A DNA stretch of 64,000 nt, taken from NCBI GenBank assembly GCA_964036195.1, contig OZ038456.1:21119792-21183791 (forward strand), written 5' to 3'. The stretch's first letter is position 1. Every line of letters begins with the position of its first letter. Shown in pieces: positions 1 to 64,000 of this stretch. The notes under the pieces are model-generated. The model was given only the letters and a program-made list of their open reading frames with translations. It had not been told where the DNA came from and searched no databases. This DNA comes from Sphaerolaimus hirsutus (taxonomy: Eukaryota; Nematoda; Chromadorea; Monhysterida; Sphaerolaimidae). The position numbers and the translations under genes were made by a program.

Positions 1-348
1 AAGGATTGGCCCCTGATGGTGCCCTTATTCAAGTTAGGCACAAGTGAATTTGTCTTCTCGGTGCAGCTTATCGTTTTTGCCTGTGGCCACTTGCCATCCG
101 CTGCTTGAATGCGTGTGTTACTTTGATCGATGATTTTTGACTTGTCTGTATTTTTTGACGTTTTTCTCACTTTTCTACGTTTTGAAATTTCTAAAAGTGG
201 TCAAATTTTTTTATATTTTATCTGTATACATCTGTGAATGCTTATGAATTTGTGGTCTCTTCTTTTGAGGTGGAATTTACTTTGGCCCGATACTTTTTTC
301 TGGCAGTCAATGGCACCTTGCCAGAATTTATACGCTGTCAAAATTTAC
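1..348. other. No gene seen
   Basis: AT-rich sequence in which I see no splice-bounded coding segment and no recognisable repeat end. The open frame starting at 238 runs into the repeat at 349 and is not taken as a gene. Confidence 0.5.
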
Positions 349-507
349 ACCGTATTTCCTCGAAATACCCCCCTCGAAATACACCCAGGTCTGGGCGAGT
401 TTATGAAAAATAACCCTCTCGAAATACCCCCTTCCTCGAAGTACCCCCCTCAAAATTTGCACTCTGAAAAAATAAACACCCCGGGTGTATTTCGAGGAAA
501 TACGGTA
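349..507. mobile_element. MITE, TACCGTATTTCCTCGAA family (family A)
   Basis: Short inverted-repeat element. The left end reads ACCGTATTTCCTCGAAATAC and the right end is its reverse complement. The interior is made of repeated C-run units (CCCCCTCGAAATA). It encodes nothing. Many relatives with the same ends occur in this window. Confidence 0.85.
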
Positions 508-953
508 GAATGAATAGGCGATCCCGAAGGAACTTGTCGGGCCATTTAAATTTCGCTCCAGGGCTCCCTGGTTGATAATTTACAATTAACTTTTTTATAC
601 ATTTCTTTTATCATTCGCCAATCAACAAGAATTAGTCATTCCCCGCGGGTCCACCCATTGCTTAGGAATAGAATTTTTTAATGTATATAAATACATAAAT
701 ACAGTAAATATGTACATTTAGAAATTTTATGTAAATGGGTAGGTATTTATTCTACCATCTGCAAAGTAAACAAAACCTAATATCGCAAATTGAACTATGT
801 GTTAACTAAATATCTCATGTATTTACCATATTGCATTTTCACTGTGACTGTTCAACAGTTGACCGCTGAAAAGTCGCTATTTTTATCATGTCGCAAGCCT
901 AATGGAGTGAATGCTAGTTAAACATTGCATGTTATTGACTATTCCGAGGCTTA
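508..953. other. No gene seen
   Basis: AT-rich intergenic sequence with no coding segment, RNA gene or clear repeat end that I can support. Confidence 0.45.
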
Positions 954-1116
954 GGCCCTACACACGCTAGTTGACATCGACACCAATTGTCAACTGGTTC
1001 CGTTCCTAATTCAAAGATTGCGTTTGAACGTCGTTCGTCCACTCGACAGCAAGCTTTGAATCGGGATTGGCACCAGTTGACATTTGGTGTCGATGTCAAC
1101 TAACGTGTGTGGGCCC
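954..1116. mobile_element. MITE, GGGCCCACACACACTAGTTGACATC family (family G)
   Basis: Terminal inverted repeats read GGCCCTACACACGCTAGTTG on the left and the complementary GTCAACTAACGTGTGTGGGC on the right. The subterminal unit GACATCGACACCAA is inverted at the other end. Related copies lie at 1317-1514 and 53404-54660. Non-coding. Confidence 0.8.
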
Positions 1117-1316
1117 TTAGATTGGGTTATTGTAACGATTGTAAGTAACACGTGTACATATTTACTGTGTATTTTCGTGTTACGACTTGATTTTACGACT
1201 GCCATCGCACGGATTATCACCACTGTGTGTCGTGTTTAGGTGTGTTATTGTAAATAATTATTTACCTTCTAAATTGTTAGGAAATCGTCACAAACCGAGT
1301 GGTCATATGTTGGGTT

Positions 1317-1514
1317 GGGCCCACACACACTAGTTGACATCAAAATTTGTGTCAACTAAATTCGACTAATTTTTGGATCTGATGGAGCATTCAAACTTTT
1401 ATATAAGTTACACTTAGTTTTCATTGTTTCTGTTTAGTGTGACGCTTTTAAATATTTTTGTGTTATTTAGTTGACATTCAGTTGACACGAATTTTCGATG
1501 TCAACTAGTGGGCC
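1317..1514. mobile_element. MITE, family G, diverged copy
   Basis: Same ends as the element at 954 (GGGCCCACACACACTAGTTG and its inverse), but the interior differs, so it is either a subfamily or a diverged copy. Non-coding. Confidence 0.75.
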
Positions 1515-2008
1515 CGTTGTCACGCTTGCTTTGTGACTGAATATTGTTTGAAGTTTTGATCCATGTGCATAAATATCGGTTCGGCGCCCGTTCCCAATCT
1601 TGAAGTAGATTGACAATTGAGAGTTTCGATTGTAAAGTGACGAGACTAAAACAGACTTAACGAGTAAACACACTTAACGAGGTACTGAATGATTTGAAGT
1701 TTTTCTTGATTCAGGATCTGGCAAGGTATCTTGTCAGTTGAAGACTTTCATTCCAAAAGTGCACATATCCACATTTTTCGATTTTTCAAAATAGCATTTT
1801 AAAGTTGTCACTGGCCCGACAGTAAAATAGGTACCATAATGTATCTCGGGAACGACATGAACTATAATGCCAATTTTTTTCCTCAAAAATGTGCAAAATG
1901 ATACGTGGATGTCAAATCCATGCTTAACCCGATTTTTCTGAATTTGGCCCTTATGAACTTTTGGAATGAAACTCTTCAGTTGACGTTGTGCGAAATTGGC
2001 TCCTGTGT

Positions 2009-2186
2009 CAGTGCCGAGCACTTGTAAAGTCAAGTGTCAAATAGAATGACAAATGTCAATCAAAACAACAGAAAAGCAGATTTTGTTACTTAAATTTTGA
2101 CACTTTGCCATTGACCATTGACAAATTTGTATGGCATTTTTCAAGACATTTGACACTTTACTTTACACTTTACAAAGCTTGGGCCT
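2009..2186. mobile_element. Degenerate introner-family copy
   Basis: The left part has GTGCCGAGCACTTGTAAAG followed by AGTGTCAAA. The right part has ACATTTGACACTTTAC and ends in TTTACAAAGCTTGGGCCTCTG. This matches the plan of the introner-like family (GTGCCAGTCCCAGACCCTGTAAA ends, TGTCAAATGTCATG interior), but both ends are decayed. No coding sequence adjoins it. Confidence 0.45.
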
Positions 2187-2788
2187 CTGCTGTAATGACA
2201 AGAAAAACGTCACATAACGTCAGTAAACGTAGCTACAAATCCGCATGGATAATGTTTGACCTTTTTGGACTTTTTTGGATCAAACCTATCAAACCCACCA
2301 TTTTTGCCTCTGCACCCCGGTTGAAATCAGCACTTTGTGATCAGTATCTGTTTGTATCACAATTGTTTTTTTTAGGTTTTTTTCTCGAGGCTTCTAGTTG
2401 AAATTCCTAGTTGAAGCATATTCCTGAACGTACAAAATCGGCTTTTATAATCATTTATTTCACAATTAGTTGTTTACCAGCGTAAATATTTGTATTCAGG
2501 TACGTAATTAGAGCTATTGAAAAACGTTCTGCATAATAGCCTTCTCTAATTTCGCCCAGCAAATTGAAATCTCGCGGAATTTTCCAATCTCATTTTCAGA
2601 CGAGTTATAAACGTAAATATTTCTTGTTTTAAACGTACCTATATATTTTCTGTATTACATCCGGGTATTTTGAGCACTTTCTCGGGGTATTTTGGGAACT
2701 ATGAACTAGTATTTGTAACATTTTCCAAACTGTACTCTGGAAAACAGTGATTAAAGGGTGTAAGCGTCCTTGGCAATAGTCCTGAACA

Positions 2789-3153
2789 TACCGTATTTCC
2801 TCGAAATACCCCCAGGGGGTTTATTTTTCAGATTGAGATTTTTTTTGGGGGGGTATTATTTCGCCATGTATAAGCGAAAAATGCAACAAAAACCGCCATG
2901 TATAAGAATCTATAGACTTATATACCGTATGTAAATATTTACATAGACGGTATAAACCCAGTTCTAACATAACACAGTCATTGTTTTTAACGCGTGTTCT
3001 ACGTTCTCCGATCAAAAACTGTAGTTTTTGTCGTTTACGTTGTCTATACACTATATTTGGAAGGGTATTTCGAGGGGAGGTGTTTGTAAACTGATAGTGT
3101 CCATTTTGAGGGGGGGGGGGATTTCGAGGGGGGTATATCGAGGAAATACGGTA
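2789..3153. mobile_element. MITE, family A
   Basis: Starts TACCGTATTTCCTCGAAATA and ends with the inverse (TCGAGGAAATACGGTA). Internal G-run units (GGGGGTATTTCGAGG) form an imperfect palindrome. The antisense open frame inside it is a repeat translation. Confidence 0.85.
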
Positions 3154-4880
3154 TTCATTGACAGAAAAAAGAGAAGTTTTAAATAAATTATTTTAGTTCA
3201 ATTATCATAAGAACATTCCATGACAGTTCATAAATTTTTATTTGCTCGCTGGAATTGGCGCTGGCTCTTGTTCATGGTCAAATTTCACACAAAAAGTTTA
3301 TTGAATATTTGACCAATGCTATGCTTTCTTCCAGCAAATGTAAATACCGTTTTTATTAAATAATTCCTTCTTGTGAGACGAGCGAGGATAAATAATTCCC
3401 CCTCGAGTAATTCCCCATTTTTGCATGGGTATGATAATTTTGTGTATCTAATTTAAGCTAAAATGGCATTTTATGTTAATAAAGCATGTTTCATGAAATG
3501 AGTTGATAGAACGCTTTAGACACGCTTTAAAATTGTGACAAAACAACAATACTCCCTTGAATAATCCCCCTTGAGTGGTTACCGCCTCCCCCCCCCCCAA
3601 AAGGCTTTATTCAATCATTCAGTAAATAGGGTATACAAAGTTAGTGACTTTTTATTTTATTGCCCCCGTCTGAAAGTGTTGATTTTTTTTATCACTTTTA
3701 GTGCATTCATTTTTTCATTTTTTGTTACTTTTTGGCACTGATTGTTTTTTTCTTAAATAGACGATTAGTATTCACCGAACGATTCCAAGTAGAATTTGCT
3801 TCTGATTAGTCAATTGGGATAGTGTTGGAAAAGTGCCAGTTAATTGTGCAATTTTATAAAATTTTTAGACTTTTGGGTCACTTCTAACGAGTTCTATTGA
3901 ATTGCTCTTTAAAAAAAGTTGCATAAAATGATGCCATACCACCTTTCCATCACAAATCTCGATATTTACACAAAGTTTTATTTCCACGTATTTAGTTTCA
4001 GTCAAATATCTAGTCGATCTAGTGAAGATTTGTCAATTTTTGCCGCGGTCAATTTTCTTTTCGTTGTTCAGTTGAGTTTGCCACGAAAACTTCTAGTCAA
4101 TTTGTTTTGTGGATTTTGGTGATCTCCAGTTTTTATCAATGTGGGCATAATTTCGACGCGATTGTAATATTGTATTTGGATTTCTAAATAAAAGTAAAAT
4201 TTGTTGATTTTATGCCCAATTTCTCGTGAATTATTTTTGTGCATTTTGCGTGCAATTAGAGTGATTTCATTGTAAACCACTGTCATCGTATTAACGAATA
4301 TGAATACCCATCAAGCGATGCCAAGGTTTTCTTACTCGAGATTTTGTTACATTCTCTTGAAACCCGAGCCTGTTCATGCATGGTTACATGTGTGAAATTG
4401 GAGTTTTTGTGTATTAAGTATGCTCTTGAATAAGCCCCCCCCCCCCAAAAAAAAAACACCCCCCGCGCATGTGTACATCGATCATAAAATATGGAGAGAT
4501 TGTGTGCTCGAATAGTAGATTAAACAGTAACGATAATTTAACTTAATTTAACGATAATTTTATGTATTTCAATTTTTTTGAAATGTTTAAATAGTATCAG
4601 GTGTACAGAGGTTCATTGAGTTTTTATCAAGATGTTTCATTTTGGATTTTTAAAAAGAATCCAAAAATAAGAAGGTTTCCCCTTATGTAACCACCCCTCC
4701 CTGGGGGCTTATTCAAGAGTATACGGTCACATTGTTTGTATTTCATTAATCAAATCCGATGTGATAAATATTTATATGGTCACAATGTACGGTAATTTGA
4801 TAACACATGTTCGCGACGTGTATTTGACGAGTGAATATACATAAATGTATGTGTACTATGATACCTAAATTCCAGGGTTA
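3154..4880. other. No gene; decayed C-run repeats
   Basis: AT-rich sequence with scraps of the family C repeat (for example near 3370-3420, 3540-3600, 4430-4460 and 4680-4740: TTGAATAA followed by a C run). I see no conserved protein segment. Small open frames here lack codon structure or splice context. Confidence 0.45.
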
Positions 4881-5168
4881 TTAAAAGTACTACACTTTTT
4901 GAGAGTAAACGTAAACGTGACCCTTGAGTACAGAAAACGTAAAGTAAAACGTTTTTACGTTTAAACTGGATAAAAGGTGAGTAAACGTAAATACCAGTAT
5001 TTTTACTGAGGGAAAACCGAAAAAACGAGGATTGTTTGATTCTGCATCTTGGAAAACATTAAAATGAGTAAAAGTAAAACCGGAGTTGTCGCTTTGCCTA
5101 CCCATCGCAACTTCTATCAACGCGTAAAGGTGAGTAATTTGTTTTACGTAAATACGTTTTAACAACTA
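4881..5168. mobile_element. hAT-like MITE with iterated GTAAACG motif
   Basis: An array of GTAAACGTAAACG/AGTAAAAGTAAA units ends in TACGTTTTAACAACTATG. That end matches the CAGAGTTGTTAAAA type of terminus seen on better-preserved copies (6255-7013, 57564-58323). Boundaries are approximate on the left. Confidence 0.5.
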
Positions 5169-5251
5169 TGCTAAGTATGACGTTATCGCGACATTTTGTT
5201 CATCAGTTTTACTGTTATCGATCACGGTTCAGTGGATGGGCAAATCTAACA

Positions 5252-5659
5252 TACCGTATTACCTCGAATTAACCCCCCCTCGAATTAATCCCCCTCAAAA
5301 TACCCCCACCCCCCCTGAAATTTGGCTAAGGAAATAATAAACCCCACCTCGAAATACCCCCCCCCTAAAATTGAATGTAAACAGAACGTACATGACAAAT
5401 ACCGCAGTTTGTGATCTGTACAATGCACAACACACGTTAACACCGATGACTGAGTGACGTTATGGAATGGTTTATGTGTATATGCAGTTATATATACCTA
5501 TAAACACATACATCTATGTAATTGCTTGATTTTTCTAGGTCTGAGTATGGGGAATTTCCAAAAATTTCCTCGAATAAGTCCCCCCTCGAATCCCCCCCCC
5601 CCTAAAATTTTGCTAACGAAACAATAAACCCCCTGGGGGTATTTCGAGGTAATACGGTA
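5252..5659. mobile_element. MITE, family A (TACCGTATTACCTCGAATTA subtype)
   Basis: Begins TACCGTATTACCTCGAATTA and ends with the inverse (CGAGGTAATACGGTA). C-run repeats lie at both ends and a non-coding AT-rich core lies between. Confidence 0.8.
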
Positions 5660-6254
5660 GATAGTCCGCATTGTTCAGAGAAAAATGACGTCGTTTGTGT
5701 GGGCTGTGGGTGGTGTGGGAGGGTTTCCGATTATTACCGGTTAATCATATTTACAAATCTACTGCCATAAAATGTAACGCCATTTTATGTGGTGGCGTGA
5801 CGCAGAGTTGTTATAAGTACCGAACTTTTTTCAAAGTATACGTAAATGTAAGGTATTTATATTTTGCTCACCTCGAGTACAGAAAACGTCAAGTAAATTT
5901 TTTTCTTTTACTTATGTGTAAACGTGAGTAAACGTACTTTTCCCCTCAATAAATGTGAGTACTTTTGAAAATTGCTGCCATAATTTTCAATCAGAATCAA
6001 AGATTTTCGTAACTGTTTGCCTATTTTACACAATTATTGACTATATATTTGGTTCTATACCTATTTTCGACTGGTTTCCCCATATTTTTAGCACTTTTTC
6101 TCCCTTTTTTCCCGTCTATGCCTTTGAAAATCTATATAAAATACGATTTGAAATACGTTTTCTGTACATAAGTACTTTCAAAAAGTATACGTAAAAGTGA
6201 GTACCGGAACTTCTATTGGTGGAAACGTATACATATTTACTCTGTACTCGAGTA

Positions 6255-7013
6255 CAGAGTTGCGAAAGTGTATTTACGCTTACCCGAAATACCCGGGTAA
6301 ATGGGTATTTATATTTACACTTACACTTTCATAAAATACCCATACACTTTTTTTACACTTTCCTGGGAAAAATACCCGGGTACAGAAAGTGTATTTTTTT
6401 CTTTCAGATAGACCTGTTTTATGCTTTTGAGAAAGCATAAACTAGGGTCATGTACAAAAAATGCATTGAATGTAGAAAATATGGCAAATGTACAAACTAG
6501 CCTTTGATCTACAACTTTTGATTAGTACTCATGGTATTTATTCTACAGTTTCATCATACTTTTGTAAAAAGGAGAAGATCAATGGAAATTAACCAGCTGG
6601 ACACGAAGTCAACTTTTGCATTGACATTTGTTGCATGTCCATTCTTGCATTTAAACAGTGTGTATCGCATTGCTTAATCAGTAAAATATCAACACTGAAA
6701 AAGTGCCATTATTAGGGAACTTCATACCACTACAGTATTTGATACAGTCTGAAATGTTTCATAAAAGGCCGTAAAATGTGAAATAATGCATGAATATTAT
6801 AAATAAATTGATCTAAAGGTGAGAACAGCGGTGTTTTCTAATGCTCAACAGCGAGAGCTCTTACTAAAAAATTTTTTACACTTACACTTTTTTTACATTT
6901 TCCTAGGTATTTTTAAAATACCTTACACTTTTGGTATCCATACCCAAAATTTGGAAAGTGTATTTACACTTACACTTACACTTTCCAAAAATACCGGTAT
7001 TTCAACAACTCTG
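6255..7013. mobile_element. hAT-like MITE with iterated GTGTAAGTGTAA motif
   Basis: The ends are CAGAGTTGCGAAAGTG and, inverted, TTTCAACAACTCTG. The flanks are a perfect 8-bp duplication, CTCGAGTA (6247-6254 and 7014-7021), as expected for hAT transposition. Arms are arrays of TTTACACTTACACTT. The central part (around 6430-6850) is nearly the same sequence as the centre of 57564-58323. The element sits inside an older AGTAAAC-type repeat (about 5820-7078). No transposase is encoded. Confidence 0.85.
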
Positions 7014-7329
7014 CTCGAGTATACGTATTTATTTATCGAGTAAAAGTAAATACGTTTTAACTTTTAACAACTATGGCGTGACGTGAGCGCTCAGAATAGT
7101 GTGACATATCGCTAATAATTGCACCATGCGGCGTCTTTTACCACTAGTGGGGTAAAAGCGCCAAAGCAAAATACGCTATGGGGTAACTCCCACCCCCCCC
7201 CCCCCGCCATTGGAGACCTCTGCATCACAGTGTGATGTATTTACTACTTTAGCGAAATGCGGCTATGATAAATTTTCACGTATTTGATTCCAAGGGTTAC
7301 ATGTATGGGCCCTGCAAGGTTGTACTGCC

Positions 7330-9270
7330 TAGGGTGTCAAAAAATTTTTTTTACAGAAAACGGAAAACGGAAAGGTAAAATTTTTGTACTTTACGGAAAA
7401 CGGAAAACGGAAAGGTAAAAAAAAATTTCTGCCGGAAAACGGAAAACGGAAAGGTAAAAAAATTTCACTCAGCGGAAAACGGAAAACGGAAAGGTAAAAA
7501 AAAATTGTCGGCCGGAAAACGGAAAAATGAAATGCCGGAAAACAGAAAGCAAAATTTTCACGGAAACGGAAAAAAATAAAGTGAAATTAGCACGGTAATA
7601 GACAAATTTGCAGAAGGAAAACCTGCATGCAGGTTTGCCTGTTTGGCTTTGATTGTGGTAGCTGTACATTCTGCAACTATGGATCATGCCTGTAACTTCA
7701 CTTGTAGTTCAAGCTTAACTGAACCAACAAAAAATCATCAAAAAGTAGCCATAGTGGCCATAGGAAAGGAAACACTACGACAATTTCACAGTCTAGAAGC
7801 AGTGGGAATCACTGATAACCCCTATGCAATTGATGACAACATTGCAGAGGAGATGATAATAAATAGCATAAAATTCAACAACAACAACAAACAATACTAT
7901 ATTGACTGGCCGTATAAAGAGAGTATCAGTGACCTGCCCATGGGAAAAGCAGAAGCCTTGGTGCGGTTTAAATCACTGATAAGAAGATTCAACAAAGATC
8001 CAAACTTATTCAAACAATACCGGAAAGTTTTGGACAACCAACTAGAAAAGGGATCTGTGACAACAAAACAGACAACAAGGGGATTCATTACCTGCCACAC
8101 CAGCCAGTAATCACTCCGGGCAAATTGACATCATGCAGAATTGTGTACGATGGGTCGGCAGGTAAGCCTAGTTTCAATGAGTGCCTTTTTAGAGGACCAA
8201 TTACAACACCATTAGCACTGGGCCTACTCCTGAGGTTCAGGGCAGGCAATCTAGCATTAATTGCCGATATTGAAAAGGCATTTTTGCAAATAGGATTGCA
8301 TGACCACGCTAGAGACTACACACAATTTTTCTGGCTGAAAGATGCCTCAAAACCAGTAACTGAAAATAACTTAATAGTACTTCGTTTTAAATGCGTACTG
8401 TTTGGACTTGTCTGCAGCCCAGCAATTTTGGGAGCAGTTATAAAAAACCATTTAAATGTGACAATAAACAACATGAATGAATATGAAGAAAATGAAGGGG
8501 AACAAAACCAGTTGGCTATGATAATAAACAACATTTACGTCGATAACGTCATCATGAGTGTCATGAATGAAGTTGAAGCTTTAGAACTATATTACAAAGT
8601 CAAAGCTTTATTTAACCAATGTTCTATGAACATGAGGGGATGGCTGTCAAACTCCAGATCAGTCATGAATGAAATAGCAGAAAATGACAGGAGTCCAAAG
8701 GTGAATAAAATTGTCGCAGTAATGGACATGAAATAAAATCACTGAACAGACATGCTGGCAATATCAACACCAAAATTGCAAATTGACAGCATCACAACAC
8801 CAACCAGATGAAACTTGAATAAATTATTGGTGTCAGCATATGACCCAATTGGGTTCACAGCATCTGTTTCACTGACTCTGAAATCCCAGTTGTCAATGCT
8901 GCTCCAAGAGACAAAAACAACACAATGGGATGAGCCAATTGAAGATAAATACAGATTGGAAAAACAATGGAAAAATGCCAGAAAACTGAAAATCAAGCCA
9001 GAAAATGGAAAAATGGCCTGGTAAAACGGAAACGGAAAGGTAAAAATTTTTCAGCCGGAAAATGGAAAAATGGGCCGGAAAAACGGAAACGGGAAGGTAA
9101 AAACTTTTCAGCTGCCGGAAAACGGAAAGGTAAAAATTTTTTGGCTGCCGGAAAACGGAAAACGGAAAGGTAAAAATTTTTTGGCTGCCGGAAAACGGAA
9201 AATGGAAAGGTAAAAAAATTTCCTGCGGAAAGGCGGAAACGGAAAACGGAAACGGAAATTTGACACCCTA
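7330..9270. mobile_element. hAT-like element with AAACGG arrays, carrying a BEL/Pao fragment
   Basis: Ends are TAGGGTGTCAAAAAATT and inverted AATTTGACACCCTA. The flanking 8-mers GTACTGCC (7322-7329) and GTCCTGCC (9271-9278) agree at 7 of 8 positions, which fits a hAT target duplication. Both arms are arrays of GGAAAACGGAAAGGTAAAAA (7355-7565 and 8990-9255). Between the arms lies about 1.3 kb of retrotransposon-derived coding sequence. The repeated AAACGG core is the same hexamer known to be bound by maize Ac transposase in its subterminal regions; function here is inference. Confidence 0.8.
7643..9000 (+). pseudogene. BEL/Pao-type retrotransposon pol fragment (reverse transcriptase region), broken
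   Basis: This is a remnant of LTR-retrotransposon polymerase. The pre-RT region (LEAVGITDNP near 7790; IDWPYKE near 7900) is followed by reverse transcriptase blocks: RIVYDGSA near 8140, LIADIEKAFLQI near 8255, VLFGLVCSPAIL near 8395 and the active-site block NIYVDNVI near 8530. The connection-type segment AYDPIGFTASVSL lies near 8840. Reading is interrupted by a one-base frame change around 8080-8110 and by stops at 8734, 8745 and 8814. No gag, protease, RNase H, integrase or LTRs are visible, so it cannot be functional. It lies wholly inside the inverted-repeat element 7330-9270, which suggests capture by or insertion into that DNA element before it was copied. Confidence 0.85.
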
Positions 9271-9639
9271 GTCCTGCCCAAGTTCGTGCACTACAAACTG
9301 AATCAACAAATTTAGTGCCCTTTGAGTGCACCCAATTTTTCGATTTAAAATTCGCTCTAATTTTGTATTTACATTTCCCTTGATGATAATCACCTGCTGT
9401 GGTAAGTTGCAGACATATGGATTGAATTATTGCGTCACTGGATGTTGCGTTTTTTATACATTTTTTATTTGCGTTTTGTGTGGTACTTAGCACTTTACAG
9501 GGTTCGGGACTGCCTCCATCCAATCTAAATACCTGCGCGGGTGTACGTAAACCTACTGGGCATTTTTCGTAAATACTTACCGCGTAAACTTACTTACTTA
9601 CTTACGTAAATACTTTTTCGTAAATACTTATCGTAATAT

Positions 9640-9885
9640 TTTGGCGGACCGCAAAGTATGCCCCCAAAGATACTTATGTCTTGGTCGATGATGCGCTTTC
9701 ATACCAAACGGTCCACTTTCACAAAAAAGAAAGTTACCAAAAAGAAAAAGGCGGAGTCGCGTTCAAGCGATGAATGTTTTTTTTCCTGTAAAGTTTTATC
9801 TTTTTGCTGGCATAATTTGTATTATTTAAACGATGACGTCATGATCGAGTGCTTCCTTCAGAAAATTGCTTAGTCTGCCGAGTTA
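9640..9885 (+). repeat. Dispersed repeat, copy 1 (partner at 61336)
   Basis: Resembles 61336-61552 along its length: GTATGCCCCC at the start, an AAAAAGAAAAAG tract, then ACGATGACGTCATGATCGAG and CTTCCTTCAGAAAA near the end. A GGCGGACCGC motif precedes it. In both copies the same reading frame (starting MPPK, ending ECFLQK) stays open, so a decayed coding origin is possible but unproven. Confidence 0.6.
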
Positions 9886-9945
9886 TAGGTAGATAAAATC
9901 TCACCATGTGGTCGGGATATCGGAAAGGGCACATGACAAAAGGCT

Positions 9946-10342
9946 ATTTTGAAGGGGCCTGTGCCGCTTGGCATGTAACCCGTTTGGCATGTGCACAGCG
10001 GATCAGGGGTTTCCAACGTTTTGACACTGGCGGCGGCATCATAGATAGCAAATCTCCCCTCCAGACAGATAGAGGCTGAAAATTGTTATGTTGTCTCGCT
10101 GGGGCAAAATATATATGGCAAAATTGACAAAATAGCAAAATTTAGTTATTTTGGGTGAAGGTTGGGGAAAAATCTCTCAAAGTTTTCGCCACTTAGATAG
10201 TAGATAGTTGATAGATTTGGGGGGGGGGGGGGCTCAGGGGATAGTAGCCTCGGGATAGATAGCTAGCTGATCAGCCCCCATGGGACCCCCGCAACGGGTC
10301 TACATGCCAAGCGGGTTACATGCCAGGCGACCCTATGCCATT
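9946..10342. mobile_element. Inverted-repeat element, GGCATGTAACCCG family
   Basis: The left arm carries CTTGGCATGTAACCCG and the right arm the inverse, CGGGTTACATGCCAGG. The core contains GATAGATAGCTAGCTGATC motifs and a G run. A related nested element with CATGCGTAATGGGTTTACATG-like arms sits around 14750-15130. Confidence 0.6.
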
Positions 10343-10639
10343 TTGAAGTTAGGTGCGAGTCCCGCATTTGAAGCATATTCTCTTATTATTCTTATCCTTC
10401 ATATTACCTATAAATATATATTCTCTTCCATAACAAGTGTATGCTTATGTAAATAGATAGTTATGTAAATTTTTATGCAAAAATACCCATAGCCGTAGTG
10501 TGTTAGCCGTTGGGTAGGTACATATTTAAATATGTACTTATTTACATGTGTCTCAGGTACAAATAAATTCAAAGTATATAAATGCAGCGGAAACTTGCCG
10601 ACTATCGCAAAAAGGTCAATTATGCAATAAATCATGATC

Positions 10640-10761
10640 GAAGGCCTTTCTCGTGTGAGGAAGCCTTTACCCATGCGCTGAAAAATGGCTCCAATGGAAT
10701 CTAAAACGGCAGAAATGCTGAGAACTGAATTCTGTACATTTGACCACATTGGTTCACACAC
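10640..10761 (-). CDS. Possible short coding segment, unrecognised
   Basis: On the minus strand an ATG at 10761 opens about 40 codons (MCEPMWSNVQN then SAVLDSIGAIFQRM) with a helix-like hydrophobic pattern and a GT (GGTAAAGG) where the pattern ends. I do not recognise a family, and there is no partner exon that I can join. It may be chance. Confidence 0.2.
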
Positions 10762-10799
10762 ACTGCTTTAAGTTGGTGCAAGTTAAATTTTTTTTCTAA

Positions 10800-11186
10800 A
10801 AATGACTGTAAATAATTATTATTGCGCATTCAGGTGAGAACTGGGCGTTGTTATGTGGCTGGAAGAACGTCATGTGAGTTTCTTTGTTTCTTTCATGCTT
10901 GTGATATTATGATCGACTCCAGTGGTGCGAAATTTGAAGCAGTTTTTTGACAAGTGTCAGAAGAATTCCTTTCACTGTAGGGTCACTTAAGTGTATGCCT
11001 GCTATTTGCACCTACTTCACTTGCATTTGCATTGCCTTTATGTATTTATGAGTTTGACTAAATTATAAAATGCATTTCATGACTGCTGAAAAGATACCTG
11101 GCTATATAAATTTTACATCAAATTAATGTAAATCAGCTGTAAAATTAGTATACGTTCAACTTACTTTGTATTATACCAAAAATGCT
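10800..11186. other. No gene seen
   Basis: AT-rich intergenic sequence without supported features. Confidence 0.4.
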
Positions 11187-11591
11187 CGAATAGAGCGGAA
11201 TTATTTTTTCGTCAGACGTTGAGGGGACATTTTTCAAGGGGGAGTTATTCAAAGGGGAGTTAATTTTTCGTCAGACGTTTTTGAGGGGGCATTATTCAAG
11301 CGGGAGTTATTCAAAGGGGAATTATTTTTTCCTCAGAAAACTTAGACTTAATTTTTTGTATTTATGGATGCAGTTTGTCAACTCATGTAATTCGGGTATT
11401 TAACTGTTCAACAATGAAAATATGTTGCACATCATGTATCTGCTGTCGCTGTGGTAGGCTAATATTGTTTTGTACTTTTGTATTGTATCCTTTTCATCCA
11501 GAGAGGGAGTTATTGAAGGGTGAGTAATTTTTCCTCACCTCGTAAACAGGGGGAGTTATTCAAGGGGGGTCTTATTCGAGGAATTGCAGTA
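11187..11591. mobile_element. MITE, family C (CTCGAATAAG with GGGGAGTTATTCAAG units)
   Basis: Repeated units GGGGGAGTTATTCAAGGGG and TTTTTTCGTCAGACG on the left, and AGTTATTCAAGGGGGGTCTTATTCGAGGAATTGC at the right end. Same organisation as the better copies at 34369-34788 and 39599-40053. Confidence 0.65.
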
Positions 11592-12478
11592 TTCACCATT
11601 TTACCCCTTTACTTCATGTATAAAAAATAGGTATATTCCATAAAAACCCTTGAAAATTATATTTATACTACATAGAACATAGGTAGTTTGTATATGATAA
11701 AATTATAGTTATAAAGGACTCCATCTGATATAAAAATGGTTGCTTGCATCTGAGCCGATTACCCGGAGCTTCCAATCTTTAGTTACTGCATCCTTCAAGC
11801 GGAAAATGTTAAAATATGAATATGAATAGGGTTGAAATATGCATCGAAATTGCGCCTGCGGTGTGTTGCAAATTCGGGCAATTTGTTTAATATTTTTGGT
11901 TCAGTTTTTTACTATGGTGTTCCTAGTTGTACATGTTCAGACAAAATTTGGATACAGACATACATCCATAAACAACTTTTTCACAAAAAAAGTTGTTTTT
12001 TTCTTCAATTTTTGCTGTTGAATGTTTTAGTGTACATCATTTATTGTTTGCTTCAAGTGTATTATAACTGGGCGTTGTAGCTGGAAACATATAAAAGTAC
12101 ATGTACACAAAAGCGGTAATTAGAGAAAGAATAAAATTTTAAAGACAGATCCGAAATAAAGATCAGAAATATGGGTATCATATAATGGGTATGAATTTTT
12201 ATGGGTATAATATTCGCAATGATTTTTATTCGTTTTAAATCATTGAAAACATTTCTGTTTTTCTTTGCGTCTGGCAGGAAATGTGTCTATAGACAGCCTG
12301 AGGCGATAAATGCAAAAACGAGAACATGTTCACAAGAACAATAAGAAATAAGAACATTTAAATAATAAATTGAATCATTTGTAATATGCATAAAGAAAGG
12401 GATACGCAGCGAATCCGTCTTTTTTGATGATTTAGGTTCGTATCATTTGAAACAAGCGACCCTATCGAAATAAATGGA
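11592..12478. other. No gene seen
   Basis: AT-rich sequence. Two overlapping hydrophobic open frames near 11832-12080 are low-complexity and have no family signature. Confidence 0.4.
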
Positions 12479-12912
12479 TACCGTATTTCTTCTAAAAGAA
12501 GAGCGCCGTTCTATATTTTTCGTCAACTTTTTTACCTGCCATTCTATTAAAGGCGCCGTTCTATTGGAGGCTGCCGTTCTATTTTTTCACCAATACTTTT
12601 CAGACATATTCCATTTAAACATAGTGTTTTTAATTAAATATGAACACCATTTTACTATCAGAGCATCAATTCAAACAAAACCAAATGAGAAAATTTTTCT
12701 AAATCATAGTTCTGAACACCTTGGTTGTTCTCACCACACATTTTTCTAATATTTATGTGTTCTGGCACTCTTCCAACGTCATTTCTACCTGCCGTTCTAT
12801 TGGAGGCTGCCGTTCTATTTTTTCGTGAGTGCAAAAAAGTGCGAAAACCTGCCGTTCTATTGGAGCTGCCGTTCTATTGGAGGTATGCCGTTCTATTAGA
12901 AGAAATACGGTA
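12479..12912. mobile_element. MITE, family B (TACCGTATTTCTTCTAAAAGAAG, GCCGTTCTAT units)
   Basis: Left end TACCGTATTTCTTCTAAAAG; right end is the inverse (TAGAAGAAATACGGTA). The interior repeats GCCGTTCTATTGGAGG. A near-relative in the other orientation lies at 26561-26985, including the same core (ATCAATTCAAACAAAACC). Confidence 0.85.
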
Positions 12913-13021
12913 ATTACTTGCATTGTTTAAAATAACCATTTTAATATTTTGACACTTGGCGCCATTTGTTGGTACCGCAGTTTGGCGCCAATTACCTGAA
13001 ACTTCTACGACACTGCAAATC

Positions 13022-13343
13022 TATCGTATTTACTCGAAAAATTCCCCTGGGATTTTTTTTCGCCACACTTTTTGGAGGGGGACTATCCGAGGGGGAATTT
13101 TTCAAGGGGGATTTTTTTTCTTCAAAATATTCAAGCATGTTTCCATTAAGTCACTGCACTAAATACGGTTTGAAAACAGAGTAACATGCCATTTATGTTC
13201 AAATTGGACATAACAAATAGATATTATGGCATTAGGGGGGAATCATTAGAGAAGGGAGCTATTTTTTCCTTACTTGTCTGACTGGGGGAATAGTTCAAGG
13301 GGGGTTATTCAAGAGAGGAAATTATTTGAGTAAATAAGGTATG
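13022..13343. mobile_element. MITE, family C
   Basis: Starts TATCGTATTTACTCGAAAAA and ends ATTTGAGTAAATAAGGTA, its imperfect inverse. Internal GGGGGATTTTTCAAGGGGGA units. Confidence 0.65.
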
Positions 13344-13439
13344 TAAACGGGCTACTATACTTTATTGAATCTGTATCGATTTTTACGGTAAACGAATCTC
13401 TAATGGCAATTTAATTCCTATTCAAATTTCAATTTTCGT

Positions 13440-13760
13440 TCCAATAAATTCAACACTTTGCCTTAACTTGAAACTGCGCCCTGGCGCCCATTTTATTGAT
13501 TTTCCGCCTCTGCACAGCGACGCTTCTTTGGTTTCACGCCGGCAGGATGGCAATAATTTGCGAAATCCGCGATGAAATGTGGCCCGGTTCTTTTCTAAAA
13601 TATGTACCTTTGCTTTGGCAATTTTGCAGAACGACCGGGGATTTATCAAGTTGGGGCAATGTGGTTTCATTTTGTGGTTATCTCAACGTAAAATTGAAAC
13701 GGGTAGTACGTTTTTTGATTGGACACTTTGTGGCACGTTTTTCTTAGCAGTTGTTTTTTG
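13440..13760. other. GC-richer single-copy island, nature unknown
   Basis: Unlike its surroundings, this stretch is neither AT-rich nor repetitive and has long open frames on both strands (plus: MAIICEIRDEMWPG from 13544; minus: AKVHILEKNRATFHRGF). I recognise no protein family and see no clear splice sites. It could be an exon, a promoter region or an old insertion. Confidence 0.25.
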
Positions 13761-14005
13761 ACTCCGTAGTTTACTTCACAGCTCCAAAAGTTGTGTTTAC
13801 GTTTCAAAGATCCTAAATAGGGGGGGGGGGTTCTCAGGAGCTTTTCACGGGGGTTGAGCGGGGGGGGGGGGTATTTCGAGGAGGCTTTATTATTACGCCA
13901 GAATTTTCTTGAACTCCCTGTACTTATTTGTTTTTTGTGACGTACGCAGATGTATTTAGAAAAATGCAATAATAACTGCCATGTATTTATAAGAGTCTAT
14001 AGACT

Positions 14006-14387
14006 TACCGTATTACCTCGAATAGACCCCCTTGAATTCACCCACCCTCGAAAGACACCCCAAAAATTTTTCTGGGGAAATAATGAAACCCCCTCGAATT
14101 ACCCCCCCCCACGAAAATTTGCTGGTGAAATAATACCCCTCTGGAGGTGTTTCGAGGTAACACAGTAAATATATGAGTACCTATGTAAATAGATGGTATA
14201 AACCCTGTTCTAACGTAACTCAGTCATTGTTTTTAACGTGTTTTCTGCATTACACATATCACAAACTGCAGTTTTTCGCAACTAAATACATTCTATCAAC
14301 ACATATTTCGGGTGGGGATATTGCGAGTGGGGCGTTTTTTAATTCATGGTGTCCATTTTGAGGGGGTATTTCGAGGAAATATTGTAA
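14006..14387. mobile_element. MITE, family A, possibly two fused copies
   Basis: Begins TACCGTATTACCTCGAATAG. An inverse end (TTTCGAGGTAACACAGTA) occurs at 14150-14166 and another (TTTCGAGGAAATATTGTA) at 14370-14387, so a short copy lies next to the remaining half of a second. Confidence 0.65.
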
Positions 14388-14589
14388 CTACTAAAAATAC
14401 TCGAGCTCAAAACTGATATCAACTTGTAAAGTAAACTGACAGGTTTACTCATCACTTCAAGAAGTAACAAATTGCCCCCTCGCTCATGCCTGTGCACTTA
14501 AACTGACGCCCATACACCTAAAGCTTTGTTTCCATTAAAAACAGCCGTGCCATAATTGAGTTTTGCTTCACGCATTGCCCCGCAATAGT

Positions 14590-15290
14590 GCTAAAAAGCG
14601 GCATAACTCTGGCGTCTGGCGCTAGTGCCAAAGGAAAAAGCGTCATGGCGCTAGGCGCTGGGCGCTATTTTGATGTGGCGACATTTGCGCTGGGCGCCAC
14701 ACCCATAAAAAGCGCCATGGAGCTTTTTTTGGCGCCAGGAACAAAACGGGTCAAGCCTATTATGCATGTAAACCCATTACGCATGTAGACCCATTATAGA
14801 CACATTTTACCCCCAAGGGTAGGAAAGAGGGGCGGTTAACCCCACCCCAAACAACCCAACTATCTATTTATCCCAGAGGCAATTTTTTCGGCTACTTTCC
14901 CCTGAATAGCCCCCCCCACAAATTGCCTAGCTATCTAGCTATCTTGATTGCTTTTGAGCAATTTCACCCTAATTTCCACACATTTGCTAAGTTGCTAATT
15001 TTCATACCTTTATAGATTGTCACCTGTAAAATCACTAGGTTATGTGTTTTATTGCATATTTTCAGCATGCAGGTATAGTCCAATGCATGTTGGGTCTACA
15101 TGCGTGACGGGTTTACATGCGTAATGGCACAGAGCCGAACAAAACGCAAAACATGTTGCTCTGGCGCCATTGGCGCTTGGCGCGGGTGTTCGAAAAAGCG
15201 CCATATGGCGCTTTTGGCGCTCGACGCCAAAGTCCTGGCGCTGTTTCCATCCGTACAGCCCGCACCCATGGCAGATCCATTGCGCTGCAA
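14590..15290. mobile_element. GGCGCC-array element (family D) split by a nested insertion
   Basis: Two blocks of palindromic GGCGC(T/C) units (14606-14740 and 15160-15245) are separated by a different element with CATGTAAACCCATTACGCATG and its inverse at about 14760 and 15100. Open frames here are repeat translations (AxGA/APWRL-type). Confidence 0.65.
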
Positions 15291-15409
15291 GTATGCTACA
15301 TATTTATATTAGACTTAGATTGTTCCAAGACTGGAAGGTGCTAATGTCGGCGCCACTTACGAAACGATGAAACAGGAAGTGGTGCGCATGTAAAAATGTA
15401 CGTAGTTTA

Positions 15410-15455
15410 TTAACGGAAAGGCCCTCACGGAAAACGGAAACGGAAAAGTGGAAAT
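15410..15455. repeat. AAACGG-array fragment
   Basis: Short stretch of CGGAAAACGGAAACGGAAAAG, matching the arms of the element at 7330-9270. Confidence 0.5.
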
Positions 15456-15979
15456 TTTACTGTTATTTATAGCGTCCCGCTGGAGGGAACGGGTCCCGCT
15501 TGCGGGACTACCTAAGGTCACGCGATAAAATTTGTTTTAGTAGAATTTTGTAACTTAGTATTCCGTTTTTTTAGTCGTTGTCTACCATTTGCATTTCGTT
15601 TTCATTCATGTAGACAAATACCAGGATAAAGAAAAACTGAAAATGGCAGAAAACGACCAAAGAACGTACAAAAATTACAGAAATACATAAATTATAACTA
15701 TTACACAGTATAACTAGCCAAACTTTGCCGCGATAGACCCTGGAACCGAAATTTAATTTTTTAAAGAAAAAAGTGAAAAATTTACTGCCGGAAATACGGG
15801 AAAGGAAAATTAATATTTCCGGGTTACATTCGGACCCCAATCCCGGTGCAGACAACTTTGTTTATCCATTGTGAATTATTCGCTGTCCTTGTTGGTGACA
15901 TGAACACATGCACACTTATCGGTCATAAATAAAATGCATCATTTACATATACAATCTACGGATATTTTCTGCATTTACT

Positions 15980-16290
15980 TCTAATAAAAGAGAGTTGTTG
16001 TAGTTTTGCGTCAATTTGTTACCTGTCGTTCCATTGGATGCTGCCGTTCTATTTTTTCACCAATTTTTTGCACATTTCTCATTTGAACATTTGTGTTTTA
16101 TTTGTTGATGAAACATGAAGAATTTTAATATAAAAACATCAATTTGAAATTTAATATCTGCTAGAATGCTTTGAAATCTTTTATTCATTTTTTTTGTGTT
16201 TTGGCACTCTTCCAACGTAATTTATACCTGCCGTTCTATTGGAGACTGCCGTTAAATTGGAGGGGCCGTTCTATTTTCGTCTGTGCAAAA
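15980..16290. mobile_element. MITE, family B, decayed
   Basis: Contains GCCGTTCTATTGGAG units and an AT-rich core like 12479-12912, but the terminal TACCGTATTTCTTC is lost on both sides. Confidence 0.6.
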
Positions 16291-16717
16291 ACGTGCCAAA
16301 ACAACAATTAACGACAATGTTCAAAACTCCTCAAAAGCTGTAGAGCAGCAGTCAGAAGTCATGTGTTATTCAGCATGAGTAAGTTGCATACTTCAAACAT
16401 TTTCACGTGAATATAGTACTTTTCACTCTGACATATGGAACTTATGCAAATGCTGTCCTTGTTGCCATTAAAAAATCCATGTGAACGGCCCCTGTGTGTT
16501 TTTCCCGCAGTGAACATAAATTTGACAGACTCTAAAAAATAAGGAAGTTTGATGCACATTTGAACTGTAATTCAGAATTTTTCACAATAGCTTTGCAATT
16601 TTTTTAGCGAAAACTTTGCCTGGGCCGTAGGTACATACCTTTTGAGGGAGATAAATACATAATTATTTTTATTTATTTTGTATGCTACATCTATTGATTG
16701 TACACCCGTGACCAAAG

Positions 16718-18122
16718 TTGTCAAAACGCATTTATGTTTACTCGAAAAATGTACTTGAATACTGAGTAAATATGTTTACGTTTCCTCTGAAAAAGTACAT
16801 GTACATTTGAAAAAAGGTCCTGTTCTCCAGAGTTGATATTGGGTATTTACTTTTACTCTAAAATATGCGTAAAACAGTGTACTGAGTAAATACCCATGGG
16901 TACAATACTTCAATTGTACTAGTGGCCACTGTACCCCATAGTTTTTCGCAAGTACTGGGTACTTTTGAGTATTTCAGAAAATTCAATAAAAGCATGCAAA
17001 GAGCAAAAAAAGCGACAATCTGTGCCTGCACACGTAACTAAGAATGTACTTATTTGTAAGAATGAGCATGGATGAAAACATTTATATAGATTCTTAAAAA
17101 AGCGAGCCAAGGCTCCGTTTCTAAAAATGGCTGTGACTGCAGAAGTGGTCGAAATTGAAACTAGTTTCTAAAAATGGCATTGCAAAATTTAAAAATTTTC
17201 ATACCCAGACTTAGGGTTGGCAAGCGATTTTTTAAGCGATTTTTTTTAAAATTCCGATTAAAAAAAAATCGCAGCACCCGTACCGATTTAAAAAAAAAAT
17301 CGCTGGCAAAAATGTTTGGTACTCAAGCACTAGGTAAAATACCAAAATTTTGCGCGCAAGCGCGTACTTTCATGCAAACAATCCATCAGTTGCTTTTTTC
17401 ATGGCTTTTACAACCAATTTGGGGGAGTAGTACCCATTATGTGTGCTTTTGAGCGTGTAAGGTAGGCTGTGAATCATTTTAGGAAGTATTCATAGTGATG
17501 CTTTGTGTTGTCACATCAAACATTTATGCAAATACATCCATGTTTGCTTCCAATATCATTTATATTTTGTTCTGAGCAAGAACATGCTATTTTGGAAACA
17601 AAATTGCAAATGGTTGATGAAATGTGATTCACGTCACAAATATAACAATTTAATTACTTTTACACTAAAAATAACTGACTTTCAAGCTTTTCAGAAGCTC
17701 TACAGTACTTATATTAGCACAGAAAGCATAAGCGTGTGCTTCCTACCAATTGATATGGCTTTTATTACCCCCAGAGACGATTTTAGGCAGAAATGGGGCT
17801 AATTTTGACCCCAGTGATTTTTATAAAAAAATAGATTTAAAAAAAATTGGGGTCATTAAAAAAATCTATTCTTTTTCCAACCATACCCAGACTCGATAAA
17901 ATACCCTGAAAAATACTTGTACCCCCAAAAATATTGATTTGAAGCTCGCATGAGAAAAAATACTCAATTTACTCAAAAATACTCAAGAATACTTAAAAAA
18001 TACTTTTATGCAATTTTACCCACATACTGGGTAAAAAAGTATTTTACTCGGGTATTTTTTGAGCATGGTATTAAATAGTACAGGTACTTTAAAAAAGTTC
18101 AGTACTTTTAACAACTGTGCTG
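16718..18122. mobile_element. AGTAAA-array hAT-like repeat, interrupted by 17212-17885
   Basis: AGTAAATAC/TACTGAGTAAA units lie on both sides of a nested element. Left end near TTGTCAAAACG, right end TTTTAACAACTGTG. Low-complexity open frames inside are not genes. Confidence 0.5.
17212..17885. mobile_element. hAT-like MITE with AAAATCG/poly-A arrays
   Basis: Ends are TAGGGTTGGCAAGCGATTTT and inverted TTTTTCCAACCATA. The flanks are a perfect 8-bp duplication, CCCAGACT (17204-17211 and 17886-17893). Arms consist of AAAAATCG/GATTTTTT units. The core contains no transposase. Confidence 0.85.
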
Positions 18123-19072
18123 TACTCGAGTGTCTGAATCGAAAGTACAAATGTTTGAAAAGTTTTCTGAAAAATTTATGTAATTTCTGAAAATTATACC
18201 AAAGGATTCAAAATCATAAAACTAAATGCAAAAATTCAAAAAAACGTTTTGGAATTTTTTGGAATTTCAAAATTCATTAAAAACATTTAGAAATCAAAAC
18301 ATTTTTTCTGGAAGAGTTGCCATCGTTACTCTGAGTAAACGTGATTTTGACGTTTTCTGTACTCAAAGGGTGAGTAAAAAATAAAAACTTTACATTAATA
18401 TAGGTATACCTTCAAAAAAGTTCAGTACTTTTAACAACTCTAACGTTGTGTTCAACGAACACCCGACCCGCGCGAAGGGACGCAATAAAAACCATAAAAC
18501 GGTTATTTTATTGGTGAGATTAGAATTTCCAAATGTATGGAATGTCTACGCATAAAATTTGTGTCAATGAATACAAAATGAAGTAGATTTCTTTTCTGTT
18601 CAGATGAAAAAAATCCACACGTGTTTTTGTCGTTCTGCTGTCAGTCTCCATAACATGTAAAATATTTTTTTGGAAAATATTTAGTCTGCATATCCAAAGT
18701 AAAAGCTTACACGCCTTGCAAAGGTTGTTACAAGATTGTTACAAGATTCTTATGAATATAATCATCATATAATTATCACCCGTTAAATTATGCGCCAATT
18801 AAATGTATTGTAAATGTATGGAAAAAGTCTACCGTAATTCCTCGACCCCCCCCCCTCGAAATACCCCCAAATCTGAGCGAGTTTTTGAAAATATACCTAA
18901 ACCCCTCCCCCCTTCGGAATACCCCCTCAAAAATTGTACTCTGAAAAAATAAAACCCGACGACTTCACTTTCAATAATTTTTCACGAATGATCCACAGGT
19001 TGATGTAAATAAATACATACTGATACTTCAGCCTGTGTTGGCGGCTTGGGCTTGGGGCCATTGTTTCTGGCT

Positions 19073-19193
19073 TACCGTTTTTACTCGAATTCCCCCCCCC
19101 CCTCGAAATACACCCCCTCGAAATACCCCCCCCCCTCAAAATTCTCTCTCTGAAAAAATTAAACCCCTGGGGTATTTCGAGGAAATACGGTAA
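19073..19193. mobile_element. MITE, family A
   Basis: TACCGTTTTTACTCGAATTC at the left and TATTTCGAGGAAATACGGTA at the right, with C-run units between. A further half copy begins near 18829 (TACCGTAATTCCTCGA). Confidence 0.75.
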
Positions 19194-19279
19194 TTGAGCA
19201 CCTTATGCAATTTTTTAGCGCTTGGCGCCTTTACTTACCAGTCAGCAAAATATGCCGAAAGAAATCTCTCTAGAGCACT

Positions 19280-19411
19280 TACCGTAAATCCTCGAAAAAG
19301 TCCCTCTCGAATAAGTCCCCCCTCGATAAAGTCCCTCCTCGAATAATTCCCCCTCAAAAAATTCTGAGGAAAAAATAACTTCCCCGGGGACTTATTCGAG
19401 GATTTACGGTT
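19280..19411. mobile_element. MITE, family A/C intermediate
   Basis: TACCGTAAATCCTCGAAAAA at the left; ATTCGAGGATTTACGGT at the right. The internal units TCGAATAAGTCCCCC link the CCTCGAAATAC and CTTATTCGAGG repeat types in one element. Confidence 0.8.
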
Positions 19412-19598
19412 AACATTTCAAGAATACGGTATATTTCACATACAGCACCCGCTCCCTGTTTCTTAAGGAAGTTAACGCTCCCTGTTATTTAATTTCCTGG
19501 TTTTAAAACACCTGCAAAGTATCAAATATGATAAATACCGACTAATAAAATTCATTTTCCTAGCCTGTGGTAAATGTTAATCTAGAATCTTACCTAAA

Positions 19599-22500
19599 AT
19601 GGAAACCGATATTTTCAACAATGTCAGGAATTTAAGCGCCACAAACAATGATTCGGGGGAGGTGATATTAGACGATCCAGAATTCGATGGATGTATCCCA
19701 GTGGAACCTTACGACGATTTGAGGCTGTTTTTGGTGCTGTGTTTGGGTACCCCACTCGCCCTCGCAGGTTAGCTGAGGTTCGGTGGGCTTGTTTATTTCA
19801 TCGTGTTTAAAGGCCGAAAGGTAAACCTTCAATTGGAGGTATTTTGGAACTGGGAACCGGAACCGAAGGTCGTACCCGACCGGAACCGAAGCTCATACCC
19901 GACCGGAACCGATATCCGAGATTGATACCCGGAACTGAAATCGCAAACAAAAAGATCCATGAACCGTTCCACGATTTTAAATAAAATTCCGTGACAAAAC
20001 ACATGGTTTGTGGGTTTGTGTTTGATCAGTTTCCTCGTGCAATCGTACAACTAATTAACTACTGGCATGCATAACAAAACGATAAAAAAACGGCCATGGT
20101 CTGGTGTCGTGGGCCGGGTCGTCGTTTTTATGTTTTCTTCTTTTTTGACCCGATACCTGACAATTCTATTAATCGAAAACATCTTGGAACCGAAAGAACT
20201 GAACCGGACCCAACCCAAACCTCATAACAGGAACCGATACCCGAACCGAAATTCTTCGGAACCGAGAACTGATACCCGAACCGAGAACCGAAACCAAAAT
20301 CAATGAAATTCACAACCCAACCCTACCCCCAAAACCGCCGCGCAGGTCTAATCACTAACCTATCGCTCACAATCCTGTTCTCGAGCCGGACCTACCGCGC
20401 GACGGGTCAAACGCTGTACTTCTGTTGCCTGGTGCCAGTTTCAAGTCCTGTAAAATATCCTGTAAAGTGTCAAATGTCATGCAAAGTGTCAAAAGTCATG
20501 GAAAATTTTCTGCAAAATGGCAAACACGTTTGCGATTTTCCAGTGCATTTTACATGACTTTAGACACTTTGCATGACATTTGACACTTTGCAGGGCATTT
20601 TACAGGGTGTGGGACTGCCCCCCGGCCGTGCTCGACGTGCTCACGTGCGTCATGTACGCGCTCATGTTCAGCCTCGACTGCGTGTCGGTGCACTGGCACG
20701 TGCAGTGGATCTATCATTTGTGGCACTCGTATACTATGCCCATTTATGCGGCTAGTAGAGTTGGTCGGTTGAGGGGGGGTTGGGGCTGGCTTGGGGTGTT
20801 GTTTTGGTTAAATCCCCCCTGTTTTTAAGTCTCATCTCATGGATCAATCAACTGAAATGACTCGAATTAAGACCCTCCAACCCCTTGAATAACTCCCTCC
20901 CTTGAATAACTCCTCCCCCTGAATAACTCCACCCTCAAAAACTGACGAGAAGCCCCCTGGGGCCAGATTTAATACTCCCTACAGATTTGTAGGGTAGGGC
21001 GTACGCCCGATGGATTTTTTGAAGTTCAGCCGCATCGACGCACATGCACCGAGAGCAAGGCGGTTTGTAAAATACACGAAACTATCCCTTAAGGTCGCCG
21101 ATATTGCAATATGACGTATATCGCTTCGATTATCGCCCGGAAATCACGATTTCGTCATTTCTTGGCCGTCTGCCAATTCGTTTCTTATTTTATTTTGTTG
21201 GACGGGTTACTCGCATAAGTCGCGCTTTTGTACGCTCGTGCATGCATTTCTTTCTTGTCGCTGCCCTCATGGTTTCGGTTGCAGACAGTGAACACTAAAA
21301 AAGTGACCACCTGACTACACAAAAGCGCGACCTATGCGAGTAACCCGCCCGACAAAATAAAATAAAAAACGAAGTGGCAGACGGCCAAGAAATGACGAAA
21401 TCGTGATTTCCGGGCCAAAATCGAAGTGATATACGTCATATTGCAATATCGGCAACCTTAAGGGATGGTTTCGTATATTTTACGAACCGCCTTGCTCTCG
21501 GTGCATGTGCGTCGATGCGGCTAACCTTTAAAAAATCTGTCGGGCGTACGCCCTACCCTACAAATCTGTAGGGAGTATTAAATCTGGCCCCTGGGGTCTA
21601 TCCCTGGGATATACGGTATTCTTTTACTTGGTGTTTATTTCAGCGATTTCATTCAACGCCTTCAACCTCAAAACCACGCTTAAAGACTTTGATCCGAAAA
21701 TAATGCAAAAAATAAAACACGCAAAATCACACAAATATAACTTTACACTAATTTCCCCCGCAGCATCGTTTGCCAGTGTCTACCTAATCATATTTGCCAC
21801 TCTGGAGCGGTTTATAGTGGTCATCAACGCTACAGCTTTATCCTGCATGCACCAGCTCAGATGCAGACAAGTTATCGTCGCTTCCATTTTTGCCGTGTCA
21901 CTGGTTTTAAGGTGTAATGCATTTCAGGTGTTGACTTTTGAAAGTCGATAAGTCCGAAATTTTAAAAATTGGGCTAAGGTTGGTCATCCAGGTCTCATAC
22001 TTTCGAATTAGGCATTTTCATTGTCACATTTTGACACTTTTTGATAGCTCCCAAAAATAAGGAAGAAGTCAATAATAGTGATGTAAAGGCACCGGGGCAC
22101 CGGTGCCCCGGTGCTGGGCACCGAAGGGCACCAGCACCGGTGCTGGTGCGGTGCCATTGCAATCTTCAGGGGTGCTATGCCGGTGCCGGTGCCATTTATT
22201 TCAGAATAGCACCGGTGCCGGTGCGGTGCGGTGCCATTTTTTTGCCGGTGCCAAAGGTGCTAGCACCATGGCCAAAGTAAAAGGCACCGGGAAAGGCACC
22301 GGCCAAGGCTTCATGTGCTGTGCAATTTTGTCCATAGTATGTGCTTATTCATATTTCAAAAAACAGCGATATATTTACCCAACCGTTTTTGCCTATTTGC
22401 CCATCAAATAAAAATACCTACTGTGAAGTCCATTATACCCGATACGTGATCTGATGAGTGAATCTAAAATTTTGTTGAATTTTAAATCATTTTTATATTT

Positions 22501-25500
22501 TATATTTATCTTACTTGTTTGTTCAAAATTTGTTGTCAGTTTATGGCAGAGATAGTTCCATTCTCTGTACAGCAACGACTCCGATCAGTAGACAATAGTG
22601 GCTATGGACATTGCAGTGAATTAAATATTTTATCTTTCATTTGTAATCATTGTAATTGCTTCATAAAAGTGATTGCCACATCATTCTGATCATTTTAAGT
22701 GCTCAACCATCAAAATCGGTTGAAAATTCATGGAAATATGCCCTTCCAAAGTTGAGACCACTGAGAAACTGCCCGATATTTACTTCAGAAATTCCAGCCC
22801 GGTGCGGTGCCTTTCGGTGCTAGCACCGGCAACCCGCCGGTGCCCTTCGGTGCCGGTGCCATTTTTTCGAAAAGGCACCGGTGCCGGTGAGGTGCGGTGC
22901 CATTTTCTGGCCGGTGCCCCAGGGTGCCAGGTGCTCTTTTCATGCGTTGGCAAAGGTGCCGGTGCGGTGCAGTGCCATTTTTCCCGGTGCCTTTAACATC
23001 ACTAGGACTCAATAACTCCTAAAAACATGAAAGTTGATAAAACCATTTAAATGCTAAAAGTCAATGATGAATTCAAAAAATTAAATCAAATCAAATCAAA
23101 TAAAGTTTACTCGGCTCGGACCTCTAGAGTCTAATGCGAGTAAATAAAACAACACACATTGAACATCCATCGATTATTTCTAAATTGCGGCCTTAAACAG
23201 GTGAGTTTCGAGCAACGCATAAGCATATTTATACCTACATCAAGGTGGTATCTGAATTAACTTAAATTGAAATTGAAATTGAAAATGGTGGAGGAGAAAG
23301 ATGAAAACTGTAGGAATCTAGAACATTCTAAGTAAAAGAAAAGAACGCAGCAGACAACATTGCCAGTAGCACCGAAATAAACACTCTAGAACCCCACGAC
23401 CCGGGTTTGAACTGCTCATAAAAAGCAATGAGCAACATAACAATTGCATGTTTTTAAATAAGGTAAAAAAAAGGAAAGAGATACATTCACAAAAGATGAA
23501 TCATACACGAAAATTGAACCATGTCAGTATATTCCTGAACCTTTCTTCATTCCATTTTCCGATACGTCTCCTACATTTCCAGAATTCTGTGTAATTGAGT
23601 TGTCCGTAGAAAAGGAAAGGTCATCTGTCCAAACAAAGTATTGCGAAAGATTGTTTTCCTTGTTTTGTTTACACTATTGCTGGTTTGAATCTATCCAAAA
23701 TTTGCCAAAAGAAATCCGATTTCCACAGTTTGCAGACATTATACACACTCATTGAACATCATTTACAGGAGATCTCCTAAATTAAGTCCATAAATTGCCC
23801 ATAATGCAAATTTACCAGGGTTAGCACAAATTTTTTGTCAATAACAATGTTCCGCAAAGTCCACTAGTTTACTGGACTTTCTGTCCTTTCTGTCTTTGGA
23901 CTTATCGACCTTTTGAAGTAGATACCTCATTTGTCACATTGTGACCATCACAAATGACAGTACCCATAAGCAGTGCATCATTACAGACTGCCTTCCTATT
24001 GGGAATATGAAGCAATTTACAGTCCGGAATGTCCAGGGGGCTTGCAGTCTTACAAATGGAGAGAGGGTCTGGCAAGATCAGAATTGTACAGGGAGCTAAA
24101 TGATTATTTTCTGTCACTTTTGAGAGTTTTTATGCCCTTTGCCATCTTGGTGGTGCTGAATGGCTGCATTATTGTGGCGTTGTCGAGGCAGCTCAAAAAA
24201 AATGACGTCACTAGAAGTTAGTGAAGGTTTGATTATTTTGTTCAGAATACTGTCTGACCTCAAAATACTATCATTCATAATAGCCCGCGGCCGCAATATC
24301 TTAGGGTTGGATAGTTCGAAATGAATTATTCTTTTGTCCATTATTATCCATAGACAAAATTCTGTCCCCCCCCCAAACAGTGCCCCCATGAACGACCCCT
24401 CAAAAATCTGATAACCCCAAATTACTCTATTTACTTCTGCTGGACTTTTGTTGCCCCATATTTTGGACTTTATAATTTGCACCCCCTTGAAAAATGCTCC
24501 CCTTCAATTACACCCCTTGAATAACCCCCCCCCCCCCTGTTAGACAAGTGAGGAAAAATAGTTCACCTTTAGGCAAATGATTAATTTGTCTGGTATGATT
24601 TGAAGCCACCTTGAATACCCCCCTTGAATAATCCCCCCTTGAATACCCCCCCCCCCCCCCTCGAATAACCCCCCCTTGAATAATTCCCCCTCAAATAATC
24701 CCCCCTAAAAAAAGTTTGATTAAGGAATAATTTCCCAGTGGAATTATTCAATTACATACAGTATCTACTAGAATTCAAGTACACACAGAAATATTCAGTG
24801 TGTCAATTGTGAATTTTATTCCGCAGGCGTTAGCAGCGCGGCAGCGACCGCCGCCGCACCGACATTGGTAATCACGCTGGAACCCTTAATCGATGATCAA
24901 TCACAACAATGCAATGATCAATCCAACCACCAGCAGAATCACACTGATGACGAATTGATATGCAAACAGCAGACTACCGTAACTTTGGGTGCTGCGAATG
25001 GCACCCAGGAGACGGAGATTACGGTGGATTTGTTGTCGCCCAGTGGGAACCCCAGCACGATTTTGGCTAGGAGGTTCGGTTTTATGGGGAATAGGTTTCT
25101 AGTGAAACTGGTGGCAATTTATTTACCATACATCCTCGAAAAAGCGGACCTCGAAAAACTTCCCCTTGAATAACACCATCTGTTACCTGTGTGAGAAAAA
25201 AATAACTCCTCCCTCTATTAACTCCCCCCTACTTTTGGGTGGGACGACTTATATGTATTTTAAAAAAGCTGTAAATATTTATGTGTACATTAGAAAGAAT
25301 GTATTCATTTGCAGCTGATTTTCACTAGGATTGATTTCATTGCATTTTATATTGATTCATGCATGAATTTAACTGTATTGATACAATATTGTTGATCATG
25401 CATTTTACTTGAAATTCTGAAGAAAAAAGAACTCCTTCCCTCAAATAACTTTCCCCCCTCGAATAACCCCTCTTTAATAAGTCCCCCCTCAAAAAATTCT

Positions 25501-26597
25501 GACAAAAAATAACTCTCCTGAGGACTTATTCGATGATATATGGTATTATTGGGTTCGGAAATCAGTTTAGATTTAACAAACATACAGAAAAAAAAACAGA
25601 AAAAAGACTCACTCACTCCTGTAAACTCAAAGTTAGAATTGATTTTCCAAAACTCCAACTTTGCAGAGCCACAGTGACAGTTCTACTAGTATCCAGTTAT
25701 CTAGCGTGCAGTGCCCTGGAATTCTTTGTAAAAGTTGTGGAAAAGTCTGACACATTAGCTTCGCTTTTCCTCGACGCAAATGGACATTCTACAGATTTGT
25801 ACAGATATCTGACTGATTTGATTAGCATTTTGGTGGTGCTCAATTGTGTGCTGAGAGTTGTTATCTATTGTATTAGTGACCCTTTTATCAGGTGCGTGAA
25901 AACGTGAATAGTGGTTGCAACGCGTGAAACAATCAGAAAACGTAAAACGACAAATTATTGGGATGCATAAAAAGTAAAAATGACTCATATGTATTGAAAA
26001 GGCAGCGAAAATAGAAGCATAATGACCAAATTTGTGATGTGTAGTGAAAGTGACTGCTCTCGCTTTGCTCACATTTCTGTTTTCCTGGGTACAAAATCGA
26101 AAAAAATACTTGCTTTTATGTTTTCCCTGAGTTCTTACTTATTCACCATTAGAAGTGTTAAATTAAAATTGTTCACTTTACGCTTTCTGTACTCAGTAAA
26201 AATATCTGTAAAATGAAGTACTTTACTTTTACTTTGAACAACTCTGCTCGTCACTTTCAGAACGGACCTGTGCTGCATCACACTAACCCCAATCAAACTA
26301 ATCTACAATTCGCTAAAAGGGCTGCATTCAAAATGCGATCGACTACTCACCGTGCACAAATCACAGCGAATCGACAATTTATCGACAATTACGAGGGCGG
26401 GCAATTTCAACACTGTCACTGAAACTGTGGAAAATACACCGAAAATGTGTGCGCGTATAACTGGCAGGGATGGGGGAACTGGGGTTGGGTGCAAATCCAG
26501 ACAGACTTGCAGCTGCACGGTTGGTGGCTGTTTTGTTGGCACTGCGATATTTGCTCTGTGTTACTGTATTTCTTCAAATAGAATCGCATACCTCTAA
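19599..26597 (+). CDS. FMRFamide-receptor-like GPCR (receptor 1), 8 exons
   Basis: Rhodopsin-family neuropeptide receptor, expected in the plasma membrane and signalling through G proteins. Exons: 19599-19767, 20346-20431, 20625-20754, 21764-21911, 23987-24216, 24827-25094, 25667-25891, 26261-26597. Together they give one open frame of 530 residues, and phases match at every junction. Exon 1 is an acidic extracellular start; TM1 spans exons 1-2 (LVLCLGTPLALAG, LITNLSLTIL); TM2 is VLDVLTCVMYALMF; TM3 ends with the E/DRY-type motif LERF. Extracellular loop 2 has WEYE and SPEC; TM5 is FMPFAILVVLNGCIIVAL. Exon 6 is a polar third intracellular loop. Exon 7 holds TM6-TM7 with NCVLRVVIYC, where family members usually have NxxxNxxIY. 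Intron 2 is an introner copy (acceptor CG rather than AG). The stop lies inside a repeat. The ligand class is inferred from overall resemblance only. Confidence 0.85.
19815..20336. mobile_element. CCGAAC-array repeat in intron 1 of receptor 1
   Basis: Two blocks of GGAACCGAAACCG/CCGATACCCG units (19848-19935 and 20185-20300) flank an AT-rich core. The right end is TTCACAACCCAACCCTA, like the hAT-like elements that end in CCAACCCTA. The left end is not clear. Confidence 0.55.
20432..20624 (+). mobile_element. Introner candidate in receptor 1 (intron 2)
   Basis: Begins GTGCCAGTTTCAAGTCCTG directly after codon CTG and ends GTGGGACTGCCCCCCG directly before codon GCC. The interior has inverted TGTCAAATGTCATG and CATGACATTTGACA arms. 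Removing exactly this segment joins a TM1-TM2 loop in frame (FCCL to AVLDVL). The 5' dinucleotide is GT, but the 3' dinucleotide is CG, because the flanking triplets are CTG and CCG instead of CAG. The nearest upstream AG (ending at 20606) would shift the frame. Confidence 0.8.
20960..21590. mobile_element. Large near-perfect palindromic element with CTG flanks
   Basis: The two arms (20960-21290 and 21300-21590) are reverse complements for most of their length: GGGCCAGATTTAATACTCCC at the left, its inverse at the right. Both flanks read CTG. The end GGGCCAG and the CTG flank resemble the introner family, though the interior differs. It is nested in a decayed family C repeat (about 20865-21618) in intron 3 of receptor 1. 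Confidence 0.8.
22076..23004. mobile_element. hAT-like element with GGTGCC arrays (family E), copy 1
   Basis: Ends TAGTGATGTAAAGGCACC and inverted GGTGCCTTTAACATCACTA. Arms of GGTGCCGGTGCC units (22088-22310 and 22798-22990) flank an AT-rich core. A second copy with very similar sequence lies at 45479-46418. It lies in intron 4 of receptor 1. The flanking 8-mers do not match cleanly here. Confidence 0.85.
23005..23986. other. Rest of receptor 1 intron 4, no feature
   Basis: AT-rich intron sequence up to the acceptor at 23985-23986. A short stretch at 23085-23140 (AATCAAATCAAATAAAGTTTACTCGGCTC) resembles 33005-33050 and is probably a dispersed repeat. Confidence 0.5.
24362..24760. mobile_element. 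MITE, family C, in receptor 1 intron 5
   Basis: C-run units CCTTGAATAACCCCC and CCCCTTGAATAATCCCCC at both ends, with a short GACAAGTGAGGAAAAATA segment between. Right end near 24760 (ATTCAATTACATACAGTA). Confidence 0.55.
25122..25545. mobile_element. MITE, family C, in receptor 1 intron 6
   Basis: Left end TTACCATACATCCTCGAAAAA; right end TTATTCGATGATATATGGTA, its imperfect inverse. C-run units at both ends. It lies between receptor 1 exons 6 and 7. Confidence 0.7.
26035..26245. mobile_element. AGTAAA-type hAT-like repeat, end fragment
   Basis: Ends TTTACTTTGAACAACTCTG, the inverse of the CAGAGTTGTTnAAA terminus, just upstream of receptor 1 exon 8. The left part holds ACTCAGTAAAAATA units. 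Left boundary uncertain. Confidence 0.45.
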
Positions 26598-26985
26598 TAG
26601 AACGGCACCTCCAATAGAACGGCAGGTTTGGCACTTTTTTGCATTCACAAAATTAATAGAATGGCTGCCTCCATCCAATAGAACGGCAGGTAGAAATTAG
26701 GTTGGAAGAGTGCCAGAACACACAAATATTAGAAAAGTGGGTGGTGAGAACATACAAGGTGTTCATAACTATGATTTAGGTTTTTTTTCACATTCGGTTT
26801 TGTTTGAATTGATGCTCTTGTTGTAAAATATTGTTCATTTTTCATTAAAAACACTACAGTAAAAACAACATATTTGTGAAAAAATAGACTGGCAGCCTCC
26901 AAGAGAATGGGCCCCACTAATAGAATGGCAAGTAAAAAAGTTGACAAAAAAAGAACTGCGCTCTTCTATTAGAAGAAATACGGTA
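26561..26985. mobile_element. MITE, family B, overlapping the 3' end of receptor 1
   Basis: Inverse of 12479-12912: starts TTACTGTATTTCTTCAAATA and ends ATTAGAAGAAATACGGTA, with GAACGGCAGG units. The last 12 codons of the receptor 1 frame and its TAA lie within this repeat. Confidence 0.85.
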
Positions 26986-27090
26986 TTCGGGTCTATGTTA
27001 TTTGGCCCCACAGTGAACAATGGAATGTTTCATTCATTTCCGATGAACGGGTCCAATTATTCGGTTCTGGCAATGTAGAAATGAGATGCT

Positions 27091-27353
27091 TACCGTATTT
27101 CCTCGAAATACCCCCCCTTGAAATACCCCCCCCCTCACAATGGGCACTATGTATTTGTGGTCCGGGAAATGCATAACAGACGTTCAAAACACTTACTGTG
27201 TTACGTTAGAACATCGTTTATACCATCTACATCCTTTTATAAGGCTGTAAAAACTTGTAAATGATGGTTATTGTTGCATTTTTCACGTTTTTCTCTCAAA
27301 ATTTCCACTCTGAAAAAATAAACCCCCTGGGGGTATTTCGAGGAAATACGGTA
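27091..27353. mobile_element. MITE, family A
   Basis: TACCGTATTTCCTCGAAATA at the left; TTTCGAGGAAATACGGTA at the right. The AT-rich core with ACGTTAGAACATCG and TATACCATCTA is shared with the copies at 2789 and 31553. Confidence 0.85.
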
Positions 27354-27475
27354 TTTTCAGTCACCCATTTAATCTTTCCACTGAATTTTTAATCAATTTT
27401 TTTATTTCAAATTTTTGGCTAGAAACCCACTTTAATTATTACTTGTCTACTGCGCAATTGGCTTTACGCCAAATT

Positions 27476-30400
27476 TCAGCGTTCACTGAGTGCAGCCGCA
27501 TCAAAATCGACAGTTATCAATGGGCCTCCTGCAAAGGGCAATCCTATTAGCACATCGGCCAGAATTGTAAGAAAAAACCAAGATCACTTACCCATGACAT
27601 TGCAAGCAAACGATTGTGAATCATTATTGTGAACTGAAGATTAGTTAGAAAATTATATAATAAAATGTTTTTGCATATTAAACCCATTATTATTAGAGTT
27701 TTTGGGTTTAATCCAAAGGGTATTTCGCTTTTTCGCACTTCATTTTTATTTACTGGATAGTGGTCGGCTTTCCACCGATATAAAACCGATTTTAATGAAG
27801 CGATTCGAATAAATACAAATAATAGCTTCAACATTTTATTTTCCTCCAAAACCCACAGCCACTATAAATATTATCTACTGACCAACAGTTGTTAAAATGT
27901 ACTTACATTTACTCGACAAATGCGTATACTCCAGTATAATTTGTAAATACACATAAAGTACACGTACAGCAAAAGTACACGTGTACAGAAAACTAAGTAA
28001 AACGGATGGCACCCATCACACTATATATTGAAACCTACTGTAACGCATACGAAAAATGTACAAGAAGGGAACGTTATATTTACATAGTTTCAATAAAATA
28101 TTATTTTACACGGAATTTATCACATGACATTATTCATAAAATTATGGTAACATTGTGTACAAACAGGGCGTGAAATGGTAAGTTGCAGCATAGCGAAAAA
28201 TGAAAAGCGTTGAAATGATAAATTGACTTTGTTACCTCAATTTTTACGTGAACAATCACAGCCAAAGATTGACATGAATCGCTGAAAAATCCCTTGAACA
28301 CATCAACCATTCATTTTTTTGCAAAGCTGTAACCCACCCAAAAAAAACCCCAAATTTTCAACACTTTTCATTCAACAATTCAACCAATGGCGACAGTACA
28401 TCTGACACAATAGTAGCCATATTTTTAACCAAAATTACTTGCTTTTCAGTCCCAGCGATCGCAACCAATGATTTCATGTCTACAGGCTTCAAAAATCCAT
28501 TGATACCCGGAATTCCCACGGCGAAAATGTTCAAATTCGGGTATTTCGATCTCAGTTGCGCGGCAATTTCCGCTGGCGGCTTGCCAATACTGTATCTGCA
28601 ATATTTGGCGATTTTCCAAGATTATTATGTTTGGTTGGGGCCAGATTCTTGGAAACTTGGGGCCAGATTCAATTGGGAAGGGAAGCCAGCACCCTACGCG
28701 TAGGGTTCAAACGGACTAGGTTTCTTGGATCGGGACCTGAAAATCGCAGCATTTGTCTGGACTTGCTAGTGAGTGCGATCGATTTTGGATTTTACCTACA
28801 CACAGTTCACTGTGTCATTACAGAAAGTTTTTCAGACAAGTACCAATATTTAGTTCAACCCGGGCATTTTACATGACTTTCGACACTTTGCATGACACAT
28901 GACATTTTTCAGGGCGTTTTACATGACGTTTGACCCTTCACATGACACTGGATATTTTACAGGGCATTTTACAGGATCCGGGATCGCCCACCGGTGGTGG
29001 TCGAGATTGAATTTGGCCCCTTGTGAAATTTTTTTGTCAAAAACGTACCGCCCATCACTGAATAGAACCACTGCGGCTGGCACATTTCCCCTGGCAAAGT
29101 TCAGCACAAAATCGGAATAGGATAGTGCCCTGCGATGTGAATAAGTGGGAAACTGAGTGTTAACGAGTTTTTGAAAAACGTTTGAATTTTTAGTCGTTTT
29201 TTTACATAAATCTTACTCGCAGGAACTAAAATGTAAAACTAAAATTTTACACTGCTAAAATGTGGTAACGTATTGCTATACAATTCTGTGGAACGAAACC
29301 GTCTGATAACGCCAAGTCTAACTCGCAGCATGAAAAAACCGCAATAGAAAGTTGGCACTGGTCCAAAGAAATGTAAAGTGGTTTAATTCCTCTAAAATAA
29401 ATATAAGAAAGGATGAAATTTAACATTGAAACGAAAAGAGTCAACTTTTAAAATACTAATTTTAGACACTTGTTTCTATCTGGTCCAAAATTGTTCAACT
29501 AAAGTCATTAATCCACTAAAATTAAAAAAAGTCCCAAAACTTTGCCAAATTTCCACTCACAGGCCAATATTAGTCACCCCAGTAGTATACGGCATATTTA
29601 ACACCCCCATTTGCATTTCCGTCATATCATCAAAAGCGTCCAGCAAAAATTGATATCTGATCATTTCATTGTATTCGACCAATGCGAATCTAGTGTTGTT
29701 CTGGGATATTTCGAAGCGGGTGCCCATGTTGAAGAGAAACAGTTTTATCTGCGAGCGGTTTTTAATATTGTAAAGAAGTGCTGAATAGTGATGGCAAAAC
29801 GCCAGTAAAAATGGTGCCAGGTGCCAATGGCGCCACAGAAAAGGGTGCCAGGCGCCAATGGCGCCATGGCGCTGACGCCATTAAAGGGCGCCATTCAATC
29901 ACTAGGTACTGCTGAATAATGGAGGTTTAATGAAGTTAATTTAACTCAAGAAGTGCAGAACAAAGGCTGCCTCTGTAAACTGGTTACCGTATTTTTCTAA
30001 TAGAGGGGAACACCGTTTATTTTTCGACATTTTTACCTGCTGTCTAATATTGTGGGTGCCCTTCCGTTGGGGGTGTGCCATTCTATCAGAAGAAATACGG
30101 TAGCAAACTAAAATATCAAAATTGTCAGGAATCCTTTTAAATATCATGCAAATTCTCTCTGCTTAATGACTTTTTCCCATTTAAGGACAACCAAACCCAA
30201 TGACACGACAAAACTACCGTATGTCCTTGACTAAAACCCCCGGCCCCGGGGAGTTATGTTTTCATCACGTTTTTGAGGGAGGAGTTATTCAAGTGGGGGA
30301 GACATTCAAGGGGGAAGTGATTTGTTTCTCAGTTGCCCAACAGGTGGGCGTTATTCAAGGGGGTCTTTTTCAATGGTATACGGTATGATTCTCCTTGATT

Positions 30401-31158
30401 CCATAAAAGATTGCAAAAAAGTTGAAAACTCCAATTTGCATATGTCAACTAGTTTGCAGATCCCGCTTGCATGTTGCCTAAATATGATGGAAAAATGATG
30501 TTGTAAGAAAATATTTACCAACCATGTTGAAATTATCCTCCGTAATCGATTGCGAACTATCGACCAAAAGCACAATGTCTTGATCGCATTTCGACACGCC
30601 GGCTGAAATAATTTTTTTGTAAAAAAGACTGTTAAAAAGGTCGTTTTTAAAAATACTCAACAACCGTATTACGTCGAAGTACCCCCACCCCAGGGCCCAG
30701 GGTGTTTATTATTTCGCCAGCAAATTTTCAGGGGGGTGTCAATTCGAGGGGGGGCGCTTATTCCAGGGGGTTTATTATTTCGTTATTTCGCCAGAAATTT
30801 TTGTGCAATTCCGCGTAAATACTCAGACATGAAAAATCAAACAACGTGTTCTGCATCATACAGATTACAAACTGCGGTTTTTTCGTGTACATTATCTTTA
30901 CACTCAACTTGGGTGGGGGTATTTCGAGGGGGGTTTATTATTTCCCCAGCAAAATTTTGTATTTCGGGGTATTTCGAGGGTGGGGTTCATTCAAGGGGGG
31001 GGGGGGGTAATTCGCGGTAATACGTTATTTACAAAGGTTTCAAACGACTCCAAATTTGGAAACAAACGAAAATGGATGCCGCTCGGATAGATGGATGCTC
31101 CGGAAATTGCTACAAAAGCGCAGCCAAAAATCAGTAACTCAGTGAATCCCAAAGCCAT
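27476..31158 (-). CDS. Secreted VWA-domain protein
   Basis: Minus-strand gene for a single von Willebrand factor A domain, a metal-dependent adhesion fold used by collagens, matrilins and integrin alpha chains. Exon at 31033-31158 has a start and signal peptide (MALGFTELLIFGCAFVAISG). VWA exons: 30519-30602 (DIVLLVDSSQSI, giving the MIDAS DxSxS), 29561-29780 (TRFALVEYNE; PYTTGVTN with the MIDAS Thr), 28992-29129 (VVLFSDGR with the MIDAS Asp), 28439-28595 (LNIFAVGIPG; LVAIAGT), and a last piece ending at 27476 (PLITVDFDAAALSER then stop). All metal-site residues are present. Phases match among the four middle exons. They do not match at the first and last junctions, so an exon may be missing there. 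A truncated introner supplies one donor site. It could instead be part of a larger matrix protein. Confidence 0.75.
28862..28992 (-). mobile_element. Truncated introner at a VWA-gene donor site
   Basis: On the minus strand the element begins GTGGGCGATCCCGGATCCTG right after the CG of a codon, then shows TGTCATGTGTCATGCAAAG units, and stops near 28862 without the other end. The remaining intron continues to the acceptor at 28596. So one half of an introner supplies the GT donor of a longer intron. Confidence 0.65.
29786..29904. mobile_element. hAT-like GGCGCC MITE (family D)
   Basis: TAGTGATGGCAAAACGCC at the left; GGCGCCATTCAATCACTA at the right, with a GGCGCCA array between. It abuts the acceptor of the VWA exon ending at 29780; the acceptor AG lies 5 bases from the element end. 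Confidence 0.8.
29985..30102. mobile_element. MITE, family B
   Basis: TACCGTATTTTTCTAATAGA at the left; ATCAGAAGAAATACGGTA at the right. Short copy in a VWA-gene intron. Confidence 0.75.
30217..30384. mobile_element. MITE, family C
   Basis: TACCGTATGTCCTTGACTAA at the left; TTTCAATGGTATACGGTA at the right; GGGGGAGTTATTCAAG units inside. Confidence 0.7.
30664..31027. mobile_element. MITE, family A, in the VWA-gene intron
   Basis: ACCGTATTACGTCGAAGTAC at the left; TTCGCGGTAATACGTTA at the right; G-run units throughout. It ends about 5 bases from the first-exon donor GT at 31031-31032. Confidence 0.7.
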
Positions 31159-31552
31159 TTTTGAAGAAAAAATGATATTTTTAACAAAACTGGCAGGATA
31201 AGTTTCGATCTGTTTGATGTTCACTGTGATTCAAATGTTCCACTTCTAACGTGGCGAAATTCAGCGCTTTTTATAGCGTCCCGAAATCTGTGGGTTTATT
31301 TATTTATGATGATCAAACAACTCAAGTGGGCGTTTTCGAACGGAATTTTTTTTGAATCATTAAAACATGATCTGTATAATCTGAGGCATGTGTCACTGCC
31401 AAAATATTATTGCACTTTAAACTTGAAATACCGTAACATGCGAAATTTCGTTTTATGTCGCCGCATTACTAATAAAAATTGCCGCTGCGATGTTGTAAAA
31501 ATTTTAAAAAAATCCGCATTGTGGGTGGTCGGCAACGTTGTTAAAACGTATT

Positions 31553-31817
31553 TACCGTATTTCCTCGAAATACCCCCAGGGGGTTTATTTTTTCAGAGTG
31601 GAAATTTTGAGAGAAAAAACGTGAAAAATGCAACAATAACCATTATTTATAAGTTTTTACAGCCTTATATAAGCATGTAAATGGTATAAACGATGTTCTA
31701 ACGTAACACAGTAGGTGTTTTGAACGTCTGTTATGCATTTCCCGGACCACAAATACATAGTGCCCATTTTGAGGGGCGGTATTTCGAGGGGGGGGGGTAT
31801 TTCGAGGAAATACGGTA
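31553..31817. mobile_element. MITE, family A
   Basis: TACCGTATTTCCTCGAAATA at the left; TTTCGAGGAAATACGGTA at the right. The core matches 27091-27353. Confidence 0.85.
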
Positions 31818-31956
31818 TATTTGAAAGATGAGTAGATGAGTAGGTACTGAGTAAATACGTTTTGATTTCCTCTTAAAAACGTATTAGTACTCGCGTTTAC
31901 ATATACTTTTTGAAAGTACTTGAGTACAGAAAACGTATTTTAAATGGGCTTTTATG

Positions 31957-32273
31957 TACCGTCTTTGCTTGAATAGTCCCTCCCCCTTGAATAATTCCTT
32001 CCCTCGAAAAATCCCCCCTGTAAGGCAAGTGAGGAAATAATAACCCCCCTTGAATAATCCCCCCTTTAAAGATTTCATTAATTTGTTTTACCTAATTTTA
32101 CAAAAATGACACGTTATTGTGTTAATAAAGCATATTTCGTGAAATGAGTTGATAGAAACACGCTGAAAATTTTGACGAAACAATAATTCCATCCCCCCTC
32201 AAATAGTTCCCCCCTCAAAAATGTCTGACGAAATAATAATCCTCCAGGGGGATTATTCAAGCAAATACGGTAT
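31957..32273. mobile_element. MITE, family C
   Basis: TACCGTCTTTGCTTGAATAG at the left; GATTATTCAAGCAAATACGGTA at the right; CCCCTTGAATAATCCCCCC units at both ends. Confidence 0.75.
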
Positions 32274-32576
32274 TTTACATAGGCTTTTTCATATGGCATA
32301 GAAGAACAGATAGTTGAAAATAGGAAAAAAAAGCACATGAACTAGTGCATCTGAAGGTGAAAATATGCAAAAAGCTATGAAAAATACTCACTTTTACGTT
32401 TTCAAAGGAGAAGTATGTTTTCTCATGAGTAGAAGTATTTAGGTAAGTTTTACTTTATGTTTTATGTACTCTGGGTCTGGGAGTGAGTAAAAATATAATA
32501 ATTCTGTTTGTTTACTTTAAAAAGTTCAATATTTTTAACAACTCTGCTGAAAATCCTAAATGTTATTCGTGTATAA

Positions 32577-32805
32577 ATGTGCGAAATGTTTTTTGTGTAT
32601 ACATGTGATGTGCCAGAAGAGAAGTTATTTTCAAATTGGAGTGAAAAACATTTGATGGAAAATGGTCAGACGTCAAATCAATTTGATGTCGAGGCATTTG
32701 TCGTCGATCATTGCATGGTGGCTTTGTGCCCGGTGACAAGTAAATTTTACAATTTTAACCATCACTTGACAAATGCACGAGTGGCACCTTACCTACTAAT
32801 TGTAG
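32577..32805 (+). CDS. Putative first exon of a third receptor-like gene
   Basis: From the ATG at 32577, 76 codons run to a strong donor (G then GTGAGTGCG). The peptide is polar (CDVPEEKLFSNWSEKHLMEN; FDVEAFVVDHC) and turns hydrophobic at the end (VAPYLLIVG). It stops in phase 1 after a Gly codon. That is the same phase, and a similar position at the start of a membrane helix, as receptor 1 exon 1. No following TM exon is visible, so it may be a relic or unrelated. It lies between two same-strand receptor genes. Confidence 0.35.
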
Positions 32806-33685
32806 GTGAGTGCGCAGAGTTTTTCGTAGTTTTTTTACACCCGTTTCAGTGTTGTTACTTATAATTCAGATGATACGGTAGTCTGCTATGAATGTTACTC
32901 TTAGATGTGAAAACAATTTGTAAAAATTTGTTTTTGTTTGTTTGTTTACTTGATCGTTGGGGTTGTTTTTGTTTTCGCGAAATACTGCAAATTTCATGTG
33001 ATCAAAATCAAATCAAATCAAATAGGTTTACTCGGCTCAGACCTCGAAAGTCAAATATTTTCTTGATATATTGATATTTCCTTTCTTTCATTTAAATTAA
33101 ACAAATAAATTCGCTTTACCGGCACCCTGACTAGCAAATCACTAATAACCGTATTTCTTTGAATTGCCCATCCCCGGATTAAAACCATCTCGGAATACCC
33201 CCCCCCCCCTCAAGGCAAAGTGGCAAAATTTGCGCCAAGAAATATTGGCAGGAACTAAAAACATTCCCGATGTCATAAAAAACTTCGAAATCACTTTGAA
33301 AGAGCGCAGTTTGAGGAAAAAGGCGCCAGGGCACTTTTCGAGAAATTGTGACACGTCAGATGCACTTCTTGGCGCCCTCAAAAGGCGCTAGCGCCATGGC
33401 ATGGCGCCATTCAAGAGCACTAATTGCGGAGTAGGCTTTTCTGCCCATAGGGTGGGTGGGGCCAAATTTTTTGTACTACACACCCAAGCCATGCATAAAT
33501 TCATCTGCAAACTATAAATTAAACGTTTGGAATGATTACATATTTACTACGCCCAAATTACATTCAAGTAAATTTGTTTGCTTTGAGGGCAGACTTTTTG
33601 GCACGAAAGCCAGTCAAAAACGCAGAGGTGTGCTAATTGTATCCGCGCCACACCCCTAGCATTTTTCCATGTATTTTAGTTGGTT
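32806..33685. other. No gene supported
   Basis: Contains a CAAATCAAATCAAATAGGTTTACTCGGCTC repeat like 23085-23140, a family A fragment (33148-33215) and a GGCGCC fragment (33325-33420). The polar open frame between them (RQEILAGTKNIPDVIKNFE) is not assigned. Confidence 0.4.
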
Positions 33686-33878
33686 GGTATACTCGGCGGA
33701 CATCACATTTAGTATGGAAAACTACCATATTTGAAAAATGAACCAAAAAATTTACCGTTTTTCATGATAATATTTCGTTCTTATTTTGGATAAATTAATT
33801 ACGAAATTTATCACCAGAATTTTATTCATTAGATTACGGTAAGATTTTGCACATACTTTGCGGTCCGCCGAGTATACC
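33686..33878. mobile_element. MITE with GGTATACTCGGCGGAC ends
   Basis: Left end GGTATACTCGGCGGACATC; right end GCGGTCCGCCGAGTATACC. The AT-rich core has no coding capacity. The GGCGGAC motif also occurs beside 9640 and 61555, and near 58765. Confidence 0.75.
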
Positions 33879-34368
33879 TTTGCTGTAGTAGTTGATTGAA
33901 CTTTTGTAGTAACTAATTTCAATCAACTTAACTCGGCAGACATGAAACGAGTCAGTAATTCGGTAGTCATGCTGCGATTACAGCTCGGACGTAAAATTCC
34001 AGCGTAAAATTCCATCGCAAAATTGATTACATGAAAGTGGATGATGATACAGGTCTGCAAATTTTCATGGACAATATGTTTATCATTACCTCCATTTGTG
34101 ACCAAGGGTCATTGTACACGGTCACTTCTATTTGATTGTGAAAATTCAAAAAATTTCGATTTTACACTGAAATTTTACGCCAGCTGAAGTTACCGTGTGT
34201 TTTGTACGAACGTGAGTGGAAGCCGCAGGATTTCCGTCTGCGTCACAGACGCAAGATAACGGAATGCAATTAAGTCAACACATGCATCAGTGACAGTTTA
34301 GGCAAATGTTGGGGGCACCTCCACAACAAATGGCAGCCAAGTTTGGTTGCCCATTGCCCTATGCAATT
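33879..34368. other. No gene seen
   Basis: Mixed sequence with a short palindrome near 34225-34250 (TCTGCGTCACAGACGCA) and no coding evidence. Confidence 0.4.
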
Positions 34369-34788
34369 ACCCTAAATCCTCGAATAAGACCCCAGGGGAG
34401 TTATTTTTTCGTCAGACGTTTTGGAGGGGGGAGTTATTCAAGGGGGGGAGTTATTCGAGGGGGGGAGTTATTTTTTCCTCAGGAAACGTGGACTTGATTC
34501 ATTGTATGGATGCAGTATGTAAACTCGTTTAATTAAGGTATTTCACCGTCCAATAACAACATAACAATGTGTATACACTGCATACACATTATGTATCTGC
34601 TGTCGCTGTCATAGGCTTCTATTCTTTTATAGTTTTGCATTGTATCCTTTTCATCATAGGGAGGATTGTTTGAGAGGGGGGAGTTATTCAAGGGGGGGAG
34701 TTATTTTTTCCTCACCCCGCCAGCAGGGGGGACTTATTCAAGGGGGGGGAGTTATTCGAGGGGGGATCTTATTCGAGGATTTGCGGTA
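34369..34788. mobile_element. MITE, family C
   Basis: TACCCTAAATCCTCGAATAA at the left; TTATTCGAGGATTTGCGGTA at the right. Multiple GGGGGGAGTTATTC units. The antisense and sense open frames (FKGGSYSRGG type) are repeat translations. Confidence 0.8.
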
Positions 34789-34935
34789 TGTTAAAAAATG
34801 GGTACATCAATTTCCCATTTAAATGTTTCATTAGCTTAGTTTAGCACTTAAAAAATGTAGAATAATTTATAGATTATCTTAACATTTAATCAAACTGCAC
34901 AACTTGCAAAACTATAAAAATAAATTATTTAAGAA

Positions 34936-37900
34936 TCAATTAAAGCCATCATCAACATAGTCATCATATTCAGCCAAAACTGGACTAAACACTGTCAAAA
35001 TGAGCACAAAAACCACAGCTACTACAAAGAAAAACCAGAAAAAAAGACAGTCTAACACCGCTGCAGCACATTGCCATTCCAAAATGATTTTCATTTCCCC
35101 AATGGTCTTCAGTTGTTGTTCACTGGGAATTGGTGCATCATTCTTGTCATCTTCACCAGAGCTGGCCTGTCAAGTTAAATGCAACCGATGTTTGGCAGGT
35201 GATTTTGGCACTATTCCAAAATCTATATTTCTAGTTTTTCAACCTGAATTTCATTGTGATATAGGAGGGCCACTGTTTCCTTGGGTGTCCTCATGCAACA
35301 AAAAATGCCAAATTTCTTGACAAATAGCCAGTACATCCTGAGGGCACTCTCAGACCCTGTAAAGTGCAAAGTAAAGTGTCAGATGTCATGCAAAATATAA
35401 ATCAAAACAAAAAAGAAAACATTTAATTGCTGATCTTTGCAAAACAATTGACTTTATTCTACATTTGTCATGACAATTGACGTTTTAATGACATTTGTCA
35501 CTTTACTTTACACGTTACAGGGTCTGGGATTGGCACCAGGCAGGCATTCTGTAATATAGCCCAGCATGATGAAATTTGATGACCTGTTATGATATATTGA
35601 TAACGATTTTTTTGTCATTCATCAATAAAGTAAAATTGAACTTAAACACACCAAAACATTGGCAGCAATAGCACACAGCATGAATATGAATACAAATACT
35701 ATGTAGTCATCTGCATAGAATGATAATTTTGGTAATTTTTATTCTCCATTCCACTGTAAAAATTTCCACTCACATATTATGGGTACAGTTCTGCCATGAG
35801 GCACGTTTGAGCCAAGAAAACATGCATAGATTGCAAAAATAAGCATTGCAACCACTCCTAGTGTAACCTTCTCCTTTGAACTCGCCTGTGTATTGTGCAA
35901 AATGTGTCACTTTTGTGTTGTATTTACAACACCAATAAACCAAACATACTGGGAGTCTAAACATAAGCAGTGTCAAGATAATTGGTAAAATACATGGCAG
36001 CACTATGTGGAGGGTATAATTGCTGTGCCTTCTTCTCAACATCAAATACAAGCTCACATCTGGGTAGGGCTCCGGACAGCATGCATATCTGTGAGATAAT
36101 GATGGGACTGATTGAGTTAGTAAAATACTTCAACTAGCAAGAACTCAAGTTACAAAATGCAAAAGAGTCAATTAACACCAATATCCTCCGTTTAATCCTG
36201 GTACTTGTCAAAAGAAATGTTTTGTGGTGGATATAATCTCCCAAATTAGCTCCAGGGGGCAGTCCCAGACCCTGTAAAAGACACTGTAAAGTGTAAAAAC
36301 CCCTGTAAAATGTCATGTGTGATTTAAAAGATTCTTTAAGATTTGGATATGACACGATAAGATTTGGATACAAATGACACTTTACATGGTCTTTTACATG
36401 ACACCTGACATTTTACAGGGTATTTTACATGACGCATGACATTTTACAGGGTATTTTACACTTTACAGGGTCTTTCACAGAGTCTGAAACTGGCACCAGT
36501 CTCAACACTGTCACTTGTCGTTGTTAGATCCACGTGCCACCCATTATAGGCCCAAGTGCCAAATTTGAGCTTGCACCATTGGGCATCAAAAGGGTATAGG
36601 GTAAAATTCATTTTGCACACTGCAGTAAATTGTCTGTATGGGGCATGGCTCACTGTCCCATCGGAACGGACAGATGCTCTATAGTCTCTATGCTCTAAGT
36701 CTGGGTCTTTTGCTCTTCCCGCTGGCTGTGCACTGTATTGGGTCACTGTTTTTATTTCTGTTTTCAATGAGTAATAAAATTTTATGCATGTCCTGTGATG
36801 GATGTTTTAGCGTGAAAACCAGGGGAAATCAATGTTTTATGTACAAACAACATCTGGGTGCAGTCCCAAGCCCTGTAAAGTGTAAAGTAAAGTGTCAAAT
36901 GTAAAGTCAAATGCAAAGTGTCAATCATAACAAAAAAAGAAAAGATTTTATCACTGAACTTTGCACGACATTTGACAGTTTACTTTGCATTTGACTTTAA
37001 ATTTGACAGTTTACATTTGACACTTTACTTTACACTTTACAGGGCTTCGGACTGCCACCAGTTGTCACTATTCTGCTGAAGTATTGTCATGTACAAAATG
37101 ATGTCATGGTGCATTTCAAAACACTTCCAGTACTTTTCCACCAAAAATCCATCTACAGGACTGACAGGCAACAGCATAGAAAAAATTCACTTATTAAACA
37201 GCACTACATCAGGCATCCAAATTTTGCTCACAGGCACCACAATAGTCTCTATACCACCAAATTCTGTAGCATTCCATGTCAGCAATTCATCAACCCAACT
37301 CTGTTCAAACCACACAGCTGCAGTTATCAATTCTTCATTTTCATCCACATCCAGGTGCCAGTCTCAGACCCTGTAAAATGCCCTGAAAAATGTCAAATGT
37401 CAAACAAAGTGTCTAGTCATGTAAAATTGCAACTTGTTTGTCATTTTCAATCAAATCAAATAGAATTATGCTTACCACCCATCAAATCTTTACCACCCAT
37501 ATCGGCTACTCTATTTGCGGTCCTACATAAAGCATGGTCATTTTGCAGTGCATTTTCCATGACTTTGGACACTTTGCTTGACATTTGACATTTTACAGGG
37601 CATTTCACGGGGTCTGGGACTGCCCCCAGGTGAAGTAGACTCAAGCTCAACTGCAACTTGACAGGGGTGCTGGCATTTTTCACTGGTCTCACATGTCGAT
37701 TGTAAGAAGACAAGAGGTGTTTCAGAAGTATGCTTTCTGCTGCCTGGGGCTTGTTGTCTGTACCTGTATCATTGATAATCTTAGATTATAATGGCGGAAC
37801 CCCCCCCCCCCACCCTCGAAATAGTCAAGAATAGCTAACAATCTTCTAAAAAGCATATGAGCTAGTGAATTTGAAGGTGAAAATGGGCAGAAAGGTATGA

Positions 37901-38340
37901 AAATTAGTGATTTTGAGTGAAAATTGGGGCAAATTTTTTAGCAAACTCTAGCATTTTCTGGGAAAAATGTATTTTACTCACATTTACTCATCATGAGTAA
38001 AAAAATTTACTTTGCATTTTCTGTACTCAGGGGTGAGTAAAGAATAAATACTAGAAGTTTGCATCTACTGTGACTCACTTTGACTTTGAGTTTGCATTTA
38101 CTTTTACTTTTAGTTTGCATTTCAGTACTTTTAACAACTCTGCTCTGAAGGAACGATTTACTTTTAAGTTTCAAACACTGTGATAGCACAAATATGTGTG
38201 AAACTTGTAAACTTTCAAATGTGTGAACTGTACTTGAAATTTTAGGTGACAATAATTTTTAGGGACTTACTCGCAGTCGCACATCCGAGTGAAATTATCA
38301 GGTAAAAAATTGGATATTCTACAAAATATCTTAGTTTCAT
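34936..38340 (-). CDS. Nicotinic acetylcholine receptor alpha-type subunit
   Basis: Cys-loop cation channel subunit, synaptic or muscle membrane. Exons: 38271-38340 (start, signal peptide FYLIISLGCATA), 37627-37763 (LLSSYNRHVRPV), 37191-37351 (VWFEQSWVDELLTWN; WMPDVVLFN), 37059-37160, 36820-36853 (tentative), 36497-36757 (Cys-loop: two Cys with 13 residues between, YPFDAQWC; TWAYNGWHVDL), 36177-36249, 35950-36088 (vicinal pair YACCPEPYPDV, so alpha-type; M1), 35774-35885 (M2: EKVTLGVVAML), 35652-35710 (M3), 34936-35166 (M4: FFWFFFVVAVVFVL; stop). Total is near 460 residues, normal for the family. The Glu before M2 and the 9' Leu suggest a cation pore. Three introner-like insertions interrupt the ligand-binding domain and a fourth lies in an intron. 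The piece around 36820-37160 is unlike the family and its junction is unresolved. Confidence 0.85.
35332..35548 (-). mobile_element. Introner-family copy inside a nicotinic-receptor intron
   Basis: Plus-strand ends GGGCACTCTCAGACCCTGTAAAG and TTACAGGGTCTGGGATTGGCACCAG with TGTCAGATGTCATG arms. It sits wholly within the intron between the M3 and M4 exons, not at an exon edge. Confidence 0.75.
36250..36496 (-). mobile_element. Introner candidate after the Cys-loop exon
   Basis: Minus strand: the exon ends GAGACTG, the element starts GTGCCAGTTTCAGACTCTG and ends GGGACTGCCCCCTG, then GAGCTAATTTG. CTG flanks both sides. Exact excision joins VET-GANLGD. Using the AG three bases further (GAG) gives a GT-AG intron with one codon fewer and the same frame. 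The interior has TGTCATG and inverted CATGACA units. Confidence 0.75.
36854..37058 (-). mobile_element. Introner candidate in the nicotinic-receptor gene
   Basis: Minus strand: GACAACTG then GTGGCAGTCCGAAGCCCTG, ending TTGGGACTGCACCCAG then ATGTTG. GT and AG termini are present, but the flanking triplets differ (CTG and CAG) and the simple GT-AG join would create TGA. The true splice pattern is therefore unclear. Confidence 0.65.
37352..37626 (-). mobile_element. Introner candidate in reverse orientation, splitting the nicotinic-receptor N-terminal domain
   Basis: Minus strand: CTTCACCTG then GGGGCAGTCCCAGACCCC, ending GTCTGAGACTGGCACCTG, then GATGTGGATG. CTG flanks both sides. Excision joins LSLLHL to DVDENEE, a contiguous stretch in this receptor family. 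In this orientation the 5' end has no GT (GG) and the 3' end is TG. Confidence 0.75.
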
Positions 38341-38495
38341 TTTTAGACTATCAATTCAAGTGGAAACAATAAATTATTGAATTCACTGGCAAATTTGTTT
38401 ACAGAGAAATGCCACTTCAACAGAAACCTCAAAACTGGATAGAAGACAGCTGTATTTTCGACAACTGTTCAGGGAAGTTATATTGCAGTCAAACA

Positions 38496-38649
38496 TCGTG
38501 TTTCTTCTAATAGAACGGCATACCTCCATCCAACAATTAAGATAGAACGGCAGGTTTTTGCACGTTAATGCACTTGCGAAAAGAATATCACGGCAAATCC
38601 ATGTTAACTAAAAATAGAATGGCGCCCTTTTGTTCTAAGAAATACGGTA
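38496..38649. mobile_element. MITE, family B, decayed
   Basis: Left end near ATCGTGTTTCTTCTAATAGA; right end TTCTAAGAAATACGGTA; GAACGGCA units inside. Lies about 150 bases upstream of the nicotinic receptor start codon. Confidence 0.7.
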
Positions 38650-38782
38650 TTATACCCTTTATTTCACTCCGTATTTTATGTATAGCTTCATAGGATGCTA
38701 ATTTTCTCAAATCGACTTCGTTTGTCCTTAAAAACAATGGATCGGCAAATTTTTTTTATAATGCACGTTTTTTCAAGACCTG

Positions 38783-39009
38783 GGGCCAGTTCCGCAAATC
38801 GAGAAGTGAGAAGTAAAATGGCAAATGCGACGTTAAATGGCAAAAGCGAAGTGAATTGAAAGGTAAAATGGCAAAAGCGAAAAAAACTGTTTTTATTATT
38901 ATTATTTTTACTTCGCCTTTCCAATTTACTTGTCATTTCACTCCATTTTTGCCATTTTACTGCGCTTTTGCCATTTTACTTCTCACTTCTCAATTTGCGG
39001 AACTGGCAC
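38783..39009. mobile_element. Element with introner-like ends but different interior
   Basis: Ends GGGCCAGTTCCGCAAATCG and inverted TTTGCGGAACTGGCAC, flanked by CTG (38780-38782) and CAG (39010-39012). The interior is GTAAAATGGCAAAAGCG and its inverse. The outer 11 bases and the C(A/T)G flanks match the introner family; the rest does not. It does not interrupt a gene that I can see. Confidence 0.7.
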
Positions 39010-39171
39010 CAGAGATACCCCTCAAAATGACTTCCAGTCAATTTCATCACATGAACAGAAAACAGAATCATATGGAGGGAAACAGAATAAATAATGGTAC
39101 ATGATACCAAATATTTATAAAATTTGTAAAGGATATCATCCGGTAAATATCTATAGTTGTTAAAACGTAAA

Positions 39172-39274
39172 CACCGTATGTCCTCACATTACCCCCCGGG
39201 GGGTTTATTTTTCCAGAATGGAAATTTTAAGGGGGGGGGGGTCAAACGAGGGGGGTATTTTGAGGAAATACGGT
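39172..39274. mobile_element. MITE, family A, short copy
   Basis: ACCGTATGTCCTCACATTAC at the left; TTTTGAGGAAATACGGTA at the right, inside AGTAAA-type repeat sequence (about 39149-39595). Confidence 0.75.
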
Positions 39275-39598
39275 ATTTACGTTAACTCGAAAAATACGTA
39301 AGGCTTCTGTAGAAGGGAAAAAGGGAGAGAAAAGGCTAAAAATGAAGCAAAAATCGCCAAAAAGCTGTGTACCATACACATATATAGCCAACAATCGCCA
39401 ATGGTGGTGTTTGAAAATTCGTGATTTTTAGTGAAAATTAGGCCGAAATATTCCCTTTTGTGTTTTCTTGAGAAAAAAGTAGTTATTTCACCCACATTTA
39501 CTCATGAGTAAAACTAAAATAAATACTCTGAACTCAGAGCCAGGGCCAGTAAAAAAGAAATACATTAATTACGTTACAGTACAGTTTTGAAAGTTGTG

Positions 39599-40053
39599 TA
39601 CCGTATATCCTCAAATAAGACTCCAGGGAGTTATTGTTTCGTCAGAAGTTTTGGAAGGGGAGTTATTGAAGGGGGGATGTTATTCAAGGGGAGGAGTTCT
39701 TTTCCCTCGGAACTTTCACTTTATTCGTTGTATGAATGCAGTGCATCAACTCATATTATCCAGGTATTTAACAGTCAAACAACAACCAAAACAAGGTATT
39801 CATGCTGAAATTGATGTTCATCGGCATGTGAATCACTCAAATACACATTGTGGATACACATACCAAATACCCAGAGGGGGAGTTATTCAAGGGGAGGAAT
39901 CATTTTTTCCTCACCTGGCCAACAGGGGTGAGTTATTCAAGGGGGGATGTTATTCAAGGGGGGATGTTATTCAAGGGGGATGTTATTCAAGGGGGATGTT
40001 ATTCAAGGGGGGATGTTATTAAGGGGGTGGACTTATTCAAGGATATACCTTTC
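39599..40053. mobile_element. MITE, family C, with a tandem array
   Basis: TACCGTATATCCTCAAATAA at the left; TTATTCAAGGATATACC at the right. Between 39915 and 40035 the 16-17 base unit GGGGGATGTTATTCAAG is repeated about six times in tandem. Confidence 0.8.
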
Positions 40054-40149
40054 ACAACTCTGTACATATCACATGGGTTTAAGAAGCTTGGCCGTTGCCA
40101 GGTGCAAAATTCAACTAGCCCAGGGCTAATTTTTTGGAAGCTCATAAAG

Positions 40150-40313
40150 CTCAGGGGTCGGGATCGTGATCACGGAATCGGGATTTGAAAACTTTCGGGA
40201 CCGGGACCCCGATCTGGATTCGTTTTTTGATGTTTCGGGATTGAGATCGTAATCGAGACTGCCAAATCCAGAAATTTTCCGAGATTCGGTATCCGGATCC
40301 CGCTTGAACCCTA
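40150..40313. mobile_element. GATC/CGGGA-array repeat
   Basis: Units CGGGATCG, GGGACCGGGACCCCGATC and GAGATCGTAATCGAG. The right end reads CCCGCTTGAACCCTA. A related block lies at about 61695-61830 (CCCGATCCCGATCCC ... TTGAACCCC). Confidence 0.5.
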
Positions 40314-40318
40314 CTCAC

Positions 40319-40609
40319 TCGCCCATTTGGCGCCTTGCATTCGATTGAATTCGTTCCCAGGGGGCAGACCCGGACACTGTAAAATGCGCTGTAAAGTGTC
40401 AAATGTCATGCAAAGTGTCGAAAGTCACGGTTGTCATTTTGCATAGCATATTCCATAACTTTTGCCATTTTGCATGACCTTTGACATTTTACGGGGTCTG
40501 GGATTGGCACCAGGCGACATTGCGCGGTCATTTGAAAACGGAAAGCTGATATCGCAGCGAAACCATCTGGAGGATGCTGAAATATTCCATTTTCCACGGC
40601 CATTTGCAT
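40319..40609 (-). CDS. Unidentified small coding segment split by an introner
   Basis: Minus strand: ATG at 40609 (or 40603) opens VENGIFQHPPDGF and FRFQMTAQCRL to 40511. An introner (40361-40510) follows, then GTNSIECKAPNGR to 40319, which ends at a strong donor (CGA then GTGAGTAGG). Exact excision of the element keeps the frame. I recognise no family. A plus-strand frame is also open over 40511-40640, with a GGTAAATAA at its end, but it lacks an upstream acceptor. The segment is head-to-head with receptor 2, 200 bases away. Confidence 0.4.
40361..40513 (-). mobile_element. Introner candidate in the unidentified minus-strand gene
   Basis: Minus strand: CGCCTG then GTGCCAATCCCAGACCCCG, ending GTCCGGGTCTGCCCCCTG then GGAACG. 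CTG lies on both sides. Short copy (about 150 bases) with TGTCAAAGGTCATG arms. GT start, TG end if excised exactly. Confidence 0.7.
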
Positions 40610-40812
40610 GGAGAATTGAGAATTCAAGATGTCGCTTGGTAAATAAAACACGATTTTAGTGTCAAATGTCAAATTGCGGGAAATGCAAAGAGAAGACTGT
40701 TTGACTATTTATCTACCTACAGTAAGCGCATTTTTCAGTACGCAAAACCTCAGTCGAATAATATATAATGTGAATTGATATTTTTGCCAATTCCAACTCC
40801 TAAAAAATTAAA

Positions 40813-43800
40813 ATGCACAGTTACAAGCGAAATATAATTTTTATCACAATTGTCATACTTCACTGCATTTGCTCGAAATCAAAAGCAGAAAATGATAAAA
40901 ACCACACTGATAGTGATGAGGAGAAAAGTGTTGAAGCGGTTTTATTAAATTCAGTTTCCAACATTTCGTGGCAGTTGACCAGCAGGGAAATTGGCAATGA
41001 AAATGATTCGATGGTTATAGGCGGCGTAATTTCAGATCTCGGTTTCGATGAAGATTTTGTGCAGTTGCACGAGAATGGATCGATTGATGAAAGCCAGGTA
41101 GGCATTTGCATTCATACACAGCAAAAAATGGGTGTGTGTGATGAGCGGTGAGGTGTCGTGAAGTGTCTTCACTCAGGCACTAAGTGTCAGCACTAAACAC
41201 GTCACTGTACATCCAGACGCTTCACGGCGCTTCACAAACTATAAAAAGTATTCAGCGATGATTCGTGAAGTGCGCTTCACGAATTTTGTTTGTTGTGATG
41301 ATAAGTGAAGTGTGTGGAAGACACTTCACCTCAAATTTCGTGAAGCGTGTGCGTGTGAAGCGTGAAGGAAGTGCATGGAAGTGTCTTCAAAAAGGTTTAC
41401 GGTCCCCAGAATTAATTTATGGTGAAGTGCCTTCCACATAGTTCACATAGCTTCACGTCCAAATATCCGCGGGATACTTACCGATGTTGATGCTTTCACG
41501 CACATCGCCAACATCTCAGTGCTCCAACAATTTACCAATCCACTTATTATTACCCTCACAATAAAAAACATGTAAAACTTCAATCCAATATCCTCTTTTT
41601 TCCAGTCAGCCACATCATCCAGGTCCCACTCCCATACTTTGTAAAAGACCATGTAAAGTGTAAAAGACCGTGTAAAATGTCATGTAAAAGACCCTGTAAA
41701 GTATCAAATGTCATGTAATAAACCCTGTAAAGTGTCATGTGTATCTAGGGTTGGGACGATATGACTTTTCGATATCGATATTCGATATTCGATATTTTTT
41801 CCTGAAACTCGATATTCGATATCGATACGATATGGACCCTCGATATCGATATTCGATATTCGATACTAAAAAATGCTCGATATTCGATATCGATATTTCG
41901 ATATTTTCGATATTTCGATATTTTGCTTTTGGTATAGCAGGGCATATCTCATTTCCATTTGATCACAAACCCAACTGATCATCTCTACTGAAAAGTAGAT
42001 GATACAAATTTAAATGGCACACAATGATCAAAATGAGAAAATGATTTAAAAATGTGACAGATGTGGTAAGGAAAAGGTGCCAGCCCCATTTATAGGTGCC
42101 ATGCCATGGTGCCATTGATGTTTCCATGGTGTAAGTATTTATTTAACATACATATACTCTTATGTGAACATCTGAGAGAGCATTTGCACAAGATTTGATG
42201 CTGCCACAAGTGCTGAAACAAAAACACCTGTCATGTGAGAACAAAGTGCGCGCTTGCGCGCAAAATTTGTTAAAATTGCTTATGAAATCGCCTTCTAATA
42301 GTGCCATTCCTGGCTTATTTGAAGTCAGGCCCAGGGAGTATAGAATATCGAAAATATCGAAAAAAATGGTCGATATTCGATATCGATATTCGATATTTTT
42401 TCAAAATTTTCGATATCGATATTCGATATTCGATATGAAAAAATAGTCGATATCCGATATTCGATATTCGATACGATATATCGTCCCAACCCTATGTGTA
42501 TCCAAATATTATTTTATCGTATCCAGATCTTATGTTTTTGTATCTTAATCTGACTTTTTGACATAAGAGTTGAATACAAAAACATAAGATTTGGATACAA
42601 TAAATAAGATTTGGATACAATAAATGAAATAAATAACACATGACACTTTACTTACATAACATTTGACACTTTACAGGGTCTTTTACATGACGCATGACAT
42701 TTTACACAGTCTTTTACATGACACATGACATTTTACACGGTCTTTTAAACTTTACAGGGTCTTTTACATGACACATGACATTTTACGCGGTCTTTTACAC
42801 TTTACACGGTTTTTTACAATGTCTGGGAGTGCCCCCAGGTGCCGCAGGCCGAGCATTTTTACCTTCCCTACACGTTTCTACACAATTCTGCTATTAGGTA
42901 CAAGTGTTGCTACATTGTCTCTGTGCAACAATGCGCTATTGGCGTGGCTGTTTGCTACTAGATTGCAGACTAGACAGTTGGTTTTTGGTGGTGTTTATAT
43001 TTGTGAGTGTGATAGGGAGAGGGAATTTAGGAATGTTAACATTACAATGGCCTGGGGCAGTCCCGCACACTGTAAAGTGTAAATAAGTGTGTTGAAGGTC
43101 AATAAAAATGAAAGAAAAGATTTTATTACTGAACCTTGGTCATTTGACAAAATTTGTATGTATGATCAATTTATATGACATCTGACATTTTACTTTAGAC
43201 TTTACAGGGCATAGCTAGCTGTAATTGAGGGGTTTTCAGGATTTTGACCATGAGGGAGGTTCAAATACATCCATTCAACGGTTCTAAAGCACTCCTCCTA
43301 TATAGATAGCTGGACTAAAATTATTTAAGGCCAATTGTTTAGCAGGTTTGAAGGTCAAATTTGGTGAAAGTTTATGAAAATTAGCGATTTTGAGTGAAAA
43401 TTGGAACATTGCTACAAATAAATTCGCTTCAAATACACATTGAAGTAGATAAATAGCTGGGGTTTTTGGGGCCCCCCACTATGATTCCACGAAAACTCAT
43501 CACATTGAAGCATATCATAGCACCAAAAATCTAGCCGATAACCCATCAACTCCCAGATGTCACCTGCTCTTTCTATCCATGATGGCCTGGTGCCACTCCC
43601 GGATCCTGTAAAATACCCTGCAAAATGTCAAATGTCATGCAAAGTGTTAAAAGTCATGGAGAATGCCCTGTAAAATGATAAAATCAATTTGTTCACCATT
43701 GTTTACCATTTTCCAAAGCATTTCACATGACTTGACACTTTGCATTTCACTTGACATTTTCCAGGGCATTTCACAGGGTCCGGGAATGCTCCCCGGTGCG

Positions 43801-46800
43801 ACATGCTCGCAGCGGCCGCATACATCCTTCTATTTCCGATAGAAATGTTGTCGTTCAGTTATGACCTGTATTGGATGTATGCCAGCTGGGTGCACTATGT
43901 CAGGTGCCAGCCCCAGACTCTGTAAAATGCCCTGTAAAATGTCAAAAGTCATGTAAAATGCCCTGCAAAAAGGCAACTGGGTTGCCATTTTGCAGGGCAT
44001 TTTACATGACTTTTGACACTTTGCATGACATTTTACATTTTACAGGGTCTGGGACTGCCTCCAGGCCGGTATATACCATCACTAATGTTACTATGGCCGC
44101 GTCCGCTTATTTGATTATGGCTGCGGGGGTTGAGCAGTTTAGGTGAGTTGAAGACTTTAAATGGTGCACTTCCAAGAGGAGAAACTCTGGGTAGTGGTGG
44201 CGCCAATTGAGGATGCTCATGAGAGAAAAACACATCTTTGATGTATTTCAGAGTAAAAATTGAAAAAACACCAATTTTTAGGTCATTTTTATGAAAAAAA
44301 TACTCTTTTTTACGTTTTCTGTGGGAAAAAATACCCATTGTTACATTTTCTCTGGAAAAAAGTATTTTACTCACCTTTTATGCAGTGTAAAAGTAAAAAA
44401 TAAAATACTTTACGTTTTCTGTACTCATCTGTGAGTAAAATAAGAATACTTCGAGTTTTCGCCTACTTTAAAAGTACTGTACTTTAAACAACTCTGGCTA
44501 AAAAGACATTTTAAATAAAAAATGATAGGTAAATAAAAAATTACAGTAATTTTTGTCACGCCACCTTACCTTCTCTTTACCACGTCTACAATTTTCCGCC
44601 AAACCCCAAAATCTCACTTTCAAATTCACACTGAATCCACAGATCAATGAGCGAAACCGAACAGGAAGAAAACGCCGGGAAGGGGCTTGGAAATCGTGCA
44701 CTTATAAGGCGTTTTCTGTGGGCGGCGGGGGCGTTTGCGATCGCGATTTTCACAATGGTTGGCTTAAAAGTTGTGATAATTTTTAAGAGTGTTGGTGACA
44801 TTCGTTCCGCAAATTCTATAGGTACCTGGGCCAAAATTCAATGGCGCTGCGCACACTAGTTTACTCACAGTTAACTTAAGGGGCGTTTACACTGAGACGT
44901 GTGCCGACAAATTTTTGTTGGGCTTTCAACTTTTCTTAGATCCACGAAAATGGAATATTTGTTGTGTCAGACACCTGGATCTCGATCACTCTTTTTACCT
45001 AGGACGAACATCAATTTTCATATATGACGTAATCATACACATTTAAAGCTGCGTTTACACTGACACGTGTGACGACAAAGTTTTTTTGGGCTTTCAACTT
45101 TCGTTATGTGACAAAAATTGAATATTTGTTGTGTCAGATACCTAGATCTCGATCACTCTTTTTGCCTAGGACAAACATAAATTTTTATATATGACGTGAT
45201 CATACACAATAAAAGAAACAAGAAAATTTGTCGTCACAAGTTGTCGGTTCGAGTTGTTCCCGGGAGCCTCGTTAACGAGGCTCCCGGGAACAACTCGAAC
45301 CGACAACCTGTGACGACAAAAATTTTGTTTCGTTTTATTGTGTATGATAACGTCATATATAAAAATTTATGTTTGTCCTAGCCAGAAAGAGTGATTGAGA
45401 TCTAGGTGTCTGACACAACAATTATTCAATTTTCGTGACATAAAGAAAGTTGAAAGCCCAAAAAGTTTTTGTCGTCACTAGTGATGTAAAGGCACCGGGG
45501 CACCGGTGCCCCGGTGCTGGGCACCGAAGGGCACCAGCACCGGTGCTGGTGCGGTGCCATTGCAATCTTTAGAGGTGCCATGCCGGTGCCGGTGCCATTT
45601 TTTTCAGAATAGCACCGGTGCCGGTGCGGTGCGGTGCCATTTTTTTGCCGGTGCCAAAGGTGCTAGCACCAGGCCAAAGTAAAAGGCACCGGAAAAGGCA
45701 CCGGCTAAGTCTTCATGTGCTGTGCAATTTTGTCCATAGTATGTGCTTATTTATATTTAAAAAACAGCGATATATTTACCCAACGGTTTTTTGCCTATTT
45801 TGTAAACATCCCATCAAATAAATATACCTACTGTGAAATCCATTATACCCTATACGTGATCGGATGAGCGAATCTAAAATTTTGGTGAATTTTATATCAT
45901 TTTTATATTTTATACCTATTTATCTTACTTATTTGTTCAAAATTTGTTGTCAGTTGATGACAGAGATAGTTCCATTCTCTGTACAGCAACGACTCCGATC
46001 CGTAGACAATAGTGACTATGGGCATTGTAGTGTATTAAATATTTTATCATTCATTGGTAATCATTGTAATTGCTTGATAAAAGTGATCGCCACATTATTC
46101 TGATCATTTTAAGTGCTCAACCATCAAAATCGGTTGAAAATTCATGGATATATGCACTTCCGAATGTGTGGCCACTGAGAAACTGCCCGATATTTACTTC
46201 GGAAATTCCAGCTCGGTGCGGTGCCTTTCGGTGCTAGCACAGGCAACCCGTTGGTGCCCTTCGGTGCCGGTGCCATTTTTTCCAAAAGGCACCGGTGCCG
46301 GTGCGGTGCGGTGCCATTTTCTGGCCGGTGCCCCAGGGTGCCAGGTGCCCTTTTCATGCGTTGGCAAAGGTGCCGGTGCGGTGCGGTGCCATTTTTCCCG
46401 GTGCCTTTAACATCACTAGTCGTCACACGTGTCAGTGTAAACGCCGCTTAACAAAAAAATATTTGTCGTCACAGTTGTCGGTTCGGTTCATGGTGATTTG
46501 TTGTATGCAGCCTCGTTAACGAGGCCACCGGGGACAAATCACCATCAACCGAACCGACAACCTGTGACGACAAGTTTTGTTAACTCATCACTCATAGGTA
46601 TATCAGATTGAAAGCAATTGAGTTTACACGAAGGCGGTGTCTGTGTAAACTAGTGATGGAAAAAAGACATGGCGCTGGCGCCTGGCGCTAGCGCCAAAGC
46701 AAAAAGTGTCTGGCGCTTTCTGCGCTTGGCGCTTTTTTTCTGTGGCGCCAGGAACAAAATTCTTGGCGTCGGCGCTTGGCGCCATTGTGCTGTGCTTAAC

Positions 46801-49800
46801 GATGGCAAACCCTCCAGAAAAAAGTATTTAAATTTTTAAGTGTTTTTTCTAAAATGAATTTTCGAATTTTTCAGCAAATCAATTTTCGAATTTCGAATTT
46901 AATTTTCGAATTTTCGAATTTTCGAATCTTTTTGGGCAATTTTCGAATTTTTTTCAAAAAATATAGTATTTAAGGCTCTACGCTCAGAATTTAGACAGTT
47001 TTCATGTTTGGATTCTTTTTAAACTTATTTTCACTGTAATTTAGCATGATAAATACTGTATTTCCTTGAAATACCCCATGGGGGTGATTTTTTCATAGTG
47101 GCAATTTTGAGGGGGGTTGAAACAGAGGAGAGGATATTTCAAGGTTGGGTTATTATTTCGACAGAGTTTGTTTTGGAAATCCCAGTACTAATTCAATGTT
47201 TGTAACGTATGCTGAGATAGAAAAATGCAACAATAACTGACATGTAAACACCTTCCCGGTCACGTCCGGCACCCTATTTTTGATCGTACTTGTGACACCC
47301 TATCTCCAGTTCTAGGGCGCGCCAGAAGCTGAAACTTGGGGGAGATATTGGCGCAACCCCCCTCTACCTCGCATGAATTAGGGGTGTCGCGGCGACCCCC
47401 CTAATTCATGCGAGGTAGAGGGGGGTAGCGCCAATATCTCCCCCAAGTTTCAGCCTCTGCGGCACCCTAGAACTGGGTATAGGATGTGAGAAGTAAAATC
47501 AAAAAATGGGTGCCGGACGTGACCGGGAAGGTGTTTATAAGCGTCTGTAGACTTTTATAAGTATACTCCAGCGACATTACACCTCACAATGAAATCTACC
47601 ATATCCCATCTGAATAAAAGAACAAACATAAAAAAATTTCATCATATTTATCAAAGCAATTTTATCAATACTATGAAAAAAAATTATTTTTGTTCTTTTA
47701 TTCAGATATGGTAGATTTCATTGTAAGGCGTAATGTTGCTGGAGTATATGGTATAAAACATGTTCTAAAATGACTGTCATTGTTTTAACGTGTGTTCTTC
47801 ATAACACAGAACACAAACTGCAGTTTTTGTTATTTACACTTTAACGTTTTTTGACGTTTTTTTCATTACATTACACATATTCAAATGCACCACATATCAA
47901 TCGTTGATTGATTTGTCATGTTCAACTTCACAATGCATTTTATGGCCTTGAATTCCCTGAAAAATTCGAAAACTATTTTCGAATTTTCGAATTTCCGACT
48001 TTTCGAATTTTTTGAAATAAAAATCGATTTTTAAGTGTTTTTTCCAGGGGTGAAATAAAAATTCGAAAATTCCGAAAAAATTCGAAAATTCGAAAATGTT
48101 TTCGAATTTTCGAATCTTTTTTTGCCATCGTTAGCTGTGCTGCCATTGGCGCTTAGCGCTGGGGTTCGGAAAAGCTCCATAAAGCTTTTGGCGTATGGTG
48201 CCAAAATTCTGGCGCTTTTTACATCACTAGTGTCAACTACGGTAGACAGATTTAACTAGGTAATAACTCATTTCACTAAACTCAAATAAGTTCAAGGATG
48301 ATTTATGAGTCAACTGAATTTTTAAAATTTCATGTGTATGAAGACCATGTAGCGACGTTACACCTTACATGGTTCTACACACTAATTTGAGACCCAATTT
48401 TTGGCCACTGATAAATATGTTTTAACAAATTGGAGTCTCCAGAATGAATCATTTTCAACCTTGGAAACAGTAGTTGACGAACTCGTAACTGGAAACTCAA
48501 ATCTATTCAAAGCTGATATACCAGTTTCCAAAATGTCAGCTGTAAACTAGGTAGTATGCATGTAGCCCATAAGTTCCACCTAAATCCGGCCCCTGATCTC
48601 ACAGATCGGCACATATTTCGAAGTGGCTATAACATACCACCCGGATTGCGAAGGTTTCGCCAGGTACCGCATATTGCGTTCCGCACTGGCCCGGAATTAC
48701 TACTATTACTATATTTATGCGTTGTGGACAAGGTGAGACATGGCAGATATGTCATAAAAATATTTTGAGGTGAAAAAGAGCGACGTGTGTATAGGTATTT
48801 AGAGCGATAAACGGTGCGCCATTCTGTAAACAGGTAAATCTACCATTTTACGGTAAATTATACAGCCCACTACCGGTGTTCAATTTTGCGGTAAACGGTA
48901 CGCTAAGTAAAGTGCTGAAAAGTATTTATCTGACAATAGTTTTAGAGAAAAGCACTTCGCACGGTACGGTAAATTTGAAAAAAAACAGATAACGGTATGG
49001 TACGGTAAACCTTTAATTTGGCGGTGCGGTACGGCAAACTTCATTAGCGATTCATTTAGCGAGGATGTAAAGACGATTAAGGCACTTTCACGGTAATTAC
49101 CGGTAAATTGTCAATTTAACACACAATTATATAACACCTTATTTGAGGATGTTATTCGTTTACATGGGGGATGAAAGCCCTATTTTCCCACTTGAATTGT
49201 TCCTTGACGACAAAATAAAAATAAAACATCAAATTCAAAACATATCCATTCAAAATCACAGGAATACAGTGAAAGTGTTCATTCCGTTCTCCACACTGGT
49301 CACGCTGAACGCAATAATTCTGTGGCGCGCCAGGCAGCGGCCGGAAATGCAGAAAAAAAGTAGCCAAGTTGCCAAAATTATGCGAAATTTGAAACTTTTT
49401 GAAACTTGAAAATCCCCCCTCCCCAACAATCTTCCAGTGTACCACCAAAATCTACACGCGCCCTGTAAATCGCTGATGCTTTCCGTGCCCATGGGAGAGA
49501 TGATCAATGAAAAGAGGTACAGTATTACTTCGATGATGGAAGATGCGCAGAATATGTTGGCTAGAAAGAGAACTATCTTGGAGGTGCATAAAAATAATTT
49601 ACCGTATATAGTCGAATAAGTCCCCCTCGAAAAACTCCCCCTGTTAGCTGATTGAGGAAAAATTCCCCCTCGAAAAATTCCCCCTCTTTGATGGGTGGGA
49701 ACAATTTTCATGTCTAAAAACGTTGTTTTAATGTGTGTGCTCATTAGCATTCATTTCATTGCATGGGTTACGAAATTTCTATATGCTTACTACACATTTA

Positions 49801-51238
49801 TGCAAATTATCTAACCCCATTCATAGAACAAATTGATTATGCATTGTACTTAATCTTCTGACGAAAAATTACTCATCCCCTCGAATTACACCCCAGTCAA
49901 AAAAACGCGACGCAAAAATAATTCCCCTGGGGACTTATTCGATAAATACGGTAGATATAATTGGATACAGTATACACTTGAATAAGTCCCCCGGGGTGTT
50001 ATTTTTCGTCTGTTTTGTCACAGTACCCATAAAACGCAGGAACACGCTCGCTCAGCCACCAAAATGCTGGCAGTGATAATATTCAGCTACCTCCTGACGC
50101 ACCTTCTAAATCTGGTGCCACTTTCTCGAGTGGGGAAGTGACGAGAAAAGTGTTAAGTGATTGGTAAAGTTGGGTGGTAAATTTTTGAAAAACTTTTTTT
50201 TCAAAAGAAATGAAATCCAGCGATATTTGAAAACAAAAACAAAGATTAAAACACTTCTTGCCAGAAGTTCTTCCATCTTCACTTTACCTCACAACTTACC
50301 ACTTATCTCATCTATTCTCCGCTTGAAAAATTGGCATCTGGTTCTCACAGTGTGGGAGGCCGTTGATCCATTTTCCCTGGTCAAATTAGCTGACAGAATT
50401 TTTTACACATTGGCATCCGATATGGTGAGCATAATGGCGATTTTGGCTGGCGCTGTCAGACTGCCCACTTACTACGCTTGCAATCGGTGAGATAAAAAAA
50501 TTTCCGGTTTTTTTTTGTTCTGAAGTTAATTTTGAATGGGAAAAACGGTGCGAAAAAATTTGTGTGATTTTGGTCGGTGCTTTTTCAATATTTGTTTGGA
50601 CAATGAACTTATTAAAATTTTTTGGTCATCTGTAGATATGATGACCATTGTGAAGTTATATCTCGAACACACTGAGCAACGTCGAGTCACAATTTACATT
50701 TTACCTAGATGTGCTGTTTAATGCACCGGAAAGTAAGTTACCGTACTGCACCGTACCATGTTGCAAAATAGCACCGGTACCCAAGGGGCACCTCTAAAAA
50801 TTGCAAGGGTAGCGTACCGGCACAAAGTGGGAAGTAAAGTTATATTAAGATGGTAATTCAAGAGACATGTTATAGTGACGGACATATAGACGTAGAAATA
50901 CCTAAAAATGTCACTTTACAATGTTACTTGTCGCTTGAATTAGCGCTCAAATATAAAGTTACTTTCCACTTACCACTTGACATGTAACTTGTCAATCACT
51001 TAATACTGTACGCGTCCATTTATTCTTTTGTCACAGCGAAGTTCGTCGGGAACTTCGGCGCCTAGCGAAACGCACCGAGCAACGCCTAACCAGTATGAGA
51101 CGGAAACGCGCCAAAAAGTCGCATTACAACGTGCTTTTGCACAAGGCTAAGCCGAAATTCGCATTCGATTGTGAAGGGGGCGGAGCCAAGTGCGATGAAC
51201 ATTGCGCGTGTGCGGTGAAAAAGGGAAACTTTTGTTGA
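40813..51238 (+). CDS. FMRFamide-receptor-like GPCR (receptor 2), 12 exons
   Basis: Diverged neighbour of receptor 1. Exons: 40813-41097 (signal peptide, acidic N-terminus), 41606-41622 (17 bases), 42839-43006 (TM1), 43796-43903 (TM2), 44065-44142 (TM3), 44643-44790 (TM4), 48605-48732 (loop 2 with YHPDC), 49262-49359 (TM5: VFIPFSTLVTLNAIIL), 49438-49583 (loop 3), 50040-50114 (TM6: KMLAVIIFSYLL), 50359-50486 (TM7: AGAVRLPTYYACNR), 51037-51238 (basic, Cys-rich tail; stop). The sum is 526 residues in one frame. TM3 ends VEQF: the conserved Arg of E/DRY is Gln, so G-protein coupling may be altered. TM7 has Arg where NPxxY-type Asn is expected, as in receptor 1. Three or four introner copies lie at its junctions. 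The exon 3 donor (43006, or GTGAGT at 43003) and exon 4 acceptor are uncertain. Confidence 0.85.
41098..41605. other. Intron 1 of receptor 2
   Basis: Contains an array of GTGAAG/CTTCAC units (41150-41460), for example GTGAAGTGTCTTCAC and TTCACGGCGCTTCACAAAC. The array looks like another iterated-motif repeat, but I could not find its ends. The acceptor is TTTTTTCCAG at 41596-41605. Confidence 0.5.
41623..42838 (+). mobile_element. Long introner candidate forming receptor 2 intron 2, with a nested hAT-like element
   Basis: Starts GTCCCACTCCCATACTTTG right after exon CATCATCCAG and ends GTCTGGGAGTGCCCCCAG right before TGCCGCAGG-type exon sequence. CAG on both sides gives a canonical GT-AG intron. 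TGTCATGTAAAAGACC-type units fill both arms. The element 41746-42494 is inserted inside. Confidence 0.8.
41746..42494. mobile_element. hAT-like MITE with CGATAT arrays
   Basis: Ends TAGGGTTGGGACGATATG and inverted ATATCGTCCCAACCCTA. Perfect 8-bp duplication TGTGTATC (41738-41745 and 42495-42502). Arms of TCGATATTCGATATCGATA; AT-rich core. Confidence 0.9.
43047..43210 (+). mobile_element. Introner-family copy, right end altered
   Basis: Begins GGCAGTCCCGCACACTGTAAAG and reaches TTTACTTTAGACTTTACAGGG near 43208, where the expected GTCTGGGACTG end is replaced by unrelated sequence. It lies in receptor 2 intron 3. ATGGCCTG precedes both this and the next copy. Confidence 0.6.
43586..43795 (+). 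mobile_element. Introner candidate ending at receptor 2 exon 4
   Basis: Begins GTGCCACTCCCGGATCCTG after ATGGCCTG and ends GTCCGGGAATGCTCCCCG, directly abutting the TM2 exon (TGCGACATGCTC). The terminal dinucleotide is CG and the flanks are CTG and CCG, as in receptor 1 intron 2. No AG lies at this edge. Confidence 0.7.
43904..44064 (+). mobile_element. Introner candidate forming receptor 2 intron 4
   Basis: 161 bases. Exon TATGTCAG, then GTGCCAGCCCCAGACTCTG, ending GTCTGGGACTGCCTCCAG, then GCCGGTATA. Canonical GT-AG, with CAG at both sides. Interior ATGTCAAAAGTCATG and its inverse form a long hairpin. Splits WVHYVR/PVYTITN at the start of TM3; the matching part of receptor 1 is uninterrupted. 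Confidence 0.9.
45229..45330. repeat. Perfect palindrome
   Basis: TTGTCGGTTCGAGTTGTTCC ... CTCGTTAACGAG ... mirrored exactly to GGAACAACTCGAACCGACAA. A related palindrome with the same CTCGTTAACGAG centre is at about 46455-46575. Confidence 0.85.
45479..46418. mobile_element. hAT-like element with GGTGCC arrays (family E), copy 2
   Basis: TAGTGATGTAAAGGCACC and inverted end. Perfect 8-bp duplication GTCGTCAC (45471-45478 and 46419-46426). Nearly the same length and sequence as 22076-23004 (940 and 929 bases). No transposase. Confidence 0.9.
47249..47535. repeat. Long near-perfect palindrome
   Basis: AACACCTTCCCGGTCACGTC at the left and its exact inverse at the right. Arms of about 140 bases meet near 47392 (GGGGTGTCGCGGCGACCCCC). 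Looks like a foldback element. Confidence 0.85.
47571..47748. mobile_element. Foldback MITE
   Basis: AGTATACTCCAGCGACATTA at the left, with the inverse TAATGTTGCTGGAGTATA at the right. Inverted repeats of about 60 bases around an AT-rich centre. Confidence 0.8.
48800..49115. repeat. GGTACGGTAAA-array repeat
   Basis: Units ACGGTAAA, CGGTACGGTAAA and TTTACGGTAAATT in both orientations, in receptor 2 intron 7. Ends not resolved. Confidence 0.55.
49600..49953. mobile_element. MITE, family C
   Basis: TACCGTATATAGTCGAATAA at the left; CTTATTCGATAAATACGGTA at the right; CCCCCTCGAAAAATTCCCCC units. In receptor 2 intron 9. Confidence 0.8.
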
Positions 51239-51550
51239 ATGGATAATGGAAATGTGTTTGTGTTTCTTGGTTTATTTTTTGGAAATATGATAATGCTTGG
51301 CTAGAATATTATGTTTTCAATTGCAATCAATATCCAATAATTGAACAATATCCATTTTTTGAAAAAGAAAAAAATTGAGAATTGAGAAAACACTTTGTGC
51401 TTTGGACACAGAATACAATAATGAAGATGCACTCAATGAAGTTTCTTTGAATGGTAGTTTCATTTAAATTATAATCAGTAATTGCTGGAACACATGCAAT
51501 CTTTCCTTTTTTTCAAGTGGTTCAGAGAGAAAGAGTGCAAAATTGAACTT

Positions 51551-51625
51551 GCCACAGGCAGGAATCGAACCCACACCTATCATATAGAACACGGGTGGGC
51601 ACCCTAACCACTAGACCAGAGTAGC
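51551..51625 (-). ncRNA. tRNA-like sequence, probably a tRNA-derived SINE or pseudo-tRNA
   Basis: On the minus strand, 75 bases show an A box (TGGTCTAGTGGTTAGG) and a B box (GGGTTCGATTCC) at tRNA spacing. T-arm pairing is good, and the acceptor stem pairs at 5 of 7 positions. The anticodon stem does not form a normal 5-base-pair arm, so I do not assign an isotype. A functional tRNA is unlikely. Confidence 0.6.
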
Positions 51626-51996
51626 AGCTGAGCCTTCGGCACTATTATTTAGGGGCTGACATGCTGTGACAGCCCTTCCCTTCACAATAGGTACCTTAAA
51701 AGATTATGAAGAAAGACAGTAAACTAACTGCTTAAGAGTACCTATCTGAAAACAATGGTTAGACAAAAAGTAACACCATGAGATGGGAGCATATTTATAA
51801 CAAGTACATGTATGAAATGTTTCAGTGAGTGCACAAAATTATGTCCTTGAGTTATGAATGTCGTGTTTTGTGTTTGACCCAAAAACATAGCAATGCAACC
51901 ATGAACAATGCTGCCAGACCAACATGTAGCACATATTCATTGAAGGAGAGGCATTTTCTGGACAATTTGAAACAACTACCAGGAATTGACAAAATG

Positions 51997-52307
51997 CAGA
52001 GGAAATGCTCAGCACAACCAACTTTCCGAAAAGTAATTTCAACCCACACTTTTTACAAAATGTATTCAAATCCCTCGAAAACACACTTAAATCTCAGACA
52101 TCCTGCGCCCAAAAATGCCTAAATAGCAAGCGCAGCAGCAGCGAGCAGTGGTCGGCTAGCGATGTGCAAAGAAATCCGCGCGCGGGTCAAAACCAAAATT
52201 GTAGCAATAATGGCCGGGTGCAGATACGCTGCTCTAGGACGCACGTGGACATTGTGACGTATGGAGATGCCAGCTATGAACTGATTGAGATTGTTGCGCA
52301 GATTTGA
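51997..52307 (+). CDS. Putative 3' coding exon, owner unknown
   Basis: After GCAG at 51993-51996, an open frame of about 100 codons runs to TGA at 52305. It has a Ser/Asn-rich, non-repetitive composition (SKRSSSEQWSASDVQRNPR; CSRTHVDIVTYGDASYELIE). It resembles a receptor cytoplasmic tail in composition only. It enters in phase 1, so it does not join receptor 2 exon 11 (phase 2). No upstream partner is evident. Confidence 0.35.
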
Positions 52308-52331
52308 TGAAGATATAAATGAGGCATCTAC

Positions 52332-52840
52332 TCCTAAAAGTCTACAAGTCCAAAATATGAAAATTTCGAGTTAGGGCCGGAAACGTCATGTGGAGCAACG
52401 TCTGCACATTTTCCATCATTTTCCATAAATTTTTTGACCTCACATGCCCATATGGCATAGTGCCGAATCTGACATTTTTGGGGAAAAATGTAAAAAATTT
52501 GGGCGAGAAGTCGACAAGTCCACTTAGTTTTGGGCTAAAAGTCGACAAGTCCATCCTCCGCATCCTGTTTTATGGGAAAAACGCAAGAAATGTGATAAGT
52601 CCACTGTGGACGCCGATTTCTAAAAGGCGACAGGTCCATAATTTTCCAAAAAGGCAGCCTCGGCTTCCCCGGGAACCAAAACGTTCACGCGTGCAAGAAG
52701 GCGACAAGTCCATTTCCCTCCCCGAAACAGTTTTGCTCCGTCCAAATAGAATTTTATAGAACCATGGGCCTGAAATTGGCTCTGAAACTTAAAATGCGAT
52801 TTACTCAAAATCGCATTTTGTGGACTTGTCGACTTTTAGA
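52332..52840. mobile_element. Inverted-repeat element with GTCGACAAGTCCA units
   Basis: Left end CCTAAAAGTCTACAAGTCCA; right end TGGACTTGTCGACTTTTAG. The motif GTCGACAAGTCCA or CGACA(A/G)GTCCA recurs at about 52509, 52541, 52627 and 52697 in one orientation. The long open frame inside is a by-product. Confidence 0.65.
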
Positions 52841-52956
52841 ATTAGACGCCTCAAATATATGATACATGTCGTGATATAATTGTTTATACTTATATATATT
52901 AATATTTATATAGGTATAGCTATCTATCGATTTCGGATGCCGCTGAACTATCTATC

Positions 52957-53128
52957 TACCGTATTTTTTCGAATGACCCCCGGGCGGTTTATTCTTTCAG
53001 AGTGGACATTGGGGGGGGGGGTAAACGAGGGGGTATTCTTTCAGAGTGTCCATTTTGAGGGGAGGTATTGCGAGGGGGGTATTTCGAGGGGGTATTTCGA
53101 TGGGGGGCATTTCGAGGAAATACGGTAT
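52957..53128. mobile_element. MITE, family A
   Basis: TACCGTATTTTTTCGAATGA at the left; CATTTCGAGGAAATACGGTA at the right; tandem GGGGGTATTTCGAGG units. Confidence 0.8.
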
Positions 53129-53529
53129 AAATTTTTTGCAAAAATTTGTGCTACTACCCTCTCCGGAAGAGTGATTCGCTATCAAAGCCCAGGAGGGTTA
53201 AAATCTAGGATACCCCTGTTGAAGTGTTGCAACTAGGGATGGGTGTGTTTTTCAAATGTTTTCATACAACACAAAAGTGGGGTGACTCGTCAAGATCGCA
53301 CAACAGAATCCTCACCGTGAACTCTATAATGTTCACAAATTTCACAGTTCACAAATGTCGTTCTCACGAACAATAATACATTTATTTTACAGTTTGACAC
53401 TTCGGGCCCACACACACTGGTTGACATCGACACCAAACGTCGACTGGTTCCCATCCCAATTCAAAGCATGCTGACGATGACGAGCCAACGAACGATGTTC
53501 AAATGCAAACTTGGAATTGGGATAGGAAC

Positions 53530-54612
53530 TAGTGATGGAAAAGCGCCAGGAAAAATGGCGCCAGGCGCCATGGCGCCATTCAAAATAATGGCGCCGGGCG
53601 CCAAAGGGCGCCAGAGAAAATGGCGCAAGGCGCCAATGGCGCCATCTGAAAATATGGCGCCGGGCGCCAAAAGGCGCCAGAAAAAATGGCGCCAACAATA
53701 GAAGTATCTATTTTAACATGTAGAAGCATTTGTAGAAGACCAACATGTTACCGTATTTCCCCGAAATACCTCCTTGAATAAACACCCTCTCAAAATACCC
53801 CCAGGTCTGAGTCAGCTGAGGAAAAAATAAGCCCCCTCGAGATACCCTCATCTGTAATAAGGTACATCATGTTTGCAAAGAACATGATGTATAAATAGTT
53901 GCGATTTATTCACATCGCATCTATATGACTGCATTGTGTAATGATCTACAATAAAATGCCCAAAAATGTCCTATTTGGTCACATTTACTACCAGCTTTAA
54001 GTATAGAAACTGTATTGTTTACTACGATCCTTTACTGAAATTTCTGGCGAGATTATAAACCCCCTGCAATAAGCCCTCCCTAGAATTAATCCTCCCTCAA
54101 AATTTACTGCAAAATAATAAACCCCCTGAGGAAAATATATAGAGGAAATACGGTAAATCCAATAATGTGAATTTGTGCCACACCAAATGAAAAAATCCTT
54201 GTGCCAATCTCGTGTCGGACGTATTTGAAGATTTGTAATGTTATTGTTATATGTTGAGTAAAACAATGCAAATATGTAATGCTAGGAAAATTTTACATAG
54301 GTAAATAAATATGCTAAATATAGATAAATTATATAAAAGAGCAGAATAGGCACTTGGATACAGAACACCATGTACACACATCGTGGAATTTGGCGCCATT
54401 TCTGGCGCCATCAAAAACAATGGCGCCGGGCGCCAGATTGGCGCCAGCAAAAATGGCGCCAAGCGCCAAGGGCGCCATGGCGCCATTCGAAATAATGGCG
54501 CCAGGCGCCAGATGGCGCCAGAGAAAAGGGCGCCAAGCGCCAATGGCGCCACGGCGCTGGCGCCCTTTGTCGCCTTTAAGGGCGCCAGCGCCATGGCGCC
54601 ATTCCATCACTA
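53530..54612. mobile_element. hAT-like GGCGCC element (family D)
   Basis: TAGTGATGGAAAAGCGCC at the left; GGCGCCATTCCATCACTA at the right; perfect 8-bp duplication ATAGGAAC (53522-53529 and 54613-54620). GGCGCC arrays at 53540-53695 and 54390-54605. The many open frames (AxGAIxxNGA type) are repeat translations. Confidence 0.9.
53749..54155. mobile_element. MITE, family A, nested in family D
   Basis: TACCGTATTTCCCCGAAATA at the left; AGAGGAAATACGGTA at the right. Completes a three-level nest: G contains D contains A. Confidence 0.8.
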
Positions 54613-54698
54613 ATAGGAACCAGTTGACATTTGGTGTCGATGTCAACTAGTGTGTGTGGGGCCTTTACAGGGCTTGGGGCTAATCCCTGGGGTGAGGG

Positions 54699-54880
54699 TA
54701 GTGATGTGAAAAGCGCCAGAACTTTGGCGCCAAGCGCCAATGGCGCCAGAGCAAAATGGCGCCAAGCGCCAGAGCGCCATTGCGCATTTTGCTTTGGCGC
54801 CAGCGCCAGGCATTTTGTTCCTGGCGCCGGTCAAAAATATCGCCAAGCGCCAAAAGCGCCATGGCGCTTTTACATCACTA
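54699..54880. mobile_element. hAT-like GGCGCC MITE (family D)
   Basis: TAGTGATGTGAAAAGCGCC at the left; GGCGCTTTTACATCACTA at the right; perfect 8-bp duplication GGTGAGGG (54691-54698 and 54881-54888). Confidence 0.9.
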
Positions 54881-54888
54881 GGTGAGGG

Positions 54889-55436
54889 TATTTTGATGGA
54901 GGAATTATGATTCCGTCCATTTTTATCGCAGTCCATGATATATTCGTGCATAAATAAAGTTAATTGAATGTTCACATTTCAAAGTAAAATGTATAAATTG
55001 TTACATAACCCACACGATGTACAATTTATTGTAGCTGCGATGCAAATTAGTAGCCAACAATACATTATTTTTCCACTTGATATGCTATTTAGGTACCACA
55101 ACGCTCATTTCATAGCTATTTGAAGGGTAGTGTTTATATTTATAGTGTTTATTTTCCCAAGCACCCTCAGGCCTCAGACCTGAGGTTTTCAAAGGAATGG
55201 TAAATTTGAGGGTGGGGGTACTTCGAGGAAATACGGTAAATACATTGTAAATACAGACAATTTATTTATTACCGGCTGCCTATTTGCATCACAGCTATAC
55301 ATTGCTCGGTTTCTGCAGCTATTTAATTTTTATGTGTTTGGTTAATTTATTTACTTTTATTCTGCATGTTCAATTGGATTCTTCACCCTGTTAACGCAGA
55401 TAATTAATAACTTTTTAAATCAACTTTCATGACAAT
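54889..55436. other. No gene; family A remnant
   Basis: AT-rich. A half family A end (GGTACTTCGAGGAAATACGGTA) occurs near 55210-55238. Nothing else supported. Confidence 0.4.
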
Positions 55437-55439
55437 TCA

Positions 55440-56325
55440 GGTGCCAGTCCCAGACACTATAAAATGCTCTGTAAAATGTCAAATGACATGAAAAGTGTCA
55501 AAAGTCGTGTAAAACGCCCGGGAAAATGGTGAATGTACAGCGTGGCCCACGTCAGGCGCACGGTTTCAATTTGCTCCCAACAAGTCAATTTTGAATGAAA
55601 AATGCTCAAATTTGGTATGAGGGTAAATAAATGTACCCCATTTGTCGTGTTAAGTGCACGGTCTCATATTGCAAGATTTCGTGTCGGAACGTGAAGCAAA
55701 GTTTCAAATTGACATTTTTGAGTGTGTCCCATTGTAGGTGGTCCTGTGGAGTGACGTAATTTTGAATATGATATGATCAATGTGAAATATTTATGGTATG
55801 AATGTGTGCGCTTAACATACCCGATAGGGTACATTTATCTACACCCATGCCGAATTTGGACTATTTTTATGAAGAAATGGTGCTTTTCTAGCCAATTGAA
55901 ACTGTGCGCCTGACGTGCGCCACGTACAATGACGTATTAAACTGTACTTCATGTTCCGGCATGAATTTTCCTCATGTGGAACCGTGCACTTAACACAACA
56001 AATGGGGTACATTTATCTACCCCCATACCAAATTTGAGCAGTTTTGATTCAAAATTGACATGTTGGGAGCCAATTGAAACCGTGCACCTGACGTGGGCCA
56101 CCCTGTACATATTTACATTAACCATTATGCATGGCATTTTGCACAACATTTGACACTCTGATGATAGTTGACATTTTCTGGGCATTTTACATGACCTTTC
56201 ACATTTTGCATAACATTTGACATTTTACAGGGCATTTCACATGACTATTGAAACTTTCCATGAAATTTTACATGATGTTTTACACTTTGCATAACATTTG
56301 ACATGTTTCTTGCCTGAAACTGTTT
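55440..56325. mobile_element. Introner-family copy with a nested foldback element
   Basis: Begins CAGGTGCCAGTCCCAGACAC, with ATGTCAAATGACATG units. Inverted units (CATAACATTTGACATTTTAC) lie at 56150-56310. The right terminus is lost. A separate element is inserted at 55536-56110. No coding sequence flanks it. Confidence 0.65.
55536..56110. mobile_element. Foldback element with GTACAGCGTGGCCCACGTCAGG ends
   Basis: TGTACAGCGTGGCCCACGTC at the left; GACGTGGGCCACCCTGTACA at the right. Imperfect inverted arms extend about 190 bases inward. Confidence 0.75.
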
Positions 56326-56930
56326 CCTGGCGAGAAACAATCACCCCATGACCAAGTCAAATTAATGCTATCAAATATATCTGACGCTTCAAGCATTTCA
56401 AGGAAATTTTCCACAGTAAATAATACACACATAGGTCATTTCATTTAAATTACGTCATTTCAATGAAATTGAGCTATGGAAAAAGCATTCTGAAGTGTTG
56501 TGTGGGTGTCTTGATTTGCCCATTGTTTGCCATATTGCAATCAATTAAAGTTGGTTTATTTGTGGTAGGCTATTAATGGAAATTTTCTTACTCATTTTCC
56601 ACAATTAATCCACTGAGGAAACCATGGACATTTGATTGAAGACTGAGAAAACACATTGACATTGACCTTTGAGAAATCTACACTTTTCTGTGGGTGACTC
56701 AAGACTCATTAAAATTGAGAAAAAGTCATTATTAAAGCAGCAATAATCACCAATCATGTTATTTGATAAGCCCTCAGTTTCAGTGGGTACTTATAAATAG
56801 TAGAGTATAAATATGCCAGCCATACATATTAGAGGTGAGGTTCAGATCATGTTGAATATATCTCTTTTTTCCTAATTTTATTACACCAATGGAAGCTACA
56901 AATGTAAAGGAGTGTCCTTTTTAAATTACG
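56326..56930. other. No gene seen
   Basis: AT-rich, no conserved coding segment or repeat ends recognised. Confidence 0.4.
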
Positions 56931-56938
56931 GTAAATGG

Positions 56939-57325
56939 TTTTCAACATGTCCCATTCATGCTAACTTATGGTATGTGTCCCTATTGGGACATTTTAGGAG
57001 GGTGCATCATGTAAAAATACAGTAGATGTGTACTGTGTACTGTAAACAATGGGCTATTGGCTTTTGCACCATAAATATTTACTCATGTTTTCCAATTTGC
57101 ATTGCATTGACCGTATTACCTCGAATTACCCACCCTCCACTTCGTTTAACCCCCTTCAAAATTTCCTCTCTGAAAAAATAAACCCCGGGGGTAATTCGAG
57201 GAAATACGGTATGTCTATTTTCCTAACCCTACTCTTAGTGTCCTTTTTGAGTTAAATAGTGTTAAACATGTCCCATTCACGTTAATTTATGGTGTGTCCC
57301 TATAAAGGCATTTTAGGAGGGTCAG
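56939..57325. repeat. Direct repeat pair around a family A MITE
   Basis: 56943-57006 and 57267-57325 share CATGTCCCATTCA(T/C)G ... ATTTTAGGAGGGT. The first is slightly longer. The family A MITE 57109-57212 lies between them. Confidence 0.65.
57109..57212. mobile_element. MITE, family A, short copy
   Basis: ACCGTATTACCTCGAATTAC at the left; AATTCGAGGAAATACGGTA at the right. Confidence 0.85.
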
Positions 57326-57563
57326 GGGTCACCTAGGGGGGGGGGGGGGTTTGCCACCCCTCAAATCGGCCAGCTATCTATCTATCACGGAGGCAAAATT
57401 TTTGGATACTACCCCAAAGACCCCCCCCCCCAAATCGCTCAGCTATCTATCTTGAGTAGTTTTTGCGAAATTTTGCCCCTATGTTTGCTCAAAATCACTA
57501 ATTTTCGCACCTTTTTATAGTTTTCACCCTCAAAATCGTGCTCTCCAGCTATATGCATGGTAG

Positions 57564-58323
57564 CAGAGTTGTTAAAATACCGGTATTTTTGGAAAGTGTA
57601 AGTGTAAGTGTAAATACACTTTCCAAATTTTGAGTATGGATACCAAAAGTGTAAGGTATTTTAAAAATACCTAGGAAAGTGTAAAAAAAGTGTAAGTGTA
57701 ACATTTTTTTTAGAATGAGCTCTCACTGCTGAGCATTAGAAAACACCGCTGTTCTCACATTTAGATCAATTTATTTATCATTTTCATGCATTATTTCACA
57801 TTTTACAGCCTTTTATGAAACATTTCAGACTGTAACAAGTACTGTAGTGGTATGAAGTTCCCTAATAATGGCAGTTTTTCAGTGTAGATGTTTTACTGAT
57901 TAAGCAATGCGATACACACTGTTTAAATGCAAGGATGGACATGCAGCAAATGTCAATGCAAAAGTTGACTTTGTGTCCAGTTGGTGAACTTCTATTGATC
58001 TTGTCCTTTTTACAAAAGTATGATGAAACTGTAGAATACCATGAGTACTGATCAAAGGTTGTAGATCAAAGGTAGTTTGTATATTTGCCATATTTTCTAC
58101 ATTCAATGCATTTTTTGTACATGACCCTATTTTATGCTTTCTCAAAAGCATAAAACAGGGCCATCTGAAAGGAAAAAATACACTTTCTGTACCCGGGTAT
58201 TTTGCGCAGGAAAGTGTAAAAAAAGTGTATGGGTATTATATGAAAGTGTAAGTGTAAGTGTAAATATAAATACCCATTTACCCGGGTATTTCGGGTAAGT
58301 GTAAATACACTTTCGCAACTCTG
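57564..58323. mobile_element. hAT-like MITE with GTGTAAGTGTAA arrays
   Basis: CAGAGTTGTTAAAATACCGG at the left; TTTCGCAACTCTG at the right. Perfect 8-bp duplication CATGGTAG (57556-57563 and 58324-58331). In inverse orientation it matches 6255-7013 across the core. Confidence 0.9.
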
Positions 58324-58328
58324 CATGG

Positions 58329-58546
58329 TAGTGATGGAATGGCGCGATGGCGCTAGCGCCCTTTAATGACGCCAAAGGGTGCCATCGCCATGGCGCCATC
58401 GGCGCTTGGCGCCCTTTTCTGTGGCGCTATCTGGCGCCCGGCGCCATTATTCCGAATGGCGCCATGGCGCCCTTGGCGCCATTTTCGCTGGCGCTAATTT
58501 GGCGCCCGGCGCCACTGTTTTTGATGGCGCCAAGATGCAGCGATGA
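58329..58546. mobile_element. GGCGCC array element (family D), right end missing
   Basis: TAGTGATGGAATGGCGCG at the left, GGCGCC array to about 58540, no terminal CCATCACTA. Its first three bases overlap the target duplication of the preceding element. Confidence 0.65.
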
Positions 58547-60235
58547 ACGGTTAAATTTTTCCATATTCGATTGCCTTATTTGCCAAATGATATCATTTTG
58601 ATGGTGTTTAACACATTCATGTTTCTAATTTTTAGCTAGCATTGCAAGTTTAACTTCATGTTGATGGTTTTATTTATACCACACAAACTGTAAATCTTCA
58701 CACATGACCCACTTTTAGAAAAAACGTCAATAATTTTTTCCAAGCCCTGACATCATTGATTACCTACTTATAGTCGGCGGACGTATCGCCCTACAGGCAG
58801 TCGTATGAACCACTCCACCAGAGTGTCATGACGTAAATAACTACCGTATCCAACCCACTTGAATTTTGTCAGCAGACAATAAAAATTAAATGGAGAACGA
58901 TAAAGATCGGGTCACATATGGGAACTTGGCCCATGTCCAGATTACTAGTTGCGTATTATTTGAACAAGAAAAAAAGCACTCAAACTGCAGAATTTGCTCC
59001 ATTTCGCCAATTTGCACCTTCATAATCGTTTTATTTCGTTCATAGACATGGTTATATCCTCATGACTTATATTTTTTTATCTTCAGAGATTTCGAAAAAT
59101 ATTGGGGAAAAATATTAAGATTTATTAAGTTCCCGTGCGGGGTCTTTTCCAGTAGGAGAATATGATGAAATCGCTGAAAAGTGAATATAAACGACATGGT
59201 AAAAATGCATTTACACGATTAAAACCTTAATTTGGCAGGACAGATTCCATTTTTAAATAGCCGATTTTTTCAGTCAGGTGTTTTATCTGAAAACAAGAAA
59301 TAATTTACGCTGTGTTTGGCTCAATGCCAAAAAGTTTCCGCATATGGCGTGGCGCGTGTGCACAATGTTTCATCGGACAGTTTCATCACAGAGATTTTTG
59401 GGATATAAATCTGCCAAGTTTACTTGTGATGCCAAAACCTGTGTGGAATTAAAGAGATAAACGTGATGGACTTACAACAATTCAAAAAGGTAAACTCGGC
59501 AGAGTCTTGTGAGTCAATTTCACATAATGAACAGTCTGAATGTGCAAATCTTTGAAGTACGCGTTCCTTGAAAGTTGACAGAAATGCTGACACTGAGCCA
59601 AAAAATGTAATTTGGTAAATGTTTTCACATGATGAACTTAGACCAGTGGGGGTCGCCTCCACCCCCAAATATGTTCAATAAATACACATTTAGATAGTAA
59701 GTGATTTAACCAGCCAGTAAGGTGAAAAATGGTAACAAGCAGTAAGAATTGAGTTGTTTTGAGTGAAATGTGGGGTAAAATAGGTGGTCGATGTTCCATG
59801 AAGGGGGTAAAACGAGGGAGGTTTGACGTAGTTCTGCATTGCCCGAGTCACAAACAGCAGCTTTTGTCATTTACATTCTCTTTACATTCACTAAATGGGG
59901 GGGGGTATTTCAAAGGGAGGGGCTAATTAATTCATAGTGTCCATTTTGAGGGGAGGGGGGTATTTCGAGAAAACACAGTATACATTTCCTGGCGCGCGTT
60001 TGTAGGGGACCCCAAAAATAATTCTAACTAAAATTTGAATTTTTTAGCACACCCTTCACATGGACTGGGGTGTTCTGAATACATAGTAGTGCACGAGCTG
60101 AATGAAAATTTCCAGTGCACATTCACATTTCAATGAACAGTGTTGTTTTTGAGGGGGGGGGGGGGGGGTGGTTTGTTAAGGCAATAGTCCCTTGACAGGA
60201 AAAATGAAAACTGCCAAAAAATTCACCAAGATCCC
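58547..60235. other. No gene seen; decayed repeats
   Basis: AT-rich sequence with GTCGGCGGACG near 58773, AAACTCGGCAGAG near 59493 and G-run family A remnants at 59800-59985. The open frame at 59278-59460 has no family signature. Confidence 0.4.
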
Positions 60236-60382
60236 ATTTAAAATGCTGGCGCCAGGCGCCAATACTGCCACAGGACAATGGCGCCAAGCGCCAAAAGCGC
60301 CATGGCGCTTGTTCAGATGGCGGCACCAAGCGCCAACGGCGACAGAGCATTTTAGCGTCAAGCGCCCAAGGCGCCAGCACTA
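60236..60382. repeat. GGCGCC array fragment (family D)
   Basis: GGCGCCAGGCGCC and GGCGCCAAGCGCC units without clear terminal TAGTGATG. Confidence 0.6.
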
Positions 60383-60546
60383 CACAAGTTTACATACAAA
60401 ATGACATCCGTGGTTGTTTTTATTTGATTTTTAGGCATTTTGAGTATTTATAAACGTTTCAATCTTTTCCAGCTTGTAAATACATCGCACAAATTAGACA
60501 CCCGCTCGAGAAATACCCCTTTAAAAATTTAGACATGTAAAAAACA

Positions 60547-60973
60547 TACCGTATTACCTCGAATTATCCCCCCCTTGAATAAACCCCCCCTCGAATTAAC
60601 CCCCCCTCAAAATCGGCTGGGGAAATAATAAACCCCCCCCCCCTCGAAATACCCCCCCCCCCTTCGGAATGATGTACGTCATGTACATAATAAATACGTC
60701 ATGTATGCAATGTACATGATGTATATTACTGTTTATCTGTATTGCAGCTACACATGGACATGTTTGTGTAGCTAATCTACGTTTTTATGTCCAAATATAT
60801 CTTGTTTGGACACATTTATTACCTGTTTTGGGCATGCAAATGCCTACTATTTACTAAGATCCTAACGAAAATTTCTGACGGAATAATAAGACCCCCCTCG
60901 AATAAACCCCCCCCCTCAAATTTTGCTGGCGAAATAATAAACCCCCATGGGGGTATTTCGAGGTAATACGGTA
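60547..60973. mobile_element. MITE, family A
   Basis: TACCGTATTACCTCGAATTA at the left; TTTCGAGGTAATACGGTA at the right; same subtype as 5252-5659. Confidence 0.85.
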
Positions 60974-61089
60974 ATTATTTTTGAATACAAACTACCTCTC
61001 AGGGCACATTAAATCTCTGCAGCAAGTTTTTTAGATCTAAAATCCAGGGTCGAGAATATTCATGACTACTCAGACACTTAGCTTGCAAG

Positions 61090-61309
61090 TAGGATTGGGA
61101 ACCCGACCCGACCCGACCCGTGTCCAATACCCGTACATTTTTTGGAACCGAACCCCGATACCCGAACGCGACTCTACTACCCGAACCCGAACCCGATGCG
61201 CGACCTCAATACCCAAACACAAACCCGTTACCCACAAAAAATACTCGACCCGAAGTCTTTTGGACCCGATACCGGACGGAACCCGAAAATTTTGAAATTC
61301 ACAACCCTA
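61090..61309. mobile_element. hAT-like MITE with CCCGAACC arrays
   Basis: TAGGATTGGGAACCCGACCC at the left; TTGAAATTCACAACCCTA at the right. Flanking 8-mers CTTGCAAG and TTTGCAAC agree at 6 of 8. Confidence 0.7.
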
Positions 61310-61335
61310 TTTGCAACTATACTCGGTGTCCCGCA

Positions 61336-61552
61336 CAGTATGCCCCCCAAATTATTTATGTATCAGTCAATTACGCGCGAATGGGATACATATGTTCGCA
61401 CAAAAAGAAAAATATTTAAAAATAAGAAAAAGTCGCGTACTTGTGACGATTTTTTCCTGCTATGGCTTTTTCTTTTTGTTTGGAACAAATTTTATTCTAT
61501 CAACGATGACGCCATGATGGAGTGTTTCCTTCAGAAAAATGCATAGCATGCG
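61336..61552 (+). repeat. Dispersed repeat, copy 2 (partner at 9640)
   Basis: GTATGCCCCCCAAATTATTT at the start, AAAAAGAAAAAT tract, ACGATGACGCCATGATGGAG and TTTCCTTCAGAAAAATGC at the end, followed by GCGGTCCGCCGAG. Frame MPPK...ECFLQK is open here as in copy 1. Confidence 0.6.
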
Positions 61553-61569
61553 GTCCGCCGAGCCGAGTA

Positions 61570-62401
61570 TACGCAATCTTTCGCATTCCAGTTTTTTTTG
61601 CAATAACGCAATCACAAAATTGAGTTGACAAGTCTGATCACAAAACATCACGATGCCAGCTGACTGGTCGCAAAATGTTCAGTACGCAGATAGTATAGCA
61701 GTTCCCAAACGGGATCCCCACCACGAATTCCGGTATTTTCGGGTCCCGATCCCGATCCCTCAATCTCATTCCGAAATTTGAAAATCGAAATGCCGATCCC
61801 CAAAAAGTCACTCACGTTTGATTGAACCCCAGTGTAGAGATGACAAAAAATACGTTTTTCCACGAAAACACCCAAGTTCTTTTTGTATCATGTAAACGTT
61901 TTTTGTTGCAAAAATGTCTTCACACCTCGTAGTGTGGTACATATACAGCCGAGCCTATTCAGCGCTATATAAGCGAAAATGATGCCAAAATGGCACCAAG
62001 CCAGACATTCATAAATGTGGTGCATGGCAGTGGAAGAAAACCGCCTTAATTAGGTAACCAAATCATGACGCCATGATTCGTTGGGGCGGGGCAGCACGGA
62101 AAAAATGGCGTCAGATTACCCGCCAAGAACCATGGCGCCAACGCCAAAACCATGGCGCGATCGCACTTCTAGTGAATACACAACTCTACAGAAATACACA
62201 CTGGGAAGGGAGGGGGTACGGCATGAATAGCCGCTGTGCGTGTACTACAAGTGTTGTTTTATGAATGAAAGTGCACTGCTAGCATACATTCGGATCTGCG
62301 CATTTGGTGTTTGGATTTTGCGTTTTTATGGTCGGCGAACAGCGTGCTAAGCAATATTATTTCAGGCACGAACCATTAACTCCACCTTTTTCATTTTCAA
62401 A
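61570..62401. other. No gene; repeat fragments
   Basis: Contains a CCCGATCCCGATCCC block (61695-61830) related to 40150-40313 and a small ATGGCGCC block (62095-62160). No coding evidence. Confidence 0.4.
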
Positions 62402-62500
62402 TACCGTACATCCTCAAATAAGACCCCCCTTGAATAACTCCACCCTCAAAAACTCTGACGAAAAATAACTCCCCCTTGAATAGCTCCCCACTCTGTGATT
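62402..62500. repeat. Family C fragment
   Basis: ACCGTACATCCTCAAATAAG followed by CCCCTTGAATAACTCC units; the inverse end is missing. Confidence 0.55.
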
Positions 62501-62754
62501 AGTGGAGATGATATTTACTGCAACAATTGAAAAAACGATCATGTTAGTCAGACAGATGAAATAAAGCTACTTCTGGGCTGATTCACAAAATGCAAATGCA
62601 CTGCAGCGTGTGACAAAAATACAGAATAATGTTAGCCTAGGGCAGTGATAGCGGTATGTGTACAGATACAGAATGTGTACACAGTGTATTTGTACACACT
62701 TACCTACATGCTTTTTGGCTGGTTAGTCTGAATTATTACAGATGAATTGTAAGG

Positions 62755-63222
62755 CCCCTTTCACACTGCACTTGTGTGACGACAATAGATCTTACTCGTC
62801 ACAGACCATTTTGTGATGACAAATCTATTTTTAGCAGACTTTCACTTTTAACAGTGTGACGACTGGTCGGCCTTGTTATTGGCGCAAGTAGGGACCATTT
62901 TTTAACCATGCTCATTGTGACAAAAAGATCAAATATTTTACTTGTCATCACACTCGCGCAATGTGACCACCACTTTTTTTAAATTGTCGGCGCACCTGTC
63001 AGGCTCCGTATTATATAATTTTTTTTATAAACATGTATAAGCTTGAGCTACACCTGATTCATCTGAGTCACGATTCATCTGAAATTTGACATGCAAATAC
63101 ACCTAGGTGGTATGTATACTTTAACACATTCACACATGAATATGGAACTTTTCACTCAACTTATGGAACTTTTTCAAGTGTTGTCGGAGTCGTCACAAAA
63201 ATGCAGTGTGAACGCTGTCTTA
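62755..63222. mobile_element. MITE with CACACTGCA(C/T)TTGTGTGACGAC ends
   Basis: CCCTTTCACACTGCACTTGTG at the left; GTCACAAAAATGCAGTGTGAACGC at the right. TGTGACGACAA motifs relate it to 44882-46450. AT-rich core, non-coding. Confidence 0.65.
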
Positions 63223-63407
63223 AATACCACTACATGAGTATATGGAATCCATTTGTATGATAAAGAAACTTCAAGTTTCAATGAAAGTTATGATGACAAA
63301 AAAACTATCCCTTGAATAACTCCCCACCCTTGAATAACTCCCCTATCAAACACTCTGATGAAAAAAAACTAATTTATAACTGAAATGTGACATTGCGTGA
63401 GGTGACA

Positions 63408-63465
63408 ATGGCGCCACAGAAAACGGCGTCAAAGGCACCAAATGGCGCCAGCACCGTGGCGCCAA
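63408..63465. repeat. GGCGCC array fragment
   Basis: ATGGCGCCACAGAAAACGGC and CCAAATGGCGCCAGCACC; ends not resolved. Confidence 0.5.
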
Positions 63466-64000
63466 CTATTCATCATTTATGCATCATATTCAGCATCATA
63501 TAACCAAAAAAAATTAATGCGACAATTGTAGCTTGTGCGGACACTTCTAGGCTGGGAATTATATGCACCCCCCCCCCCACCCAAACAAGTCTGCATGCAG
63601 CACTATGTTGCAGGCATGCGTGTGCGGCATGAATGGGTAGTAAGCCAAGAAATAGCTGTATATTTTTTAGTACCTCGCCACGTTTCCCAGCGTGCCGTTT
63701 TGTATAGTTTAACGTGTTTGAACTAGTTTGTGAATGGAATTTCTTAATGAAATGTCACCCCTCGTTATTTAGTTGCGTATTTCTGACGTTTGTCACCAAT
63801 TTTCAGCTGCTAGGAAAAAAATTAAGAGACCTAACCATTGTGCGATAGCTATCCTATGAATAAAATGCGATCGGAGTATAAGAGACGAAAATTGTTGCGT
63901 CATCAATTCACTCACGTCGGAAGATTTATATTTTAAAAATATTAGAGAATAAAAAAATCTTTTTTTTTGTTGATATCTCCAGGTTTTTCCCCACAATTAT
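63466..64000. other. No gene seen
   Basis: AT-rich sequence with a C run near 63568. No coding segment or repeat ends supported. Confidence 0.4.

Follow-up and report, generated by a model that had tools for sequence, protein, structure and literature searches.

The nematode Sphaerolaimus hirsutus carries a family of hairpin elements that interrupt the conserved coding sequence of identifiable genes. Element anatomy, target site, location in coding sequence and junction register can be read directly from the DNA, and removal of a copy together with one flanking triplet restores protein homology at nearly all stringent junctions. We conclude that the copies are probably introners, namely non-autonomous NuwaI-like (PIF/Harbinger) hairpin elements that would be spliced from pre-mRNA as introns.

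Element family in the window

The sequence analysed is a 64,000-nt stretch of assembly GCA_964036195.1 (OZ038456.1, positions 21,119,792-21,183,791, forward strand), here called the window. The 17-mer terminus (<=3 mismatches) matches it 11 times, where 0.04 matches are expected, and the 14-mer arm (<=2 mismatches) 46 times, where 0.95 are expected. Nine copies are two-ended; another four, near 9516, 28990, 43054 and 55441, have one end or are decayed, in keeping with the eight or more counted by an earlier, sequence-only reading. Positions in the window are as follows.

9500..9516, - strand: isolated terminus match
20432..20621, + strand: candidate introner E20, receptor 1 TM2, FCCL^AVLD; CTG/GT...CC/CCG
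28868..28990, no strand assigned: copy E28, one-ended, in VWA-domain gene; left limit approximate
35341..35536, - strand: candidate introner E353, nicotinic subunit, splits the Trp codon of MPAW; CTG/GT.../CAG, GT..AG
36256..36496, - strand: candidate introner E362, nicotinic subunit variable loop; CTG/CTG, GT..TG
36857..37058, - strand: copy E368, within a modelled ordinary intron of the nicotinic gene
37355..37626, - strand: candidate introner E373, nicotinic subunit, before DVDE; CTG/CTG, in reversed orientation, with the GG end on the 5' side of the sense strand
40361..40510, no strand assigned: copy E403, CAG/CAG read on the + strand; host gene unconfirmed
41623..42835, + strand: candidate introner E416, receptor 2 near the N-terminus; CAG/CAG, GT..AG
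43054..43210, + strand: copy E430, one-ended, in receptor 2 intron; right limit approximate
43590..43792, + strand: candidate introner E435, receptor 2 TM2, MMAW^CDML; CTG/CCG, GT..CG
43904..44061, + strand: candidate introner E439, receptor 2, VHYV(R)PVYT; CAG/CAG, GT..AG
55441..56326, + strand: copy E554, decayed; degenerate right end, limit approximate

The terminal repeats read GTGCC at one end and GGGGC at the other, and the consensus TIR starts with GGG at one end and GTG at the opposite end. An autonomous DDE plus Myb/SANT element of this family would be expected to carry GGGGCAGTCCC ends and CWG duplications. In the two-ended window copies the left flanking triplet is CTG or CAG in 9/9. 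The right triplet is CTG or CAG in 7/9 and CCG in 2/9 (at 20622 and 43793). The two triplets flanking a copy are unequal in 4/9. The sequence-only reading had placed C(A/T)G triplets on both sides, which is correct for the left and inexact for the right. E20 ends GT..CG when one triplet is removed, because its right triplet is CCG.

In 8 folded copies, hairpins of -52 to -123 kcal/mol are predicted (values without shuffle control), and the paired stem is predicted to begin within a few bases of each splice site. The outer 60-nt arms of the window copies have mean identities of 70% and 75%; the best arm pair is 88% identical, and one 62-nt stretch reaches 92%. For the window copies, the description of the family as active or recent is therefore not supported. 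Some sampled copies have perfect termini. Scans of the window with Rfam (gathering threshold) and for tRNAs gave no matches, nor did an exact scan with a 19-base terminus piece of viral and GTDB contigs, from which the source genome is possibly excluded.

Genome-wide copies and coding location

One terminus (<=1 mismatch) is found in 6279 copies in the 348 Mb genome, compared with 2 for the reversed control. Insertion sites are mostly CCWGG with CWG duplicated. Among 55 sampled triplet pairs, 17 are CTG/CTG and 14 CAG/CAG, while the other 24 are mismatched or different triplets. Besides this genomic count, the sequence-only reading had proposed a test for coding enrichment and a search for an autonomous partner. 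The genome contains 163 DDE_Tnp_4 matches, none of which was linked to the element family by shared ends as an autonomous partner.

Seven copies interrupt the coding sequence of identifiable genes: E20 in receptor 1; E416, E435 and E439 in receptor 2; and E353, E362 and E373 in the nicotinic subunit. The sequence-only reading had counted five or six, spread over these three hosts and a gene at 40.3 kb. In E416 another repeat is nested, and its junction is in frame and outside conserved stretches. A protein search with the nicotinic subunit gave 6 matches, all at <=33% identity; receptor 1 gave no match at E <= 0.001. E368 was rejected as a coding copy, because the nicotinic-gene intron around it is an ordinary one. 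E403, previously assigned to a gene at 40.3 kb, was also rejected: both strands are open across it and neither has a Pfam match.

Coding placement of two-ended window copies (7/9) exceeds that of CCWGG sites (11/86, p = 1.6e-5), where the 86 window sites include occupied ones and CDS limits are approximate. With fragments counted too, 7/13 copies are coding (p = 4.7e-4 against the same sites). Reading frames that cross 44 copies (the window contributes 9) are longer than those at 295 CCWGG controls (p = 6e-7), and 73% reach 80 of 100 codons, compared with 42% at the controls. Both comparisons indicate coding enrichment.

Register of the junctions

The nine stringent junctions include OSCP1 twice, an ALKBH7-like gene, the receptors, and E353 and E373 of the nAChR; reading frames tested for homology were chosen by eye. 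Homology is recovered at 8/9 when one triplet is removed along with the element; E373 is the exception. Pfam searches of 20 eye-picked joined reading frames gave OSCP1 as one strong host and 2OG oxygenase, zinc finger and VWD as weak hosts. OSCP1 carries two element copies in one domain. It scores 143.3 bits with one triplet removed versus 137.0, 132.7 and 136.7 bits for three alternatives, all spanning 17-105 on profile 1-89. The ALKBH7-like junction is gap-free against 4qkd. The E20 and E435 junctions are gap-free against L051, an uninterrupted paralogue in which no element was found, and L054:2049-2282 aligns gap-free by eye with receptor 2 (R2) through VERY/VEQF. For E353, the Pfam Neur_chan_memb score is 53.7 bits with one triplet removed versus 45.5 with both kept. 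E373 behaves in the opposite way: keeping both triplets gives 172.7 bits versus 165.6 and a better fit to homologues, and the one-triplet product LLHL-DVDE is one residue short of the homologues seen.

Splice ends and polarity

A CAG triplet results in GT-AG ends and a CTG or CCG triplet in ends without AG. With one triplet removed, the AG end is absent at 6/9 stringent junctions, including OSCP1 KLYDL^MTMA, and present at 3/9; it is present in 7 of the 15 coding copies placed by homology. Together with the 6279 termini genome-wide, these 15 copies show numerous related elements at separate positions, as expected of introners. In 14/15 the GT end is at the sense 5' side (p = 0.001). A codon-usage strand test (917 training codons) was discarded as too weak in GC-rich loci; the GT-last copies it suggested, among them L037 (which would be GC..AG), L035 and L033, were left uncounted, as homology gave no confirmation.

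Among exact ends genome-wide, CTG:CAG is 646:744 at the 5' triplet (CAG 54%) and 610:883 at the 3' triplet (CAG 59%; p = 0.0026 between the two). This genome-wide shift towards CAG on the 3' side is small. Ten nearby ordinary introns, modelled by hand, are all GT-AG, a result that carries little weight because GT and AG sites were sought in modelling. A second, divergent U2AF1 gene is present on C16. In animals, possession of two U2AF1 genes is no rarity (U2AF1L4 in mammals).

Mode of removal

In the mechanism we propose, insertion would occur mostly at CCWGG with duplication of CWG. Because one terminal repeat reads GTGCC and the other GGGGC, the element would bring the 5' splice site (GT donor), and the duplicated triplet would bring the 3' end. 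A duplicated CAG would give an ordinary GT-AG intron. With a duplicated CTG (or CCG) removal would occur at the same place, and therefore a 3' splice site would be used without AG. We infer that removal takes place from RNA with the spliceosome as agent; the long hairpin may draw both ends together, and the divergent U2AF1 paralogue perhaps helps. The lack of AG at six of the nine stringent junctions counts against spliceosomal removal, since the standard U2 spliceosome should seldom act on introns of this kind. So does E373, with its GG at the 5' side and its better fit with both triplets. The paired stem near both splice sites could also hinder U1 and U2AF.

SOS splicing recognises paired terminal repeats. 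This metazoan pathway excises transposons from mRNA (review, PMC13247085). An SOS-like, spliceosome-independent excision, in which the paired repeats are recognised and RTCB ligates the exons once the element is out, is compatible with the strong predicted terminal hairpins and the non-AG ends, and exact element removal fits E373. Recognition by pairing should, however, ignore orientation and AG, whereas the coding copies are GT-first in 14/15, the 3' triplet favours CAG, and the register is triplet-exact in 8/9 stringent junctions. Polarity and the CAG shift speak for the spliceosome and against a hairpin excision blind to orientation, and we regard the SOS-like route as unlikely. Still less probable is a route in which conventional GT/GC-AG splicing takes out every copy at shifted sites and leaves proteins with small insertions, deletions or changes. 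In-frame alternatives do exist in 14/14 enumerated copies (7 GT only, 7 GT or GC). For instance, a GC donor that lies 2 nt into the element, paired with an internal TTTTACAG acceptor, would add 7 residues, and an AG just downstream would delete 1 to 5: one each for ALKBH7 and E362 (GT..GGAG), five for L062 (by eye). The nearest in-frame GT-AG alternative for E20 adds one residue net but would turn YFCCL into VWDCPP. Shifted sites would likewise alter conserved, otherwise gap-free stretches (OSCP1 KLYDL^MTMA, TM2 of R1 and R2), and no AG is seen by eye near the L054 junction, which lies outside the enumerated set.

A duplication-making transposon always yields an in-frame empty site. Exact removal might then merely restate this site, the coding copies being recent disruptive insertions or lying in pseudogenes, and the perfect termini of some sampled copies would suit such a recent origin. 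We consider this very improbable: the copies in the window have diverged (their arms average 70-75% identity), their host exons are open and conserved, several genes including OSCP1 would all be broken, and coding sequence shows enrichment, not depletion.

The TIRs, the 3-bp duplications and the introner-like behaviour agree with the intron-generating DNA transposon family proposed by the sequence-only reading. Beyond spliceosomal removal of introners, we tentatively consider a possible, though not the expected, further step: a single transposon family would generate GT..TG and GT..CG introns as a class on the scale of the genome, with the hairpin and the diverged U2AF1 paralogue replacing AG. 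Any CCWGG would therefore be usable whichever strand W falls on, and any such site in any gene could become an intron in one step.

Comparison with known systems

The excerpted text of Gozashti et al. 2022 (PMC9860276) describes introners as repeated TIR/TSD elements that create introns, with one splice site in the element and the other co-opted from the duplication, and with mRNA length usually unchanged. The S. hirsutus family is alike in these points. That text reports rare GC and GA 5' splice sites and two animal groups only; loss of the 3' AG goes unmentioned in it, whereas about half of the placed coding copies here lack AG. NuwaI (PHIS/PIF-Harbinger), as covered in part of PMC4482050, shares CWG duplications, an animal host and GGG at a terminus. 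The NuwaI-type CWG target-site duplication is found in the S. hirsutus family, which differs in being non-autonomous, with GTG instead of GGG at one end, a long hairpin and an unlinked transposase.

Introner elements of Amoebophrya (PMC7789003) have inverted repeats, 3-5 nt direct repeats at their boundaries, non-GT-AG ends and predicted hairpins. Amoebophrya is, however, a dinoflagellate with >60% non-canonical introns, whereas in S. hirsutus the modelled ordinary introns are of the GT-AG type and the element retains both its GT and its polarity. Fritillaria (PMC13326754) is an animal with duplicated and diverged U2AF subunits; 95% of its introns are non-canonical, most commonly AG/AC and AG/AT, in contrast to GT with CAG/CTG/CCG confined to one family here. 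Nonconventional introns of the euglenid Euglena show pairing between their terminal bases and, close to the 5' end, a CCAGG motif, but GT polarity is not mentioned in the extract of PMC11170887. Human U2 introns can also end in TG, but those described in PMC2374985 are alternative sites in 36 genes, not made by transposons. Among the open-access PMC matches listed for introners with Harbinger (one paper, on fungi) and for GT-TG introns with transposable elements (10 of 202), none reports the combination seen here.

The origin of new introns is an old question. In this family donor, acceptor, target site and copy age are directly readable, in an animal and with thousands of terminus copies. CAG and CTG duplications represent a natural experiment in which one intron occurs both with AG and lacking it, even inside OSCP1. 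AG-independent choice of the 3' splice site, and spliceosomal versus hairpin-directed excision, are thereby open to direct testing.

Anatomy and copy number of the element

Nine two-ended copies of one element and four further fragments lie in the window. Of these copies, E20 lies in receptor 1, E416, E435 and E439 in receptor 2, and E353, E362 and E373 in a nicotinic subunit. Elements measure 150–272 bp, with a single exception of 1213 bp in which another repeat sits. One terminus, the T end, reads GTGCCAG, and the other, the G end, reads GGGGCAG. The C(A/T)G flanks described in the sequence-only reading hold throughout on the left side when copies are read T-first (9/9); on the right, seven of the nine carry CTG or CAG and two carry CCG. 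Left and right triplets are unequal in four of nine copies, and removal of the element plus one triplet restores CCWGG at six of nine sites. The outer 60-nt arms share on average only 70% (T) and 75% (G) identity between window copies, with 88% for the best pair and a highest local identity of 92% over one 62-nt stretch. The window copies are thus no recent copies of each other, and the earlier description of the family as recent is not borne out for them.

Other repeats observed in the window:
7580-8736: retroelement reverse-transcriptase fragment (RVT_1, weak, below cut-off)
20960-21590: inverted-repeat element, CWG flanks, GGGCCAG-type ends
22080-22990: repeat rich in GGTGCCGGTGC motifs, within a receptor 1 intron
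38783-39009: inverted-repeat element, CWG flanks, GGGCCAG-type ends, GTGCCAG on one side, by which the GT end may have more than one origin
41755-42495: different repeat, rich in ATCGATATT motifs, nested within E416
45430-46410: repeat resembling 22080-22990 in look, also rich in GGTGCCGGTGC motifs, further along receptor 2

A genomic family, as first proposed, is recovered in the own genome (348.5 Mb, 762 contigs), where the T end matches 6279 times at up to one mismatch and a reversed control twice. Around T ends on contig C1 and in receptor-paralogue loci (L001–L048, L051, L053–L056), 55 pairs with both ends matching at least 20/24 were accepted: 17 CTG/CTG, 14 CAG/CAG and 24 with mismatched or other triplets. 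NuwaI elements have CWG duplication and a terminal GGG as their signature (PMC4482050); the present family has the duplication, with GGG at one terminus, the G end, and GTG at the other. The genome contains 163 matches to the Harbinger-type transposase DDE_Tnp_4 (e.g. C1:20514088-20514720); among those listed, most score almost alike and share four in-frame TGA. The single copy read consists, by eye, of exons separated by two ordinary-looking GT..AG introns, and its in-frame TGA fall in two intron-like stretches. No introner T or G ends occur in its 671 nt, which leaves a role as autonomous partner unsupported.

Insertion into coding sequence

The expected excess in coding sequence is found. 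Seven of nine two-ended window copies, or 7/13 counting fragments, lie in coding sequence, which makes up 8.2% of bases and 11/86 CCWGG sites (occupied ones counted; coding limits approximate), giving p = 1.6e-5 and 4.7e-4, respectively. Reading frames crossing 44 copies selected by exact T ends (nine from the window) are longer than those at 295 CCWGG controls (p = 6e-7). Frames of at least 80 codons occur at 73% of copies, 42% of controls and 32% of shuffled flanks of preserved base composition; flank GC is 52% at copies and 44% at controls, a difference that partly inflates the openness of the frames.

The nicotinic subunit reads open across its modelled exons, with a ligand-binding domain of 165.6 or 172.7 bits, TM1–TM3 of 53.7 bits and TM4 identified by eye. 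Receptor 1 gives a weak 7tm_1 match (23.3 bits, under the family cut-off), and receptor 2 is its paralogue, judged by eye and through locus L051. Ten ordinary introns of these host genes, a subset modelled by hand with GT and AG sought, are all GT-AG and so show only that canonical introns are compatible with the reading frames. Going by human CHRNA7 exon lengths, E353 and E373 would lie off the old nicotinic receptor intron positions. In a nicotinic receptor paralogue, what looks like an ordinary intron has a copy at its 3' end (L061:380-685), and the CAG of this copy may act as the intron's acceptor.

Nine copies have their junction inside a conserved alignment: E20, E435, E439, E353, E373, two in OSCP1, one in an ALKBH7-like gene and L054:2049, whose right end is one base short of usual. 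The claim that excising the element with one triplet rejoins conserved protein stands for eight of these, which join without a gap; E373 is the exception. In OSCP1, keeping or losing a triplet costs 6 to 11 bits. The uninterrupted receptor exon at L051 is gap-free at the E20, E435 and E439 sites; the sole gap of that alignment lies upstream, and the matched span holds one in-frame TGA. At E373, one residue more is present in homologues and in L057 and L067, paralogues that lack an interruption, and the score is higher with both triplets kept.

Intron ends and possible mechanism

At the one-triplet boundary the ends read GT..AG in E439, E353 and OSCP1 copy 1, GT..CG in E20 and E435, and GT..TG in OSCP1 copy 2, the ALKBH7-like gene and L054:2049; E373 reads GG..TG, or GG..AC with both triplets kept. 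AG is thus present at three of the nine junctions and absent from six. Beyond this set, E416, L034 (zinc finger, weak Pfam), L025 (VWD, weak Pfam) and L054:1176 are of CAG type, and E362 and L062 of CTG type with AG alternatives possible nearby, so that 8/15 placed coding copies lack AG. Some in-frame GT-AG or GC-AG alternative exists in all 14 copies enumerated. Judged by eye only, L062 has an AG whose use would cost five residues, and L054 has no AG near its junction. Such alternatives alter conserved sequence in OSCP1 copy 2, receptor 1 and receptor 2, and AG usage would cost one residue in the ALKBH7-like gene.

The GT end lies at the sense 5' side in 14 of 15 coding copies with homology-set strand (two-sided p = 0.001), a count that includes weakly placed copies (among them L034, L025 and L054:1176), uses frames picked by eye and omits opposite-polarity candidates unconfirmed by homology. 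Genome-wide, exact T ends are preceded by CTG 646 and CAG 744 times, and exact G ends are followed by CTG 610 and CAG 883 times; the 3' shift towards CAG is significant (p = 0.0026) but modest, the two sets being different copies with non-coding ones included. We read this shift as mild selection for AG with tolerance of TG, and such selection favours the spliceosome.

In the simplest account, the element would be an introner, its T end bringing the GT donor and the duplicated triplet supplying the 3' end. AG-type insertions would then function as introns from the outset; CTG-type insertions would be expected to fail by the standard rule, yet conserved genes carry them. The 3' site may be chosen without AG, perhaps with the help of a divergent U2AF1 or of the hairpin; alternatively, excision may be non-spliceosomal. 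AG-less 3' site choice fits the polarity better than non-spliceosomal excision. U2AF paralogues are present in other organisms too. Two U2AF1 genes occur in this genome, at C14:3032343-3038013 (with C720:101293-108657, apparently the same gene on an alternative haplotype contig) and C16:15183255-15191469. The C16 gene is divergent, with open exons and, by eye, GT and AG at intron ends; its identity to human is 72% (residues 15-50), 45% (75-116), 74% (115-156) and 52% (133-185). In the larvacean Fritillaria, U2AF duplication goes with non-canonical introns (PMC13326754).

Introners (PMC9860276), NuwaI elements (PMC4482050), non-canonical hairpin introners in a dinoflagellate (PMC7789003) and TG acceptors in human genes (PMC2374985) have likewise been described. 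Among the open-access literature matches listed, none describes an animal introner of Harbinger type with a CTG acceptor.
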